Shown here: piece by piece, positions 1 through 64,000 of the stretch | How positions within the stretch are numbered: position 1 is the stretch's first letter | Layout of the letters: every line of letters starts with the position of its first letter | Origin: Eubacteriales bacterium | Lineage (GTDB): Bacteria; Bacillota; Clostridia; Oscillospirales; Butyricicoccaceae | Direction of reading: 5' to 3' | NCBI GenBank assembly: GCA_030524285.1 | Contig: JAUNGQ010000005.1 | Coordinates: 62,001-126,000 of the forward strand | Length of the DNA: 64,000 bases | Position numbers and translations under genes: made by a program | The notes under the pieces: generated by a model | Told to the model about the DNA's origin: nothing | The model's database searches: none | The model's input: the letters and a program-made list of their open reading frames with translations, nothing else

Positions 1-70
1 CATAGCTTGAAACCACATTTCAATCATTTCAAAAAAATATACAAATAGTGTTCAAAGCTTGCAAAACAAA

Positions 71-98
71 GGCGGAATGCACACATGCACACTCCGCC
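71..98 (-). terminator. Rho-independent terminator of nadE
   Basis: A GGCGGA/TCCGCC stem lies just past the nadE stop; on the minus strand it is followed by TTTGTTTT. The left 70 bases of the window show nothing else. Confidence 0.7.
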
Positions 99-120
99 AA
101 AAATGGTAAAAAACACCTAT

Positions 121-2031
121 TTACAGATTTTCACACTGCTGCATCCACAGGGCGCTGACCGCATCCGACGGCATTCTCCAGTCGCCGCGCGGAGACAGTG
201 TAACCGTACCTACCTTCGGGCCATCCGGCAGACAGGAACGTTTGAACTGCTGGATGAAGAACCGGCGCACAAAAGTAGTCAGCCATTTTTTAATGATTTC
301 ATCATCATATACGCCGTCAAATGCCCGCTGCGCCATGCGGAAAATCTTCCGCGGCTCCATGCCGAAGCGCACCATATAATACAGGAAGAAATCATGCAGT
401 TCATATGGGCCTACCAGCTCCTCCGTCTTCTGGGAAATTTCGCCGTCCTTCGGTGGCAGCAGCTCCGGCGATACCGGTGTTGCCAATACATCGCGCAAGA
501 CGCGTCCGGTTTCACCGCCGGCACGCTCTGCTTCATACGCCGTGAGATACCGCACCAGCGTCTTCGGGATTGAACCATTGACACCATACATGGACATGTG
601 ATCGCCGTTATACGTTGCCCAGCCCAACGCCAACTCGGACAGGTCTCCAGTACCAATAACCATACCGCCAGTCTTATTTGCCAGATCCATCAACACCTGC
701 GTCCGCTCGCGCGCCTGTCCATTTTCAAAGGTGACGGAATGATCCTCCATCTCATGTCCGATATCAAGGAAATGCTGCGTAACCGATGCGCCGATTTCAA
801 TTGTCCGGCAACTGGTGCCATATGCCGCAGCAAGTGTCAGCGCATTATTCTTGGTCCGGCTGGTGGTGCCAAAGCACGGCATGGTCACTGCAATAATATC
901 CTTGCGGTCACGTCCCAGCATATCGAATGCATGGACTGTGACAATCAGCGCCAGTGCGGAATCCAGACCGCCGGACAGGCCGACAACAGCGGTCCTGGCA
1001 TGAGTATGACGGATACGGGTTGCCAAACCAGTTGCCTGCAATGTCAGAATTTCCTCACAACGTTCCGTCAGAGCATCCCTGTCAGACGGCACAAACGGCG
1101 TCTGTGCAATCGAGCGGGTCAGCTCGGTTTCACGCAGCTGCATATCAAATTCAATTGTTGAAATTCCATATTCCCTGTCTTTGCGGAAGGTATTCTGTCT
1201 GCGGCGTTCATAATCCAGACGCTTGACATCAATTTCCGAAATCGTCAGACCTGTTACAAAGCGCGGGGATTGGGCCAGCAATGTGCCATTTTCCGCAATC
1301 ACATTGTGGGCAGCAAAAACCAGATCGGTAGATGACTCGCCCTGGCCTGCATCACAGTATACGTAACCGCACTGCCCGCGTCCGGACTGGATACGGATCA
1401 AGTCACGGCGGTATGCCGCTTTACCGATGATCTCATCCGATGCCGACAGATTGAAGAGAATCGTTGCTCCTGCGCATGCGAGCTTACCGGACGGCGGATT
1501 TGTCACCCACAAATCCTCACAGATTTCTGCGGCTACCACAAATTCCGGCATATTCGCACACCGGAAAATCTGATTGGGATCGAGCCAGAAATTCTGATCG
1601 CCCCACTGCATATTTTCCTCGGTGTCATCTGTCGCTTCTGTAAAATGGCGCATCTCATAAAATTCCGAATAATTTGGTATATTGCGCTTTGGAACCATGC
1701 CAAGAATTTTGCCCTTATGCAGGAACGCCGCACAGTTATACAGGGAACCGCGCACCCGAACCGGAATGCCGACAAGAATCAGCATATCCATTTCCGCTGT
1801 TTCGCTTGCAATGCGCAAAAGCTGCTCCTTTGCGCCATTGAGCAGGATATCATGCAGGAACAAGTCCGAACAGGTATAGCCGGTCAGACACAGCTCTGGA
1901 AAACCAATGACCTGTACGCCCTTTTCATTTGCCTCCTGACACAGGGATATCATATGATCTGCATTAAATACACAGTCTGCCACATGAATTTCCGGCGTGG
2001 CAGCTGCTACTTTGATAAATCCGTCTTTCAT
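121..2031 (-). CDS. nadE: Glutamine-dependent NAD(+) synthetase
   Basis: Makes NAD+ from deamido-NAD+ using ATP and glutamine-derived ammonia; cytosolic, last step of NAD biosynthesis. The 636-aa protein has an N-terminal nitrilase-type glutaminase domain with a visible Glu46-Lys115-Cys171 triad (GFPELCLTGY, PKRNIPNY, AAEICEDLW). The C-terminal ATP-pyrophosphatase domain has the P-loop SGGLDS at 353-358. The length fits the long two-domain bacterial/mycobacterial type, not the short ammonia-dependent NadE. The ATG is preceded by GAGGTG seven bases upstream. The gene stands alone, with its own terminator. Confident by motif and length. Confidence 0.96.
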   Translation of the reverse strand: MKDGFIKVAAATPEIHVADCVFNADHMISLCQEANEKGVQVIGFPELCLTGYTCSDLFLHDILLNGAKEQLLRIASETAEMDMLILVGIPVRVRGSLYNCAAFLHKGKILGMVPKRNIPNYSEFYEMRHFTEATDDTEENMQWGDQNFWLDPNQIFRCANMPEFVVAAEICEDLWVTNPPSGKLACAGATILFNLSASDEIIGKAAYRRDLIRIQSGRGQCGYVYCDAGQGESSTDLVFAAHNVIAENGTLLAQSPRFVTGLTISEIDVKRLDYERRRQNTFRKDREYGISTIEFDMQLRETELTRSIAQTPFVPSDRDALTERCEEILTLQATGLATRIRHTHARTAVVGLSGGLDSALALIVTVHAFDMLGRDRKDIIAVTMPCFGTTSRTKNNALTLAAAYGTSCRTIEIGASVTQHFLDIGHEMEDHSVTFENGQARERTQVLMDLANKTGGMVIGTGDLSELALGWATYNGDHMSMYGVNGSIPKTLVRYLTAYEAERAGGETGRVLRDVLATPVSPELLPPKDGEISQKTEELVGPYELHDFFLYYMVRFGMEPRKIFRMAQRAFDGVYDDEIIKKWLTTFVRRFFIQQFKRSCLPDGPKVGTVTLSPRGDWRMPSDAVSALWMQQCENL

Positions 2032-2177
2032 ATTTGCACCTCAAACAATTTGATGATGCTCCTATTATACCCCACAGAAAGGAAGTTGAAAAGTAGAATC
2101 CGTTCATCACCACGGAAATCCATGATCAAAAAAATAATATGGAATAACGCCCTCCGTCTTTGAGTGAGGCTTTACTA

Positions 2178-2450
2178 TCACACCATTCCAATCTCAACCT
2201 CGCCGTCAGACATCGCATACACCTGTATCCGGCGCGAGGTCTTCCGCGTCCCGGTCTGCGGCACACGGTCAATGACAACATCATATGTCCCGGCGGCAAT
2301 CCGCATATTGTTACCTGCATCATATCTGCCAACAGAGACATAGATATCCCCTGTCGTGAAATTTTTCACCTTCCATTTCAACGCACTCAGCTGCATGTCA
2401 AATTCCGTTATCGCCCCTGCTCCGCACTGCTTCCGTCTGCAAATAAGCAT
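2178..2450 (-). CDS. Small hypothetical protein (90 aa)
   Basis: Not recognised. The 90-aa protein starts with a short Cys/Lys/Arg-rich stretch (MLICRRKQC), then a predicted beta-rich body (WKVKNFTTGDIYVSVGRY, GTYDVVIDRV) and an acidic end. There is no signal peptide or membrane segment. Support for a real gene: AGGTGA five bases before the ATG and a good sigma-A-like promoter upstream overlapping a perfect palindrome. It lies between nadE and the deacetylase on the same strand, separated from both by terminators or long gaps, so it is probably monocistronic. Function unknown. Confidence 0.6.
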   Translation of the reverse strand: MLICRRKQCGAGAITEFDMQLSALKWKVKNFTTGDIYVSVGRYDAGNNMRIAAGTYDVVIDRVPQTGTRKTSRRIQVYAMSDGEVEIGMV

Positions 2451-2488
2451 AATATCACCTTTCGTATAATTATTTTAAAAATATACAA

Positions 2489-2519
2489 ATTATAATATTT
2501 TCACTGACAATATTGTCAA
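2489..2519 (-). promoter_or_regulatory. Promoter with palindromic operator for the 90-aa gene
   Basis: On the minus strand a -35 TTGACA (2519-2514) precedes -10 candidates TATTAT (16-base spacer) or TATAAT (19-base spacer). The -35 is embedded in the perfect palindrome TGACAATATTGTCA (2505-2518), which is placed like a repressor operator. The regulator is unknown. Confidence 0.6.
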
Positions 2520-2547
2520 GCGAAAGAAATGGCAGCGCTGTGGATAA

Positions 2548-2576
2548 AAAAGGCCCCCTCAGAAAAGGGAGCCTTT
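2548..2576 (-). terminator. Terminator downstream of the deacetylase gene
   Basis: Minus-strand stem AAAGGCTCCC/GGGGGCCTT followed by a T-run. It sits beside a repeat-family fragment and may itself be derived from one. Confidence 0.65.
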
Positions 2577-2652
2577 CGTCTGTTGATCAACCGATCTATC
2601 CTGTGCAAAAATAAAACGGTTGTTTCAAAGTCTCCCTCAAAGAGGGAGATAG
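2577..2652 (+). repeat. Fragment of the dispersed structured element
   Basis: Matches the left end of the extended copy at 58561: CTGTTGATCAACC, then a tract with CAAAAATAAAACGGTTGTT, then a TCTCCCTC-GAGGGAGA stem. The rest of the element is missing. Confidence 0.6.
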
Positions 2653-2666
2653 CGTTTGCCGGCAAT

Positions 2667-4223
2667 TTAATATTGCTTTTTTTCTTCTGAATCCGAATTG
2701 TCTGTATCATCCGTATCCGCATCCGTGCTGTCTTCATCCTCTGCGGACTCATCATATTCCGGTGGTGTTGTATCATTCACCTCAAAATGTACCGGACGGG
2801 TGGTATTGGTAATTGGCAGCATTTCGATCCCTTCTTCATTCAGTCCATCAATAATACCCTGCAATACCTTTGTTGTCTTTTCCTTGCCATAGGTATCATG
2901 CATCAACAGGATAACATCATTTCTGGAAGAGATAGTAACCTCATGCAGCGCGTAATCCACCATTTCTTCAACCGTATAATTACCGCCCTCTGCATCATGG
3001 CTATATGCATTCCAGTCATAATATTCAAAGCCGCGGCGGGTCATCTCCGTCACAATTGCATCATAACAGCCACTTTTATTGACCTGTCCATTGCTGCCGC
3101 CCGGGAACCGGAAGCCCTGTACGCGATAACCGGTCAGCTCATAAATCTTGTCATAAGCAGCCGCAAAATCCGCCAGATAGGCTTCTGTCGACTGATAAAT
3201 CTTACTGTACTCATGCTCGTTGGCATGGATACAAAGGGTATGTCCATCCTTTACGATGCGTTTGAGGATATCCTGGGTATCATCATCAATTTCACTGGCA
3301 ACAACAAAGAAGGTTGCTTTCACGCCTTCCTTTGCCAATGTATCCAGAATCTTCGGTGTGTTGGTATCGGACGGGCCGTCATCAAAGGTCAGATAGCAGA
3401 CCTTTTTATTACTGAGCTTATTTTCTTCATCCACTGCATCTGCATACAGTCCCGGATATTCCTTTGCGTAGTCTGGTAAGGAAGTATCATCCTTGATTGC
3501 ACGGTACTGCTTGGATTCCTGCTGACTTGCAGGCCCTTCCTTCTGTCTTGCCGCGAGCTGTTCCTCCTCCGTCAGCACAACAGCTGAGCCTGTATCCATT
3601 GTATCCTTGTTCTTATCCCGATTTCCCAGCGCCCGTACAGCAGATACAATCAAGACGATCAACAGCAAAACAATAACAATACCCGTTCCGAGTACGATCA
3701 AACGCCTTCTGCGTCTGCGCAATCTGGCTGCTTTGCTGTTTTTGTTTTTCTTTTTGTTTGGAGCGCTATTTGTTTTCTTCTTTTGTGCTGCCGATGGATT
3801 TTTTTTCTTTGATTCAGGCTTTTTTTCCTCTACCATCGGCTTTTGTTCCGTCTTACGCTCAGCGGCTTCCGGCATAGGTTCTTCAAGCCTGGTTTCCTGC
3901 TCTTCCTCCGCAGCCTCTGTCTCACTGGCTGCTGCTGCCCGCTCAATCAGCTCATCCACAGACAATACCTGAGGCTTGTCCTCCGACGGCGCAAAGGAAT
4001 CTGCTGTTTCCTGATTCTCGGCCTTTTCTTCCTGTGGCTTCTCTGCCGTCTCCTTCTCTTGTGGCTTATCCGTTTCTGCCTGCGGCTCATCTGTCTTTTT
4101 CCTTGGCAGATCATCAATCAAATCAAACTGTTCCATCAGCTTCTGCAAAGCTTCCAGATCTTCTCTTGCCTGCTGGCGTTTATCCTGTGAATCATTCGGT
4201 TTCTGATCAAATTCATGATCCAT
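2667..4223 (-). CDS. Membrane-anchored polysaccharide deacetylase (NodB family)
   Basis: Predicted to remove N-acetyl groups from a cell-wall or surface glycan outside the membrane. The 518-aa protein has a long charged cytoplasmic N-terminus (1-174, acidic then Lys/Arg-rich), one membrane segment (175-197), a linker and a NodB catalytic domain (about 270-490). Active-site motifs are intact: TFDDGP at 279-284, metal-binding HANEH at 333-337, RFPGG at 372-376, and LMHD with His442. The C-terminal 35 residues are Asp/Glu-rich. The start has GAGGAG 11 bases upstream. The unusually long basic-acidic cytoplasmic region is the odd part; substrate is inferred only (peptidoglycan GlcNAc or MurNAc likely). 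Confidence 0.9.
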   Translation of the reverse strand: MDHEFDQKPNDSQDKRQQAREDLEALQKLMEQFDLIDDLPRKKTDEPQAETDKPQEKETAEKPQEEKAENQETADSFAPSEDKPQVLSVDELIERAAAASETEAAEEEQETRLEEPMPEAAERKTEQKPMVEEKKPESKKKNPSAAQKKKTNSAPNKKKNKNSKAARLRRRRRRLIVLGTGIVIVLLLIVLIVSAVRALGNRDKNKDTMDTGSAVVLTEEEQLAARQKEGPASQQESKQYRAIKDDTSLPDYAKEYPGLYADAVDEENKLSNKKVCYLTFDDGPSDTNTPKILDTLAKEGVKATFFVVASEIDDDTQDILKRIVKDGHTLCIHANEHEYSKIYQSTEAYLADFAAAYDKIYELTGYRVQGFRFPGGSNGQVNKSGCYDAIVTEMTRRGFEYYDWNAYSHDAEGGNYTVEEMVDYALHEVTISSRNDVILLMHDTYGKEKTTKVLQGIIDGLNEEGIEMLPITNTTRPVHFEVNDTTPPEYDESAEDEDSTDADTDDTDNSDSEEKKQY

Positions 4224-4503
4224 ATGATATCAATCTCCTCTCTTCGGTATTTCCGGAGCAGCCGCTTGATTCCCCTGCGGCCAATACCATCCACCCCCGA
4301 TTCTGTTTATTATAGTCAATTATACCATAAAAAACAATATTTTTGACAAATTTTCGACAATATTCTTACTTCTTTGCAAAATTTCCTCTCATCCCGCTTA
4401 TTCTCATTCATATTTTGGAGCAAAAAACAGCATTTTTTTCTGTCTTTACATCGTTTCTCTCTCATGCTATGATAACAGCATCAAAGAAATGCAGAAAAAT
4501 ATG

Positions 4504-4727
4504 TTTCTCAGTCTGTCGATAAACCTAATCCGCATGTAATAAAGCCTCCCTCTTCGAGGGAGGGGGACCGCCGCGAAGCGGTGGTGGAAGGAGTAAAAAC
4601 GTAGCCTTACTGTATCAATTGAAACCGCTTTGCAGAAGACGAATGCAACCGAACTCCCTCAGTCAGCTTCGCTGACAGCTCCCTCTGGGAGGGAGCCTAG
4701 TATGTATTTTTTCGACAAGCTGAGAAA
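4504..4727 (+). repeat. Full-length extended copy of the dispersed structured element
   Basis: Outer inverted repeats TCTCAGTCTGTCGA (4507-4520) and TCGACAAGCTGAGA bound a core with the GCCTCCCTC-GAGGGAGG stem, a second hairpin ACCGCCGCGAAGCGGTGGT, a central stem, the TCAGCTTCGCTGA hairpin and the closing GCTCCCTC-GAGGGAGC stem. The remainder of the 4224-4792 gap holds a TATAAT-containing AT-rich region for the deacetylase and nothing else recognised. Confidence 0.85.
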
Positions 4728-4792
4728 AATATTTTTCTATTTGTATATTATTTTTTATTTTATACTTTTTGTATTGAAAGGATGGTATGATT

Positions 4793-5263
4793 ATGTCTGT
4801 TACGTATGCATCTTTGACCGAGCAGGAGCAAAATCTGATTTTCTCCTCTTTCTCCCGTGCAGATGCCCTGCGCCTCGGTACGCTCATCAATGAGGCTTCT
4901 GTCGATTATCCGGAGCCGATCGCTACTGAGATCACCATCAACGGTCTTGTCGTTTACCGCTATTTTCAGGATGGCTCCCGCCCGGACAGTGAGCTGTGGC
5001 TGGAACGCAAGCGCAACGCAGTTGATCTGATGCAAATGGGCTCCCTGCGCTTTGGCTGTCTGCTGGAGGAAACCGGTGAATCACTGGAGAGCCGCAAGCT
5101 GAATGCGGATGATTATGCTCCGGGCGGCGGCGGTATGCCGATTATCCTGAAGGATACCGGTGTGATTGGCTCCGTATGTGTTTCCGGTGAGCCGAACCAT
5201 CTGGACGATCAGGCAATTGTCACCAAGGCATTACAACAGCTCAAGGCGGAAAAGGAAGCGTAA
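4793..5263 (+). CDS. UPF0303 / GlcG-HbpS-like heme-degrading domain protein
   Basis: A 156-aa cytosolic protein resembling the GlcG/HbpS (DUF336, UPF0303) fold. Supporting features are the opening helix with a DALRLG segment, the central NGLVVYRYFQDGS-ExxLWLERKRNAV strand-helix unit, and the late Gly-rich GGGGMPI-LKDTGVIGSVCVSG turn typical of this family. Members are small oligomeric proteins; some bind heme or cobalamin, but the cellular role is usually unknown. The start at 4793 has AAAGGA ten bases upstream; an in-frame ATG at 4787 is only four bases from it and less likely. It follows a repeat copy and is followed by a separate promoter, so it is monocistronic. Confidence 0.75.
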   Translation: MSVTYASLTEQEQNLIFSSFSRADALRLGTLINEASVDYPEPIATEITINGLVVYRYFQDGSRPDSELWLERKRNAVDLMQMGSLRFGCLLEETGESLESRKLNADDYAPGGGGMPIILKDTGVIGSVCVSGEPNHLDDQAIVTKALQQLKAEKEA

Positions 5264-5357
5264 CCAAAGGCCCCTTCCTGAAGGAAGTCTGATATCGGAA
5301 CCTGCCCACCATATCATATGGTGGGCAGATTTATTTGTACTTTTGCATCATTTCTGG

Positions 5358-5386
5358 TTGATTCCCGTTGTCTGGACGAGTATAAT
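5358..5386 (+). promoter_or_regulatory. Sigma-A-type promoter of the lipoprotein gene
   Basis: TTGATT, a 17-base spacer, then TATAAT, 34 bases before the ATG. Confidence 0.7.
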
Positions 5387-5420
5387 AGTGGTATCTCACT
5401 GTACATGCAAAGGAGCTATT

Positions 5421-6092
5421 ATGAAAAGAAGATTATTATCCCTGGGTCTTGCTGCCGTCGTTCTGACCGGGTTGCTAACCGGTTGTGGAAGTACCAGGAA
5501 AATTGTAGCATCAGAGACATATGAGGTTGATAAAAATCCTGCTGTAACTGTAGAGGGTGACTGGATTGTCCCGGGTAAAGACCGCGAGCTGACCTTTCAG
5601 GCTGACGGTACCTATACCAGTACCATCTCCAGCTCTATGAACGGCAAATACGTTTATTACAAGGACATTGAAGGCTTTGCGCTTGCCGATGCATTTGATC
5701 AGCTTACCTATGTTGTCCTGTCGGATTCCGATGGCAAGGAACAGATTTTTAGCGCTGTTCTGGGTGATGTCATGGTTGGCTATCACAATCAGGATCAGTG
5801 CTATTATTTCCGTAAAGACCGTGAAATCGTACCGGAAACAGATTTTCTTGGCAGCTGGATAGATGCCTCTGGCGGTAAGTATACCATGACACTGCAAGCG
5901 GACGGTACAGGCAAGCTGGGTGAAGCAGATGACCTGCGCGATTGTACCTACCGTTATTCCGAAGACACCGGATATCTAACCATCACAGATGAGGATACGG
6001 AACAGGAATATGCTGTCGGTATGTATGAGGGCTATCTGTTCCTGATGACTGTCGGAAACTATTACAGCATGTATCTGTACCAACCGGCGTAA
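5421..6092 (+). CDS. Predicted lipoprotein of unknown function
   Basis: A 223-aa exported lipoprotein. The N-terminus MKRR, a hydrophobic stretch and the lipobox LLTGC (Cys22) indicate cleavage by signal peptidase II and anchoring to the outer face of the membrane. The mature part has two similar beta-rich halves, each with a W-x-P or W-I then LTFQADGTYT / MTLQADGTGK motif (about residues 48-65 and 153-168). This resembles the lipocalin-like DUF4923/DUF5640 style repeats of Clostridia, a resemblance not checked. The start is decided by AAAGGAG directly upstream and by the consensus promoter before it; the longer in-frame extension is not expressed from that promoter. Monocistronic, with terminator at 6183-6214. 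Confidence 0.85.
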   Translation: MKRRLLSLGLAAVVLTGLLTGCGSTRKIVASETYEVDKNPAVTVEGDWIVPGKDRELTFQADGTYTSTISSSMNGKYVYYKDIEGFALADAFDQLTYVVLSDSDGKEQIFSAVLGDVMVGYHNQDQCYYFRKDREIVPETDFLGSWIDASGGKYTMTLQADGTGKLGEADDLRDCTYRYSEDTGYLTITDEDTEQEYAVGMYEGYLFLMTVGNYYSMYLYQPA

Positions 6093-6109
6093 AAAATACG
6101 CACAAATCA

Positions 6110-6180
6110 AAGCCTCCCTCTTCGAGGGAGGTGGCGCGGCGTAAGCCGTGACGGACCTTGGTGCAGGTTATTCTAAAACC
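6110..6180 (+). repeat. Truncated dispersed element (left arm)
   Basis: Left-arm stem GCCTCCCTC-GAGGGAGG and hairpin GCGCGGCGTAAGCCGTG, then GGACCTTGGTGCAGGTTATTCT, the junction seen in copies with the 70-bp palindromic core; the rest is lost. Confidence 0.7.
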
Positions 6181-6182
6181 TT

Positions 6183-6214
6183 GCTGCTTTCTCCATGAAG
6201 GCAGCTGTTTTTTT
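6183..6214 (+). terminator. Terminator of the lipoprotein gene
   Basis: Stem GCTGCTTTC/GAAGGCAGC followed by seven or more T residues. Confidence 0.8.
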
Positions 6215-6280
6215 GTTCTGCTTCCCTCTGCTCCTGCATACGATGCCATGACAGTAAAGCTGAAAGGAGAGGCTTTTCTT

Positions 6281-6682
6281 ATGGCTACAGGTAAACTGAT
6301 TGTACAAACCCGTGCCGCTCGTGGCGCTGTGCCCGTTGTCGGCGCCGCTGTGACGATCTTCTGTCCAGATGCGAGCGGTACGCCACAGCCCTGTGTATCT
6401 ACCCGTACCAATACCAGCGGCTCAACAGAAGCGATTGAACTGGAAGCTCCATCTCTGGAGAATGTAGATCCTGACAGTGTCCCACCGTTTGCCGCCTATC
6501 GTGTGGATATCGATCATCCCGATTATCGCCCAGTGACCGTTACGGATGTCGCTGTTTTTTCCAATATTCTTACAACCATGCCGGTTACGATGGTCCCGCC
6601 ACGTTCCATAGAAGAACTGAACAAGCGGATTATCATCCACAGCCCGGAAACCGGCCCCAGCGGATCAGGAAGTGAATCATGA
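6281..6682 (+). CDS. Hypothetical protein, beta-sandwich-like, partner of SpoIID-like protein
   Basis: A 133-aa protein with no signal peptide. Residues 1-105 read like a small carboxypeptidase-regulatory or Ig-like beta-sandwich: GKLIVQTRAARGAVPVVGAAVTI, a TNTSGSTEAIEL turn, and YRVDIDHPDYRPVTV, the pattern of peptidase-associated CarboxypepD_reg domains. The tail is Pro/Gly/Ser-rich. It is preceded by AAAGGAG, 11 bases before the ATG. The last codons overlap the next start (ATGA), so the two genes are translationally coupled and probably act together, perhaps at the spore or cell surface. The function is inferred from the partner only. Confidence 0.7.
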   Translation: MATGKLIVQTRAARGAVPVVGAAVTIFCPDASGTPQPCVSTRTNTSGSTEAIELEAPSLENVDPDSVPPFAAYRVDIDHPDYRPVTVTDVAVFSNILTTMPVTMVPPRSIEELNKRIIIHSPETGPSGSGSES

Positions 6683-8025
6683 CAGATTTTCCATATGTAC
6701 CGGAATTTATTACCGTTCATCTCGGTCCTCCCAATTCTCCTGCACGGAATGTCACTGTCCCGTTTCTGGAATATATCCAGAATGTTGCTTCCAGCGAGCT
6801 GTATCCGACATGGCCGGAAAATGCCCTGCGCGCCAATATCTACGCCCAGGTTTCCTTTGCTTTAAACCGGATTTATACCGAATGGTATCGTTCCCGTGGA
6901 TATGATTTCGATATCACCAATTCCACAGCCTACGATCAGGCATTTGTAGAAGGACGTGATATTTTTGACAATGTCGCGGATATCGTCAACGAACTGTTTG
7001 ACCAGTATCTTGCCCGTCCCAGCTTTATCCAGCCGCTATTTGCCTCCTACTGTGATGGAAGACGGGTACAATGTACTGGTCTGAGCCAATGGGGTACGGT
7101 TGACCTTGCACAGCAGGGCTTGACTCCATATGAAATCCTGACCCATTATTATGGCAATGATCTGGATATCCGCACGGCTCCCATCCGCCCACTTATCCAA
7201 TCTTATCCCGGTACACCACTGCGTATCGGTACGGTTTCCCGCAGTGTTGAAGTGATGCAGGAACGCTTAAATCGGATTTCCAACAATTATCCCGCTATCC
7301 CGAAAATCTACCCGGTCAACGGTGTTTTTGATCTGGATACCTACAATGCTGTCGTAGCGTTCCAGCGGATTTTTAACCTGACGCCGGATGGTGTTGTCGG
7401 GCCATCTACATGGTCCCAGATCACATCTGTTTATACAGCTGTCCGTAATCTTGCCGAACTGACAGCAGAGGGAATTACACTCCAGGATGTATCGCGTGAA
7501 TTGCCAACTGCCCTGCGTGAAGGGATGCAGGGCACCAATATCCGACTGCTGCAATTTTATCTGAGTACAGTCGGTACGTTCAATGACGCTGTACCGGTCA
7601 TCGAAATTGACGGCTTCTTTGGCCCGCTCACACGGGATGCCGTCATTGCCTTCCAGCGTGATGCCGGTCTGACGCCGGATGGTATTGTCGGCCCGAACAC
7701 CTGGAATGCCCTGATCGCCGCCTATGAACAGATTGCGGCTACCCTACAGGATACCGGTAATGTTTCGCTCCCGCCAACAAGTACGCTGGTTCTTGGCTCA
7801 CAATCCAATGATGTTTCCCGATTACAGCAAAACCTCAATCGGCTTTCTGCCTTTTATCCGGAAATCAACCGTATCCCACAGACCGGATATTTTGGCGAAC
7901 AGACCCGAAATGCTGTTCTTGCCTTTCAGCAGATTTTCGGCGAGCCGGTAACCGGAAATGTCTCCCCCTATACGTTCTATTTAATCGAAGTCGCTGCAAA
8001 CCAGGCAGAAATGAACGGATCATAA
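6679..8025 (+). CDS. SpoIID-like / peptidoglycan-binding protein with three PG_binding_1 domains
   Basis: The 448-aa protein has an N-terminal region (about 1-170) with SpoIID/LytB-like features: VPFLEYIQNVASSELYPTWPENALRANIYAQVSFALNRI and, later, GLSQWGTVDLAQQGLTPYEILTHYYGNDLDI. Three peptidoglycan-binding type 1 repeats follow (about 185-260, 275-350, 370-440), each ending in a G-x-F/Y-G/D-x-x-T-x-x-AV-x-AFQ motif. No export signal is visible, as is also seen for some sporulation proteins loaded inside the mother cell. It likely binds or processes spore cortex or cell-wall glycan; Gram-positive spore formers carry such fusions. The start overlaps the preceding stop by four bases. Confidence 0.8.
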   Translation: MTDFPYVPEFITVHLGPPNSPARNVTVPFLEYIQNVASSELYPTWPENALRANIYAQVSFALNRIYTEWYRSRGYDFDITNSTAYDQAFVEGRDIFDNVADIVNELFDQYLARPSFIQPLFASYCDGRRVQCTGLSQWGTVDLAQQGLTPYEILTHYYGNDLDIRTAPIRPLIQSYPGTPLRIGTVSRSVEVMQERLNRISNNYPAIPKIYPVNGVFDLDTYNAVVAFQRIFNLTPDGVVGPSTWSQITSVYTAVRNLAELTAEGITLQDVSRELPTALREGMQGTNIRLLQFYLSTVGTFNDAVPVIEIDGFFGPLTRDAVIAFQRDAGLTPDGIVGPNTWNALIAAYEQIAATLQDTGNVSLPPTSTLVLGSQSNDVSRLQQNLNRLSAFYPEINRIPQTGYFGEQTRNAVLAFQQIFGEPVTGNVSPYTFYLIEVAANQAEMNGS

Positions 8026-8033
8026 ACAACAAA

Positions 8034-8282
8034 CGGTTCCTTCTTGGATGAAGCTGACTGAGGGGCGCGTGCTGCTGAATGCAGCCGAGCGCATGCGAGA
8101 GCGCGCCCCCGGCCAACGTAACAAAACCACTTACAGGTTCACTCCCTACAGGTATTCTGAAACCATGCCGAGCTTGCTTTATCGAAGCAAGCTTTCGGCA
8201 TGATAATCTGTTTCAGAATACGCTGCACCAAGGTCCGTCTTCGCCTGCGGCGAATCCACCTCCCTCGAAGAGGGAGGCTTTG
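8034..8282 (-). repeat. Dispersed element, long variant with palindromic core
   Basis: Reverse-orientation copy. It contains the second module (GGGGCGCG...CGCGCCCCC, 8062-8110), the 70-bp palindrome (8152-8221), and the left arm with hairpin TTCGCCTGCGGCGAA and stem CCTCCCTC-GAGGGAGG. The right arm is truncated. With the next repeat it fills the 8026-8527 gap. Confidence 0.85.
8152..8221. repeat. 70-bp near-perfect palindrome inside the long element
   Basis: Ends GTATTCTGAAAC/GTTTCAGAATAC and inner CATGCCGA-GCTTGCTT/AAGCAAGC-TCGGCATG arms. The same palindrome lies at 12967-13036, and a decayed one at 40750-40818. Confidence 0.85.
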
Positions 8283-8308
8283 GATAAACCCATATCATGT
8301 TAGGAATA

Positions 8309-8466
8309 AGGCTCCCTCCCAGAGGGAGCTGTCAGCGAAGCTGACTGAGGGAGTTTGATTGCATCCGTCTTCTGCACAGCGGTTGCAGTTGATACAGCAA
8401 AGCTACGTTTTCACTCCCTTCGTCTTCGCCTGCGGCGAATCCACCTCCCTCAAAGAGGGAGGCTTG
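8309..8466 (-). repeat. Dispersed structured element, standard core
   Basis: Complete standard copy in reverse orientation: GCTCCCTC-GAGGGAGC, CAGCGAAGCTG, a central stem with CATCCG...CGGTTGCAG, TTCGCCTGCGGCGAA and CCTCCCTC-GAGGGAGG. Confidence 0.85.
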
Positions 8467-8527
8467 GATGTGCACGAACCACAGCTGTCTATTTCATCCG
8501 GTAACTGAGATGGCTTTTTCCAAGCAA

Positions 8528-8557
8528 AAAACCGCTTCGGTTTCCCGAAGCGGTTTT
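8528..8557 (-). terminator. Terminator of serS
   Basis: 13-bp stem AAAACCGCTTCGG/CCGAAGCGGTTTT; T-run on the minus strand. Confidence 0.85.
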
Positions 8558-8570
8558 CAAAAGCAATCGT

Positions 8571-9842
8571 TTACAATTTGATGACATCCGTGCCCATGAA
8601 GCCGCGCAGCGCTTCTGGGACGGTAACAGAACCATCCGCATTCTGATAGTTTTCCAGAATTGCAGCTACGGTACGTCCTACTGCAACACCGGAGCCGTTG
8701 AGCGTATGCGCATACTGCGGCTTGCCCTGTTCATTGCGGCAACGGATGTTTGCACGGCGCGCCTGATAGTCCAGGAAGTTAGAGCAGGAGGAAATTTCTA
8801 CATATCTGCCATAGGATGGCATCCATACCTCGATATCATAGGTACAAGCCGAGCTAAAGCCTACATCACCGGTGCACAGGATTACAACGCGGTACGGCAG
8901 GCCCAGCCCCTGCAGCACGCGCTCTGCCTCATTGGTGAGGTTCTCCAGCTGCGTCCACGAATCCTCCGGCGCAGTGAAGTTTACCAGCTCTACCTTATTG
9001 AACTGATGCTGACGGATCAGGCCGCGTGCATCGCGTCCGGCAGCGCCAGCCTCTGCACGGAAGCAGGCAGAATAGGCAGCATAACGAACCGGCAGTTGAT
9101 CAGCCGGAATAATATCATCCCGATACATATTGGTAACCGGTACCTCTGCGGTTGGAATCAGGTACTGATCGGTATTTTCCAGATGGTACATATCCTCTGC
9201 AAATTTCGGCAGCTGGCCGGTGCCGGTCATCGATGCCGCATTGGCAATGAACGGCGGCAGAATCTCAGTATAACCGTTGTCAGAATGTGTATTCAGGAAA
9301 TAGTTGATAACGGCACGCTCCAAACGTGCACCTGCACCCTTGTAGAAATGGAACCGGCTGCCAGTCACCTTGGAAGCGGTATCCGGGTCCAGAATGCCCA
9401 GGTCCTTGCCGATATCCCAATGTGCCTTTGGCTCAAAGTCAAACTGGCGCGGCTCGCTCCAACGGCGCAATTCCGGATTGCAGGTATCATCCGCGCCCTC
9501 CGGTACCTGATCGGCCGGAACGTTCGGAATGGTCAACAGGGTATCATGTAGCTGTGCTTCTACCTCTGTCTGTTCTGCATCCAGCTGCTTGACTGTCTGG
9601 CTCAGTTCTTTCATCTGCGCCAGTACGGCGCTGACATCCTCGCCTGCCTTTTTCAGCTTCGGAATCGACTTGGATACTTTATTCTGTTCTGCCTTCATGG
9701 CTTCAACCTTGCCGATAATCTCACGGCGTTTCTGGTCAAGCGCAAGCGCAGTATCAATTTCTTCATCATAGCTCTTGCCGCGCATAGCCAGCCGGGTCTT
9801 GCACTTTTCTGTGTTCTCACGGATAAATTTTACATCTAACAC
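8571..9842 (-). CDS. serS: Seryl-tRNA synthetase
   Basis: Charges tRNA(Ser), and tRNA(Sec) where present; cytosolic class II synthetase. The 423-aa product has the N-terminal coiled-coil arm (about 27-105, Lys/Glu/Gln-rich) that grips the tRNA long arm, then the class II core. Motifs visible are [14 protein letters not shown], the motif 2 region [26 protein letters not shown], and motif 3 [22 protein letters not shown] chose the GTG at 9842 (reads [10 protein letters not shown], matching the family N-terminus) because AAAGGAC lies ten bases upstream; the upstream in-frame extension does not resemble SerRS. It follows the coiled-coil gene by 61 bases, and no T-box leader fits in that space. 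Confidence 0.96.
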
Positions 9843-9903
9843 GTTTGATTCGTCCTTTCTATCCTTACCAGAGCATTCATCACACTCCGATACAAATTGC
9901 TTT

Positions 9904-10437
9904 TTAATCCATTGCACTGCTGATCCTGTCGTATTCCCTTGCAGCATCACCAGTCAACGGCTCCATATCTGCATCCACCAGCGCTTCACGGGTATATTCT
10001 TTATCCATGGCTTCAATAATATCCCATGCCGTATCATCATCACCGATCCGGTATGCGCGCTCCAGCTGCCACAGCTGCTGCAGTGCGTCAATGGACTTCT
10101 GTTGCTCCGTCACCTTGGTATTCAACTCATCGGTTTTCTTCTTACTTTCTTCCAGCTGGCCTTTCACAGTATCCATAGCTTCCTGCAGTTGATCCGCTTT
10201 TGCCTTTGCACCCTTTACTGCATCGGCCTGTACTGTCAATTGGGAACCGAGATCTTCCAACTGCTGATTGGCATGCTCCTGCATGACATAGCTCATAAGA
10301 ATCAATCCCAATGCAACGCAAAACAGGCCAATAATATAAAATACAAATATTTTCCGGCTTTTTTGCAGCTTCTGATCAGCTGCCTCCAATGCTTCACATT
10401 TTTTGATCTCTTCTGTTGTCTTTTTTTCTTCGCTCAT
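9904..10437 (-). CDS. Coiled-coil membrane protein downstream of parB
   Basis: Not assigned to a named family. The 177-aa protein has a charged N-terminal segment (1-27), one hydrophobic helix (about 29-50, [22 protein letters not shown]), a long coiled coil (about 52-118, heptads rich in Gln/Glu/Lys/Ala/Leu), and a C-terminal acidic helical part (120-177). Type II topology would place the coiled coil outside. It starts 12 bases after the parB stop, so it is the third gene of a parA-parB operon. Whether it serves chromosome segregation or simply shares the transcript cannot be told; it is not the DUF4446 protein often found at this site. Confidence 0.75.
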
Positions 10438-10449
10438 GCAAAGCCTCCA

Positions 10450-11346
10450 TCAAAGGACAACTGCCGCCAGTGCATTCGCCAGCCGTTCCAAATCTTCATC
10501 GCCATAGTATTCCAGTGTAATTTTGCCTTTATTTTTTTTATGCTCGATATGCACGCGGCGTCCCAATGTGCCTTCCAGCCTGCGTTGAAATTCCGCATAA
10601 TAATCCGCCTGGAATTCCTTCTGCTTCTCCGGTTCTTTTTCCGGCTTTGGCTGGTTCAGTCGTTTGACATAAGCCTCAGCCTGACGGACAGACATCCCGC
10701 CTTCCACCATGCTTTTTGCTGCAATCATACGTTTTTCCGTATCCTGCACAGCAAGCACAGCACGTGCATGTCCACTGGAAAGCTTGCCCTCTGCCACCAT
10801 CTTGCGGATATCCTCGTCCAACGCCAGCAGACGCAGGCTGTTGGCAACTGCGGAACGGGAACGTCCGACACGTTCGGCAACCGTTTCCTGCTTCATGCCA
10901 AACTGATCGATCAGGGCACGATAGCCCTCCGCTTCCTCCATCGGATTCAGGTCTTCACGCTGCAAATTTTCAATCAATGCCAGTTCCATCATGGTCTGAT
11001 CATCTGCTTCAATCACCATAGCAGGAATATTATCCAGCCCGGCACGTCTTGCGGCGCGCCAGCGGCGCTCCCCCGCTACAATCTGATAATAGCCATTATC
11101 GCCCTGCCGGACTGTAATCGGCGCCAGGACACCGTGCACGCGGATACTGTTTTCCAGCTCCTGCAAAGCCGTTTCATCAAATTCACGGCGCGGCTGCGCA
11201 CGGTTCGGTTCAATCCTGCGCAGCGGAATATTGCGAAAGCCATTTTTCGGACGCACTGGTTCAGCGCTCGTTGCCGGAACTGCCGGATCAAGATTTTCTT
11301 CCCCGAACAACGCGGAAAGACCGCGTCCCAAGCTTTTATTTGCCAT
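10450..11346 (-). CDS. parB: Chromosome partitioning protein ParB (Spo0J)
   Basis: CTPase DNA clamp that loads at parS sites, spreads, and recruits SMC and ParA for origin segregation. The 298-aa protein shows the N-terminal ParB/Srx domain (IPLRRIEPNRAQPRREFDE at about 40, then the CTP-binding motif GERRWRAARRAGL at about 92-104). The central HTH domain follows (LIENLQREDLNPMEEAEGYRALIDQFG, then ETVAERVGRSRSAVANSLRLL). The C-terminus is a basic linker and dimerisation helix. The N-terminus carries the expected SLGRGLSALFG ParA-interacting peptide. It lies 14 bases after parA, and its target sites lie at 12176, 12291 and 13227. Confidence 0.96.
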   Translation of the reverse strand: MANKSLGRGLSALFGEENLDPAVPATSAEPVRPKNGFRNIPLRRIEPNRAQPRREFDETALQELENSIRVHGVLAPITVRQGDNGYYQIVAGERRWRAARRAGLDNIPAMVIEADDQTMMELALIENLQREDLNPMEEAEGYRALIDQFGMKQETVAERVGRSRSAVANSLRLLALDEDIRKMVAEGKLSSGHARAVLAVQDTEKRMIAAKSMVEGGMSVRQAEAYVKRLNQPKPEKEPEKQKEFQADYYAEFQRRLEGTLGRRVHIEHKKNKGKITLEYYGDEDLERLANALAAVVL

Positions 11347-11360
11347 GCGTTTCTCCTTCC

Positions 11361-12122
11361 TTATGCTTCATTCCTGCGCAGGAATTCCTGTGCCAACGTC
11401 ATGTATGCTTCTGCGCCGCGGCAATAGCGGTCATATGCTGTAATCGGTTCGCCATGGCTCGGCGCCTCTGACAAGCGCACATTACGCGGTACAACCGTCG
11501 CAAACACCTTCTTGCCAAAGTGACGCTTGACCTCCTCTACCACCTGAATGGACAGATTGGTACGTCCATCAAACATGGTCAGCAGGACGCCTTCCATTTT
11601 AATCCCCTGATTGAGTCCACGCTGCACGGCACGAACGGTTGTCATCAGCTGTGTCAGGCCCTCCAATGCATAATACTCGCATTGCAGCGGCACAAGAAAC
11701 GAATCTGCGGCACAAAGGGAATTCAATGTCAGCAGCCCCAGTGACGGCGGACAGTCAATGAAAATGTAATCATACTCTTCCCGCAGCTGGTCCAATACCA
11801 TTTTTAAGCGATATTCGCGGCGATCCAGCTCGATCAAATCAATTTCCGCACCTGCGAGATTGACATTCGCACCGATGACATCTACCCATTTTGTCTTGAC
11901 AATAGCCTCTTCCACCGGTGCGTCACAAACTGTCAGCTCGTATACACTGGTTTTCAGGGAACGTGGATCAATACCAAAACCGGAAGTCGCATTGCCCTGC
12001 GGATCAAAATCACACACAAGAACCTTTTTCCCCTGCTCAGCAAGTGCAGCAGCAAGATTCACAGCAGTGGTTGTTTTCCCTACACCGCCTTTTTGATTTG
12101 CAAATGCAATAATTTTTCCCAT
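11361..12122 (-). CDS. parA: Chromosome partitioning ATPase ParA (Soj)
   Basis: Deviant Walker-type ATPase that binds nucleoid DNA as an ATP dimer, is regulated by ParB, and in Firmicutes also modulates DnaA. The 253-aa length is typical. Visible motifs: KGGVGKTTTAVNLAAALA (residues 11-28, signature Lys plus P-loop), VCDFDPQGNATSGFG (switch I), IFIDCPPSLGLLTLNSL (Walker B). First gene of the parA-parB-coiled-coil operon; its promoter -10 (TATAAT, minus strand 12169-12164) lies next to a parS site that overlaps the -35 position, suggesting autoregulation by ParB. Confidence 0.97.
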   Translation of the reverse strand: MGKIIAFANQKGGVGKTTTAVNLAAALAEQGKKVLVCDFDPQGNATSGFGIDPRSLKTSVYELTVCDAPVEEAIVKTKWVDVIGANVNLAGAEIDLIELDRREYRLKMVLDQLREEYDYIFIDCPPSLGLLTLNSLCAADSFLVPLQCEYYALEGLTQLMTTVRAVQRGLNQGIKMEGVLLTMFDGRTNLSIQVVEEVKRHFGKKVFATVVPRNVRLSEAPSHGEPITAYDRYCRGAEAYMTLAQEFLRRNEA

Positions 12123-12175
12123 ACGTGGTTTCCTTTCCGGAATAACAATCTATTTCGGCTTTTATTATAGCACGA

Positions 12176-12191
12176 TGTTTCACGTGAAACA
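12176..12191. other. parS: parS centromere site 1
   Basis: TGTTTCACGTGAAACA, a perfect match to the bacterial parS consensus, placed at the -35 position of the parA promoter. Confidence 0.95.
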
Positions 12192-12227
12192 ACTATTTTA
12201 CGGTATTGTTACACAGTTTATTCCTAT

Positions 12228-12236
12228 TTTTCCACA
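12228..12236 (+). promoter_or_regulatory. DnaA box near parS
   Basis: TTTTCCACA, the same variant used in the oriC of this genome; a single box. Confidence 0.45.
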
Positions 12237-12290
12237 AGATTGCCACAATATAATACCGATGTAAATGCATCAGCAGATGGAGAGATGCAA

Positions 12291-12306
12291 TGTTTCACGT
12301 GAAACA
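12291..12306. other. parS: parS centromere site 2
   Basis: Second perfect TGTTTCACGTGAAACA, 115 bases from site 1, at the edge of the tandem repeat array. Confidence 0.95.
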
Positions 12307-12352
12307 TTGCATATGATATATAAAATATAGTTATTTTCTTTTTGGCACATTT

Positions 12353-13167
12353 AAAGTCTCCCTCTTCGAGGGAGGGGGACCGCCGCGCAGCGGTGGTGGA
12401 GAGAGTAAAACACAAATCTGCTGTATCAGCTGTAACTGCCATGCAGAAGACAAATGCGGTCAAACTCCTTCAGTCCGCTTTGCGGACAGCTCCCTCTCAG
12501 AGGGAGCCTTATTCCTAACGTAACATGGGATTGACAAAAGCCTCCCTCTTTGAGGGAGGTGGATTCGCCGCAGGCGAAGACGAAGGGAGTGAAAACGTAG
12601 CTTTGCTGTATCAATTGCAACCGCTATGCAGAAGACGGATGCAATCAAGCTCCTTCAGTCCGCTTTGCGGACAGCTCCCTCTCAGAGGGAGCCTTATTCC
12701 TAACGTAACATGGGATTGACAAAAGCCTCCCTCTTTGAGGGAGGTGGATTCGCCGCAGGCGAAGACGAAGGGAGTGAAAACGTAGCTTTGCTGTATCAAT
12801 TGCAACCGCTATGCAGAAGACGGATGCAATCAAGCTCCTTCAGTCCGCTTTGCGGACAGCTCCCTCTCAGAGGGAGCCTTATTCCTAACGTAACATGGGA
12901 TTGACAAAAGCCTCCCTCTTTGAGGGAGGTGGATTCGCCGCAGGCGAAGACGGACCTTGGTGCAACGTATTCTGAAACAGATTATCATGCCGAAAGCTTG
13001 CTTCGATAAAGCAAGCTCGGCATGGTTTCAGAATACCTGTAGGGAGTGAACCTGTAAGTGGTTTTGTTACGTTGGCCGGGGGCGCGCTCTCGCATGCGCT
13101 CGACTGCATTCAGCAGCACGCGCCCCTCAGTCAGCTTCGCTGACAGCTCCCTCAGAGAGAGAGCCTT
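12353..13167 (+). repeat. Tandem array of four dispersed elements between parS sites
   Basis: Four head-to-tail units: 12353-12511 (diverged), 12537-12693, 12722-12878 and 12907-13167 (long variant with the 70-bp palindrome at 12967-13036 and the second module at 13065-13125). The middle units repeat with a 185-bp period and are almost identical, including the linker ATTCCTAACGTAACATGGGA. Both arms of each unit hold the paired CTCCCTC/GAGGGAG stems. This fills the gap between parS 2 and parS 3; no gene is present, and the short reading frames here are products of the repeat. Confidence 0.9.
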
Positions 13168-13226
13168 TTGGGATAACCTTTCTGTTGCCGGATAAAACAG
13201 ATTGCTGTCGTTCGCACACATCCTAA

Positions 13227-13242
13227 TGTTTCACGTGAAACA
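13227..13242. other. parS: parS centromere site 3
   Basis: Third perfect TGTTTCACGTGAAACA, just past the rsmG stop. Confidence 0.95.
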
Positions 13243-13247
13243 TTGTA

Positions 13248-13949
13248 TCACAATGCGTGTGCCGAAATCTTACGAAACGGGCGCGGATACTGCTTTGGCG
13301 TATGTTTTTTCTTATAAATCACAACCAAACGGTGCGTAATATCGGTTCCCGGGATGGTATAATCCACAATTTTCTCGATTTCTCCGCCCAAAACAGTAAT
13401 CGCATGCTTTGCCGCATCGATTTCCGCATCGATTTCCTTACTCTTCATAGCGATAAAATAACCACCCTGTTTCACAAGCGGGAGCGACAGCTCCGCCAGT
13501 ACATTCAGCTGTGCTACAGCACGGGATACTGCAAAATCATAGCTTTCCCGATGCTTTGCCGCAAATTCCTCTGCACGGGCATGTACTGCTTCTATGTTAT
13601 CCAGCTGCATCCCGTCAATACATGTATTGAGGAACTGAATGCGCTTTCCGAGGGAATCCAGCAGCGTCAGACGGCATTCCGGACACAAAATGCGCAGCGG
13701 CATACCCGGAAATCCTGCGCCACAGCCGATATCCACAACACGTTTTTTAGAAAAGTCCGCAATTTGCAGCAGGGAAGCGGAGTCGAGCAAATGCTTTTGC
13801 GCGATTTCCTTCGGATCCGTAATGCGTGTCAGGTTCATGACCTTATTGGTTTCCAGCATACGCGCCGTAAAATCCTGCAATTGCTCAATTTGCGTATCGC
13901 AAACCGCAAGATTCATCGCAGAAAATCCTGTTTGCAGCAATTGTTTCAT
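13248..13949 (-). CDS. rsmG: 16S rRNA (guanine-527-N7)-methyltransferase
   Basis: SAM-dependent enzyme methylating G527 of 16S rRNA (E. coli numbering); its loss gives low-level streptomycin resistance in other bacteria. The 233-aa length is typical. The SAM-binding loop is [18 protein letters not shown] (about 70-87), preceded by the family opener [20 protein letters not shown]. The C-terminus is Arg/His-rich. Its start overlaps the mnmG stop by four bases, so the two are translationally coupled, as in many Firmicutes. Confidence 0.96.
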
Positions 13950-15829
13950 CCGTTTTTCTCCTTTTCCATCATTTCCGTCACAATCATCAATGCCGTAATA
14001 TCTGCCGGGCTGACACCGGAGATACGGGATGCCTGTCCAAAATTCATCGGACGTATCTGTTGCAGCTTCTGCCGCGCTTCCAAACGCAGGGAAGAGATAG
14101 ATGTATAATCCAAATCCTGTGGCAATGGGCGGCTTTCCAGCTTGCGGAACTGTTCCACATCCCGCAGCTGACGTCGGATGTAGCCCTCATATTTGATACG
14201 GATTTCCACCTGCTCCCGAATCACGGCAGGCAGTGCCGGACGTTCCGGGTCAAAGTCAGCCAAATCATCGTACTTCAGCTCTGGACGTCGGATGAGGTCA
14301 GCCAGCTTACAACCGGACTTCAGCGGCGTGCTGTTGTGCTGCTTTAAAAATTCCTGCAAGACGTCAGACGGCGATACATTCACCCGATTGACTCGATCGA
14401 TCTCCTGCTGAACGGCATCATATTTTCGCTGTACCTTCTCCAAACGCTCCTGTGTATTCAAGCCGACACGTGTGCCAATGCCAACCAACCGCTCATCTGC
14501 ATTGTCCTGCCGCAGGATCAGGCGGTATTCGCTGCGCGAAGTCATCATACGATACGGCTCCCGTGTGCCGCGCGTAACAAGATCATCCACCAGCGTACCA
14601 ATATAGCCGTCCGCACGGTCCAAAATCATCGGCGGTTCCCCCTTGAGCTTCAAAGCAGCATTGATACCTGCCACAAGTCCCTGTGCAGCCGCTTCCTCAT
14701 AGCCCGAAGAGCCGTTAAACTGGCCGGCACCGTACAAACCGGAAATTTTCTTGGTTTCCAGTGTCGGACGCAGTTCCAACGGATCAATGCAGTCATATTC
14801 TATTGCATAGGCCGGACGCATGACCTCTGCGTGTTCTAACCCCTTGATCGTATGAATCATATCGAGCTGGACGTCCTCCGGCATGGAAGAAGAAAAGCCC
14901 TGAATATACATTTCCTCTGTATCCAGTCCCATCGGTTCGATAAACAGCTGATGACGCGATTTATCCGCAAAACGCACTACTTTATCCTCAATCGACGGGC
15001 AATAGCGCGGCCCAATACCTTCTACTTTTCCGGAATATAATGGGGAACGATCCAGATTTTCACGGATGACATTGTGCGTATCCGCATTGGTATACGTCAG
15101 ATGACACACTGCACGATTTTCTGGAACATGTTCTGTCTCAAACGAGAATGGGATGCAGTCGGTTTCTCCCTCCTGTACCTCCAGGCCGGTAAAATCAATG
15201 CTCCTGCGATTGACACGGGGAGGCGTGCCGGTTTTAAAGCGCATAAGAGACAAGCCCATACTGCGCAGGCAATCGGTCAGGCCGATGGCTGCAAACATAC
15301 CATCCGGACCGCCGTCATAAAACGTATCACCAATGATAATCCTGCCCTGTAGATAGGTCCCTGTTGCAACAATGACAGCCTTCGCCGTATAGTGCGCACC
15401 TGTCTTGGTGGTGACACCGGTGACAGCGCCGTTTTCCTCCGTAATTTCCACGATTTCTGCCTGCTTGAGCATCAAATTCGGCTGCTTTTCCAAAACATGC
15501 TTCATATGCAGGCGGTAGGCGGAACGGTCTGCCTGCGCGCGGAGGGAGTGGACAGCCGGACCTTTGCCACGGTTTAACAGGCGATACTGGATACAAGCCG
15601 CATCCGCCGCACGCCCCATTTCACCGCCGAGTGCGTCAATTTCACGTACCAAATGCCCCTTTGCCGTGCCGCCGATTGCCGGATTACACGGCATATTGGC
15701 TACAGCATCCAGATTGATGGAGAAGATTACCGTCTGCAATCCCAGACGGGCAGCAGCAAGCGCCGCTTCAATTCCCGCATGTCCGGCCCCAATGACCGCT
15801 ACATCGAAATTTCCTGCAAGAAACTGCAA
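13946..15829 (-). CDS. mnmG: tRNA uridine-34 5-carboxymethylaminomethyl modification enzyme MnmG (GidA)
   Basis: FAD-dependent partner of MnmE that installs cmnm5U34 in the anticodon wobble position. From the TTG at 15829 the product is 627 aa, the normal length, and begins with [30 protein letters not shown], the FAD-binding Rossmann motif GxGHAG. AAAGGAG sits nine bases before this TTG; the upstream ATG at 15856 has no ribosome binding site and would add residues not typical of the family. Other hallmarks are [22 protein letters not shown] and the C-terminal helical domain with ISGVSPADI. It is coupled to rsmG downstream. Confidence 0.95.
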
Positions 15830-16014
15830 AAAATCACGCTCCTTTAAACTATTCATATAATAATATCATTTTTATTCTTGTTGTATTTCCAACTTTCAGG
15901 AATACCAAAGAATGGATTCCAAAGAAACCGCCTCTTTGCTATGCCTGACCGCGTTGTCTTCAGCATACAGGAATGGTATGCAGCTGTCAATATCTGATAC
16001 ACCATCATACTTAT

Positions 16015-16154
16015 TTTTCCACAGTTGTGGAAAACCTTGTGGAAAAAATTCAGCACAATCACCAAAAAATCAGTCTTTTGTTTGCAGAATCAAACAAATT
16101 ACGCGCCGTAAATCCGTTGCGTTCTGTTGATAACTCTGTGTAAAATGTGTAAAA
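16015..16154. promoter_or_regulatory. Cluster of five DnaA boxes between mnmE and mnmG
   Basis: Boxes fitting TTWTNCACA: TTTTCCACA at 16015-16023 (+), TGTGGAAAA at 16026-16034 and 16038-16046, and tandem TGTGTAAAA at 16137-16145 and 16146-16154 (complement strand). The cluster sits upstream of mnmG, about 5 kb from oriC. The rest of the 15830-16207 gap shows no gene. Confidence 0.65.
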
Positions 16155-16207
16155 CCCTGTGATGCATACAGCAGACAGAATCCAATTGAATTTGACAAAA
16201 TGCTCTG

Positions 16208-16248
16208 AAAAAACGCCATTCCGGACAGATATCTCCATCCGGAATGGC
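16208..16248 (-). terminator. Terminator of mnmE
   Basis: 10-bp stem GCCATTCCGG/CCGGAATGGC; on the minus strand followed by GTTTTTTC. Confidence 0.9.
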
Positions 16249-16286
16249 AGCAATTCCATATCAATATCTGAAGGTTCAGATATCCA

Positions 16287-17654
16287 TCATTTCCCCACGC
16301 AGAATTTGTCAAAAATTGTAGCAACAATGTCGTCACGGACAGCCTGTCCCGTAATTTCTCCCAGCGCCGCGATCGCGCCTTCGGCATCCATCACAACTGC
16401 GTCCGGCGTCATGCCGAGCTGTGCCGCAACAAATGCCTCCTCACAGCGTTCCGCCGCACGTACCAATGCAGCGGCCTGTCTCGCATTTGTGATGATAGTC
16501 CCGTCAAAGGTCATGCCATCCATACCGACTACCTGCGGAATCAGCTCGTATAGTTCCTGCAAGCCTTCGCCGGTCTTGGCACTGACAGAAATCACATGCT
16601 CAAAATACTTGCGTATGTTTTTCACATCCAGCTCCGACGGCAAATCACTCTTGTTGAGCACGGCAATGGTACGCTTTCCGTGCGTCCGCGCAATCACCAT
16701 CAGGTCATCATCCGAAATATGATCGCTGGAATCAAACACAGCCAGAATCAGAGCAGATGCCTGCGCCTGCTTCATTGCACGGTCAATACCGATTTTTTCC
16801 ACCGGATCCTGCGTATCCCGCAGACCTGCCGTATCATACAAATGCAGCACAACCGCGCCAATTCGTATGGTTTCCTGAATGACATCACGGGTTGTTCCCG
16901 GCACGCTTGTGACAATCGCACGGTCAACGCCCGCCAGCGCATTCAAAAGAGAGGATTTTCCGGCATTCGGCCTGCCTAAAATGGCGCAGGGGATACCTTC
17001 ACGCAAAATACGTCCGCGTTCATACGTTTCCGCCAGATCATACAGATCACGGGTTGCATTGTGCAGGATTTCGCACGCGCTGTCGAACAGATGGGAATCG
17101 ATTTCTTCATCCGGATAATCGACAACCGCAAGAAATTCCGCAACCAGTTCCAACAGACGCTGCCGGATATCCCGGATTTTTGAGCCGACAACACCGTCCA
17201 TCTGTGCCGCAGCATTTTCTGCTGCCTGTGTTGTGGTAGCTGTAATAATATCATTGACAGCTTCCGCACCGGATAAATCCATTTTTCCATTCAAAAAGGC
17301 CCGCTGTGTAAATTCTCCCGGCCCTGCCTGTACAGCGCCATTTGCAAACAACGCCGACAGAGTTTCAGAGAGAATCGCAGGGGAGCCATGGCACTGGATT
17401 TCCGCCATGTCCTCACCGGTATAGGAATTGGGCGCATGCATCACACAGCTCAGGCAATGATCGATTGCCCGTCCGTCGCGTGCATGCAGCGCGCCATAGG
17501 TGAGCAACCGTCCGGGACGTTCCGAAAGAGGTACGCCGCCCTGCGGGGTAAAAATTTTGTCCACTATCGCAAGGGTTTGAGGTCCGGAGACGCGGATGAT
17601 TCCAATCGGTCCGGCAGCAGGCCCTGTCGCGATGGCGGCAATGGTCTTGCTCAT
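16287..17654 (-). CDS. mnmE: tRNA modification GTPase MnmE (TrmE)
   Basis: Potassium-activated GTPase that, with MnmG, modifies wobble uridines. The 455-aa length is normal. An N-terminal tetrahydrofolate-binding domain (1-118) and a helical domain flank the inserted G domain. G motifs: GRPNAGKSS (G1), DTAGLRDT (G3), NKSD (G4), SAKTG (G5). The C-terminal FCVGK carries the conserved catalytic-loop cysteine of the CxGK motif. The start has GAGGT seven bases upstream. It is last in the rpmH-proximal gene run before a strong terminator, so mnmG needs its own promoter. Confidence 0.97.
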   Translation of the reverse strand: MSKTIAAIATGPAAGPIGIIRVSGPQTLAIVDKIFTPQGGVPLSERPGRLLTYGALHARDGRAIDHCLSCVMHAPNSYTGEDMAEIQCHGSPAILSETLSALFANGAVQAGPGEFTQRAFLNGKMDLSGAEAVNDIITATTTQAAENAAAQMDGVVGSKIRDIRQRLLELVAEFLAVVDYPDEEIDSHLFDSACEILHNATRDLYDLAETYERGRILREGIPCAILGRPNAGKSSLLNALAGVDRAIVTSVPGTTRDVIQETIRIGAVVLHLYDTAGLRDTQDPVEKIGIDRAMKQAQASALILAVFDSSDHISDDDLMVIARTHGKRTIAVLNKSDLPSELDVKNIRKYFEHVISVSAKTGEGLQELYELIPQVVGMDGMTFDGTIITNARQAAALVRAAERCEEAFVAAQLGMTPDAVVMDAEGAIAALGEITGQAVRDDIVATIFDKFCVGK

Positions 17655-17683
17655 ATCATCGACCTCATTTCTATCAACGATGA

Positions 17684-18376
17684 TTACTCCGCAGTATTCT
17701 TCCGGCGGGGCGCTCTGCGATAGCCATTGCTGCGGCCCTGCGGTCTTGCGCCGCGCTCCATCGCAACAACAACACGGCGGTTTGGCTCTGTACCGGTGGA
17801 ATAGGTGGTCACGCCCTTGTAATCCTGCAGCGTTGCATGGATAATACGGCGTTCATATGGATTCATCGGTTCCAGCGTCATATTTTTGCGGTATTTCAGT
17901 ACCTTGCCAGCCATTTTGCGTGCCAGACGCTGTAAGGATTCCTCCCGCTTCGCCCGATAGCCTTCGGTATCAATTGCAATGCGGATATGTTCTTCCTTGC
18001 CACGGTTAATGGTCAGGGAAGTGAGGTACTGGATGGCGTCCAGCGTATCGCCGCGCCTACCAATGACAGCGCCCATATCCTCGCCACGGATATCCAGAAT
18101 AATTTGTCCATCCTCGCCCTCTGTCGGGAAGGCTTCGCCCTGGATACCCATGCGCTGCAGCAGCCCATCGACAAAAGCCTTTGCCTCGCTGGATGGGGTT
18201 GCTTCCTCATAGGACACACGGACACGTGCCGGTACAGCGCCAATGCCAAAGAATCCGCTTTTGCCCTTCTCGAGAACTTCCACACTGACACTTTCGCGCT
18301 TCATCTGAAGCTCTTCCAGCGCCAGCTGAACAGCCTCATCAATTGTAGAGGCCTGTTTTTCAATAAACTTTGTCAT
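17684..18376 (-). CDS. jag: RNA-binding protein Jag / KhpB (Jag_N-KH-R3H)
   Basis: RNA-binding regulator linked to cell elongation and division in Firmicutes; partner of KhpA. The 230-aa protein has a Jag_N domain (1-50, with the EKGKSGFFGIG motif), a KH domain (about 78-150, VIGRRGDTLDAIQYLTSLTI) and an R3H domain (about 150-212, MNPYERRIIHATLQ). The tail is Arg-rich. It lies 27 bases after yidC and 29 before mnmE, the standard operon order. Confidence 0.95.
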   Translation of the reverse strand: MTKFIEKQASTIDEAVQLALEELQMKRESVSVEVLEKGKSGFFGIGAVPARVRVSYEEATPSSEAKAFVDGLLQRMGIQGEAFPTEGEDGQIILDIRGEDMGAVIGRRGDTLDAIQYLTSLTINRGKEEHIRIAIDTEGYRAKREESLQRLARKMAGKVLKYRKNMTLEPMNPYERRIIHATLQDYKGVTTYSTGTEPNRRVVVAMERGARPQGRSNGYRRAPRRKNTAE

Positions 18377-18403
18377 AAACTTTGCTTACTCCCGTCCTTT
18401 TTG

Positions 18404-19528
18404 TTACTCATCGTCAATCTGTCGGCCGGCTCTGCGGGCAGCTTCCTTTTCCGCCTTGATCTGAGCGGCACGGGCGGCAGTTTCCTTATCCTTGATTCTC
18501 TGCTGTTCGGCTTCTCTTGCCTTGAGCTTCTTTTTGGATACATTGGCAGACTTTGCACCACGGTATTCGGTTTCCATACCGCTTTCCTTCCATTCTGCCT
18601 GCTCCTCCAGCCGCATTCTGTGTGCAGCTTCACGACGCTTGCGCTCCTTGGTTTTTTCATCATCTTCTGCTTTATCAAACTTCATGATATACCAGGTCAA
18701 CGCAATCTCTTGGACGCAGGTGAAAACATTATTGATCGTCCAGTAGACGCCCATCGCTGCTGGGAATGAAAACGCAATCCACACAGACATCAGCGGCATG
18801 ATAATGAGCATGGTGTTCATCGTAGAATTCATCTGCGCACTCTGGTTTGCCTGCGCTGCCGGATTGGTCTTGTTCTGCATCTTACGCATAATAAACGAAG
18901 AGAGCAGGGCAGTGCCGCCGGACAGGATCGGGATGAGCCACAGCGCATTGAAATGGGTGAACTGCGGGATTGCAGACAGGTCAATACCGAGGAAATTAAA
19001 GTCGATATTTACCAAACCCTTTGATGAAAACTGCGATACCTTATCCCAGTTTTCATGCGCCAGCTTAGCCAGCTCGATCTGCGCGGTGCGCGCAGCCGTA
19101 CTTGAGCTGTCAAAGGTAGTACCCAGCGCCTTTGCAATCGCGCTCATCGTATCGTTGGAAAGGCCCATCATGTACTTCATCGGCTGTTGTACCGCGTAGT
19201 ACAACGCCAGCATGATCGGCAGCGTAATGAACGACAGCAGGCACGAGCCCATCGGGTTCACGCCCTCGCGTTCATACAGCTTGTTGATTTCCTCATTCAT
19301 TTTTTCTCTGTTTTTGGCATAGCGCTTCTGGATCGCGGCGGATTCCGCCTGAACCAGATTCATCTTTTTCATGCTTTTCTTCTGCTTGTACATAAACGGC
19401 AGAAGGATGAGCTTGACCACCAGCGTGAACAGGATGATCGCAAGGCCATAGTTGTGAACCAATGACCAAATGGCCATCAGGATCAGACCCATCGGTCTAA
19501 CAATTATAATTCCGAAAAAGTTTCCCAT
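18404..19528 (-). CDS. yidC: Membrane protein insertase YidC/Oxa1 family
   Basis: Inserts and folds membrane proteins, alone or with SecYEG. From the ATG at 19528 it is 374 aa (MGNFFGIIIVRPMGLI); GGAGG lies six bases upstream. A TTG four codons earlier overlaps that site and is rejected. The sequence has an N-terminal membrane segment, the conserved amphipathic KQKKSMKKMNLVQAES region, LYEREGVNPMGSCLLSFITLPIMLALYYAV, several further membrane helices, and a long Lys/Arg/Glu-rich cytoplasmic tail (about 290-374) for ribosome contact. No lipobox is visible at the N-terminus. Confidence 0.95.
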   Translation of the reverse strand: MGNFFGIIIVRPMGLILMAIWSLVHNYGLAIILFTLVVKLILLPFMYKQKKSMKKMNLVQAESAAIQKRYAKNREKMNEEINKLYEREGVNPMGSCLLSFITLPIMLALYYAVQQPMKYMMGLSNDTMSAIAKALGTTFDSSSTAARTAQIELAKLAHENWDKVSQFSSKGLVNIDFNFLGIDLSAIPQFTHFNALWLIPILSGGTALLSSFIMRKMQNKTNPAAQANQSAQMNSTMNTMLIIMPLMSVWIAFSFPAAMGVYWTINNVFTCVQEIALTWYIMKFDKAEDDEKTKERKRREAAHRMRLEEQAEWKESGMETEYRGAKSANVSKKKLKAREAEQQRIKDKETAARAAQIKAEKEAARRAGRQIDDE

Positions 19529-19571
19529 TTGATCCTCCAAATTGGGTCAATTGACGTTATTGTTTGTTCCG

Positions 19572-19787
19572 TTAAGGCACCGGATCATAGGGGTTGTGGT
19601 GCGAAAACGGATGGCAGCGCAGGATACGCTTCACTGCGAGCCAACCACCGCGGCGTGCACCGTATTTTTCAATTGCCTCCAGCGCATAGGCGGAGCAGGT
19701 AGGCGTATAGCGGCAGCACGGTCTGAGATGCGGCGAAATTGCGGAACGATAAAATCGAATACAGGCAAGCATGATACATTTTGTCAT
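19572..19787 (-). CDS. yidD: Membrane protein insertion efficiency factor YidD
   Basis: Small peripheral membrane protein aiding YidC-dependent insertion. The 71-aa product shows the family core [50 protein letters not shown] with the conserved cysteines. Its start overlaps the rnpA stop by four bases. Confidence 0.95.
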
Positions 19788-20134
19788 GACTTTTCCCCTT
19801 CTTTCATCTGGTACAGCCCCAGCTGCTTCAGGCAGCGCAGATAAGCACGCTCTACCCGTTGGTAGGATGCTCCCACAGCACGATAACGTGCCACGACAAC
19901 GATATCTGTATTGGGGCGAAGCTCGTCCCTGTGCAGGCGGTATGCCTCACGAATGAGCCGCTTGACCCGGTTTCGCTGCACGGCACTGCCGAGCTTTACG
20001 CCAGCTGTAATACCAAGACGTCCTTCACCAAACCGGTTATGCATGGCATAGACCACCAGACAATCCGAGGACGCGGAACGTCCCCTGTAATACAGCCTGC
20101 GAAAATCGCGGTTTTCCTTTAAGGTATGTTTCAT
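19784..20134 (-). CDS. rnpA: Ribonuclease P protein component
   Basis: Protein subunit of RNase P, which matures tRNA 5' ends with the M1 RNA (rnpB, not in this window). The 116-aa basic protein has the family signature [15 protein letters not shown] (about residues 53-67), preceded by [14 protein letters not shown], and opens with [23 protein letters not shown] precedes the ATG. Unusually it is separated from rpmH by 571 bases carrying repeat debris, so it probably has its own promoter. Confidence 0.95.
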
Positions 20135-20215
20135 CGCCCGACTTCCTTTGGTTCCGTATTGCGGGAAAATTTACACTGTTTTCTACCGTACGCGCACAAC
20201 TGATCCAATGATTGC

Positions 20216-20270
20216 GTTCCCTCAGCCCGCGCCAACAGCGCGATCAGCTCCCCCATCGAGGGAGCTTTTG
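20216..20270 (+). repeat. Right-arm fragment of the dispersed element
   Basis: CCCTCAG, a hairpin CGCGCCAACAGCGCG, then GCTCCCCCATCGAGGGAGC. It lies in the 20135-20705 gap between rnpA and rpmH, which also holds a weak hairpin at 20442 and a CTCCCTCCCGGAGGGAG palindrome at 20530-20546; no gene was seen there. Confidence 0.6.
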
Positions 20271-20441
20271 CAGGAAAATCCTCCAATCATGAATCTGTAA
20301 AATACAGGAAATCTTTCCCTCTCCGGCTCAATGTTTTCCTGCCGGAGCTGACAGGCCATTTTTTCTCCGGCGTATGGCCCGTCCGAATTGTAATCACGCC
20401 GCCTCTAAAATACGCAGAGGATAGTTTGCATACATAACAGA

Positions 20442-20463
20442 AATGGACCGCTGCGCGGTCCAT
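20442..20463 (-). terminator. Possible terminator downstream of rpmH
   Basis: ATGGACCGC/GCGGTCCAT stem; followed on the minus strand by TTTCTGTT. Confidence 0.45.
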
Positions 20464-20642
20464 TCAATTCTGTTCATGTTTTGTCAAAAGAAACGAAATT
20501 CCTTCCACCGCCACTGTGTGGCGGTTCCTCTCCCTCCCGGAGGGAGACACATATCGCAGCTGAGCCGCATTGCAACACAATATCATGTTACATCAACTCT
20601 CAGCGGGCAGACTGACGGACTCGTATGTTCGGCAGGTCTGCA

Positions 20643-20703
20643 GTGCGCGGGAGCGCACCAGACGTTTCTTTTGCCAAGCTTTTCTTTTTGAAAAGAAAAG
20701 CGG
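20643..20703 (+). repeat. Hairpin repeat type 2, copy 1 (rpmH 3' flank)
   Basis: GCGGGAGCGC, then AGACGTTTCTTTTG, then hairpin GCTTTTCTTTT/AAAAGAAAAGC. The same module is in the gyrA leader (28673-28732), with changed but still paired stem bases. Confidence 0.7.
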
Positions 20704-20705
20704 GA

Positions 20706-20840
20706 TTACAGGCTCAGACGCTTGCGGCCGCGGGAACGACGACGAGCGAGAACCTTTCTGCCGTTAGCAGTTGCCATTCTCTTGCGGAAGCCATGCACCT
20801 TGCTGCGATGACGCTTCTTCGGCTGGAACGTTCTTAACAT
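20706..20840 (-). CDS. rpmH: 50S ribosomal protein L34
   Basis: 44-aa ribosomal protein, [21 protein letters not shown] at the N-terminus, wholly typical of L34. The start at 20840 is fixed by GGAGGTG upstream and family length; the longer in-frame extension is not part of the protein. First gene of the minus-strand replichore side, with a strong promoter. Confidence 0.97.
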
Positions 20841-20892
20841 GTGGCTGCACCTCCATTCACACTCAAATTCCTTGCGTGCGTGTACAAAATAC

Positions 20893-20922
20893 ATTATAAG
20901 CAGATATTCGGGAAATTGTCAA
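20893..20922 (-). promoter_or_regulatory. Promoter of rpmH
   Basis: Minus strand TTGACA, 18-base spacer, TATAAT, about 50 bases before the rpmH start. Confidence 0.75.
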
Positions 20923-20992
20923 TCATTATTTGCCAAAACCTGCGGTTTTTTCGATCAAATTAGGACATTTCCCCAAGTATTCCTGTGGATTC

Positions 20993-21001
20993 TGTGGAAA
21001 A
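20993..21001 (-). promoter_or_regulatory. DnaA box upstream of dnaA
   Basis: TGTGGAAAA (TTTTCCACA on the minus strand); a weaker TGTGGATTC lies 9 bases before it. Together with the dnaA-dnaN cluster this suggests a bipartite origin, as in Bacillus subtilis. Confidence 0.55.
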
Positions 21002-21105
21002 CTTTCTAGACATGGCGCTTTTTTGGTGGTATTATATATATTGTATTGGTATCCGCAGATACCGGACATACCCTCCAAACAACTATCCCAAGGGAGAGAT
21101 CTATC

Positions 21106-22392
21106 ATGAATACACCGAGTGATATCTGGAAGCTGGTGCTGGGTCTCCTGGAAAAACGGCTCCAGCCAGTTACGCTGGACGCGTGGTTCGACGACTTAAC
21201 CGCCGTTGAATTTAAGGATGACACGCTCCTACTACACACACCGGATAAATTTAAAAAAGAAATCATTGACCAACGCTACCTCATTACCATCAAAGACGCC
21301 CTGCGCGACCTGTTCTCCGCCGACATTGACGTCATTGTTACAACCGGGGAAGCGCCCGCTCCCATTGCTCACAGCAATTACCCGGAAGACGAGTACACCT
21401 TTGAACAGTTCATTGTCGGCTCATCCAACAAATTTGCCCATGCTGCTGCAACAGCCGTCGCCAACAATCCGGCGAAAAACTATAATCCGCTGTTTATTTA
21501 CGGACAATCCGGTCTTGGCAAAACCCATTTGCTGTATGCAATCGCAAATGTCGTGCGCCGCGACCATCCGTCCTTCCGTATCATCTATATCAAAGGCGAG
21601 GACTTCACCAATGAGCTGGTCAACTCCATCGGAGAAGGACAGGTACAGGAATTCCGCGACAAATACCGTCTGGCTGATCTGCTGCTCGTCGACGATATCC
21701 AGTTCGTCGCCGGCAAAGACCGCACACAGGAAGAATTTTTCCATACGTTTAACGCACTCTATGAAGCAAACAAACAGATCGTCCTGACCTCAGACCGTCC
21801 GCCAAAGGAAATCCATACGCTGGAAGACCGCCTGAAAACCCGTTTTGAATGGGGCCTTCTGGCAGATATCCAGCCGCCGGACTATGAAACCCGTATGGCA
21901 ATCATCCACGTCAAAGCAGACTCACTCGGCGTTGATCTACCAGAAGAAATCGTCGATTATATCGCCAAAACAATCACCTCCAACGTGCGCCAGCTCGAAG
22001 GTACCGTCAAGAAAATCAAAGCGCTGCACGATCTAATGGAACGCGACATCGATATCAGCCTTGCAAAAGAAGCTGTCGCTGACATCTTCAAAGAAAACCC
22101 GGGACTCAACCCAACACCGGAAATGATCCTGCGCGAGGTTTCCCGCTACTACTGCACCCCGGTTGAAAAACTCAAAGGAAGCGGACGCTCCAAGGAACTC
22201 GTACTGCCGCGACAGGTAGCCATGTACCTTGTACGCGATCTAACCGACTACTCCCTGCCGGAAATCGGCAAGGTCTTCTCCCGCGACCACACAACCGTCC
22301 TGCACTCGATCAACAAAATCGAAAACTACCTCAAGGAAACCAGCGAAATGGACAACATCATCAAAACATTGAAAACCAACATCCGCGGGTAA
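21106..22392 (+). CDS. dnaA: Chromosomal replication initiator DnaA
   Basis: AAA+ initiator that binds DnaA boxes and melts oriC. The 428-aa protein has domain I (1-80), a short linker, and domain III with Walker A GQSGLGKTHLL (about 130-140) and Walker B LLVDDIQFVAGKDRTQEEFF. Domain IV holds the DNA-binding signature FSRDHTTVLHSINKIE. It is slightly short because of the brief domain II (about 80-95). Start chosen at 21106 (MNTPSDIW) from AAGGGAG upstream; the extra N-terminal reading frame lacks support. Confidence 0.97.
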   Translation: MNTPSDIWKLVLGLLEKRLQPVTLDAWFDDLTAVEFKDDTLLLHTPDKFKKEIIDQRYLITIKDALRDLFSADIDVIVTTGEAPAPIAHSNYPEDEYTFEQFIVGSSNKFAHAAATAVANNPAKNYNPLFIYGQSGLGKTHLLYAIANVVRRDHPSFRIIYIKGEDFTNELVNSIGEGQVQEFRDKYRLADLLLVDDIQFVAGKDRTQEEFFHTFNALYEANKQIVLTSDRPPKEIHTLEDRLKTRFEWGLLADIQPPDYETRMAIIHVKADSLGVDLPEEIVDYIAKTITSNVRQLEGTVKKIKALHDLMERDIDISLAKEAVADIFKENPGLNPTPEMILREVSRYYCTPVEKLKGSGRSKELVLPRQVAMYLVRDLTDYSLPEIGKVFSRDHTTVLHSINKIENYLKETSEMDNIIKTLKTNIRG

Positions 22393-22477
22393 AGCAGCGA
22401 TACACAACGTATGCATAAATATTCACTTATATCCATGCATACTCGATGCAAATACGCGGCGGATTTCCTGCAAAACC

Positions 22478-22690
22478 ATCCACAAATGACTGTGGAGTGT
22501 GGAAACTTTCCTGTGGAAAACATCGTGCAAAAAAACTTTTCCAACTTTAACCCAAAGTTTTCCACAGCACGCTGAGGACGCTAAAATTCCCGTATTTCGG
22601 GACTTTCCACGGTTTTCCACAGTTTCCGCCCTACTACTACTATTACTAAAAATACTATTCTATTCTATAAGAAATATCTTTATGTCAACA
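22478..22690. other. oriC: oriC: DnaA boxes, DnaA-trio tract and AT-rich unwinding element
   Basis: Between dnaA and dnaN. Perfect boxes: TGTGGAAAA 22512-22520 (minus) and TTTTCCACA 22558-22566 and 22613-22621 (plus); near matches at 22481 and 22498. Past the last box comes a short GC-rich stretch, then CTACTACTACTATTACTA (22631-22648), the complement of the 3'-GAT DnaA-trio repeats, and an AT-rich tract. This order (box, GC-rich spacer, trios, unwinding element) is the known Firmicutes basal unwinding system. Confidence 0.85.
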
Positions 22691-22774
22691 GACATCTGAT
22701 GTCTGCAAAACACCTTCTTTCTCCTATTATGTGACAGGAAAAGAAATTCATTTCATATACAAAGGAGGAGCACC

Positions 22775-23887
22775 ATGCAATTCTCATGTGAAAAATCCAT
22801 TCTTCAGGAAGCTATCACCACAGCTTCCCGCGCCGTCAGCAATAAAAGCTCCATCGCTCTGCTGGAAGGTCTGCTGATTACCGCCGATCCCAACGGTTGT
22901 CTGACGTTATGCGGCTACAATATGTCCATGGGCATCCGCGTCACCATCGGCGCATCGGTTACCGAAGCCGGCTCCGCTGTACTCAACGCGCGCCTGTTCG
23001 GCGACATGATCCGCAAACTGCCGGACGACATCATTTATGTAGAAACCAGCGAAAACCTGATGACAACGATCCGGTGCGGAAAAGCAATGTTCAATCTGGT
23101 TGCTTCAGACGCACAGGAATTTCCGCAGCTACCGGAAGTAGAAACCAACGAAAATCCGATTATTCTACCGCAATCTATGCTGAAATCCATGATTTCACAG
23201 ACTATTTTTGCGGTTTCCGATAACGAAACCAAACCAGTCTTAACCGGCTGCCTGTTCGAGCTGGAAGGGGATGAGCTGCATGTTGCCGCAGTTGACGGCT
23301 ACCGTCTGGGCGTGCGCCGCGAAAAACTGGAAACACCAGCAGAAAACACCCATTTCGTTGTTCCGGGTCCGGCGCTGCGCGAAGTAGAGCGTATTTTGGC
23401 AGAATCCGAAAAAACAGCGGAAATTTATCCGGATTCCCGTCATATTTTATTCCATATTGGCGACACAGTACTCATCACACGTCTGCTGGAGGGCGAATTT
23501 CTCAATTATCGCGCGGCAATCCCAGCTGATGCTGCTGCCACAATCACAGCAGATGTCAGACAATTGATTGCAAGCATTGAACGCGTTTCGCTGATTGTTT
23601 CCGAAAAGCTCAAGAATCCGGTTCGTATGGAGTTTGACGGTCCCCTGCTCAAGCTGAGCTGTATTACCACCATCGGCAAGTCCTATGACGAATATGCCTA
23701 CGAAGGGGATGTTCCGCATCTGGAAATCGGCTTCAATAACCGCTATCTGCTGGATGCCCTGCGGGCGTGCCCATCGGATAAAGTGCAGATTTCGCTCAAG
23801 GGGAGTCTGAATCCAATTGTCTTTCGCCCGGAGGAAGGCGATGCCTTCACCTATCTGGTACTGCCGGTGCGCCTGAAAGCAGAATAA
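22775..23887 (+). CDS. dnaN: DNA polymerase III beta sliding clamp
   Basis: Ring-shaped processivity clamp. The 370-aa length is standard, with three repeated clamp domains. Typical stretches are AITTASRAVSNKSSIALLEGLLITA at the N-terminus, a central TKPVLTGCLFELEGDELHVAAVDGYRLGVRREKL, and the C-terminal IVFRPEEGDAFTYLVLPVRL that forms the peptide-binding pocket. AAAGGAGG lies upstream. It begins a dnaN-S4-recF operon immediately after oriC. Confidence 0.97.
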   Translation: MQFSCEKSILQEAITTASRAVSNKSSIALLEGLLITADPNGCLTLCGYNMSMGIRVTIGASVTEAGSAVLNARLFGDMIRKLPDDIIYVETSENLMTTIRCGKAMFNLVASDAQEFPQLPEVETNENPIILPQSMLKSMISQTIFAVSDNETKPVLTGCLFELEGDELHVAAVDGYRLGVRREKLETPAENTHFVVPGPALREVERILAESEKTAEIYPDSRHILFHIGDTVLITRLLEGEFLNYRAAIPADAAATITADVRQLIASIERVSLIVSEKLKNPVRMEFDGPLLKLSCITTIGKSYDEYAYEGDVPHLEIGFNNRYLLDALRACPSDKVQISLKGSLNPIVFRPEEGDAFTYLVLPVRLKAE

Positions 23888-23900
23888 CAAAAAGGAATCC

Positions 23901-24122
23901 ATGTCTATGCATATCGAAGAAATTGAAATTACAACAGAATATATCAAGGCGGATGCCTTTTTGAAATTTACCGGTTTGTGCGCAACTGGCGGACAGGCAA
24001 AATGGATGATTGAGGATGCACAGGTAACAGTCAATGGTATCGTATGCACCCAACGCGGCAAAAAGCTGTACAAGGGTGATACGGTTTCCGTCATCGGCGG
24101 TCCGACATTTCGCATTATATGA
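23901..24122 (+). CDS. yaaA: S4-domain RNA-binding protein (YaaA/RlbA family)
   Basis: 73-aa protein that is almost wholly an S4-like RNA-binding fold: YIKADAFLKFTGLCATGGQAKWMIEDAQVTVNG, then RGKKLYKGDTV. It always sits between dnaN and recF in Firmicutes; in Bacillus it has been linked to ribosome assembly. AAAGGA lies seven bases upstream of the first ATG, and an in-frame ATG two codons on is possible. Its stop overlaps the recF start by four bases. Confidence 0.92.
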   Translation: MSMHIEEIEITTEYIKADAFLKFTGLCATGGQAKWMIEDAQVTVNGIVCTQRGKKLYKGDTVSVIGGPTFRII

Positions 24123-25228
24123 ATATTCAGTCGTTAACCCTGCGCGATTTTCGTAACTATGAAATAGCCGGACTGGAGCTTGCGTCCGGCGTCAATGTCT
24201 TCTGCGGCGAAAATGCACAGGGGAAAACCAATATTCTGGAGGCTGTCGGACTACTCTCTACAACACGGCTATTCCGCTCCAGTCAGAAGCGGGACGCCAT
24301 CCGTTTTGGCGCGCAGCAGGCAGAGGTAGAAGCGGCTTTTTTCGCAGAACGGCGTGATATGACCATTCGCACCGTGATTCCGGCGGCAGGGCGCGTGCAG
24401 GTGACGGTCAACGGCATCCGTCAAAAGCGGTTGTCTGACGCGTCCGGTCTGCTGCGCACGGTCCTGTTCTGTCCGGAAGATCTGATGATGGTGCGGGAAG
24501 GCGCGGCAGCGCGGCGCAGATTTATCGATATCGCATTATGCCAACTGCGCCCGAACTATGCGCGGTATCTGTCGGAATACCATAAGCTGCATGAAAATAA
24601 AATACGCATTTTGAAGGATGCGGAAGAAAAACCGTCTCTGCTTGACACGCTGGATGATTTTTCCTTCAGAATGTCCATGATTGGCGGACATATCATTCGT
24701 TATCGTGCCTATTATCTGCGTTCTCTGATGGAAAAAGCACAGGGAATCCACGCCTCGATTTCAGGCAGGGAAGAACAGCTGGGCTATCATTACCGCACGG
24801 TATCCACGGTCACAGATCCATTTGGCACGGCAAAGCAGATTGGTACGCAGCTGTGGGAGCACGCCTGTGCGCATCGTGCGGCGGAGATTGCGGTGAAGTC
24901 GTGCTTATCCGGCCCGCATAAAGACGATCTTGAACTGACCATTGGCGGGCAGTCTGCCAAAGCCTTTGGCTCACAGGGGCAGGTACGCACCTGTGCGCTG
25001 TCGCTCAAGCTGGCGGAACGGGACATGTTTTTCGATGACAGCGGGGAATACCCGGTGCTGCTGCTCGATGACGTGCTCAGTGAGCTGGACACCAAACGGC
25101 AGGACTTTGTGCTCAACCGCATTGAAAACGGGCAGGTGATGATTACCTGCTGTGAGCCGGAAAAGTTGGCACGCGTAGAGGGCGGCAGACTGTTTGTTGT
25201 CGATCATGGAACCGTCAAAAGGGTTTAG
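24119..25228 (+). CDS. recF: DNA replication and repair protein RecF
   Basis: SMC-like ATPase that loads RecA onto gapped DNA at stalled forks. The 369-aa protein has Walker A GENAQGKTNILEAV (about 32-45), the signature region VKSCLSGPHKDDLEL and GQVRTCALSLKLAE, and Walker B LLLDDVLSELDTKRQDF. Translationally coupled to the S4 gene. It ends only a few bases before a run of repeat elements; the first clear terminator is at 25774, so the repeats would be in its 3' transcript. Confidence 0.96.
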   Translation: MNIQSLTLRDFRNYEIAGLELASGVNVFCGENAQGKTNILEAVGLLSTTRLFRSSQKRDAIRFGAQQAEVEAAFFAERRDMTIRTVIPAAGRVQVTVNGIRQKRLSDASGLLRTVLFCPEDLMMVREGAAARRRFIDIALCQLRPNYARYLSEYHKLHENKIRILKDAEEKPSLLDTLDDFSFRMSMIGGHIIRYRAYYLRSLMEKAQGIHASISGREEQLGYHYRTVSTVTDPFGTAKQIGTQLWEHACAHRAAEIAVKSCLSGPHKDDLELTIGGQSAKAFGSQGQVRTCALSLKLAERDMFFDDSGEYPVLLLDDVLSELDTKRQDFVLNRIENGQVMITCCEPEKLARVEGGRLFVVDHGTVKRV

Positions 25229-25230
25229 CA

Positions 25231-25387
25231 TAGAGCCTCCATCTTGGAGGGGGACCGCCGTGCAGCGGTGGCGGAGGGAGTAAATTTGATCATCTGTTCT
25301 ATCAACCGTAACCGTTGGGCAGAGCACCAATGAACGTAAACTCCCTCAGTCAGCTTCGCTGACAGCTCCCTCTCAGAGGGAGCCTTA
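25231..25387 (+). repeat. Dispersed structured element downstream of recF, copy 1
   Basis: Slightly shortened left stem, hairpin ACCGCCGTGCAGCGGTGGC, a diverged centre, hairpin TCAGCTTCGCTGA and closing stem. Confidence 0.8.
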
Positions 25388-25412
25388 TCCCTAACATGAC
25401 ATGGTTTTATCC

Positions 25413-25571
25413 AAAGCCTCCCTCTTTGAGGGAGGTGGATTCGCCGCAGGCGAAGACGAAGGGAGTGAAAACGTAGCTTTGCTGTATCAACTGCAACCGC
25501 TGTGCAGAAGACGGATGCAATCAAACTCCCTCAGTCAGCTTCGCTGACAGCTCCCTCTCAGAGGGAGCCTT
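25413..25571 (+). repeat. Dispersed structured element downstream of recF, copy 2
   Basis: Complete standard copy, nearly identical to the units of the 12.5-12.9 kb array. Confidence 0.88.
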
Positions 25572-25598
25572 ATTTCTAACATGACATGGGTTTCTCCA

Positions 25599-25680
25599 GA
25601 GCCTCCCTCTTGGAGGGAGGTGGCACGGCATGAGCCGTGACGGAGGGAGTAACATATCAGCGGTTTTGTCACGTTCGCTT
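25599..25680 (+). repeat. Dispersed element, left-arm fragment downstream of recF
   Basis: Left stem and hairpin CACGGCATGAGCCGTG, then GGTTTTGTCACGTT, a relic of the second module. The remaining bases to 25950 hold the terminator at 25774 and a TATAAT (25885-25890) upstream of remB. Confidence 0.7.
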
Positions 25681-25773
25681 TGGATGGCAGTGCGACAGAT
25701 GGAGTGGAAAATCTCTCCATTTTCAACAAAAAATGACGCATTCCGATGGTATCTATTGATGCATTGATGAAGG

Positions 25774-25802
25774 GCTGCGTGCGCTTATGCACGCAGCTTT
25801 TT
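25774..25802 (+). terminator. Terminator of the dnaN-recF operon
   Basis: 9-bp stem GCTGCGTGC/GCACGCAGC followed by TTTTT. Confidence 0.85.
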
Positions 25803-25950
25803 AATTTCGCAGAAAAGTGTGAAAAAAACGGCAAAATTATAAAAAATATTTATGAAAATACGTGCAAAACTGCGTAAAAAGTGGTATAATAAATAACAGA
25901 GCGCGGATTGGCTCTTTTGCGGCAAAAATGCCGTGTGAGGGAGGAATCAT

Positions 25951-26211
25951 ATGTATCTGCATTTGGGACAGGATGTCATTGTCCATACCGATACCATCGT
26001 CGGCATTTATGATATGGACACAGCGACATGGTCGAAGCACACCCGTGCCTGTATTGCCGCGATGGAACGGTCCGGGCGGGTGCGGCCAGTGTTTGACGAT
26101 CTGCCCAAATCCTGCATTTTATGTGAGAAGGGCGGCGTCCGTACCCTGTATATCTCACAGCTGTCTACCGCGACGCTGCTCAAGCGCAGCGGGCAGCTGA
26201 TTCCCGAGTAA
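25951..26211 (+). CDS. remB: Extracellular matrix regulator RemB-like (DUF370)
   Basis: 86-aa protein of the DUF370 family: MYLHLGQDVIVHTDTIVGIYDMDTATWSK, a short linker, then KSCILCEKGGVRTLYISQLSTATLLKR. In Bacillus RemB (YaaB), next to recF, promotes biofilm matrix gene expression. The recF-remB-gyrB order is conserved here. GAGGGAGG lies about nine bases upstream. It is monocistronic: own TATAAT and terminator. Confidence 0.9.
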   Translation: MYLHLGQDVIVHTDTIVGIYDMDTATWSKHTRACIAAMERSGRVRPVFDDLPKSCILCEKGGVRTLYISQLSTATLLKRSGQLIPE

Positions 26212-26240
26212 ACCATTTGAACGTAATTTTTTTCTTTCAG

Positions 26241-26272
26241 CAATCCCGTTTTCGTGCGGGATTGTTTCTTTC
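26241..26272 (+). terminator. Terminator of remB
   Basis: CAATCCCG/CGGGATTG stem, then TTTCTTTC. Confidence 0.8.
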
Positions 26273-26375
26273 AACTCTGTTTTTGTATTTTTATTGCAGG
26301 CGGCAGCCAGAACCGGCGGACGGAGGCTGTCCTGCGCTTTCCCCAAAATGGACCGCCGGAGAAATGGAACGATAG

Positions 26376-28316
<1,941 letters not shown>

Positions 28317-28420
28317 CCGAAACAGAAGAACATAGCACAGAAAGGCTCACTCCAAGAGGGAGGCTCTGGATATGATATTGTCATTTCAGCATCACCATCC
28401 CATGAAAACAGGAGAAAACT

Positions 28421-28609
28421 ATGGATGATATCAAACAGGCGCGTATCCGGACAGCAGTGCAAAAGCTGATGGCGGGGCACGACGAGCTGGTGGATTTGCT
28501 GCCGGAGAAAAAAAGCAAAAAAGGATCGGATGCATATGGATTGCTCGAAGATGCACTGGATTCGCTGGAGGAATGTATTTCCTGTTTGTCGGAATTGTTA
28601 GAACAATAA
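28421..28609 (+). CDS. Small hypothetical protein between gyrB and gyrA
   Basis: 62-aa acidic, helical protein: DDIKQARIRTAVQKLMAGHDELVDLLPEKK, then a predicted second helix LLEDALDSLEECISCLSELLEQ. It resembles no family I can name; the two amphipathic helices suggest a helical hairpin that oligomerises. AGGAG lies nine bases before the ATG. It sits in the same direction between the two gyrase genes with no obvious terminator before it, so it may be co-transcribed with gyrB. Confidence 0.7.
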   Translation: MDDIKQARIRTAVQKLMAGHDELVDLLPEKKSKKGSDAYGLLEDALDSLEECISCLSELLEQ

Positions 28610-28672
28610 AAAAGCATATTTTCGGAAGAAATGAAGCCGGCATTCGGACGCGTTTGTCTGAATGCCCTGACC

Positions 28673-28732
28673 TGTGCGGGAGCGCGTAGACGTTTCTTTT
28701 GTCTTACTTTTCTTTTGGAAAGAAAAGTAAGG
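28673..28732 (+). repeat. Hairpin repeat type 2, copy 2, forming the gyrA leader hairpin
   Basis: TGCGGGAGCGC, AGACGTTTCTTTTG, then a perfect 13-bp stem CTTACTTTTCTTT/AAAGAAAAGTAAG (28703-28715, 28719-28731) whose 3' arm runs straight into the GGAGG of the gyrA ribosome binding site. Confidence 0.75.
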
Positions 28733-28745
28733 AGGAGGAGAATAC

Positions 28746-31295
28746 ATGGCAAGTAATATTAGCTTTGAAAATCAGAAAATTATTCCTGTCGATCTCGAAC
28801 GGGAAATGAAAAAATCGTACATCGATTATGCAATGTCAGTTATTGTAGGCCGTGCACTGCCGGATGCGCGCGACGGCTTGAAACCGGTGCACCGCCGTAT
28901 CCTGTATGCAATGTATGAGGATCACCTGACCGCGGACCGCCCGTATCGTAAGGCGGCGACAACCGTTGGTAATGTGCTCGGCCGTTACCATCCGCACGGC
29001 GATGCTTCTGTCTATGACGCTATGGTACGTATGGCGCAGTGGTTTTCCCTGCGTTATCCGATGATTGATGGTCATGGTAACTTTGGTTCGCTTGATGGCG
29101 ATCCTCCGGCTGCTTACCGTTATACCGAAGCGCGTATGAGCAAGCTTGCTGCCCATATGATGACGGATATCGACAAGGAAACTGTCGAATTTATGCCGAA
29201 CTTCGACGACAACCGCAAGGAACCGGTTGTCCTGCCATCCCGCTTCCCGAGTATGCTGGTGAATGGCTCAACCGGCATTGCTGTCGGTATGGCAACCAAT
29301 ATGCCGCCGCACAACTTGACGGAGGTCATTGACGGCATTTGCCATGTCATTGATCATCCGGAGGCAGGTCTGGACGAAATCTGCCAGTACATCAAGGGAC
29401 CAGACTTCCCGACAGGCGGTTTGATTATGGGCCGTAGCGGTATCCGCGCAGCCTATGCTACCGGACGCGGCAAGCTCAAGGTACGCGCACGTACTCACTT
29501 TGAGGAAATGCCGCATGGCAGAACACGCATTGTCGCTACGGAAATCCCATATGGCGTCAATAAAGCGCGTCTGGTGGAAGCGATTGCCGATCTGGTCAAG
29601 GATAAACGTGTTGAGGGGATTTCCGATCTGCGCGATGAATCGGACCGCGAGGGTATCCGTGTTGTTGTCGAACTGAAAAAGGATGCCAATGCACAGGTTA
29701 TTCTCAATCAGTTGTTTAATTATACCCAGCTGCAGGAGACATTCTCCGTCAATAATCTGGCGCTGGTCAACAATCAGCCCAGAACGCTGAATCTGCGTGA
29801 GTTGATCGATCAGTATATTGAATTCCAGCGTGAGATTATTGAACGTCGCAGTCGTTATGATCTGCAAAAAGCGGAAGCGCGTGCCCATATCCTCGAAGGC
29901 TTGAAGGTTGCTACAGATAATATTGACCGTATTATTCAGATTATCCGCGCATCTGCAAATGAATCGGAAGCAAAGCAGAACTTGATTGCCGAGCCGTTTA
30001 TCATCAATCAGATTGCCCTGCTCGGCATTGTAGACGGCAAGGAGGCATATGAATTCCATCTGGATGAGGATCAGGCACAGGCTATCGTCAGCATGCGTTT
30101 GGGCCGTTTGTCCGGTCTGGAACGCCAGAAAATCAGCGATGAATACGATGAAATCGAGACAAAAATTCATGGTCTGATTGAAATTCTGGGCAGTAGAGAA
30201 ATGCAGCTCGACGTTGTCAAAAAAGAATTGATGGAAATTCGTGACAAATTTGGCGATGAGCGCCGTACCGGTATTGAAATCGTAGACGATGAAATTGATA
30301 TCGAAGACCTCATCCCGATGGAGGACTGCACCTATACGCTGACACATCGCGGCTATATCAAGCGTTTGCCGACTGCTACCTATCGCGCACAGCGGCGCGG
30401 CGGACGCGGCGTCAATGCCATGGCAACCAGGGAGGAGGATTATGCCGAGGTTCTGTTTGCAGCGTCTTCCCATGATAACATCCTGTTTTTCAGCAATTTC
30501 GGTAAGGTTTACCGTCTGAAAGGTTATCAGATTCCGGAAACCAGCCGCACAGCCAAGGGAACCAATCTGGTGAATCTGCTGGCGCTGGAAAGGGATGAAA
30601 AGATTTCTGCCATGTTCCGTGTACCGGAAGATCAGTACGATGAGCAGCATTATCTGTTCTTTGTCACGGAGCAGGGTACTGTAAAGCGCGTTGCACTGTC
30701 GGAGCTGGCAAAAATCCGTAAGACCGGCCTTCGTGCGCTGACGCTGAATGAAGGCGACAGGCTGATTGATGTCCGTCTGACCGATGGTAAACAGAATATC
30801 CTGATTGTTACAGCCAGGGGACGTGCGATCTGCTTTAACGAGAATGAAGTGCGTCCGATGGGACGTTCCGCTGTGGGCGTGCGTGGTATCCTGCTGGCAG
30901 ACGGTGATCGTGTCATCGGCGGCGTCCGCGCGCGTCCGGAGGGTGAAGTGCTCACCATCACGGAAAAGGGCTTTGGCAAGCGTACACCCGTGCAGGAATA
31001 CAGTATCCATCACCGCGGCGGACAGGGAATCATAGCCCATGCTCTGAGCGAAAAGACCGGTAATATTGCCGGTACGGCAGTTGTCGATGAAGACAATGAC
31101 GTTTTGATTATCACAGATGACGGCGTTATGATCCGTACCGCTGTCAGTGATATCCGCAGGTGCGGCAGAAGCTCCCGCGGCGTTATTGTCATGAGAACAG
31201 GTGACAATGTCCATGTCAATGCCATCACCCGTATTGAACGCGACGAAGAACACAACATTTCAGCTGAAGAGGACAGCGATGGCAGCGAAGAATAA
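28746..31295 (+). CDS. gyrA: DNA gyrase subunit A
   Basis: DNA-cleaving subunit of gyrase. The 849-aa protein has the breakage-reunion domain with catalytic Tyr126 in [10 protein letters not shown], the tower and coiled-coil, and a C-terminal beta-pinwheel with the GyrA-box QRRGGRG, which separates it from ParC. The quinolone-determining region reads [12 protein letters not shown]: Ala87 stands where E. coli has Ser83, with Ser next to it, as in Mycobacterium tuberculosis. The C-terminus is acidic (EEDSDGSEE). A strong GGAGG lies upstream; the end overlaps rnhA by 17 bases. Confidence 0.97.
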
Positions 31296-31728
31296 GCATG
31301 TGATTATATATACCGATGGCGCCTGCTCCGGAAATCCCGGACCGGGCGGCTTTGGTATTATTCTGCAATATGGCGAACACCGCAAGGAGATTAGCAGGGG
31401 TTTTCCGAAAACTACCAATAATCGGATGGAATTACTTGCAGTCATTACAGCGCTTGAGACTCTGAAAACGCCCTGTGATGTCGATTTGTATTCCGACAGC
31501 AAGTATGTGATTGATGCTATCCAGAAGGGCTGGGCGGTCAAATGGCGCAGCAAGGGCTGGATGCGCACGCCAAAGGAACCGGCAAAAAATCCGGATTTAT
31601 GGGAACGGCTTCTGAATTTATTGGAGGTACACCATGTCACATTTCACTGGGTCAAAGGTCATGCACAGAATGAAAATAACAATCGCTGTGACGAGCTGGC
31701 TGTCAGTGAATGGAAGAAGTTTAAATAA
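31279..31728 (+). CDS. rnhA: Ribonuclease HI
   Basis: Degrades the RNA strand of RNA-DNA hybrids. The 149-aa protein has all acidic active-site positions: [18 protein letters not shown] (first Asp), [12 protein letters not shown] (Glu), [12 protein letters not shown] (Asp) and NNRCDELA (last Asp), plus the basic protrusion [20 protein letters not shown]. The start at 31279 lies inside the last codons of gyrA in another frame with GAAGAGGAC upstream, so translation is probably coupled. Longer in-frame N-termini are part of the gyrA overlap, not the protein. Confidence 0.95.
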
Positions 31729-31787
31729 TACAAAAAATATTATTTATTTAAAATTATACGAAAAGTTATCTATTCAACGGAGATCAA

Positions 31788-31920
31788 TGTGTACTCTCTT
31801 GGAAAGGGAGCCTACGGGAGAAACTGTGCAAGGGAAATGGGTTTGTTACGTTAGCCGGGGGCTTGCTCTCGTTAACGCTCGGTTGCATGCAGCAGCACGT
31901 GACCTTTAGAGAGGGAACCA
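31788..31920 (+). repeat. Degenerate element retaining the second module
   Basis: GGTTTGTTACGTTAGCCGGG, CTTGCTCTCGTTAACGCTCG and TGCATGCAGCAGCACG: the module found in long copies at 8062, 13065, 40848 and 48840. The arms are reduced. Confidence 0.6.
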
Positions 31921-31951
31921 TTCCTGTTACATTCCCCGAAAGGAGTCGTAT

Positions 31952-32182
31952 ATGTCACTATCGATTGAAGAAAAGAATGCAATCATCTGTGCAGTCAACG
32001 CCGATCTGTCGGAGGAACAGATTCCTTATCTGGATGATCCGGATGGCATGGAGCTGTATCAGGAGCTGATGACAGCGCGGGAAATAGGAGTTGCTGCCTT
32101 CAAGCTGCTGGAAGAGGAGGAAGATCCGGATGACAGCAGGGAATGGGAGCATCAGGCAATTGTGTTTGGACAGGCGGAATAA
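31952..32182 (+). CDS. Small acidic hypothetical protein (76 aa)
   Basis: Not recognised. The 76-aa protein is strongly acidic (many Asp/Glu, a run LLEEEEDPDDSREWEHQ near the C-terminus) and predicted mainly helical, with no signal or membrane segment. GAAAGGAG lies eight bases before the ATG, good evidence of translation. It follows a repeat relic after rnhA; the next gene starts 90 bases on. Function unknown. Confidence 0.65.
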   Translation: MSLSIEEKNAIICAVNADLSEEQIPYLDDPDGMELYQELMTAREIGVAAFKLLEEEEDPDDSREWEHQAIVFGQAE

Positions 32183-32271
32183 TAGTATAATTTTATTTTA
32201 ATTATACGAATAGTAATAAAACGGCCTCTCCCAGAGAGAGCCTGATAAAGAAAAAGGTGTGGGGAATCATC

Positions 32272-32994
32272 ATGCGTCATACGGACAAGCTTTGGGGTGG
32301 CTTTGCACTCATACAGGATGACAGCTTTTTTAAGCTGGGGCAGGACAGTATGCTGCTGTCCGCTTTTGCTGCGCCGCCGGTACATGGAAAAGTTATGGAT
32401 TTGGGCTGTGGAAATGGTGCGCTGGGCGTTTTGTTATGTGTACGCAATGCGGGTATTACCGTCACCGGCCTGGAAATTCAGCCGGAGGTTGCAGCGCTCG
32501 CACAGGAGAATGTCGAGCTCAATCAACTCCAGCAGCGCATGACCGTGATGCAAGGCGATTTGAAGCAGCATAAAAGCCTGTTTCAGACAGGCTCATTCGA
32601 TTATATTGTGTGTAATCCGCCGTATTTTTCTCAGAGCAGCGGATTTTCTGCAAAAGGACGCAACCGTTTGGCGGCACGGCAGGAAAGTGAATGCAATGCA
32701 ACAGATGCTGTGCAGGCGGCGGCGTATCTGGTGAAATTTGGCGGACGGGTTGCCTTTGTCTATCGGCCGGAGCGGGTTGTCGAGCTGATCACAGATATGA
32801 GAAGATACCAACTGGAACCGAAACGGATACGGTTTGTGCATCAGCACGCGCAGGCGGTGCCGTCAGCTGTTTTGATTGAAGCACGCCGCGGCAGTGCGCC
32901 GGGCGTGCAGGTCATGCCGCCACTGCTGGTATGCCATGGGGATGGCACGCAGACGGCGGAATACCGCGCGATCTACCATAAGGAGGAATTTTGA
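32272..32994 (+). CDS. tRNA1(Val) A37 N6-methyltransferase-like (TrmN6/YabB family)
   Basis: 240-aa class I SAM methyltransferase. It shows the SAM loop VMDLGCGNGALGVLLC (about 42-57), the acidic LEIQPEV after strand 2, and the adenine-N6 catalytic motif YIVCNPPYF (about 110-118), followed by RNRLAARQESECNATDAVQAAAYLVKFGGRVAFVYRPER, typical of the TrmN6/YabB group. These enzymes methylate A37 of tRNA1(Val); other adenine substrates remain possible. It is next to rsmI, the usual Firmicutes pairing (yabB-yabC in Bacillus). ATG at 32272 chosen over a GTG at 32257 that is too close to the AAGG. Confidence 0.9.
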   Translation: MRHTDKLWGGFALIQDDSFFKLGQDSMLLSAFAAPPVHGKVMDLGCGNGALGVLLCVRNAGITVTGLEIQPEVAALAQENVELNQLQQRMTVMQGDLKQHKSLFQTGSFDYIVCNPPYFSQSSGFSAKGRNRLAARQESECNATDAVQAAAYLVKFGGRVAFVYRPERVVELITDMRRYQLEPKRIRFVHQHAQAVPSAVLIEARRGSAPGVQVMPPLLVCHGDGTQTAEYRAIYHKEEF

Positions 32995-32996
32995 CC

Positions 32997-33848
32997 ATGC
33001 CTTGCGGTACACTTTATTTGGTTGCAACACCCATCGGAAATCTGGAAGATTTGACTTATCGGGCTGTACGGGTGCTCAAAGAGGTGGATTTTGTGGCGGC
33101 AGAGGATACCCGTGTCAGCGGTAAGCTGCTGCATTATCTGGAAATCAGCAAGCCGTTGGTCAGCTATCATGAGCACAATAAAAAGCAGCGCGGGCCGGAG
33201 CTGGTGCAACGCATCTTACATGGTGAAACCTGTGCGCTGGTGACAGATGCCGGTATGCCGGCCATCAGTGATCCCGGGGAGGATATGGCGAATTTATGCC
33301 ATGAAGCTGGTATTCCTGTTGTTCCGGTTCCGGGCGCATGTGCAGCGGTCAGCGCATTGGCGCAGAGCGGGCTCCCCTCCGGAAAATGGTGCTTTGAAGG
33401 CTTTTTGCCGACGGCAAATAAACAGCGGAAAGAACGTCTGGCAGTTTTAAAAAAAGAAACGCGAACCTGTATTGTTTACGAAGCGCCGCACCGTCTGAAA
33501 GCAACCATGCATGATTTGGCAGATCATCTGGGTGACCGGCGTGTGAGCATTTCCAGAGAAATGACCAAGCTGCATGAGGAATGTCTGCGTATGACGTTGC
33601 CGGAAGCAGCGGAGTATTACGATACGCATGAGCCGCGTGGAGAGTTTGTTCTTGTGATTGAAGGAGCATGCGATAATCCGGAGCAATCGGCAGCGGACCA
33701 AATGGAGCAGGCGATTGTCCTGACACAAGAGTTGGTCTCCGCGGGGCTGAGCTTGCGCGATGCTGTCAAGCAGGCAGCCAAACAGACCGGCGCACGGAAA
33801 AACCAGCTGTATCAAACCATGCTTGCACGGGAAAAGGATATAGAATAA
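32997..33848 (+). CDS. rsmI: 16S rRNA (cytidine-1402-2'-O)-methyltransferase
   Basis: Tetrapyrrole-methylase-fold enzyme that methylates the ribose of C1402 in the ribosomal decoding centre. The 283-aa protein opens with GTLYLVATPIGNLEDLTYRAVRVLKEVD and carries AAEDTR, VTDAGMPAISDPGEDMA and PVPGACAAVSALAQSGLP, all diagnostic. AAGGAGG lies nine bases before the ATG at 32997, two bases after the previous stop, so it is co-translated with the methyltransferase upstream. Confidence 0.96.
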   Translation: MPCGTLYLVATPIGNLEDLTYRAVRVLKEVDFVAAEDTRVSGKLLHYLEISKPLVSYHEHNKKQRGPELVQRILHGETCALVTDAGMPAISDPGEDMANLCHEAGIPVVPVPGACAAVSALAQSGLPSGKWCFEGFLPTANKQRKERLAVLKKETRTCIVYEAPHRLKATMHDLADHLGDRRVSISREMTKLHEECLRMTLPEAAEYYDTHEPRGEFVLVIEGACDNPEQSAADQMEQAIVLTQELVSAGLSLRDAVKQAAKQTGARKNQLYQTMLAREKDIE

Positions 33849-33870
33849 AAGCGCCCGCAAGGGCGCTTTT
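33847..33870 (+). terminator. Terminator of rsmI
   Basis: 10-bp stem AAAAGCGCCC/GGGCGCTTTT overlapping the stop codon; AGCTTGTC, an element end, begins right after. Confidence 0.9.
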
Positions 33871-34063
33871 AGCTTGTCAAAATAATACAGGTTAGGCTCC
33901 CTCTTCGAGGGAGCTGTCCGCGCTGTTGGCGCGGACTGAGGGAGTTTTATCTCATTTATCCTCTGCATAACTGTTGCAGTTGATACGACAAGCGTTACGT
34001 TTTAAACTCCCTTCGTCACGGCATACGCCGTGCCACCTCCCTCGAAGAGGGAGGCTTTTAGCA
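33871..34063 (-). repeat. Dispersed structured element abutting the rsmI terminator
   Basis: Reverse copy with one outer end AGCTTGTCAAAATAATACAG placed directly after the terminator T-run, then GCTCCCTC-GAGGGAGC, hairpin TCCGCGCTGTTGGCGCGGA, hairpin CACGGCATACGCCGTG and CCTCCCTC-GAGGGAGG. The rest of the 33849-34334 gap has an AT-rich stretch and a terminator. Confidence 0.85.
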
Positions 34064-34187
34064 AAGCCACGTTACGTTAGAAAGAAGTCTCCCTCGAAGA
34101 GGAAAGCTTTCGTCTGCACATTTTTGTAAAATACTAATAGTATAAAAGTATATATAATATACTAAAAATTAAAAAATGCACAAGAAA

Positions 34188-34211
34188 AGCCGGACGTTGG
34201 GGCATCCGGCT
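34188..34211 (-). terminator. Terminator of the thioesterase gene
   Basis: AGCCGGA/TCCGGCT stem; followed on the minus strand by TTTCTTGTGCATTTTTT. Confidence 0.75.
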
Positions 34212-34334
34212 CTTCCTGTACAAAACTTAAAAAGGGGGTAAAACAGAGATAAAAGAAAAATCTCTTGTACAGCCTTTCGACTGTAAAGTTAGTATACCCT
34301 AGTTTTGTGTATTTTTTGTGAACGATTGATGGAG

Positions 34335-34817
34335 TTATTTTTTTGTTTTCTTTTCCTTCAATGGAACAGCCTTGGGCGTTACGATATAACTGCCGGTGGC
34401 AGTGCATACAAGCTTCTCCGGTTCATCTTCCATCCATGCGCGGGCAGTCGTATGGAAAATCTTATGTCCATGGAAGGTAATTTCAGACTGAACGACAAGG
34501 CATCCGTCAATGCGCCCAGGGCGCAGGAAATTTACCGTCATGGAAGCGGTTGGGCACAGAAGGAAATCCGCATTGTAATAAACCAACAGTCCCATTCCCA
34601 TATCTACCATAGCGCTGATGACGCCGCCGTGCAGCCAGCCCATTGGATTGCGCATTTCCGGCTTGAGTCGATAACGGATTGTACAGATATGCCCATCTTC
34701 GCTGCAGGAAATAAATTCCGGCGGAATACGGTTGTTTACGGAACCCGGTTCTGCCTGTGTGCGGCGGTTGATGGCAACACGCAGACGCTGTTCATGGTAT
34801 ATTTTATCTTGTATCAT
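34335..34817 (-). CDS. Hotdog-fold thioesterase (PaaI/4HBT-like)
   Basis: 160-aa protein with the hotdog core of acyl-CoA thioesterases: LKPEMRNPMGWLHGGVISAMVDMGMGLLVYYN, where HGG and the following Asp form the usual active site, then TASMTVNFLRPGRIDGCLVVQSEITFHGHKIFHTTARAWME. The substrate (an aromatic or fatty acyl-CoA) cannot be read from sequence. The C-terminal 15 residues are Lys-rich. Monocistronic, between two repeat copies. Confidence 0.85.
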   Translation of the reverse strand: MIQDKIYHEQRLRVAINRRTQAEPGSVNNRIPPEFISCSEDGHICTIRYRLKPEMRNPMGWLHGGVISAMVDMGMGLLVYYNADFLLCPTASMTVNFLRPGRIDGCLVVQSEITFHGHKIFHTTARAWMEDEPEKLVCTATGSYIVTPKAVPLKEKKTKK

Positions 34818-34855
34818 GGTAGTTTCAGTCCTTTACATTACGGTTATACGGTTAT

Positions 34856-35010
34856 AGCTTCCCTGTTTGAGGGAGGTGGCACGGCGTAAGTCGTGACGAA
34901 GGGAGTGAAAAAGTCAGGTGTCTTTTCTCATGAAATCCCTATCAAATTATGATACGACTCCCTCAGTCCGCGCTGTTGGCGCGGACAGCTCCCTCTTAGA
35001 GGGAGCCTAA
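34856..35010 (+). repeat. Dispersed structured element upstream of the thioesterase gene
   Basis: Left stem (CCCTGTTTGAGGG), hairpin CACGGCGTAAGTCGTG, a diverged centre, then TCCGCGCTGTTGGCGCGGA and GCTCCCTC-GAGGGAGC. Confidence 0.8.
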
Positions 35011-35055
35011 TAAAAGAATATGCTCCTAAATTACGTTAGCCGGCGGATTATTTGA

Positions 35056-38000
35056 CTACTTTGCGCTTTTTCCGGTCTGGGCATACATCTGTACCAGCTG
35101 GCTGGCAAGCTCTATTGCCCGCTCCTTTGGATTCATGCGTAGAGAAATATAGGGTGCTTCACCTGCATTGAGCAGCAGGCGTCCATTGAATTGCTTAGCG
35201 GCACACAGCGATGCCATACGGCGCAAATCAGTTCCATCCTTGGACCAGTATATAAGAATCCGTCCGTCCTGCTGTTTGATTTGTGTCATATCCTGTAAGA
35301 CAGCACGGGAGCGCAGCAGAGCAATATCACACAAGGCAACAGCCGAAGCAGGCGGTTCTCCGAAGCGGTCAATCATTTCATCCAGTAGATCCGCGCGGTC
35401 TTCTTCCGTATGGATTGCAGCGATACGGCGGTAAAGATCGACGCGCTGTCCGGCATCGTTGACATATTTTTCCGGTAGATTCGCATTGACCAACAGCTCA
35501 ACCGTACAATCTGAGCTGGAGTGCGGTTTTTCGCCCTTTTCCTCCAGCACAGCTTCTTCCAATAGCTTCAAATACAGGTCATATCCGACATTCATCAAAT
35601 GTCCGGATTGTTCTGCGCCGAGGACGTTGCCGGCACCGCGGATTTCCAGATCACGCATGGCAATTTTAAAACCGGAGCCAAATTCTGCAAACTCACGCAC
35701 CGCATTCAGTCGTTTTTGCGAAATATCGGACAGTGTTTTGCCGCGATGGAAGGTAAAATAGGCAAAGGCATGGCGTGCTGAGCGTCCAACGCGTCCACGC
35801 AGCTGATGCAGCTGGGAAAGCCCCATTTTGTCTGCATCTTCGATAATCAAGGTGTTGACATTGGGAATATCAATGCCGGTTTCAATAATCGTCGTACATA
35901 CCAGAATGTCAATATCACCGTCGCTCATGCGGGTCATGACACGGGCAAGCTCCCGTTGGCTCATTTTACCGTGTGCTACGGCAATTTCTGCATCAGGAAT
36001 CAGCTTTTTGAGCTTTGCGGCGCAGGTATCAATGGATTCTACGCGGTTATACAGATAATAGGTCTGTCCGCCGCGGTAGAACTCACGGCGCATGGCTTCG
36101 GCCACGACACCTTCGTCATATTCCATGACATAGGTCTGGACCGGATGGCGGTCCTGCGGCGGCTCTTCCAGTACGGACATATCACGGATACCGGACAATG
36201 CCATATTCAGGGTGCGTGGAATCGGCGTTGCCGAAAGGGTAAGGACATCCACCTGACGGGACATTTCCTTTAGCTTTTCCTTGTGGGATACGCCAAAGCG
36301 CTGCTCCTCATCGACAACCAGTAGGCCAAGATCCTTGAACTTCATTTCCTTATTGAACAGCTTATGGGTACCGATCAGCAGATCAATCTGTCCCAGCTTC
36401 ACTTTTTCCAGAATCAGTTTTTGCTCTTTTGCCGTCTTGAAGCGGCTGAGCATTTCAATTTTTACCGGCCAACCGGAAAAACGCGTGAGACAGGTGAGAT
36501 AATGCTGACGGGCCAGTACGGTTGTCGGAACCAGAATGGCTGCCTGCTTGCCGCCGAGAACACATTTCATCACGGCTCGCAGGGCAACCTCAGTCTTACC
36601 AAAGCCGACGTCACCGCACAGCAGACGGTCCATCGGACGGTCTGATTCCATATCCCGTTTGATTTCTTCAATACAATGCAGCTGATCTTCGGTTTCCTCA
36701 TAGGCGAAAGCAGCCTCAAATTCCTGTTGCCAGCTGTCATCTTTCGGGAAGGCGAAGCCTTTTTTGCGTTCCCGTTCGGCATATAGCGCAATCAGTTCGC
36801 CTGCCAGCTCCTTGACAGCAGCCTTTGCCTTATAGCGTGTTTTCTGCCATTCTACACCGCCCAGTTTATTCAGCTTGACATGCCCTTTTTCCGTTGCGTC
36901 GCTGCCTGCGCCGATATATTTGGATATCAGATCCAGATTGGTTGCCGGTACATACAAAAAATCTGTGCCGGCAAAGGCAATCTTAATAAAATCCTGATAG
37001 GTGCCTTCGATGCGCATTCGTTCCATGCCGACAAAGCGTCCAATACCGTGGTGCTCATGGACAACCAGATCGCCCGGCGTCAGGTCTGCGTAGCTCTTGA
37101 CATGGTCACGATTGGATTTTTTCTTTTTTCCTGTTGTTTTTTTGCGTGCCGCCAGCATCTGGCCTTCGGTCAGCACAGCGGTTTTCAGCGTCGGATATTC
37201 CATACCCGCAGATAAGCTGCCATCCAAAATACTGACGCGCCCCGGGGCTGGCAATCGATCAGTTACCTTGGCGGAAACGCCATGTTCTTCCAGCATTTCC
37301 TGCATGGTTGTCCGGCGCATTTCACCGGAACAGACGACGATAACACGATAGCCCATGTCCTGATAAGCGCGGATGTCCGATGCTGCCGCAGGGATGTTGC
37401 CGGAATAGGGCGGGAGCTGCTTGGCTGTGATTTCTGCGATTGCACGCGGGGGACATTCCGGTACGGAGCTGAGAAACGTTTCCAGATACAACATTGGACG
37501 AACGTGCAGCTTTTCCATTGCCTGTTCCAGCGTTTCCATATAAACGGCACGTTTGCCATATAGCTGACCGCATTCCAGCAACGCTTCCATGTCCTCCTGA
37601 ATCCGCAGGGAAAAGACTCTGGCAGCCTCGCGGACAGCACGGAAATCATCGATGAAAATCATAGCGTCTGCTGGGATATAATCCACAGCGCTTGCAAGCT
37701 CCGGATAGATATAGGGCAGATATTTGTCTGCCGCCGGAAAAATGCCTTCGTTGCTCAGCCGTTCGGCATCCCGTCGTAGATTGCGGTTCAAGTCCGGATG
37801 TTTTTTGGATTTGGAGGCGATCATTTTTTCAATCTGGCTGACCAGGCCGGTGACGCCATTCGGCGCCAATGACGGAAGGGCTTCCATATTGGGCAGACAG
37901 ACCAGTTTGTCAATCGAACGGGTGCGGCGCTGGGAACCGATGTCGAAATACGACATGGTATCCACCTCCGTACCGAAAAATTCAATACGTACCGGATTTC

Positions 38001-38559
38001 CTTCCCCAGGTACAAAAATATCCAGAATACCGCCGCGCAACGAGAATTGTCCTTCCCCTTCTACCTGCATACAACGGCGATAGCCTGCCAGCAGAAGCTT
38101 TTCGGTCAGCGTATCGGTATCATAGTCCCCATTGAAATCAATGGTAAATGTAGATTGTTGCAGCTGCTCCGGCGGCATGGTTGCCATCAGGAGCGCCGGA
38201 ATGGTTGTCACAACAGTTTTTTTGCCTGCTGCCAGATCACGCAGGACAGAAAGACGTTTGTGTTCATACTCACGGGATGAGGATTCGATATTATGAAAGA
38301 CAAATTCACGCGACGGCAGGATTTCTACAGTACGCTCGGAAAAGGCTTCCAGATCACGCGCCATACGGTCACAGGCAAGATCGTCCGGGCAGATGACAAC
38401 CGCCTGACGATGCAACTGACCTGCCAGTGCGGCGGTAAGATTTGCCTTGTGGATCGGAGATAGACCGGTGACCTCAACCGGTGTTTTTCCGCTTTTGATG
38501 CTTTCGATTATGGTATCATATTCTGTTAAATCGGTAATGAGCTGTACAATACGCTCCAT
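35056..38559 (-). CDS. mfd: Transcription-repair coupling factor Mfd
   Basis: DNA translocase that removes RNA polymerase stalled at lesions and recruits UvrA. The 1167-aa length is standard. In order: UvrB-homology region (1-350), the RNA-polymerase-interacting CarD-like domain (LTPGDLVVHEHHGIGRFVGMERM), the translocase with Walker A LLCGDVGFGKTEVALRAVMKC and DEEQ box VVDEEQRFGVSHKE, motif VI GRVGRSARHAFAYF, and a C-terminal TRCF domain. The ATG at 38559 follows AAAGGAGG by 12 bases; the nine-residue longer reading frame starts before that site. Confidence 0.97.
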   Translation of the reverse strand: MERIVQLITDLTEYDTIIESIKSGKTPVEVTGLSPIHKANLTAALAGQLHRQAVVICPDDLACDRMARDLEAFSERTVEILPSREFVFHNIESSSREYEHKRLSVLRDLAAGKKTVVTTIPALLMATMPPEQLQQSTFTIDFNGDYDTDTLTEKLLLAGYRRCMQVEGEGQFSLRGGILDIFVPGEGNPVRIEFFGTEVDTMSYFDIGSQRRTRSIDKLVCLPNMEALPSLAPNGVTGLVSQIEKMIASKSKKHPDLNRNLRRDAERLSNEGIFPAADKYLPYIYPELASAVDYIPADAMIFIDDFRAVREAARVFSLRIQEDMEALLECGQLYGKRAVYMETLEQAMEKLHVRPMLYLETFLSSVPECPPRAIAEITAKQLPPYSGNIPAAASDIRAYQDMGYRVIVVCSGEMRRTTMQEMLEEHGVSAKVTDRLPAPGRVSILDGSLSAGMEYPTLKTAVLTEGQMLAARKKTTGKKKKSNRDHVKSYADLTPGDLVVHEHHGIGRFVGMERMRIEGTYQDFIKIAFAGTDFLYVPATNLDLISKYIGAGSDATEKGHVKLNKLGGVEWQKTRYKAKAAVKELAGELIALYAERERKKGFAFPKDDSWQQEFEAAFAYEETEDQLHCIEEIKRDMESDRPMDRLLCGDVGFGKTEVALRAVMKCVLGGKQAAILVPTTVLARQHYLTCLTRFSGWPVKIEMLSRFKTAKEQKLILEKVKLGQIDLLIGTHKLFNKEMKFKDLGLLVVDEEQRFGVSHKEKLKEMSRQVDVLTLSATPIPRTLNMALSGIRDMSVLEEPPQDRHPVQTYVMEYDEGVVAEAMRREFYRGGQTYYLYNRVESIDTCAAKLKKLIPDAEIAVAHGKMSQRELARVMTRMSDGDIDILVCTTIIETGIDIPNVNTLIIEDADKMGLSQLHQLRGRVGRSARHAFAYFTFHRGKTLSDISQKRLNAVREFAEFGSGFKIAMRDLEIRGAGNVLGAEQSGHLMNVGYDLYLKLLEEAVLEEKGEKPHSSSDCTVELLVNANLPEKYVNDAGQRVDLYRRIAAIHTEEDRADLLDEMIDRFGEPPASAVALCDIALLRSRAVLQDMTQIKQQDGRILIYWSKDGTDLRRMASLCAAKQFNGRLLLNAGEAPYISLRMNPKERAIELASQLVQMYAQTGKSAK

Positions 38560-38613
38560 ATAGAAAATATGCCTCCTTTCTATCATCGCAATTTCATATA
38601 TACACGCCGAAAG

Positions 38614-38636
38614 GCCGCATACAATGCGTATGCGGC
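38614..38636. terminator. Hairpin between iscU and mfd
   Basis: 9-bp stem GCCGCATAC/GTATGCGGC; the T-run is better on the plus strand (TTTTG). It may attenuate iscSU transcripts before mfd. Confidence 0.5.
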
Positions 38637-38672
38637 TTTTGGGACTTTATTCAAAACTTTTGACCGGTAAGC

Positions 38673-39074
38673 TTACTTTTTAATATAGTCTGCCGGATTC
38701 AGACCCTTGCGGGTATAATAATCGGTCAATGCTGCCTGAATGGCTTCCTCAGCCAGTACAGAACAGTGCATCTTGACCGGGGGCAGTCCATCCAGCGCTT
38801 CTGCAACGGCCTTGTTGGTCAGCTTGAGCGCTTCTTCAATGGTTTTACCTTTTACCAGCTCAGTTGCCATAGAGCTGGTTGCAACGGCAGCGCCGCAGCC
38901 GAAGGTCTTAAACTTGATATCTTCAATCATGCCGTCGTCGTTGATCTTCATATACATCTTCATGATATCGCCGCACTTGGCATTGCCGACTTCACCGACT
39001 GCGTTGGCATCCTCAATGATACCGACATTGCGCGGATTGGCGAAATGATCCATTACCTTTTCGCTGTATTCCAT
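38673..39074 (-). CDS. iscU: Iron-sulfur cluster scaffold protein IscU/NifU
   Basis: 133-aa scaffold on which Fe-S clusters are built. The three ligand cysteines are present: Cys34 in AKCGDIM, Cys60 in TFGCGAAVATSSMATE and Cys104 in VKMHCSVLAEEAIQAAL, with the conserved Asp after the first. It is the stand-alone NifU N-domain type common in Clostridia. Downstream of iscS by 87 bases, which include an element relic (39128-39150); they are probably one operon. Confidence 0.95.
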   Translation of the reverse strand: MEYSEKVMDHFANPRNVGIIEDANAVGEVGNAKCGDIMKMYMKINDDGMIEDIKFKTFGCGAAVATSSMATELVKGKTIEEALKLTNKAVAEALDGLPPVKMHCSVLAEEAIQAALTDYYTRKGLNPADYIKK

Positions 39075-39161
39075 GTTTCTAGCTCCTTTGTTTATGATAA
39101 TTCCGAATAGCAGAATGTTCTGATATGAGGCTCCCTCTGTGAGGAAGGCTGTGATGGCTGA

Positions 39162-40367
39162 TTACTGATCAAACAGCTTCAGCATCGGCTGACCGTTGAT
39201 TTTTTCATCCCATACCGGAGACATATCACGCAGGGTCTTAACGACATAGGTGATTTTCTCGATGAGGTAATCGACATCCTCTTCGGTATTCTGTTCGCCA
39301 AGGGTTACGCGCAGGGAACCGTGTGCAATCTCATGCGGCAGACCGATTGCCATGAGGACATGCGACGGGTCCAGCGAACCGGTTGAGCACGCAGAACCGG
39401 TAGAAGCGGCAATACCTGCCATATCCAGGCGCAGTACCAACGATTCACCTTCGATGCATTCGATGACAAAGCTTGCAGTACCCGGCAGACGGTTCACCGG
39501 ATCACCGGTCAACTGGGTGTACGGGATTTTCAAAACGCCTTCAATCAGGCGGTCACGCAGCTTGGCAACATATGCCATGCTGCTTTCCAGATGTTCATCT
39601 GCATAGCGCACAGCTTCGCCCAGTCCGACAATACCGGCAATGTTTTCCGTGCCGCTGCGTTTGCCGCGCTCCTGTCCGCCGCCATGAATCAGCGGCTCCA
39701 GCACAATACCCTTGCGGCAGTACAGGGCGCCGACGCCCTTTGGCCCGCGGATCTTGTGACCGGACATGGATAGCATATCAATGCCCATTTCCTTGACATC
39801 AATGCGGATGTGTCCCATAGCCTGTACCGCATCGGTATGGAACAGGACATTGTGCTTGTGGCAGACATCAGAAATTCCCTTGAGGTCCTGAATGGTGCCG
39901 ATTTCATTGTTTGCCGCCATGATGGTAACCAGAGCGGTATTTTCTGTAATTGCAGCATCCAGCTCATCCAGATTGATATGACCCTGTGCATCGACATCGA
40001 GATAGGTTACGTCGTAGCCGATGCGCTCCATAAATTCGCAGGTATACAGAACAGCATGATGCTCGAATTTGCTGGTGATGATATGGCGCTTGTTCTTCGG
40101 CAGCTTGCCGGAGAAGAACAGGCCCTTGATTGCCAGATTGTCTGCCTCAGAACCGCCAGAGGTGAAAATAATTTCATTCGGCTCGCAATTCAGGCACTTT
40201 GCTACCTGTGCACGCGCCTGCTCCATTGCCTTCTTTTCCTCACGGCCCAGTGCATACAGGCTGGATGGATTGCCATAGCCAGTCGTCAAATATGGCAGCA
40301 TTGCATTGTATACATTCTTGGAAATCGGCGTGGTAGCCGCATTATCCGAATAAACAATACGTTCCAT
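39162..40367 (-). CDS. iscS: Cysteine desulfurase IscS/NifS
   Basis: PLP enzyme supplying sulfur for Fe-S clusters. The 401-aa protein starts ERIVYSDNAATTPIS; contains the PLP-lysine motif SGHKIRGPKGVGALY, the conserved NNEIGTIQD, and the catalytic-cysteine loop STGSACSTGSLDPSHVL. AGGAGG lies eight bases before the ATG at 40367. No iscR regulator is next to it, so control is unclear. It is the NifS-like partner of the following IscU. Confidence 0.96.
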   Translation of the reverse strand: MERIVYSDNAATTPISKNVYNAMLPYLTTGYGNPSSLYALGREEKKAMEQARAQVAKCLNCEPNEIIFTSGGSEADNLAIKGLFFSGKLPKNKRHIITSKFEHHAVLYTCEFMERIGYDVTYLDVDAQGHINLDELDAAITENTALVTIMAANNEIGTIQDLKGISDVCHKHNVLFHTDAVQAMGHIRIDVKEMGIDMLSMSGHKIRGPKGVGALYCRKGIVLEPLIHGGGQERGKRSGTENIAGIVGLGEAVRYADEHLESSMAYVAKLRDRLIEGVLKIPYTQLTGDPVNRLPGTASFVIECIEGESLVLRLDMAGIAASTGSACSTGSLDPSHVLMAIGLPHEIAHGSLRVTLGEQNTEEDVDYLIEKITYVVKTLRDMSPVWDEKINGQPMLKLFDQ

Positions 40368-40641
40368 ATGGAATATCCTCCTGTCAGATATAAAAAATTC
40401 GTATTGGTAAGGCGGTATCAGCTTGCAGATTTTGCTCACTGATTGCCAGTGTTACTCTTGTCTCCTATAATATACACCAATTCGGTATAGTTTTCAACTA
40501 CCCTAGCAAAATTCTGGGAAATAAATTTAGTGTTTCCAAAGCCTAACAAATTTATTTTACTCTTTTCATTTTTGTAATGCAATAGGGAGAAGGCTTTTTG
40601 ATGGGGAGAATATCAGGCTTGTTCAGAGGACGAATGCGATC

Positions 40642-40925
40642 GAACTCCCTCAGGGAGGGAGCCTTATTCCTAACATGACATGGTTTATCCAAAGCCTCCC
40701 TCTTCGAGGGAGGGGGACCGCCGCGCAGCGGTGGTGGACCTTGGTGCAGGTTATTCTGAAACAATGATCATGACGAAAACTTGCTTCTATAAAGCAAGTT
40801 CGGCATGGTTTCAGAATACCTGTAAGGAGTGCAATGGAAATGGATTTGTTACGTTAGACGAAGACTCTCTCGCTAACGCTCGGCTGCATTCAGAAGCACG
40901 AGACCATCAGGGAGGGAGTCTCTTA
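40642..40925 (+). repeat. Dispersed element with decayed palindromic core
   Basis: A short right-arm remnant, linker CTAACATGACATGG, left stem, hairpin ACCGCCGCGCAGCGGTGGT, GGACCTTGGTGCAGG, a decayed 70-bp palindrome (40750-40818), then TTGTTACGTTAGACG and the second module. It fills most of the 40368-40990 gap; no gene. Confidence 0.8.
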
Positions 40926-40941
40926 GAGGAAAAAATACAAA

Positions 40942-40967
40942 CCCCGCTGATCGTGTGACCAGCGGGG
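40942..40967 (-). terminator. Terminator of the Gfo/Idh gene
   Basis: CCCCGCTG/CAGCGGGG stem; minus strand continues TTTGTATTTTTT. Confidence 0.85.
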
Positions 40968-40990
40968 AAAATATGTGATTGTATGGCAGA

Positions 40991-42172
40991 TTACTTGACA
41001 TCTACCCAGACAGCGCCGTTGTCAGCGGATTCTGCGCACGCATTGATCCACTTGATGCCGTCAATGCCATGCTCCAGATCCGGATAGATCAGGTTCTTGA
41101 GGGTTTCCTCGTCGCCACGATCCTTGGCATCCATTGCAACAGCGAAGCGCTTGTACAGGTTGGACCAGGAATCGATCAGGCCGGTGTAATGCAGTGCGCC
41201 GATACGCTCATCCTCCTGTGCTTCCGGTGCAAGGTAATCCAGGCCACGGTACAGCAGCTGCTCCGGCTGGCCCTGAATCTGGTAATGTACCACGTCCGGA
41301 CGTGCATCGTTCCATTCGATGGAAGCCTTGGAGCCGACAATGCGGATGTGCTGGGAGGACATGTCGCCTGCGTTGACACAGGAGCACCACATACGGCCGA
41401 CAGCGCCATCTTCGTAGCGCATCAGAACGTAAGCGTTGTCTTCCAGAGGATAACGGGAGCCTACGAATGCCTGACGGTCACACAGTACCTGCTTTAGCTT
41501 CTGATCCGGGCAGATCAGCTGGGACATATAATAGGTATGCGTGGACAGATCGCCCAGTACAAAGGCACGGCCTACCTTGGACGGGTCAACGCGCCACTTC
41601 TGGCCTTCGGACTTGACGTCACCTTCCGGATCACAGCCAAAGCCGTGTGCATAGCGCAGGTCAATCATATTGATCTTGCCCAGCATGCCGGAGGTTACCA
41701 TGGAACGCATCTGCTGGAGCATTTCAAAGCCGGAAAAGCCATAGGTGACACAAACAATCTTGCCCTTTTCCTCAGCCAGCTTTTTGATTTCCTCGCCCTG
41801 CTCAGCTTCAAAGAACAGCGGTTTTTCGCAGATAACATGCAGGCCGGCTTCCAGCGCTGCCTTGGTTGCTTCATAATGCAGGAAGTTCGGGGTTGCAATG
41901 TCAACAGCTTCAATGCCGTCTTCACGCTTTGCTTCTTCTGCAAACATGGTCTGGTAATCCGGATAGCAACGGTCTTCGTCCATACACAGGCTGCGGCCCA
42001 GCTCCTTGCAGCGCTCTGCATCAATGTCGAATGCAGCGGCGGTCAGGATAAACGAAGTGTTGTCGCGCATTGCGCCCAGACGGTGCTTGTAGCCTACCTG
42101 AGAGGTCTTGCCGCCGCCTACGATACCCCAACGGAATGGCGCTCTGTCAATCAGCTTTTCTCCAATATACAT
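40991..42172 (-). CDS. Gfo/Idh/MocA family oxidoreductase
   Basis: 393-aa NAD(P)-dependent oxidoreductase, probably of a sugar, inositol or related polyol. N-terminal Rossmann domain: FRWGIVGGGKTSQVGYKHRLGAMRD, and the family EKP motif in VICEKPLFFEA. The C-terminal domain carries the substrate-site GDLSTHTYYM (Asp and His). AAAGGATG lies eight bases before the ATG at 42172. It is divergent from an AraC regulator with a palindrome between them, suggesting that the regulator controls it; no transporter is adjacent, so the substrate is unknown. Confidence 0.9.
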   Translation of the reverse strand: MYIGEKLIDRAPFRWGIVGGGKTSQVGYKHRLGAMRDNTSFILTAAAFDIDAERCKELGRSLCMDEDRCYPDYQTMFAEEAKREDGIEAVDIATPNFLHYEATKAALEAGLHVICEKPLFFEAEQGEEIKKLAEEKGKIVCVTYGFSGFEMLQQMRSMVTSGMLGKINMIDLRYAHGFGCDPEGDVKSEGQKWRVDPSKVGRAFVLGDLSTHTYYMSQLICPDQKLKQVLCDRQAFVGSRYPLEDNAYVLMRYEDGAVGRMWCSCVNAGDMSSQHIRIVGSKASIEWNDARPDVVHYQIQGQPEQLLYRGLDYLAPEAQEDERIGALHYTGLIDSWSNLYKRFAVAMDAKDRGDEETLKNLIYPDLEHGIDGIKWINACAESADNGAVWVDVK

Positions 42173-42251
42173 AATACGTACATCCTTTCTCATACAATCG
42201 TACTGTTATACAGTATTTATCGTTACTATTTCTAACAAAATCATTTGTTTT

Positions 42252-42294
42252 GTGAATGAAAATTTTCTGTCCGGACGAGAAAATTTTCATTCAC
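42252..42294. promoter_or_regulatory. Perfect 43-bp palindromic operator between Gfo/Idh and AraC genes
   Basis: GTGAATGAAAATTTTC (42252-42267) and its exact reverse complement (42279-42294) around an 11-base centre TGTCCGGACGA, itself nearly symmetric. It lies 80 bases from the oxidoreductase start and 165 from the regulator start. Confidence 0.7.
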
Positions 42295-42393
42295 TTTTGG
42301 GGGAAAGCAACAGGAAAATAACATGAATAGAGGAAAAATATTTGTTTTTTCAGCGGTTTTATTTGCTTTCGTTGCTTGTATTATACGGCAGGA

Positions 42394-42421
42394 TTGACAA
42401 ATCGTAAATAACGGATATAAT
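42394..42421 (+). promoter_or_regulatory. Promoter of the AraC gene
   Basis: TTGACA, 16-base spacer, TATAAT. The -10 overlaps the ATG at 42420, which proves that ATG is not the start. Confidence 0.75.
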
Positions 42422-42458
42422 GGAAAACATCATCAATTTTGCGGAAAGGGATTTTTTT

Positions 42459-43304
42459 ATGTATGAGCTAGGCCCCGGCATTCTTCCCAACTCGATTTGT
42501 GTCCCACTGACCGCTACGGCGAAGGCGCAGTCGTATTATTTTTATCCTGTCCTGTGCGGACATTATTATTGTGACAGCCAATATGAAGTCAACCGCACAC
42601 ATTATGATAACCCGCTCCTGATGTTTATCCGGAATGGGAACATGAAGCTGTGGTATGACGGAGCAGAATATCATGCGGAAAAAGGGGATGTTATTCTAAT
42701 TGATTGTGACCGCCCGCACCGATACACCGCAGAGGGGAATACGGAATTTTTATATCTGCATTTTGACGGCAGCAATTCTCATGATCTGGTACGTATGATT
42801 TCTTCGGATTCACCTGTTTTGCGGCGGGAGGAAAATGTTCTGATCGGGCAGCGGGTTTATGATATGGTACGGGACTATAAACGATATGGATTGGGCGGTG
42901 AGGCGGAAGCCTCTATGCGTATTTATCAGCTTTTGATCTGGCTTTCCCTTCCGGTGGGAAAGCTGTCGGGCAGCAGCAATCCAATCAATCAGACGGTAGA
43001 ATATATCAGAGGGCATGTTGGGGAGCCGATTACCTTACATGAACTGGCGGATATGGCGCATTTGAGCGCCTGCCATTACTCCCATGAGTTCAAACGCCAA
43101 ACCGGCTTTTCACCGATGGAGTATGTCATCAATACCCGACTGGAAAAGGCAAAGATGCTTTTGCTGCAAACAACAATGTCGGTGATGGATATCGCTTATG
43201 AGGTAGGCTATGAAAGCGGCGGCAGTCTGAGCAATTTGTTTATTAAAAAGACAGGCTGTTCTCCACGGGAATACCGTAGGAGCAACGGCATTACAACAGG
43301 ATGA
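42459..43304 (+). CDS. AraC-family transcriptional regulator
   Basis: 281-aa regulator with an N-terminal cupin-like effector domain (MFIRNGNMKLWYDGAEYHAEKGDVILIDCDRPHRY) and two C-terminal HTH motifs: ITLHELADMAHLSACHYSHEFKRQTGFSPMEYV and MSVMDIAYEVGYESGGSLSNLFIKKTGCSPREY. AAAGGGA lies seven bases before the ATG at 42459, downstream of the promoter. Likely controls the divergent Gfo/Idh oxidoreductase; the effector is probably a sugar. Confidence 0.92.
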   Translation: MYELGPGILPNSICVPLTATAKAQSYYFYPVLCGHYYCDSQYEVNRTHYDNPLLMFIRNGNMKLWYDGAEYHAEKGDVILIDCDRPHRYTAEGNTEFLYLHFDGSNSHDLVRMISSDSPVLRREENVLIGQRVYDMVRDYKRYGLGGEAEASMRIYQLLIWLSLPVGKLSGSSNPINQTVEYIRGHVGEPITLHELADMAHLSACHYSHEFKRQTGFSPMEYVINTRLEKAKMLLLQTTMSVMDIAYEVGYESGGSLSNLFIKKTGCSPREYRRSNGITTG

Positions 43305-43310
43305 TCAAAA

Positions 43311-43400
43311 GCAGTCTCTCTTCTGGAGGGAGTAAGGATGTAGCTTTGCTGTATCAACTGCAACCGCTGTGCAGAAGACGGATGCAAACAAATTCTGTCC
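43311..43400 (+). repeat. Dispersed element fragment (centre)
   Basis: TCTCTTCTGGAGGGAGT, then GTAGCTTTGCTGTATCAACTG, CAACCGCTGTGCAGAAGACGGATGC; the right arm is missing. Confidence 0.65.
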
Positions 43401-43453
43401 GTCAGTTCTTTATGTGTACACAGTTTGTACACATAAAATTTACGGTTTTGCGA

Positions 43454-43482
43454 TTGTGCTGGCAATACAATGGTGCTATAAT
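43454..43482 (+). promoter_or_regulatory. Promoter of the PrsA-like lipoprotein gene
   Basis: TTGTGC, 17-base spacer, TATAAT. Confidence 0.6.
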
Positions 43483-43572
43483 GAACAAATGAGACTGGAA
43501 CGCCGGGGGATGAATGTATTTCAGCGGCGAATCCTAGAATTTTTTGATGAAAAAAAGAACAGGAGAACGAAC

Positions 43573-44748
43573 ATGAAGCGATTTATTTCCATGCTGCTGG
43601 CTGGATTGCTTTGTGTCAGCATGGCGGCTGGTCTGACCGGCTGCGGCAGCACAAAGGACAATACGCCGGTAGTAGCAACGATTGACGGTGAGGATGTGCA
43701 GTCCAGTGAACTGGCAGCTTACATCGTGTATAACCTGATGTATTATGAAAACACTTTTGGCATGGATTTGACCACGATGGCTGGAGATGATATTTTCGGC
43801 AGTGTCAAGGAAGGCTGCCTGAATCAGGCAAAGCAGTACCGTGCAATTCAAAAGCTGGCGGAGCAGGAGGGTGTTTCCCTTAGCAAGTCCTCCAAGGAGA
43901 AGCTGCAGGAAAACAAGGATTCCAACCGCGAGGCGCTTGGGTCTAAAACCGGAGGCTTTACCCGTTGGCTGAAGTACAGCGTAAAGGGCGATGAGGATCC
44001 GTTTGTAACCTATCTGAACAGCTATGGCTATACCGAAGCGCTGTATGATCATAACAATGAAACCATGCAGCTGATGTATGATATCATTGACAAGTATTAT
44101 GATGATGGCGTCATTACCGAGCAATTCCAGAACACCTATCTGCATGCCAAGTCGATCCTGATTAAGGATACGGATGATGATGGCAATGCACTGGAGGGTG
44201 ATGCGTTGACCGCTGCTCAGGAAAAGGCACAGAAGCTTTTGGATCAGGTGAAGGCTGACCCGGACAGCTTTGATGAAGTGTGGAAGGAGAATAACGCCGA
44301 TACCGCGCAGCCGGATAATGGATACTACTTCACCGAGGGCGATATGGTAACGGAATACTATGAAGCAGCCGCTGCAATGGAAGCTGGCACCATCAATGAT
44401 GAACTGGTATATTATCAGGGCTATGGCTGGTTTATCATCGAAAAGCTGGATCTGGATGATGCGGCGCTGACGGATACTTCCGCTTATCTGAACAATTCCG
44501 GCGATGATGATGACAGCACAATCAAGGATGCCATTGGCCAGAAGCTGGTGCAGGATAAGCTGGATGAAATCATGGAGGCGATGGAAGTCGAAACCACAGA
44601 AGAATATGATAAAATCACAGCTTATAATGTCAATACCTATCTGCCGTTCAATGCAGATGCATTTGTAGAGGAAGGCTCCGGCTCTGCCGGTTCCGGCGCC
44701 GCTGCTGCGCAGACAGGCTCTGCCGCTCCAGCCGGTTCTGCAAATTGA
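43573..44748 (+). CDS. PrsA/SurA-like peptidyl-prolyl isomerase lipoprotein
   Basis: 391-aa lipoprotein, lipobox LTGC with Cys24. A SurA-N-like helical region (about 35-190) is followed by a parvulin-like domain (about 200-305): YLHAKSILIKDTDDDGN, EEKAQ-like helix, ADPDSFDEVWKENN, GYYFTEGDMVTEYYEAAAAMEAGTINDEL and WFIIEKLDL. Predicted to fold exported proteins on the outer face of the membrane. The tail is Ala/Gly/Ser-rich low complexity. Start from GGAGAACGAAC upstream; the longer frame lacks support. Whether isomerase residues are all intact was not determined. Confidence 0.85.
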   Translation: MKRFISMLLAGLLCVSMAAGLTGCGSTKDNTPVVATIDGEDVQSSELAAYIVYNLMYYENTFGMDLTTMAGDDIFGSVKEGCLNQAKQYRAIQKLAEQEGVSLSKSSKEKLQENKDSNREALGSKTGGFTRWLKYSVKGDEDPFVTYLNSYGYTEALYDHNNETMQLMYDIIDKYYDDGVITEQFQNTYLHAKSILIKDTDDDGNALEGDALTAAQEKAQKLLDQVKADPDSFDEVWKENNADTAQPDNGYYFTEGDMVTEYYEAAAAMEAGTINDELVYYQGYGWFIIEKLDLDDAALTDTSAYLNNSGDDDDSTIKDAIGQKLVQDKLDEIMEAMEVETTEEYDKITAYNVNTYLPFNADAFVEEGSGSAGSGAAAAQTGSAAPAGSAN

Positions 44749-44764
44749 TCATACGAAAGGGTCA

Positions 44765-44795
44765 AGCACATCGGGGAAACCCGGTGTGCTTTTTT
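44765..44795 (+). terminator. Terminator of the PrsA-like gene
   Basis: AGCACATCGGG/CCCGGTGTGCT stem, then TTTTTT. Confidence 0.9.
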
Positions 44796-44966
44796 GTCGG
44801 GGTTATGTGATAGAAGTTTTTACAAAGCTTTTATCATCTGAGAGATCCTTCCATGCAGCTGCGTTTATGTTAATTAAAAAATGTGCAGAAATGCGCTGCG
44901 CTTTTCGTTCCAAATTGTGTACAGTGTAGAAAATTGAAAATATATTGTTAAATACGCGTAAATTTC

Positions 44967-44995
44967 TTGAAATTGACAGGAAAAGGTGCTATCTT
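44967..44995 (+). promoter_or_regulatory. Possible promoter of the glycosyltransferase gene
   Basis: TTGAAA, 17-base spacer, TATCTT; a TTGACA also lies at 44973 without a good -10. The rest of the 44749-45042 gap shows no gene. Confidence 0.4.
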
Positions 44996-45042
44996 GTGAA
45001 AAAGATAAAAAGGCTTGTGATTCAGGTCAGGAGGTTTTGGCT

Positions 45043-46335
45043 GTGAATTTTATTATACATATGAATACGGTGATTATTACGATTATTTCCGCATTATATG
45101 TGTATCAGATGTTTTATATGGGGGTTGTATTCATAGGCGAATGGATGCAAAAGCGTCGAAGAAAAAGGCATGCAGAACCGTCGGTCAAACAGCATCGCTA
45201 TGCAGCTGTCATTTCTGCGAGAAATGAATCGAATGTCATTGGTCAGCTGCTGGATACGATCCATTCTCAAAATTATCCGTCCGAGCTGTTGGATGCTGTT
45301 GTGATTGCAGACAATTGTACAGATGATACGGCGCAGGTTGCAAGAGAGCATGGCGCCATTGTATATGAACGATTTAATAAGAAGCAGGTTGGCAAAGGCT
45401 ATGCGCTCAATTATGCTTTCCAGCATATCGCACAGGACAAGGGCGACAGCTATTACGACGCCTATGTAATTATTGACGCAGATAATCTGCTGGATGAAAA
45501 TTATTTTTCAGAAATCAATAAGACCTTCTCGAAGGGCTATCGCATTATGACCAGCTATCGCAATTCCAAGAATTTTGGTACCAATTGGATTTCTGCCGGA
45601 TATTCGTTGTGGTTTTTGCGCGAGGCAAAATTCCTCAACAATGCGCGTATGATGCTGGGGACCAGCTGTGCGGTTTCCGGCACAGGCTTCCTTGTAGCCA
45701 GTGAGGTAATCCGGGAACGTGGCGGCTGGAATTACCATCTGTTGACGGAAGATATTGAATTTACAGTTGATACAGTCATCCGTGGCGAGAATATCGGCTA
45801 TTGTGGCGGCGCGATGCTGTATGATGAACAGCCGACAACCTTTGAACAGTCATGGTCACAGCGAATGCGCTGGGCAAAGGGTTTTTATCAGATTGTTGCC
45901 AGCTATGGCAGCAGGCTGAGCGGCGGCATTTTTACCAAGCACCGTATTAAGAAGTTTGCAAGCTATGATTTGACCATGACCGTGATGCCGGCTATGCTGA
46001 TTACGATTGGCATTCTGGCTTGTGATCTGGTTATGCTGTTGATGGCAGCCTTTGGCTCGACATATATGCCGCATCTTTTACAGCATATGCTCAGCTCGCT
46101 GGCGTTCTGGCTGATCGGCTATTACAGCTCTCTGCTCTTTATGGGGGCAGTTACGATGATAACGGAACGCAAAAAAATCCGAAATTGTCCGTTATGGAAG
46201 CGCATTCTGTATACCTTTACATTCCCGCTGTTCCAGTTGACCTATTTCCCAATTGCAGTGGCAGCGCTGTTCAAGAAGGTAGAATGGAAGCCAATCCGGC
46301 ACGAAGTTGCAAAATCGCTGGATGAGGTTCGATAA
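45043..46335 (+). CDS. Membrane glycosyltransferase family 2 (processive-synthase type)
   Basis: 430-aa membrane enzyme of the BcsA/PgaC/hyaluronan-synthase-like GT2 group. One N-terminal membrane helix, then the GT-A domain (about 50-270): AVISARNESNVIGQLL, ADNCTDDT, IIDADNLLDENYF (metal-binding DxD-like), LLTEDIEFTVD (catalytic TED), and QRMRWAKG (Q/RxxRW). Three or four C-terminal membrane helices follow. It could make an exopolysaccharide or a polyprenyl- or lipid-linked sugar. Start is GTG at 45043, with AGGAGG eight bases upstream; the ATG further downstream at 45061 is possible but has no site. Confidence 0.9.
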   Translation: MNFIIHMNTVIITIISALYVYQMFYMGVVFIGEWMQKRRRKRHAEPSVKQHRYAAVISARNESNVIGQLLDTIHSQNYPSELLDAVVIADNCTDDTAQVAREHGAIVYERFNKKQVGKGYALNYAFQHIAQDKGDSYYDAYVIIDADNLLDENYFSEINKTFSKGYRIMTSYRNSKNFGTNWISAGYSLWFLREAKFLNNARMMLGTSCAVSGTGFLVASEVIRERGGWNYHLLTEDIEFTVDTVIRGENIGYCGGAMLYDEQPTTFEQSWSQRMRWAKGFYQIVASYGSRLSGGIFTKHRIKKFASYDLTMTVMPAMLITIGILACDLVMLLMAAFGSTYMPHLLQHMLSSLAFWLIGYYSSLLFMGAVTMITERKKIRNCPLWKRILYTFTFPLFQLTYFPIAVAALFKKVEWKPIRHEVAKSLDEVR

Positions 46336-46346
46336 ATACAATCAAA

Positions 46347-46384
46347 AAAGCTGCTACAGGTTGATGGTGACCGGTAGCAGCTTT
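46347..46384 (+). terminator. Terminator of the glycosyltransferase gene
   Basis: AAAGCTGCTAC/GTAGCAGCTTT stem, then TGTTTT. Confidence 0.85.
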
Positions 46385-46437
46385 TGTTTTCCTGTGGGAC
46401 GTAGATACCTGAAATAAACACAAGATGTTTCAATTTA

Positions 46438-46469
46438 TTCACATGATATTCACATAAATACCGTAAAAT
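46438..46469 (+). promoter_or_regulatory. PhoP-box-like promoter of the two-component operon
   Basis: Direct repeat TTCACA-N5-TTCACA (46438-46443, 46449-46454), then TAAAAT (46464-46469) in -10 position, so the repeat spans the -35. TT(A/C/T)ACA with 5-base spacing is the Bacillus PhoP box arrangement. Confidence 0.6.
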
Positions 46470-46507
46470 AGAGATAACCAAACAGAAAACAGAGAGGAGC
46501 GCCTGAT

Positions 46508-47188
46508 ATGTTCACGATATTGATTGCAGATGATGAGGAGCGTATCCGCAGGCTGGTATCGGATTTCCTGCGTCGCGATGGCTACACGGTATTGCAGGCA
46601 GCTGATGGCGGGCAGGCAATGGAGCTGATTGACCAGCGGTTGGGTACCATTGATTTGATTATACTCGATGTGATGATGCCGGTTTATGACGGATGGAGTG
46701 TCCTGCGTCATATCCGTGCGAAGAATAAGGAAATCCCGGTTATGATGCTGACAGCACGGACGGAAGAGACAGACGAGGTGTTTGGCTTTGATTTGGGGGC
46801 AGATGATTATATCACCAAGCCGTTTTCTCCGATTGTCCTGTCTGCACGTGTGCGTGCAATTGAAAAACGCCGTCATCAACGCGACGAAGGCGTCTATCAG
46901 TCTGGCGCGCTTTCCATCAATGAAGTACGCCGTGAGGTATGTGTTGACGGAAAGACAGTAGATCTCACACCAAAGGAATATGAGCTGCTGATTTATTTCA
47001 AAAACAATCAGAATATTGCGGCTTCCAGAGAAAATATCCTCAATGCCGTTTGGGGGTATGATTACTTCGGTGATCTGCGCACGGTGGATACCCATGTGAA
47101 AAAGCTGCGTGCCAAGCTGGGAAACTGTGGCAAAATGATTGAAACCGTGCGCGGTTTCGGCTATCGGTTTGAAGGGGAAAAATCGTGA
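46508..47188 (+). CDS. OmpR/PhoB-family response regulator
   Basis: 226-aa regulator: receiver domain with LIADDEERIRRL, phosphoacceptor Asp in LIILDVMMPVYDGW (Asp55), Thr/Lys switch residues in MLTARTEE and YITKPFSP; C-terminal winged helix (about 130-225) with VDLTPKEYELLIYF and TVDTHVKKLRAKLG. GAGGAG lies upstream. The stop overlaps the GTG of the kinase gene (GTGA). Probably autoregulated through the PhoP-like repeat in its promoter. Confidence 0.94.
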   Translation: MFTILIADDEERIRRLVSDFLRRDGYTVLQAADGGQAMELIDQRLGTIDLIILDVMMPVYDGWSVLRHIRAKNKEIPVMMLTARTEETDEVFGFDLGADDYITKPFSPIVLSARVRAIEKRRHQRDEGVYQSGALSINEVRREVCVDGKTVDLTPKEYELLIYFKNNQNIAASRENILNAVWGYDYFGDLRTVDTHVKKLRAKLGNCGKMIETVRGFGYRFEGEKS

Positions 47189-48708
47189 AGCATCCGAGGC
47201 TCGGAAAGCAGCACAGGGGAATCCATTCCCTGCAATTCCGGTTTTTTGCCTGTATTGCTACAGCATCTGCTGTGTTTGTCGCCGTTATGATTTTGCTGAA
47301 TCTGCTGTTTTTCCAGCAGTATTACCTCCAGCAGAAAAAAGCAAAGCTGACAACCATCTATAAAACCATTAACTCTTTGTATAATGGTGATATCAATATA
47401 CTTACAGATAAGATACGGGAAATAGAAAATAGCAACAGTATCCGAATCAGCATTGTAGATGAATTTGGATTATCTCTGTATGATACCATTTATCAGCATG
47501 ATCGCGAGAACAAGTTCAAAAGCGGCATGATGGAGCCGTTTGGCAGTATTTATGTTTACGATGCAGAGGAATTGGAAAAGAAGGGGTATACCTTTTCTCA
47601 GTTGAATGAACAAAATGGCAGTACGGTTTATATTGCGCTGATCGGCACGCTGTATACCGGCGATACCATTATGCTGCGTATTCCAACAAATGCACTACAG
47701 GAAAATCAATCGGTCAATTTCATGTTTTTGATGTTTTCTGCGCTGGTTGCATTGATTGCCTGTCTGCTTGCCGGATTTTTCCTCGGAAGGAAATTTACCC
47801 GTCCGATTACGGAGATGACGGATGTTGCCAATTCGATTGCCAGGCTGGATTTTTCCAAAAAATACAGCGGTGAACATAATGATGAAATCGGAGAGCTGGG
47901 CAAAAGTCTGAATCAGATGTCGGATTATCTGGAATCTGCGATTCTGGATATGCAGCAGATGAATGTACAGCTGCAAAAGGAGATTGAAGAAAAACAACGC
48001 ATTGATGATATGCGCAGGGAATTTATCATCAATATTTCGCATGACCTGAAAACACCGATTGCATTGATCCAGGGCTATGCAGAAGGGCTGCGTGTCGGGA
48101 TCAATGAATCGGAAGAGGATAAAAATTATTATTGCGATATCATTGTGGATGAAGCAAAGCGCATGAATTATCTGGTGCGCCAGCTGCTGGATTTATCGCG
48201 CATTGAGCTGGGCAACACTGTGCCAAGTCTGTCGGATTTTGATGCATATGAGCTGATGGAAGCCGTTGTGGAAAAGACACAGGTGATGTGGCAGGAAAAA
48301 CAGCTGCATATCGATCTGTCCGGCATAGGAGAGCAGACGCTGCGTGCGGATTATGATATGCTGGAACGTGCCGTTATGAATTATATGACCAATGCGATTG
48401 ACCATACGCCGGAAGGCGGGAATATTTGGCTGCTGACCGGGGAGGATACCCGTCATATTCTGCTGGCAGTCCGCAATGAGGGCAGTACATTGGCAACGGA
48501 GGAAATGGATAAAATCTGGGATAAATTTTATAAGCTGGATAAGGCTCGCACGCGTGTCAGCGGCGGCGGCTCCGGTATTGGTCTGTCTATCGTCCGCGCC
48601 ATTATGCACGCGCATAACGGCGGCTGCGGGGTGCGCAATGTAGCAGGCGGCGTTGAATTTTACCTTTCTCTGCCAAAGGCAACGTTATCGGAAAATCCGG
48701 AAACATGA
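47185..48708 (+). CDS. Sensor histidine kinase
   Basis: 507-aa membrane kinase, partner of the preceding regulator. Two membrane helices (about 18-42 and 175-200) bound an extracellular sensor domain; then HAMP (FTRPITEMTDVANSIARLDFSKKY), dimerisation/phosphoacceptor ISHDLKTPIALIQGYAEGL, and ATPase motifs N (NYMTNAIDHT), G1-like (WDKFYKLDKARTRVSGGGSGIGLSIV). The signal is unknown; the PhoP-box-like promoter suggests a PhoR/WalK-type system but the sequence alone cannot decide. Starts with GTG overlapping the regulator stop. Confidence 0.94.
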   Translation: MKHPRLGKQHRGIHSLQFRFFACIATASAVFVAVMILLNLLFFQQYYLQQKKAKLTTIYKTINSLYNGDINILTDKIREIENSNSIRISIVDEFGLSLYDTIYQHDRENKFKSGMMEPFGSIYVYDAEELEKKGYTFSQLNEQNGSTVYIALIGTLYTGDTIMLRIPTNALQENQSVNFMFLMFSALVALIACLLAGFFLGRKFTRPITEMTDVANSIARLDFSKKYSGEHNDEIGELGKSLNQMSDYLESAILDMQQMNVQLQKEIEEKQRIDDMRREFIINISHDLKTPIALIQGYAEGLRVGINESEEDKNYYCDIIVDEAKRMNYLVRQLLDLSRIELGNTVPSLSDFDAYELMEAVVEKTQVMWQEKQLHIDLSGIGEQTLRADYDMLERAVMNYMTNAIDHTPEGGNIWLLTGEDTRHILLAVRNEGSTLATEEMDKIWDKFYKLDKARTRVSGGGSGIGLSIVRAIMHAHNGGCGVRNVAGGVEFYLSLPKATLSENPET

Positions 48709-48827
48709 CAGGGTTTCGACAGATTTCCATAAAAATCGGCACATTGCTACTTGGTACATGCCGCGCAGTTATGCTATACTGGTATTGTACAGTAAAATGA
48801 AGAAACACATAAAAACCGGTATAAAAG

Positions 48828-48978
48828 GGCTTTCTCAGAGGAGGGGCGTGGGTTGCTGAATGCAGCCGAGCGTTAGAGAGAGCCCCCGGCTAACGTAACA
48901 AAACCATTTACGTTTTACTCCCTTCGTCTTCGCCTATGGCGAATCCACCTCCCTCGAAGAGGGAGGCTCTGGATAAAA
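48828..48978 (-). repeat. Dispersed element with second module
   Basis: GGGGCGTGGGTTGCTGAATG, AGAGAGCCCCCGGCTAACG, then CACTCCC-type junction, TTCGCCTATGGCGAA and CCTCCCTC-GAGGGAGG. It occupies the 48709-49048 gap with an upstream AT-rich stretch; no gene. Confidence 0.75.
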
Positions 48979-49048
48979 TACAGATACTTCAGAAAAAGGT
49001 TTTCACGTGTTTCATAAATAAAAACATAAAGGAGAATCTCCCCGCATT

Positions 49049-50416
49049 ATGGAATTCCAAAATTTAGGCATTGACGCTGAGCTGCTGCGTGCGCTCGATG
49101 ATGCCGGATATACTGTTCCAACACCGATTCAGGAGCAGGCAATCCCTGCTGCGCTGGCAGGCAAGGATGTGCTGGGCTTGGCGCAGACCGGTACCGGCAA
49201 GACTTGTGCCTTTGCGATCCCGATTTTACAGAAATTAAAAAAGGAAGAACGGCTTCCGGGCTTTCCACCGATCCGTTCTTTGATCCTGACACCAACCCGC
49301 GAGCTGGCGATTCAGATTTATGACAGTTTTTTGACCTATGCGAAATATACCGATATCCGCTGTGCACTGGTTTATGGCGGCGTATCCCAATATAATCAGA
49401 CTGAAGCGTTGAGCGCCGGTGTCGATGTGCTCGTGGCAACGCCGGGACGTTTGAATGACCTGTGCGGACAAGGGTATATTGATTTGGAGGATATTGAGCT
49501 GTTTGTCCTGGATGAAGCAGATCGTATGCTGGATATGGGCTTTATCGATGATGTCGAGCGCATTATCAAGCGGATGGGTGAACATGAAATGCAGACATTG
49601 CTGTTTTCCGCAACCATGCCGAAGTCCGTGCAGTCACTGGTCAAGCGTCTGCTCAAGGAGGACTTTACCCGTGTGGAGGTCAATCCGGTTTCCACAACAG
49701 TGGATACCATTGACCAGTCGGTATATTTTGTAGACCGTGAGAATAAGAAAAAGCTGTTATTGTATACCTTGCGTGACCCGGAGCTGGATCGTGCGCTGGT
49801 GTTTGTCCGTACCAAGACAGGGGCAGACAAGGTTTCCCATGAGCTGAACCGCTCCCATGTCGGCGCTGGCGCGATACATGGTGATAAATCTCAGATTGAC
49901 CGCCAAAATGCATTGAATCGCTTTAAAGAGGGCAAGATCCGCGTGCTGGTGGCAACGGATATCGCGGCGCGCGGCCTGGACATCAGTGAGCTGTCGCATG
50001 TTATCAATTATGATGTGCCGATAGAACCGGAAAATTATGTGCACCGCATCGGCAGAACCGGACGTGCAGGACATGGCGGTATCGCCATTACGTTCTGCCA
50101 GGCGGATGAGGTGCCGTATTTGCGCCGCATTGAGCGGATCATTGACAAGAAAATTGAGGTGCGGGAGGACAACCCGTATCCAATGCAGGAAAAGCCGCAT
50201 GAGGATAAGCCCGCGCGTGGACGTTCCCGTTCCCGCAGAGGCGGGCGCAGTAGACGCAGCCTGAATAACAATAAGCCGCAGAATACATCGCCTGTGGAGC
50301 AAAAGACGGAAGCTGCTGTATCACAGAAGCAGAAAGCGGCAGGGATGGCAAAGAAATCGCATCGTCCAAGACACAGAAGAAGAAAACCGATTGCCAAGCC
50401 ATCCGCTGAAGCATGA
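49049..50416 (+). CDS. DEAD-box RNA helicase
   Basis: 455-aa ATP-dependent RNA helicase. Q motif GYTVPTPIQEQAIP, Walker A AQTGTGKTCAFAIP, motif Ib TPGRL, motif II VLDEADRML, motif III SATMP, motif V ATDIAARGLDI, motif VI HRIGRTGRAG. A basic Arg/Ser/Lys tail (about 385-455, GRSRSRRGGRSRRS and HRPRHRRRKP) probably adds RNA affinity, as in CsdA/RhlE-like helicases; likely role is ribosome assembly or cold adaptation. AAAGGAG lies 14 bases before the ATG, which is farther than usual. Confidence 0.95.
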   Translation: MEFQNLGIDAELLRALDDAGYTVPTPIQEQAIPAALAGKDVLGLAQTGTGKTCAFAIPILQKLKKEERLPGFPPIRSLILTPTRELAIQIYDSFLTYAKYTDIRCALVYGGVSQYNQTEALSAGVDVLVATPGRLNDLCGQGYIDLEDIELFVLDEADRMLDMGFIDDVERIIKRMGEHEMQTLLFSATMPKSVQSLVKRLLKEDFTRVEVNPVSTTVDTIDQSVYFVDRENKKKLLLYTLRDPELDRALVFVRTKTGADKVSHELNRSHVGAGAIHGDKSQIDRQNALNRFKEGKIRVLVATDIAARGLDISELSHVINYDVPIEPENYVHRIGRTGRAGHGGIAITFCQADEVPYLRRIERIIDKKIEVREDNPYPMQEKPHEDKPARGRSRSRRGGRSRRSLNNNKPQNTSPVEQKTEAAVSQKQKAAGMAKKSHRPRHRRRKPIAKPSAEA

Positions 50417-50459
50417 AAAATTGTGGAGTAAAAAATCCACTTCGGACAAAATCAGGATT

Positions 50460-50492
50460 ATCCCGCAGAAACTGTACGGTTTCCTGCGGGAT
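50460..50492 (+). terminator. Terminator of the DEAD-box gene
   Basis: ATCCCGCAG-AAAC/GTTT-CCTGCGGGAT stem, then TCTGTTGTTTTTT. Confidence 0.85.
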
Positions 50493-50609
50493 TCTGTTGT
50501 TTTTTGGGCAAAAAACAGGCAAAAAGTGATTTGACAGCCGGTAGAAATCCTCCTATTATAGCAGGCAGACAGCTCACAGATTTTATTTCAATCAGGAGGT
50601 TTCACCGCT

Positions 50610-51332
50610 TTGTCAACTTCAACGATTGCACAGGCAAAAATTTCCGCATTACAGCATCCGATTTCAGCGCTGGAGGATCGTCCGTCGCTGTCGGCTGCGG
50701 ATCTCAAAGCATATTTTGACGGCAATCCGCAGCAGCTGATGCAGGCGCACAATACATTGGTGGATGCATTGTCTTCCCCTGCGGCAGCGGAAAACATTGG
50801 TTTTGCGCCTGTCAGCGGTATTACAGGAAGCAACATCCAGTCTGCGCTCGAAAATGTACATCAGCAGTTGAACGATGTTGCACTGAACGCTGTACCGGAT
50901 GCATCCATTACGACACAAAAGCTGTCCGCTGATATTCAGCAGCAGCTTGCCCTGTTATCCGCCCTCCAGACCTCCGTTGCACAGCTTCAAACTGCTGTGC
51001 AGGCCATTCATCCGTTCTGTGCACAGTTCCCACTGATGCTGCTGGTAACTTCAGATCAGTGTGACCCGAACGCCAAGGATGAGCTGGCAACGGCTGCACT
51101 TGGGCTGCATTACCGTTCCGGCGTGCATGATCTCGGTATACAGCTCAGCTGGCTCTGCCAGTGGAAGGGGGAAACATTGCCGTCGAGCGACTTCTGCTCC
51201 AAGCAGAATTTTTCTGAAATTATCTCCGATCGGACAACCATTGATGAAATTGCAAACCTGCCGGTTGTCTATTCCCTCATCAGTATGTCGGCAGAAGCGT
51301 CTCGTTCGTATCGTCTTTCCGTAGAGGCATAA
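50610..51332 (+). CDS. Phage-fibre-like orphan protein
   Basis: 240-aa protein of no firm family. It starts with TTG, ten bases after AGGAGG. Residues 65-115 read VSGITGSNIQSALENVHQQLNDVALNAVPDASITTQKLSADIQQQ, the motif style (SNIQSALEN, ASITTQKLSADI) of virion tail or baseplate appendage proteins. A coiled coil follows (about 108-135), then a beta-rich C-terminus. No signal peptide, no other phage gene nearby. It could be a domesticated tail protein or a surface adhesin core; the assignment is by motif style only. Confidence 0.6.
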   Translation: MSTSTIAQAKISALQHPISALEDRPSLSAADLKAYFDGNPQQLMQAHNTLVDALSSPAAAENIGFAPVSGITGSNIQSALENVHQQLNDVALNAVPDASITTQKLSADIQQQLALLSALQTSVAQLQTAVQAIHPFCAQFPLMLLVTSDQCDPNAKDELATAALGLHYRSGVHDLGIQLSWLCQWKGETLPSSDFCSKQNFSEIISDRTTIDEIANLPVVYSLISMSAEASRSYRLSVEA

Positions 51333-51344
51333 ATGATATCTGGT

Positions 51345-51522
51345 TCTTTCTGGGAGGGAGGGGAAACATGGGTTTACTGTATCAATTGCACCGCTGTGCA
51401 GAGGACGAATGCAATCGAACTCCCTCAGTCCGCTTCGCTGACAGCTCCCTCTGGGAGGGAGCCTTTTACCTAACGTAAATGGGTTTGACCAAAGCCTCCC
51501 TCGTTTAAGGGAGGTTTTTTTG
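51345..51522 (+). repeat. Dispersed structured element with terminator-like end
   Basis: Reduced left arm, standard centre, hairpin TCCGCTTCGCTGA, closing stem, then a second left stem CCTCCCT/AGGGAGG followed by seven Ts (51495-51521), a good terminator for the orphan gene. It fills most of the 51333-51664 gap; ATGATAAAATAG near 51570 may be the -10 of the next gene. Confidence 0.75.
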
Positions 51523-51664
51523 GCGTGGAGCCCATGTTGTATCATGCTGTTGTCTTGTTTTCGCTGAAAAGTTATGATAAAATAGTTGTAACAATGGGGA
51601 ACATTTGGCGGTTTGCTGGTGTTTCTGATATTTCTCACAGGGAAGAAAGAGAAAGGAGAAAGCA

Positions 51665-52681
51665 ATGAAGAAAAAATTATTCTTTCTGGTGACACTCATT
51701 ACGGCATGTCTCGCAATGGGTGCGACAGCGATGGCGACGGAGGTTCTCCAGCCGAGCAGTGGCAATGGCCCTGCGCTTACGATTTCGTCCTATGTATACA
51801 AGACAGGTACCGTTACCATTTCCGGTGTTTCCGATCCGGTTACTGTGTACTATGTCCCGGATGGAACCGACATGTCGCTTCCGGAAGGCTATGTGTACGA
51901 AGGAGCACAGTTCAATAAGAGCGGCAGTAAATATGTGAAGTACTATGGCAGAATTTTTGAACATACCCCGGGCATGGCGAGCGGCGATTGGCGTGACTAT
52001 CTCTATTGTGTTACGCCGGTTCAGTATACCGATGAGACAAAGAAAAATTATACCAAATATGACAGCTTCTATTTCTTCCAGTGTGACCGTTCTGCCGACG
52101 ACAGCCCGTTTGTCGATGTAAAGGACAGCGGTAAGTATTACTTTGTACCAACCGTATGGGCATATGAAACAGGCCGAACCTCCGGTACGGATGCAACCCA
52201 TTTCTCGCCGAGCAAAACGTGCAGCCGTGCGGAAATGGTTACATTCCTGTGGAATGCTGCAGGCAAGCCGGAGCCGGTTTCCTCTACAATGCCGTTTGTC
52301 GATGTTTTTGCCGAGAAGTATTACTATAAGGCAGTGCTGTGGGCATATGAGAACGATATCACGGCAGGTATTGACGCAACGCACTTTGGTCCAAATAACG
52401 CTTGTACCCGTTCGCAGGCTGTCGCATTGCTATACCGTACCTACGGCGAATTGGATATCTATGTCAACACGGTAATCAATAACTATCAGCAGATTGATTG
52501 GAAGAGCAAACCCAGCCCGTTTACAGATGTTACCTCCGGCAGCTGGTATTATGATGCAGTCCGCTGGGCATATTATAACGATATTACCTCCGGTGTAGGA
52601 AACAGAAAGTTTGATCCGAATGGAATATGCACACGCGGTCAGATGATTACATTCTTCTTTAACATCAACCAGAAGAGTTAA
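51665..52681 (+). CDS. S-layer homology domain protein, paralogue 1
   Basis: 338-aa secreted protein. Signal peptide MKKKLFFLVTLITACLAMGATAMA with likely cleavage after AMA. A unique N-terminal beta domain (about 25-140) precedes three SLH repeats (about 147-200, 211-265, 285-335), each with FVDV-x-YY-x-A-x-WAYE and TCSRAEMVTFLW or TCTRSQAVALLY elements; SLH domains bind pyruvylated wall polymer. It is 60-70 percent alike to the next gene by eye, so the pair is a tandem duplication. Terminator at 52709. Confidence 0.9.
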   Translation: MKKKLFFLVTLITACLAMGATAMATEVLQPSSGNGPALTISSYVYKTGTVTISGVSDPVTVYYVPDGTDMSLPEGYVYEGAQFNKSGSKYVKYYGRIFEHTPGMASGDWRDYLYCVTPVQYTDETKKNYTKYDSFYFFQCDRSADDSPFVDVKDSGKYYFVPTVWAYETGRTSGTDATHFSPSKTCSRAEMVTFLWNAAGKPEPVSSTMPFVDVFAEKYYYKAVLWAYENDITAGIDATHFGPNNACTRSQAVALLYRTYGELDIYVNTVINNYQQIDWKSKPSPFTDVTSGSWYYDAVRWAYYNDITSGVGNRKFDPNGICTRGQMITFFFNINQKS

Positions 52682-52708
52682 GTTTGATTCCATTCTATTT
52701 ATATTATG

Positions 52709-52740
52709 AGCAGCCTCCCCAATGCAGGAGGCTGCTTTTT
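52709..52740 (+). terminator. Terminator of SLH paralogue 1
   Basis: AGCAGCCTCC/GGAGGCTGCT stem, then TTTTT. Confidence 0.9.
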
Positions 52741-52897
52741 GGCTCCCTCTTTGAGGGAGCTGTCAGCAAAGCTGACTGAGGGAGTTCGCATTCATTCGTA
52801 TTCCGCACAACAGTTGCAGTTGATATAACAGATTAATAAATTTACTCCCTCCGTCACGGCTTGCGCCGTGCCACCTCCCTCGAAGAGGGAGGCTTGG
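52740..52897 (-). repeat. Dispersed structured element abutting the SLH1 terminator
   Basis: Begins at the T-run end: GCTCCCTC-GAGGGAGC, CAGCAAAGCTG, centre, CACGGCTTGCGCCGTG, CCTCCCTC-GAGGGAGG. The remainder of the 52682-53064 gap has a short fragment (52925-52950) and a promoter-like TTATGATACAAT near 53007. Confidence 0.85.
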
Positions 52898-53064
52898 GTC
52901 AAAGCATTTTACATTTCCTCTTTTTGGCTCCCTATCTGACGAAGGGAGTGAAACTTGATTTCCGTGTTTATATACAAGGTTTGATTGCTTTTGCCAAAGA
53001 ATTATGATACAATCATTGTGATAACACGGAACATTTTGCCGGAGAATGAGAAAGGAACGAAGGA

Positions 53065-54072
53065 ATGAAGAAAAAATTATTGTTTTTGGTCACGATGATT
53101 ACGGCGTGTCTGGCAATGAGTGCGACGGCGATGGCGGCGCAGGTTCTCCAGCCCAGCAGCGGCGATGGCCCTGCCATCACGATTTCATCTTATGTATATC
53201 GGATGGATAGTGTTCGGGTTTCCGGCGTTTCGGAGCCGGTTACCGTGTATGTTGTGCCGGACGGAACAGAAATGTCATTGCCGGAGGGATATTTTTACAT
53301 AGGAGCACAGCTCAGTAAGACGGGAAGCTATCAATCCTCCTCTGGCGTTTTGGAAAAAGCTCCGCATATGAACAGCGGCAACTGGCGGGATAATATCTAT
53401 CGCGTTACACCGATTCGATATACCGATGAAAAAAAGCAAAACTATGATTCCTATAGCAGCTTCTATTTTATGCAGTGTGACCGTTCGACTGACGATAGTC
53501 CGTTTATCGACGTAAAGGAAAAAAGCAAGTATTATTTCATTCCAACCGTATGGGCCTATGAAACGGGCAGAACCTCTGGTACCGATGAAACGCATTTTTC
53601 ACCGAGCAGAACGTGCAGCCGCGCGGAAATGATTACATTCCTGTGGAACGCTGCGGGTAAGCCGGAACCGTCCTCCTATAGCATCCCATTTGTTGATGTT
53701 TTTACCAGCAACTATTATTACAAGGCTGTGGCATGGGCATATGAGAACAATGTTACAGCGGGTACGGATGCAACACATTTCAGCCCGAAGGATGCATGCA
53801 CCCGTTCGCAGGCAGTTTCGCTGTTGTACCGCGCTTACGGTGAGCTGGAACTATATGATGGCGGTTCTGTTACAACAACATCCAAGATAGAATGGAAGAA
53901 TAAATCCTGTCCGTTTAACGATGTTGCTTCCGGAAGCTGGTACTATGATCCGGTTCGCTGGGCATATTATAACGATATTACCTCAGGCGTTGGAAATAAG
54001 AAATTTGATCCAAATGGAAGCTGCACACGCGCACAGATGATTACGTTTTTCTTTAATATTGTTGATCGTTAA
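53065..54072 (+). CDS. S-layer homology domain protein, paralogue 2
   Basis: 335-aa close paralogue of the preceding gene, same order: signal peptide MKKKLLFLVTMITACLAMSATAMA, N-terminal beta domain, three SLH repeats (about 143-196, 207-261, 280-332). It differs mainly in the N-terminal domain and in the linker before the third SLH repeat. The promoter region upstream also resembles that of paralogue 1, so the duplication included regulatory sequence. Terminator at 54091. Confidence 0.9.
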   Translation: MKKKLLFLVTMITACLAMSATAMAAQVLQPSSGDGPAITISSYVYRMDSVRVSGVSEPVTVYVVPDGTEMSLPEGYFYIGAQLSKTGSYQSSSGVLEKAPHMNSGNWRDNIYRVTPIRYTDEKKQNYDSYSSFYFMQCDRSTDDSPFIDVKEKSKYYFIPTVWAYETGRTSGTDETHFSPSRTCSRAEMITFLWNAAGKPEPSSYSIPFVDVFTSNYYYKAVAWAYENNVTAGTDATHFSPKDACTRSQAVSLLYRAYGELELYDGGSVTTTSKIEWKNKSCPFNDVASGSWYYDPVRWAYYNDITSGVGNKKFDPNGSCTRAQMITFFFNIVDR

Positions 54073-54090
54073 TCGATATGATTCATCAAG

Positions 54091-54114
54091 AAAACCTCCC
54101 GAAAGGGAGGTTTT
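54091..54114. terminator. Bidirectional terminator
   Basis: 10-bp stem AAAACCTCCC/GGGAGGTTTT serving the SLH2 gene and the convergent DUF1836 gene. Confidence 0.9.
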
Positions 54115-54116
54115 CG

Positions 54117-54689
54117 TCATTTCTTTTTCGCTTTGGCAGGCTTTTCCGGCGGCTCTGGGAAGCAGCTCTGTGTGATGGCAGAGGCAAAGGCCGTGAGTGT
54201 ATCGGTAATATCGGTCAGCGTAAGAAGGAAGGCCATGGCATCGGCCGGGGTATCCAGTCGCAGGTCATTTTCTTCTGCAATGCGCTCGATAGAATCCATC
54301 AATTGAGCGCTGATGGCGCTGCGCCGTTCGAGCTGGGTATGAAAGCAGTGGGAAAGCACAGTCTCGTCTCCGCCGCTCTGTGCGACACCGGACAGGATAC
54401 GTTTGATTTGTGCAATGGTCAATGTATTTTTGAGAGAATATACCGCCAGCATCTGTAAAATATGCTCTCTGGAATATTTCTTTCCCTTGACGGGGGAGAT
54501 AACACCTGCCTTGCTGTAATTATGGATCATGGTGCGGGTCAAAGGTTCCTTTTCTCCTTCATCTCCCAAATGCATGTTCATGAGGCTGATGATCTGATCC
54601 ATATATAAATCCAGCTGCGGGATATCCTCCGGACGCAATTCTCTGGTTTTCAGGCTGGCTTCCAGCAGCCTTCTGATATCATTTGACAT
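54117..54689 (-). CDS. DUF1836 / MerR-like HTH regulator
   Basis: 190-aa protein with a MerR-like helix-turn-helix (LTRTMIHNYSKAGVISPVKGKKYSREHILQMLAVYSLKNTLTIAQIKRIL, about 50-100) and a C-terminal helical domain; matches the DUF1836 pattern of Firmicutes. The start at 54689 (MSNDIRRLLE) is fixed by AAGGGA upstream rather than an earlier ATG. Target and ligand unknown. It ends in Lys-rich AKAKKK. Confidence 0.85.
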   Translation of the reverse strand: MSNDIRRLLEASLKTRELRPEDIPQLDLYMDQIISLMNMHLGDEGEKEPLTRTMIHNYSKAGVISPVKGKKYSREHILQMLAVYSLKNTLTIAQIKRILSGVAQSGGDETVLSHCFHTQLERRSAISAQLMDSIERIAEENDLRLDTPADAMAFLLTLTDITDTLTAFASAITQSCFPEPPEKPAKAKKK

Positions 54690-54844
54690 GCGAATCCCTT
54701 CTTTCAATGCACACAGTATACGTCTTTTTGAAGGAAAAAGCAAGAAATTTGCGTATAAAGTCAGTGTTTATTCAAAAAGGCCCCCTCAAAGAGGGAGCCT
54801 CAGTCACGGCAGAGCTGTGCTTGCAATGACGTTGAGCAGGAGCT

Positions 54845-55252
54845 TTATTTTTGCTTCAGACTTTCCAGCTGGTGCAGCGCCGCCTCCCGGATTTCCGGTA
54901 CAGAGCTTTGGGAAGACAAACGGTAATAATTTTGTGCTGCCTCCAGATCCTCAGGAATCCCGATACCGTAGGCGTAACAATCTGCAAGAAAATGCTGTGC
55001 CGATATGCTGCCGCCCTGTGCAGCAGCCTGCAAAAAGCAGAATGCTTTGTCAAAGTCAGCAGGCAAGCCACTGTTGCCAAACAAATAGGCAAATCCTACA
55101 TATTCAAAGGTATTGATATCGCCATCCTGTAATTTTTTATATAGCATATGCAGAAAAGTATTGTCGGATTGTAAAATATCCTGATCGATCTCTTCTGTTC
55201 TGATATAACTATATGGTCCCGAATTCCGGTACTGCATCATTGAATCCCCCAT
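54845..55252 (-). CDS. Sel1-repeat protein
   Basis: 135-aa protein with two SLR/TPR-like repeats: VGFAYLFGNSGLPADFDKAFCFLQAAAQGG and ISAQHFLADCYAYGIGIPEDLEAAQNYYRLSSQ. These alpha-alpha repeats mediate protein contacts. ATG at 55252 has AGGA eight bases upstream; another ATG pair four codons later is possible. Cytosolic, likely regulatory or scaffold; no specific role can be named. Confidence 0.75.
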   Translation of the reverse strand: MGDSMMQYRNSGPYSYIRTEEIDQDILQSDNTFLHMLYKKLQDGDINTFEYVGFAYLFGNSGLPADFDKAFCFLQAAAQGGSISAQHFLADCYAYGIGIPEDLEAAQNYYRLSSQSSVPEIREAALHQLESLKQK

Positions 55253-55404
55253 GATACGCGTCCTGCCGGCTGTGTATTTTCCCCCGTGGATGTGTGCCGA
55301 CACTGTGTTTAACTGGATAATACAATAAAACAGAGCCGTGATTTTGTCAATATAGAAATATACAAAATATTCAAAAAAAATGACATTGTTTTTTTGGAAA
55401 AAAA

Positions 55405-55433
55405 GAACCGTCACCTGTAAAAAATGACGGTTC
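55405..55433 (-). terminator. Terminator of clpB, beyond an intervening element
   Basis: GAACCGTCA/TGACGGTTC stem, TTTTTTT on the minus strand. A dispersed element (55521-55652) lies between the clpB stop and this terminator. Confidence 0.85.
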
Positions 55434-55520
55434 CCGATCAAATTGTATTTGGAAAAACCGGATAATTGGACAATTTTTTTGGTTTTCCATGCACGAACCT
55501 ACTTGGTGAAAAAGAGCTTT

Positions 55521-55652
55521 TTGGCTCCCTCAGAGGGAGTTTTATCGCAGTTGTCCTCTGCACAGCGGTTGCAATTGATACAGTAACGCTACGTTCTTAC
55601 TCCCTTCGTCTTCGCCTACGGCGAATCCACCTCCCTCAAAGAGGGAGGCCTT
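55521..55652 (-). repeat. Dispersed structured element in the clpB 3' region
   Basis: Short right arm GCTCCCTCAGAGGGAG, standard centre, TTCGCCTACGGCGAA, CCTCCCTC-GAGGGAGG. It would be part of the clpB transcript. Confidence 0.8.
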
Positions 55653-55667
55653 ATAATAATGAAGTTT

Positions 55668-58274
55668 TTATTTTATGGAAATTGGAGTTACAGCTAAGGC
55701 GCCGTCCTGCATATCAACCAGCAGTTTGGTTCCGGTGGAAAGATCTCCGGCGATAATGGTACGTCCAAGCAGCGTTTCTACATTGCGCTGCAAGAAGCGC
55801 TTGAGCGGACGCGCACCGTAAACCGGGTCATAGCCGTTGTCAATGATATATTGCTTGGCAGCATCGGTCAGTTCAACGGACAACTGTTTGTCCTCCAGAC
55901 GTTTGCCCAGCGCAGCAATCAGCAGGTCAATGATACCGGTAATGTTTTCCTTGGTCAGCGGCTTGTAGAAGACAATTTCATCCAGGCGGTTGAGAAATTC
56001 CGGACGGAAGGAGCGGCGCAGCAGTTCATTGACCTGTGCCTTTGCATCTTCGCGGATTTCCCCATCCGTACCAATTCCTTCGAGCAGGGTAGAGGAACCG
56101 AGGTTTGAGGTCAGAATCAGGATGGTATTCTTAAAGTCAACCGTGCGTCCCTGTGAGTCGGTAATTCTGCCGTCATCCAGTACCTGCAACAGGACATTGA
56201 AGACATCCGGATGGGCTTTTTCAATCTCATCAAACAGGACGACAGAATACGGGTGGCGGCGTACCGCTTCGGTCAGCTGTCCGCCTTCCTCATAGCCGAC
56301 ATATCCGGGAGGTGCACCAATCAGGCGGGATACGGAGAATTTCTCCATATATTCCGACATATCAATGCGCACCATGTTCTTTTCATCATCGAACAGCGTA
56401 GCTGCCAGCGTCTTTGCCAGCTCGGTTTTGCCGACACCGGTTGGGCCGAGGAACAGGAACGAACCAATCGGACGATTCGGGTCCTGAATACCGGCGCGCG
56501 AACGAAGAATGGCTTCAGAAACGCGCTTGACCGCTTCATCCTGGCCAATCACACGCTCATGCAGCGTATCCTCCAAATGCAGCAGCTTTTCCCGTTCTCC
56601 CTCCATCAGGCGGGCAACCGGAATACCGGTCCAGCGTTCAATGATACGTGCAATCTGTTCATCCGTTACACGGTCACGCAGCAGGGTATGCTCGTCCTTG
56701 GACTCTGCCTTGGCTTCTTCCTCGGCAAGCTGTTTTTTCAGCTCCGGCAGCTTGCCATATTTCAGCTCAGCTGCCCGATTCAGGTCATATTGTTCCTGTG
56801 CACGCTCAATGTCTGCGTTGACCTGCTCGATATCGGCACGCAGCTTCTGTACCTTGCCGATGGCATTCTTTTCATTGTCCCAGCGTGCTTTCATGGAGTT
56901 GAATTGTTCGCGCATTTCAGCAAGCTCTTTCTGGATTTCAGCAAGATGCTCCTGCGACAGCTGGTCATCTTCCTTTTTCAACGCAGCTTCTTCAATCTCA
57001 TGCTGGATGATCTTACGCTGAATAACATCCAGCTCTGTCGGCATCGAATCGATTTCCGTGCGGATCATGGCACATGCTTCATCCACAAGGTCAATGGCCT
57101 TATCCGGCAGGAAACGATCTGTAATATAGCGGTTGGACAGCGTTGCGGCTGCAATCAATGCAGAATCCTGAATTTTTACACCATGATAAACCTCATAGCG
57201 TTCTTTGAGTCCACGCAGGATGGCAATGGTATCTTCAACCGTAGGCTCGCCAACCAATACAGTCTGGAAACGGCGCTCCAGCGCGGGGTCCTTTTCGATA
57301 TACTGTCGGTATTCGTTCAGCGTGGTAGCGCCGATACAATGCAGCTCGCCACGGGCAAGCATTGGCTTGAGCAGGTTTCCGGCATCCATGGCACCGTCCG
57401 TCTTGCCTGCGCCGACAATGGTATGCAGCTCATCAATGAACAGGATAATGTTGCCTTCGCTCTTTTTGACTTCATTCAGAACAGCTTTCAGACGTTCCTC
57501 AAATTCACCGCGATATTTTGCACCGGCAACCAGAGAACCCATGTCCAACGAAAAAATGGTTTTATCCTTTAAGGTGCCCGGGACATCGCCGCGGACAATG
57601 CGCTGTGCAAGTCCCTCTGCAATGGCAGTTTTGCCGACGCCCGGTTCACCGATCAGTACCGGGTTATTCTTGGTTTTACGTGACAGGATACGGATAACAT
57701 TGCGGATTTCATCGTCACGGCCAATGACAGGGTCCATTTGCTTCTGGCGGGCGCGTTCTACCAGATCCGTACCATATTTTTTCAGTGCATCATAGGTATC
57801 CTCCGGGGAATCCGTGGTGACACGCTGGTTGCCACGAACCGTGGACAATGCCTGTAAGAACTTGTTGCGTTCAATGCCAAAGGTATGGAACAGATCACGG
57901 ACTGTACCGCCAGCGGTATCGATCAGGGCAAGGAACAAATGCTCAACGGATACAAAATCATCCTTCATCTGTTCGGCTGTCTGTTCCGCCTGATTCAATG
58001 TCTTTTGTAAATCACCGGTGACGTACATGCGGCTGGCGTCGCGTCCGCCGGAGATACGCGGCAGCTTTTCCACGGCCTGCAACGTCTGATTCTGTAACGA
58101 AGAAGCGTCAATTCCCATTTTGGTCATTAACTGGGAAATCAAACCGCCATCCTGACGCAGCAGGGCAAGCAGCAGATGCTCCTGTCCCATCTCGGCATTG
58201 CCGTATTCATTGTATAGTGACTGCGCATCCTGAATGGCTTCCAGCGACTTCTGTGTGAATTTCTGTGCATTCAT
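55668..58274 (-). CDS. clpB: Protein disaggregase ClpB
   Basis: 868-aa AAA+ chaperone that rescues aggregated proteins with DnaK. N-domain (1-145), NBD1 with Walker [16 protein letters not shown] and Walker [11 protein letters not shown], the coiled-coil M-domain (about 405-525, [17 protein letters not shown]), NBD2 with [15 protein letters not shown], and a C-terminal oligomerisation domain. The M-domain distinguishes it from ClpC/ClpA. AAGGAGG eight bases before the ATG. Controlled by a consensus promoter and a perfect CIRCE, i.e. HrcA. Confidence 0.97.
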
Positions 58275-58346
58275 GCAAATAACCTCCTTTTTGGGGAAGA
58301 CGGCGGGCTGGTTGTGTGCTGCCGTCAAGGATTTCTTTTCGATTGC

Positions 58347-58375
58347 ATTATAAGTCCGTAAAGTGCGAAATACAA
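58347..58375 (-). promoter_or_regulatory. Promoter of clpB
   Basis: Minus strand TTGTAT, 17-base spacer, TATAAT. Confidence 0.75.
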
Positions 58376-58403
58376 GGGAAAAGTTGTTACGAATCTGTTA
58401 ATT

Positions 58404-58430
58404 TTAGCACTCGATAAAAGAGAGTGCTAA
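58404..58430 (-). promoter_or_regulatory. CIRCE operator (HrcA site) of clpB
   Basis: TTAGCACTC-N9-GAGTGCTAA, a perfect consensus inverted repeat, about 28 bases upstream of the -35. Confidence 0.95.
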
Positions 58431-58451
58431 AACAAGATGCGTATGTAGGCC

Positions 58452-58540
58452 AGGATGTCGAAAAATACAGACCAGGCTCCCTCAGAGGAGAAAGGCTTTG
58501 AAGCAACCTGTACATATGGATCAGTTTATCGACAAACGAA
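58452..58540 (-). repeat. Internally deleted copy of the dispersed element
   Basis: Reverse orientation: TGTCGAAAAATACAGACC, a reduced GGCTCCCTC stem, then GGATCAGTTTATCGACA. Only the two ends remain, as in deletion derivatives of mobile elements. Confidence 0.65.
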
Positions 58541-58560
58541 AGAACCGCCGAAGCGGTTCT
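58541..58560. repeat. 20-bp hairpin duplicated on the far side of an element
   Basis: AGAACCGCCGAAGCGGTTCT, identical to 58794-58813; the two copies flank the element at 58561-58793 as direct repeats. Confidence 0.8.
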
Positions 58561-58793
58561 CAGTCTGTCGATAAACTCATCTGCATATACAAAAATAAAA
58601 AGGTTGTTCAAGAGCCTCCCTCTTCGAGGGAGGTGGATTCGCCGCAGGCGAAGACGGAGGGAGTTGAATAGAAAATCTTGTCATATCAACTGCAACCGCT
58701 GTGCAGAGGGCAACTGCGATAAAACTCCCTCAGTCAGCTTCGCTGACAGCTCCCTCAAAGAGGGAGCCTAGTCTGTATTGTTTCGACAAGCTA
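58561..58793 (+). repeat. Full-length extended copy of the dispersed element
   Basis: Outer ends CAGTCTGTCGATAAAC and TTCGACAAGCT; core with hairpin TTCGCCGCAGGCGAA, centre, TCAGCTTCGCTGA and closing stem. Same outer ends as the copy at 4504. Confidence 0.88.
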
Positions 58794-58813
58794 AGAACCG
58801 CCGAAGCGGTTCT
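58794..58813 (-). terminator. Terminator of glgB
   Basis: AGAACCGC/GCGGTTCT stem; the minus strand runs straight into the element end AGCTTGTCGAAA. Confidence 0.75.
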
Positions 58814-58829
58814 TTTCTTATGTTTCAAG

Positions 58830-60668
58830 TTATTCCATCACCAGAATCGTGCCCGAAAGAGGCGCCAGCTGGATATGCCCGTTGATCGTACCTGCATTGA
58901 CAACGCCGCTGCCGGAGAAGCGGGTATCGTCGGTATTGATTAACTCTTTCCAGTCTCCTCCGAGCGCCGGATTGTAGATATCCTCACGGTATAAGCCGAA
59001 ATTCATGACGCAGGCAATCGTCTGGTTTCCGTCTGCGGAGCGGCGGGCAAAGGCAAATACCGTAGGCGGATAATTGGGTGTATCCAACCAGCGGAATGCG
59101 CGCGGATCATATTCCGTATCATATAGCGCACGGTAGCTTCCGCCAACTTCTTGCAGCGCACAGCAGAAGCGATTGAAGGCATCGTGTACCGGATAGGTCA
59201 TCAGATTCCAGCCAAGCTCCTTCTTTTCATCCCATTCGCGAAATTCTGCCAGTTCATTGCCCATAAAATTGAGCACCTTACCCGGATGCGCACACATGTA
59301 TAGATACAATAGACGTACCTGACTGAATTTCTGCTCGTAATTGCCCCACATTTTATCCACAATGGTATGTTTGCCATGCACTACCTCATCATGGGACAGC
59401 GGCAGGATAAACAGATCATCATAAAAATACGCCATGGAGAACATCAGCTTATTGCGAGCGTTATAACGGTCATTGGGATGCAGGCCCATATATTCGAGCG
59501 TATCATTCATCCAGCCCAGATCCCATTTGTAATCAAAGCCCAAGCCGCCATACTGTGGCGGGGCCGTTACCTTGCGGTAGTTGGAGGAATCCTCTGCAAT
59601 CAGCATCACCTGCGGATAGGTCTGCTGCAAATAGAAATTGGTATTGCGCAGGAACCATGTGCCTGGTGCGTTGTCATTGAATTGTCCCGGTTCGCCATTT
59701 TTATAAATGAGCTGGGAAACTGCATCATAGCGAAGGCCGTCAATATGATAATACTGAATCCAGAAATCGAGGGAGGATTTCATAAAGGATAACGTATGCG
59801 GTTTGGTATAATCAAACAGGACGGTACCCCATTCGGTATACCGCTCTGCCGGATTGGAGGATTCATATACAAAGCCGCCGTCAAACTGGTGCAGACCGAA
59901 AAAGTCGGTTACAAAATGCAGCGGAACGACATCCAGAATGACACCGATATTCGCCTGATGGCAACGGTCAATGAATTCCATCAGGCCATATGGGTTACCA
60001 TACCGGCTGGTAGCGGAAAAATATCCGGTTGCCTGATAGCCCCATGAGCCGTCAAATGGATGCTCTGTCAGAGGCATCAGCTCAATATGGGAAAAATGAT
60101 GCTTTTTTACATAGGGAATCAGTGTGTCTGCCAGCTCGGAATAGGTTGGCATACGTCCGAATTCCTGTTCTTCTTCTGTCGGTGCAGTATCCTTGTCCTC
60201 CTGTATGCGGCGCCATGAACCAGCGTGTACCTCATAAATGCTCATAGGGCGGGTATAATTTTTAAAGACCTTCCTGCGGTATTCCATCCATGCGTGATCC
60301 TGCCATGCATAGCCGTCAATGTTCCAGACACGGGATGCATTGCCCGGACGCAGCTCGGAATAAAAGGCAAACGGGTCAGCGCGGTCAATCTGTTTGCCCT
60401 CTGCAGTCGTGGTGCGATATTTATACAGCGCTCCCTGCGGTATATGATCGCAGAAAATCGTCCAGACACCATCGGGACGGCGATCCATCTGCCAGCCTGC
60501 CCAGTTGTTAAACTCGCCTGTCAGTTCCATATTTGCAGCATACGGTGCGTAGACGCGAAATTCGATGCCGTCTTTATCATATTTATGGACAGGATGCGCA
60601 CCAAAGACTTCATATGCTTTTGCACTTTGTCCGGTTAAAAACTCTTGAATTGCTTGATCTATATTCAT
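58830..60668 (-). CDS. glgB: 1,4-alpha-glucan branching enzyme
   Basis: 612-aa GH13 enzyme forming alpha-1,6 branches in glycogen. N-terminal CBM48 (about 25-125), then the barrel: MPLTEHPFDGSWGYQATGYFSATSRYG, GLRYDAVSQLIY (nucleophile Asp; the consensus is GLRVDAV), MLIAEDSSNYRKVT where the acid/base Glu is followed by Asp instead of the usual Glu, and SHDEVVHGKHT. AGGAGG before the ATG at 60668. No other glycogen gene lies in the window. Confidence 0.95.
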   Translation of the reverse strand: MNIDQAIQEFLTGQSAKAYEVFGAHPVHKYDKDGIEFRVYAPYAANMELTGEFNNWAGWQMDRRPDGVWTIFCDHIPQGALYKYRTTTAEGKQIDRADPFAFYSELRPGNASRVWNIDGYAWQDHAWMEYRRKVFKNYTRPMSIYEVHAGSWRRIQEDKDTAPTEEEQEFGRMPTYSELADTLIPYVKKHHFSHIELMPLTEHPFDGSWGYQATGYFSATSRYGNPYGLMEFIDRCHQANIGVILDVVPLHFVTDFFGLHQFDGGFVYESSNPAERYTEWGTVLFDYTKPHTLSFMKSSLDFWIQYYHIDGLRYDAVSQLIYKNGEPGQFNDNAPGTWFLRNTNFYLQQTYPQVMLIAEDSSNYRKVTAPPQYGGLGFDYKWDLGWMNDTLEYMGLHPNDRYNARNKLMFSMAYFYDDLFILPLSHDEVVHGKHTIVDKMWGNYEQKFSQVRLLYLYMCAHPGKVLNFMGNELAEFREWDEKKELGWNLMTYPVHDAFNRFCCALQEVGGSYRALYDTEYDPRAFRWLDTPNYPPTVFAFARRSADGNQTIACVMNFGLYREDIYNPALGGDWKELINTDDTRFSGSGVVNAGTINGHIQLAPLSGTILVME

Positions 60669-60703
60669 GCCGGCCTCCTGATGTTCTAAAATATGTATAT
60701 CCA

Positions 60704-60732
60704 ATTATAGCATTCCCGTATCCTCCACGCAA
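60704..60732 (-). promoter_or_regulatory. Promoter of glgB
   Basis: Minus strand TTGCGT, 17-base spacer, TATAAT, 36 bases before the start. Confidence 0.6.
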
Positions 60733-60888
60733 TGACAAAAAAGCCGTATCATGCGGAAAATATAGTATCTTTTCGTTTTTTTAAACTTTTTTCACTGCAA
60801 TAGATGGATTTTCGTGCATTTTATTTATGTAGACGAATATTAAACAGAATGAGAGAAAAGAATGAAAAAGTAATATGGAAAATTAGCA

Positions 60889-60917
60889 GTGACAAACCCG
60901 TGCTTGTGCGGTATAAT
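60889..60917 (+). promoter_or_regulatory. Promoter of the Ig-like/deacetylase-like gene
   Basis: GTGACA, 17-base spacer, TATAAT. Confidence 0.65.
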
Positions 60918-60968
60918 AAAGCTGTATTACTATTTGCTGATTATTTTATTGGGAGATGATTACATATT

Positions 60969-62879
60969 GTGAAAAGAATCAGGAGACTGGGCTGTGCCAT
61001 ACTGGCGGGCGTTTTACTGTGCGGCGCATTGGCATTTGCATTACCGGATCGTGATAAGGAGGTGCGGGATGCACCGATCCGCACGGTTACACTGGAAGCG
61101 GAAAAGCCGGGAACAGTTGACATGAAAATTGGCGAGCAAGTACAGATTGTTCTGTCAGGTATGGCAGAAGAGGCTGCGGATGCCAACGGCAGCGGGGATA
61201 CAACAAAAACTGAATCCGGAGATGGCTCCGGCTGGACGCAGTCCGGAAAAGGCATATGGTATTCGGAGCACGAAGACATTGCCTCTGTAGATGAAAATGG
61301 CAGAATTACAGCAAAGGCAGAGGGAAAGACGATCATTTATATGTCTGTTCCGCAGGGCGTTGTATCCTGTGAAGTGATTGTCACAGGCTATGCAATGACC
61401 GGAATGGAGCTGTTTGCACAATCGGAGATGCGTGTCGGGGAAAGTCAGACCATACAGGCGGAAATCACACCGAAAGAGGCTGCGGATACAAAGCTGGAAT
61501 GGTCCTCTGACAATACAGATATTTTAACTGTCAATCAGGATGGTGTTGTGACAGCGGTGAGCACCGGTAAGGCTACGATTACAGCAAAGGCAGAAAACGG
61601 GATGACGGCTGATATGGCGATCGCGGTTACCGGCTATGTGATCGAAAGCATTTCCGTGGAACCATCCGCGCTGACCATGTATGTTGGGGACAGCAAAGAG
61701 GTCACGGTAACGACAAAGCCGGAGGGCAGTGATCCGGGAAAGCTGACATGGGAATCGAGCAATACCAGCGTTGCATATTACAAGGATGGAAAAATGGAAG
61801 CAAAAGCTGCCGGCGAGGCAGTTATCACGGTGACCAATGCGGATGGTATGAAAGCGGAATGCACGGTGACAGTAAAGGATGCCAGGCTTTCGTTGAATTA
61901 TACTACATATGATAAGCTGAAAATTGGTGAAACGGTTACACTCAAGGCGACGGTCACACCGGAGGGGCTTGCTGTTGCATGGTCTTCCGACAATCCGGTT
62001 GTAGCAACGGTTGACAAGGACGGCAAGGTAACAGGCAGGAAAACGGGTACGGCTGATATTATTGCCAGAGCAGGCGGATTGCAGGCAATGTGCAAGGTAA
62101 CGGTAGTGAACGCATCTGTTGACACGACAAAGCCGTCCAATATAACCAGGCCTTCCGGTAATATTGGAGCAACAGGCATCACCAATGGTATCACCAATGG
62201 GACACCGTATCATTTTACAAATTCCATTGGAAACGGCGGCGTCTTGTATATTCCGGGCGCCATTACCCAGCTCAACGCATTATATACGATGCCGGCCAAT
62301 ATTCCATCGGCGGTTTATCTGACGGTAGACAGTGCGTTGGATGTGAATACGGAAAGCATTTTGAATCAGCTTTCTGCCAGCGGTATGCATGCTACCTTCT
62401 TTGTACCGATCAATGATCTGTATCAGGCAGATGATATGCTGCGTCATATTGCAGGCAGTGGCAACAGCATTGGCTTCCTGTTGACACCGGAACAGGCAGC
62501 AGGAAATGTTCAGGAGCTGTTGGAAAATGCCAATCAACAGATATCTGTGATTACCGGTACGCCAACCCGTCTGGTACGCATTGCAGGCGGCAGCAGTGGG
62601 AATATCACCTCAGAGACTGCGGCGGCATTGATTGCTGCCGGCTATCGCGTGTGGGATTGGAATACTGCTGCACGGGAGGATACGATGACGGCAGATAGCT
62701 GTTATCAGGCTGTAGCCGGAGCCATGAACACCACGGGCGAAGTTACGATTCAGTTCGGCGGCGGTGCGAATACAGCTTCTGTCATGCAGCAGCTGTTGCC
62801 GTATATGAAGTACTGTGGTATCTCGGCAGAAAGAATCAATGCGGCAGATACTGCGGTGTGCAATACTGCTGTTGGATAA
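60969..62879 (+). CDS. Secreted BIG2/Ig-like protein with degenerate polysaccharide deacetylase domain
   Basis: 636-aa surface protein. N-terminal signal or anchor (about 5-26), a diverged Ig-like domain (35-140, with a Gly/Ser/Asp-rich insert), three clear BIG2 domains (about 141-221, 222-303, 304-380; repeated LEWSSDNTDILTVNQDGVVTAVSTGKATITA pattern), a Thr/Asn/Gly linker, and a C-terminal NodB-like fold (about 425-625). In that fold TFDDGP has become TVDSAL, the metal HxxxH region reads GNSIGFLLT, and RFPGG reads RIAGG, so it is probably inactive and may only bind glycan. GTG start, GGGAG 13 bases upstream. Compare the active deacetylase at 2667-4223. Confidence 0.85.
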   Translation: MKRIRRLGCAILAGVLLCGALAFALPDRDKEVRDAPIRTVTLEAEKPGTVDMKIGEQVQIVLSGMAEEAADANGSGDTTKTESGDGSGWTQSGKGIWYSEHEDIASVDENGRITAKAEGKTIIYMSVPQGVVSCEVIVTGYAMTGMELFAQSEMRVGESQTIQAEITPKEAADTKLEWSSDNTDILTVNQDGVVTAVSTGKATITAKAENGMTADMAIAVTGYVIESISVEPSALTMYVGDSKEVTVTTKPEGSDPGKLTWESSNTSVAYYKDGKMEAKAAGEAVITVTNADGMKAECTVTVKDARLSLNYTTYDKLKIGETVTLKATVTPEGLAVAWSSDNPVVATVDKDGKVTGRKTGTADIIARAGGLQAMCKVTVVNASVDTTKPSNITRPSGNIGATGITNGITNGTPYHFTNSIGNGGVLYIPGAITQLNALYTMPANIPSAVYLTVDSALDVNTESILNQLSASGMHATFFVPINDLYQADDMLRHIAGSGNSIGFLLTPEQAAGNVQELLENANQQISVITGTPTRLVRIAGGSSGNITSETAAALIAAGYRVWDWNTAAREDTMTADSCYQAVAGAMNTTGEVTIQFGGGANTASVMQQLLPYMKYCGISAERINAADTAVCNTAVG

Positions 62880-62892
62880 TCGGATAGCAAAG

Positions 62893-62928
62893 CCGCATGA
62901 TGGAGTATTTCTGTCATGCGGTTTTTTT
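62893..62928 (+). terminator. Terminator of the Ig-like protein gene
   Basis: CCGCATGA/TCATGCGG stem, then seven Ts. Confidence 0.9.
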
Positions 62929-62960
62929 GTGGAAAGCTTTTCGACAGCACAAAAAACTGG

Positions 62961-62974
62961 TATACTATAGTATA
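62961..62974. promoter_or_regulatory. Palindromic operator candidate upstream of the FadR-type gene
   Basis: TATACTATAGTATA, a perfect 14-bp palindrome overlapping -10-like TATACT/TATAAT sequences; FadR-subfamily GntR regulators bind short palindromes of this kind. Confidence 0.5.
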
Positions 62975-63003
62975 ATAAAGAAAAGATTGAACTGGCATTG
63001 CAC

Positions 63004-63172
63004 CAAGGCTCCCTCAGACGAGGGAGTTGTCAGCGAAGCTGACTGCGGGAGGGATAGCATAGTTTCAAATCTGTAGAAAAGTTGCAATTGATATGAATGC
63101 TGTACTGTTCAACTCCCTCCGTCATTTGCTTACGCAAATGCCACCTCCCTCCTCTGAGGGAGGCTTTCTGAT
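63004..63172 (-). repeat. Dispersed structured element in the leader of the FadR-type gene
   Basis: GCTCCCTC-GAGGGAG, CAGCGAAGCTG, a diverged centre, hairpin CATTTGCTTACGCAAATG, then CCTCCCTC-GAGGGAGG. The hairpin differs completely from other copies but is still perfectly paired. Confidence 0.85.
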
Positions 63173-63226
63173 GAGTTTTTTACTGGTTTGACTGAAATAT
63201 AGAGAAGAAAGAGGAGGGATAAAGCA

Positions 63227-63907
63227 ATGGAAACGGGAAAGCTGTTGACAGATCGTGTGGCAGATGAAATTGTCAAAACGATCATAGGGAAGGAACTCAA
63301 GCCGGGCGATAAGCTGCCGAATGAATTTGAATTGGCTTCTAAGCTGGGTGTTGGCAGAAGCACGGTGCGTGAGGCAATCAAAACATTGGTCAGCCGCCGT
63401 GTTGTGGAGATCCGTCGCGGCGCCGGAACCTTTGTCTCTGCACGCAGCGGTGTGAGTGAAGACCCGCTTGGCTTACAGTTTTTGGACGATAAGGTTCGCG
63501 TGGCAACCGATCTGTTGGAGCTGCGTTTTGTTGTTGAGCCACGTTTGGCTACACTTGCCGCTGCAAGGAGTACGCCACAGCAGCTGGAGGAGCTAATGAA
63601 GCTCTGTGATGCCTGCGAAAAGAAAATGCTGGCAGGTGAGGATTTTTATGAAGAAAACACCGCCTTCCATGCGGCGATTGCCAGAGCTTCCGGCAATATT
63701 GTGGTGCCCAATCTGGCTGTTATTTTGTGCGGCCCTCCGTCCATGCTGTCTGGTATGCCCTCCAGACAGGCGTGTGAGGAAATGGCACGCACCAATCGGG
63801 AAATTCTGACAGCAATAGCGGCACATGACGGTATGGCAGCGTATGATGCCATGCTGCTGCATCTGGCGCAGTGCCGCCGTAGTATTGCAGAACAATCACT
63901 ACAATAA
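63227..63907 (+). CDS. GntR-family (FadR subfamily) transcriptional regulator
   Basis: 226-aa regulator: winged helix at 1-75 (RVADEIVKTIIGKELKPGDKLPNEFELASKLGVGRSTVREAIKTLVSRRVVEIRRGAGTFV) and an all-helical FCD effector domain (about 85-220) with ELRFVVEPRLA, FHAAIARASGN and the late H-x-x-M-A-A-Y-D-A-M-L-L-H helix supplying metal-ligand histidines. Usually represses catabolism of a carboxylate or sugar acid. AGGAGG lies nine bases before the ATG. Eighteen bases on follows a small gene, so it may be co-transcribed. Confidence 0.92.
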   Translation: METGKLLTDRVADEIVKTIIGKELKPGDKLPNEFELASKLGVGRSTVREAIKTLVSRRVVEIRRGAGTFVSARSGVSEDPLGLQFLDDKVRVATDLLELRFVVEPRLATLAAARSTPQQLEELMKLCDACEKKMLAGEDFYEENTAFHAAIARASGNIVVPNLAVILCGPPSMLSGMPSRQACEEMARTNREILTAIAAHDGMAAYDAMLLHLAQCRRSIAEQSLQ

Positions 63908-63925
63908 TAGAGGAGTTATACGATC

Positions 63926-64000
63926 ATGTTAACAGTGCGTTTGATGACAGCGCAGGATGAAGGATATGTTATGCCGCTCGTGGAGCAGTTTTACAGCTCC
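63926..64000 (+). CDS. Probable GNAT-family acetyltransferase (N-terminal fragment)
   Basis: Cut by the window end; only 25 codons seen: LTVRLMTAQDEGYVMPLVEQFY. The VRLMTAQDEGYVMPLVEQFY opening (strand, then helix) is the common GNAT N-terminus. AGGAG lies ten bases before the ATG and 18 bases separate it from the FadR-type gene. Confidence 0.5.
   Translation, partial: MLTVRLMTAQDEGYVMPLVEQFYSS

Follow-up and report, generated by a model that had tools for sequence, protein, structure and literature searches.

The window analysed here is a 64-kb stretch from a Eubacteriales bacterium (the host genome, G000, is 1.56 Mb in 23 contigs and 73% complete). By crude ORF calls, its coding fraction is 0.80. 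Scattered through it is a family of short structured repeats. A profile built from 10 copies in the window (with a cut-off of E ≤ 0.01) gave 25 non-overlapping matches on both strands, the best with E = 7e-50; 12 are full-length, namely the 10 seeds of the profile and two others at 8307 and 12722. The same profile had no matches in the reversed (not complemented) window. This confirms an earlier, sequence-only reading of this DNA, which had proposed a dispersed family in both orientations. It had also placed the copies only between genes, which holds within the window: none of the 20 merged intervals lies mostly in a gene (again by crude ORF calls). In foreign genomes, a crude ORF caller placed 34 of 143 intervals inside ORFs, so "intergenic only" is established for the window alone. 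Most of the positions that it gave fall on profile matches, but 2577 marks just a single CTCCCTC/GAGGGAG hairpin, the match at 20216 is weak (E = 2e-4), and those at 4504, 33871, and 58561 begin in the flanks of longer composites. The features are:

2632..2648, no strand: lone CTCCCTC/GAGGGAG hairpin
4509..4722, +: composite with outer ends CAGTCTGTCGA..TCGACAAGCTG and a full copy inside at 4541-4700
4493-4508 and 4723-4738: palindrome AGAAAAATAT(G/T)TTTCT, flanking the 4509..4722 composite on both sides
6109..6155, +: B module (H1H2) alone
8234..8281, -: B module
8307..8465, -: full copy
12353..12511, +: full copy, first of a 185-bp tandem array
12537..12696, +: full copy, array
12722..12881, +: full copy, array
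12907..13168, +: B module (12907-12954) and A module (13124-13168) with other sequence between them
20180..20267, +: partial match, weak (E = 2e-4)
20497..20548, -: partial match, weak (E = 0.003)
25233..25387, +: full copy, array
25413..25572, +: full copy, array
25599..25671, +: third array copy, truncated
28346..28389, -: end fragment, identified only as a repeat
33893..34057, -: full copy
34855..35010, +: full copy
40619..40738, +: end of one copy, linker, and B module of the next
43324..43406, +: core fragment
48898..48969, -: B module within a larger insertion
51353..51465, +: copy without H1H2
52740..52895, -: full copy adjoining a terminator-like hairpin
55533..55649, -: near-full copy with the clpB stop codon on one side and a terminator-like hairpin on the other
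58561..58792, +: composite with a full copy at 58612-58771, flanked on each side by the duplicated terminator-like hairpin AAGAACCGCCGAAGCGGTTCT
63005..63167, -: full, divergent copy

(The stretch at 8050-8281 is a mirror of the disrupted element at 12907-13138.)

Read in one orientation, a full copy begins with hairpin H1 (CCTCCCTC, loop, GAGGGAGG), hairpin H2 (TGG-hairpin-GAC), and GGAGGGAGT. Then comes a core, followed by ACTCCCTC, hairpin H3 (AGTC-hairpin-G(A/C)CA), and hairpin H4 (GCTCCCTC, loop, GAGGGAGC). The reverse complement of H1H2 reads C-GTC-hairpin-GCCA-CCTCCCTC.., which follows the same plan as H3H4, so both ends are one module in inverted orientation. This module is about 48 nt long and consists of (A/C)GTC-hairpin-G(A/C)CA and a CTCCCTC/GAGGGAG hairpin; we call H3H4 the A module and H1H2 the B module. 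Like a REPIN, then, the unit is an inverted doublet of modules with a spacer, in which A and reverse-complemented B share one plan. Among neighboring modules within 250 bp of each other, B..A is the commonest arrangement, both in the host (12 of 25 pairs, with 7 A-A and 6 A..B) and in GTDB loci fetched with a probe (23 of 45, with 9 A-A, 11 A..B, and 2 A..a).

The first bases of the modules are strictly patterned. A single pattern, which misses variants such as GGGACC..GGTGGT, found 60 modules in the host, with the feet AGTC (37), CGTC (22), and GGTC (1). The 54 foreign modules fetched with a covariance model have AGTC (36) or CGTC (18), and GTAG is absent from both sets. The base before GTC is coupled to the base before the second hairpin: 37 host modules have A..G and 19 have C..C (4 exceptions), as do 36 and 18 of the 54 foreign modules (no exceptions) and 130 and 28 of the 159 modules in loci fetched with an A-module probe, which is a biased sample (1 exception). 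At the second stem pair, 31 of 44 distinct H2 sequences have a T.C mismatch (G.A on the other strand). The tail in 30 distinct H3 sequences is GCCA (8) or GACA (22), where the pattern itself required G(A/C)CA. In the host, the core is 60-62 bp long (11 distinct copies); among 31 distinct foreign copies, its length is 2-115 bp. When compared by eye, it differs between most genera. In the 185-bp tandem array (2.8 units, 98% matches), the order B-core-A-linker is repeated, with linkers of about 25 bp.

We then examined the pairing of the stems. The second hairpins had been reported to differ between copies and yet stay paired, and this is what we found. A hairpin is present in all 44 distinct H2 sequences and in 35 of 38 distinct H3 sequences. 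In swap tests, where the first pair in each set is fixed by the selection of sequences, the first five pairs of 27 distinct H2 (TGGC..GAC class) are 94% Watson-Crick, versus 56% with the halves swapped (maximum 70%), and four pairs of 30 distinct H3 are 93% Watson-Crick, versus 60% after swapping the 3' halves (maximum 74%). Both sides have changed at 6 of 6 pairs in helix 2 of the alignment of covariance model R1. (We used no other helix of R1: the structure given to this model is shifted by one column for most helices, so R1 acts chiefly on sequence.) A fold of alignment A1 showed no pair with changes on both sides, because MAFFT misaligned the hairpin variants. The inner stem reaches 3.45 pairs into the core, versus 1.47 after swapping (maximum 2.1; 40 copies). 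The H1 loop is complementary to the H4 loop in 9 of 31 foreign copies, versus 1.9 expected by shuffling, and in 0 of 11 host copies, versus 1.3 expected. The predicted folds vary between separate hairpins and a cloverleaf or long hairpin. The proposed central stem (ATTGCAnCCG/CGGnTGCAAT) did not hold up: across 28 copies it has 5.71 of 10 pairs, versus 5.69 after swapping, which rules it out as a conserved helix, and it is nearly intact in just a few copies.

The sequence-only reading took this pairing to imply selection on structure. The structure is indeed conserved, but the inference goes too far: matched stems could equally be maintained by quasi-palindrome correction. (Quasi-palindrome correction is a known mutational process.) The compensatory changes might therefore come from mutation, either by such correction or by exchange of hairpins, instead of from selection. 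We consider this somewhat unlikely. It would fit the block-wise differences between entire hairpins of a single genome (the host has 8 listed types of H2 and 8 of H3), but outside the stems, the bases of the foot and tail are constant, with the caveat that our patterns partly demand them. This explanation is compatible with mobility. Conserved pairing fits RNA and DNA alike and distinguishes neither.

A covariance-model search of the host and its relatives, as the sequence-only reading had suggested, gave 117 matches in the host (some of which are both strands of one palindromic copy; blastn gave 67 matches to one copy). Across the order, the spread is patchy: 46 of 117 genomes and 33 of 74 genera have matches. 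Within the genus, 8 of 12 genomes matched, and the number of matches ranges from 0 to 117 each, with 117 in the host, 60, 51, 42, and 16 in four other species, and none in G118, G120, G122, and G124.

The element is mobile, as is seen from its presence or absence at the same site in genomes of one genus. All nine sites that we examined (4541, 6109, 8050, 25233, 33893, 34855, 48.9k, 55.5k, and 58.6k) lack the element in at least one of the same-genus genomes G119, G121, and G126, with the flanking genes present; the nine were chosen where alignment gaps indicated an empty site, and they do not include seven others, at 12353, 20180, 40619, 43324, 51353, 52740, and 63005. The insertion at 48.9k holds more than the element itself. 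At 6109, the B module has a stop codon on one side and a terminator-like hairpin on the other, and at the clpB site, the element separates the stop codon from a terminator-like hairpin that is common to G119, G121, and G126. The earlier reading had left a choice between a non-autonomous mobile unit and a structured RNA family. The empty congeneric sites, the range of copy number in the genus, and the patchy spread support the mobile unit, and nothing singles out RNA.

An exact 29-mer of the A module occurs in at least 113 stretches of GTDB contigs. The 80 of these that we tallied come from 41 assemblies, of which four are labelled Selenomonas or Veillonellaceae and the rest are labelled Clostridia-type or plain Firmicutes/Bacillota. 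Among the full copies with the Selenomonas or Veillonellaceae labels, 7 of 9 have in common a core whose inner stem is TCTCACAAG/CTTGTGAGA; this speaks against simple contamination. In a sample of the phylum, an A-module variant (a 28-mer with up to 2 mismatches) was found in 1 of 398 genomes, which is the host; this is an undercount, because G013, with 16 model matches, was negative in that search. The exact 29-mer is in 1 viral contig, and there are partial matches in 13 phage records and 1 plasmid. We rejected phages or plasmids as a main vehicle.

REPIN-type repeats are usually thought to be moved by a Y1 (RAYT-type) transposase, and we surveyed two transposase families, Y1 and IS110. Y1 (PF01797) is absent from the host genome, which is 73% complete. 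It is present in 41 of the 117 genomes of the order, with no significant association with the element (20/26/21/50, Fisher p = 0.16), and 11 of the 21 genomes with at least 10 element matches have no Y1. Within the genus, Y1 is in 2 of 5 element-rich and 2 of 7 element-poor genomes. No module is nearby in 32 of the 33 distinct Y1 loci that we read; the sole exception is L253 (the same as L154), which has modules on one side, about 270 bp away. The missing host gene, the lack of association, and these loci leave RAYT/Y1 unsupported as a universal mobiliser. IS110, found in 2 of 5 rich and 3 of 7 poor genomes of the genus, is likewise unsupported in that role. No autonomous copy was found among the listed module pairs that enclose longer stretches. 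In just one B..A pair was an ORF longer than 100 amino acids seen between the modules, and that ORF is HypD (L137). Three enclosed ORFs were scanned: HypD, a DUF559 protein (L053), and one with no Pfam match (L034); the scan left out the ORFs of L090 and the other ORFs of L034.

Could these be REPINs proper, whose RAYT simply falls in the missing part of a 73%-complete assembly? The anatomy matches REPINs closely, and one Y1 locus does have modules beside it. Also, according to PMC8266576, TnpA_REP depends on a tetranucleotide at the foot, and the E. coli enzyme also needs a conserved mismatch in the stem; by analogy, the T.C mismatch that is kept in H2 may parallel this requirement. Nevertheless, this explanation seems improbable. 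The same-genus genomes G123 and G127 are element-rich and 94-99% complete, with no hit to Y1; the order gives no significant association; nearly all Y1 loci are without modules; and the foot is AGTC or CGTC instead of GTAG.

We also considered the insertion sites. At 45 foreign copies, whose boundaries are only roughly set, there is no excess of short direct repeats, so a short target-site duplication was not seen. At the same copies, inverted similarity between the flanks is raised (14 versus 5.2 at 4 nt, with a maximum of 11), which suggests that the ends of the element may extend further or lie in palindromes. Direct repeats of at least 15 bp flank 8 of the 64 copies with flanks, versus 0.2 expected. 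These eight are three composites, three array spacers, L058, and L174.

The composites (CAGTCTGTCGATAAA..TCGACAAGCT) have 8 right ends in the host, versus none for a control pattern, and 5 of these have a left end within 300 bp. Four of the five two-ended composites are 213-232 bp long, with the element inside, and have on either side a palindrome of 16-28 bp in direct repeat (with one mismatch in the duplicated palindrome at 4.5 kb). Two of the four palindromes are terminator-like with a T-run, one is a GCTCCC..GGGAGC hairpin like H4, and one is AT-rich. The fifth composite, L306, is 97 bp, internally deleted, and has only a degenerate hairpin inside; on its left lies a terminator-like hairpin, and there is no duplication. 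The empty sites at 4.5 kb (in G121) and at 58.6 kb (in G119) carry a related sequence once. Because of these empty sites and the four duplicated palindromes, we tentatively suggest, as a doubtful but possible reading, that the composites integrate at DNA hairpins. A putative enzyme would cut at both feet of the palindrome, and repair would duplicate it whole, giving a target duplication of variable length (16-28 bp) that is set by the palindrome.

A more conventional reading is an ordinary MITE derived from a DDE insertion sequence, which would be bounded by terminal inverted repeats and a short target duplication. The composites, with their inverted ends and flanking direct repeats, point that way, as do the complementary H1/H4 loops in 9 of 31 foreign copies (but not in any of the 11 host copies). 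We think that this is quite unlikely, given that short direct repeats are not in excess at the 45 roughly bounded foreign copies and that the repeats of at least 15 bp, at 8 of 64 copies, include three array spacers and three instances of the composite.

If the family were instead a structured non-coding RNA, or a 3'-UTR stabiliser, that is dispersed by duplication, then the compensatory changes (including those in helix 2 of the model alignment) would be explained. The clpB copy is probably transcribed, as it lies between the stop codon and a terminator-like hairpin, and 12 of the 20 intervals in the window start within 60 bp of a stop codon (crude ORF calls). But other genomes show no preference for gene ends (32 of 58 gaps are nearer a 3' end). 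The copies are in both orientations relative to genes, and the palindromic unit matches both strands; the core length varies from 2 to 115 bp; and the element is absent from the same site in congeneric species. Rfam had no matches in the window, and its 5 matches at 8 foreign loci were all far below the gathering cut-off. On this evidence, an RNA family is hardly a likely explanation. Least plausible of all are dispersed bidirectional intrinsic terminators: some copies have a T-run after H4 or H1 (such as L164), but only 5 of 31 distinct foreign copies have at least 5 T at positions 2-9 after H4, which leaves termination unsupported as the main function, and both clpB and the 58.6-kb site retain a terminator-like hairpin separate from the element.

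Overall, we conclude that the family is probably a REPIN-like (BIME-like) non-autonomous mobile element (probability of roughly 0.7). Two double-hairpin modules of about 48 nt are inverted around a variable core, and each strand can fold as separate hairpins or as a cloverleaf or long hairpin. We infer an enzyme that would act on folded or single-stranded DNA, would recognise both the GAGGGAG hairpin and the hairpin with the GTC foot, which often has a T.C mismatch, and would insert the unit between genes. The 185-bp tandem arrays may then grow via duplication with a linker. Copies might also have some effect on mRNA ends. Since the element is abundant, has filled and empty sites in congeneric genomes, and has a strict module consensus, its mobiliser could be sought by comparing carriers (in the genus, G000, G117, G123, G126, and G127) to non-carriers (G118, G120, G122, and G124). 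If the composites do duplicate whole hairpins, then this would be an unfamiliar insertion mechanism and a new mode of integration for a REP-like element without a RAYT. The element is also a model for annotators of intergenic repeats in many Clostridia MAGs from animal guts and rumens, and in some MAGs that are labelled Selenomonas or Veillonellaceae.

We found no earlier description of this element in the open-licence literature (subscription papers and preprints were outside our scope). We compared it to known systems. It resembles MITEs in being short, non-coding, and multicopy, with inverted-repeat ends, but no short target duplication was seen, and no parent insertion sequence was found among the Y1 and IS110 families surveyed. 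As in BIMEs, two module orientations alternate with two kinds of spacer (here with a period of 185 bp in the host), but the sequence is unrelated and lacks the GTAG tag.

The CGTC-tagged REPs (PMC3733652) resemble it in part: CGTC is at the foot of its B module only, its tail is CCA-like under a pattern that itself required G(A/C)CA, and both form dimers and apparently lack a dedicated transposase. REP-like repeats without a RAYT, such as the CGTC REPs, have no known mobiliser, and that paper leaves the question open. It allows TGTC and CCTC variants of the foot, and the words Firmicutes and Clostridi- are absent from its main text. Here, in contrast, the A module carries AGTC (CGTC is in 22 of 60 host feet and 18 of 54 foreign feet), the CTCCCTC/GAGGGAG second hairpin belongs to the module, and in most sequences, AT does not occupy both of the first two stem pairs: among 27 distinct H2, AT or TA follows the tag at the first position in 22 and at the second in 9. 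We did not file the element as a CGTC REP because only one type of module carries the tag and the stem rule fails. Nor did we file it as a REPIN, because we looked for RAYT linkage and a GTAG foot and found neither; it also differs in having two hairpins per module and an AGTC/CGTC foot. Still, the closest likeness is to REPINs, which, according to PMC3116915, have clover and long-hairpin folds, tandem clusters that include flanks, and compensatory changes. The element shares all of these features, along with the inverted doublet of palindromic modules, the pairing spacer, and the extragenic position.

Two stretches of the window, at ~20597-20710 and 8062-8125, each have many matches across genomes of the host's genus, including the element-poor genome G119. 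(In G121 and G124, from the same genus, we found matches to one or the other of these stretches.) Judging from these matches, they are probably two additional families of dispersed repeats. A long-hairpin repeat, GTATTCTGAAAC..GTTTCAGAATAC with a GC-rich palindromic block, occupies 12955-13123 and 8050-8233; it is distinct from the REPIN-like element and is enclosed there by disrupted copies of it. An arm related to this hairpin repeat is also present at 40764-40831.

Among the 33 loci with a Y1 (PF01797) transposase gene that we read, just one (L253, from the element-rich genome G007) has matches to the element's A module near that gene. There, two A-module matches (L253:950-1213) lie ~270-530 bp from the Y1 gene. 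Another A-module match (37 bp, 92%) is intergenic on a plasmid of Deinococcus aetherius (L210:1501-1537). At another fetched locus (L058:7062-7165), the element copy is only 104 bp long and its core is nearly missing; a 33-bp direct repeat lies ~15 bp beyond each end.

Within the window, the adjacent genes at 51665-52681 and 53065-54072 are apparent paralogues and share 78-82% DNA identity in stretches. Finally, the palindrome TTTCACGTGAAA occurs three times, within 12170-12310 and 13225-13245, with the mnmG/mnmE cluster nearby. These palindromes look like parS sites of ParB.
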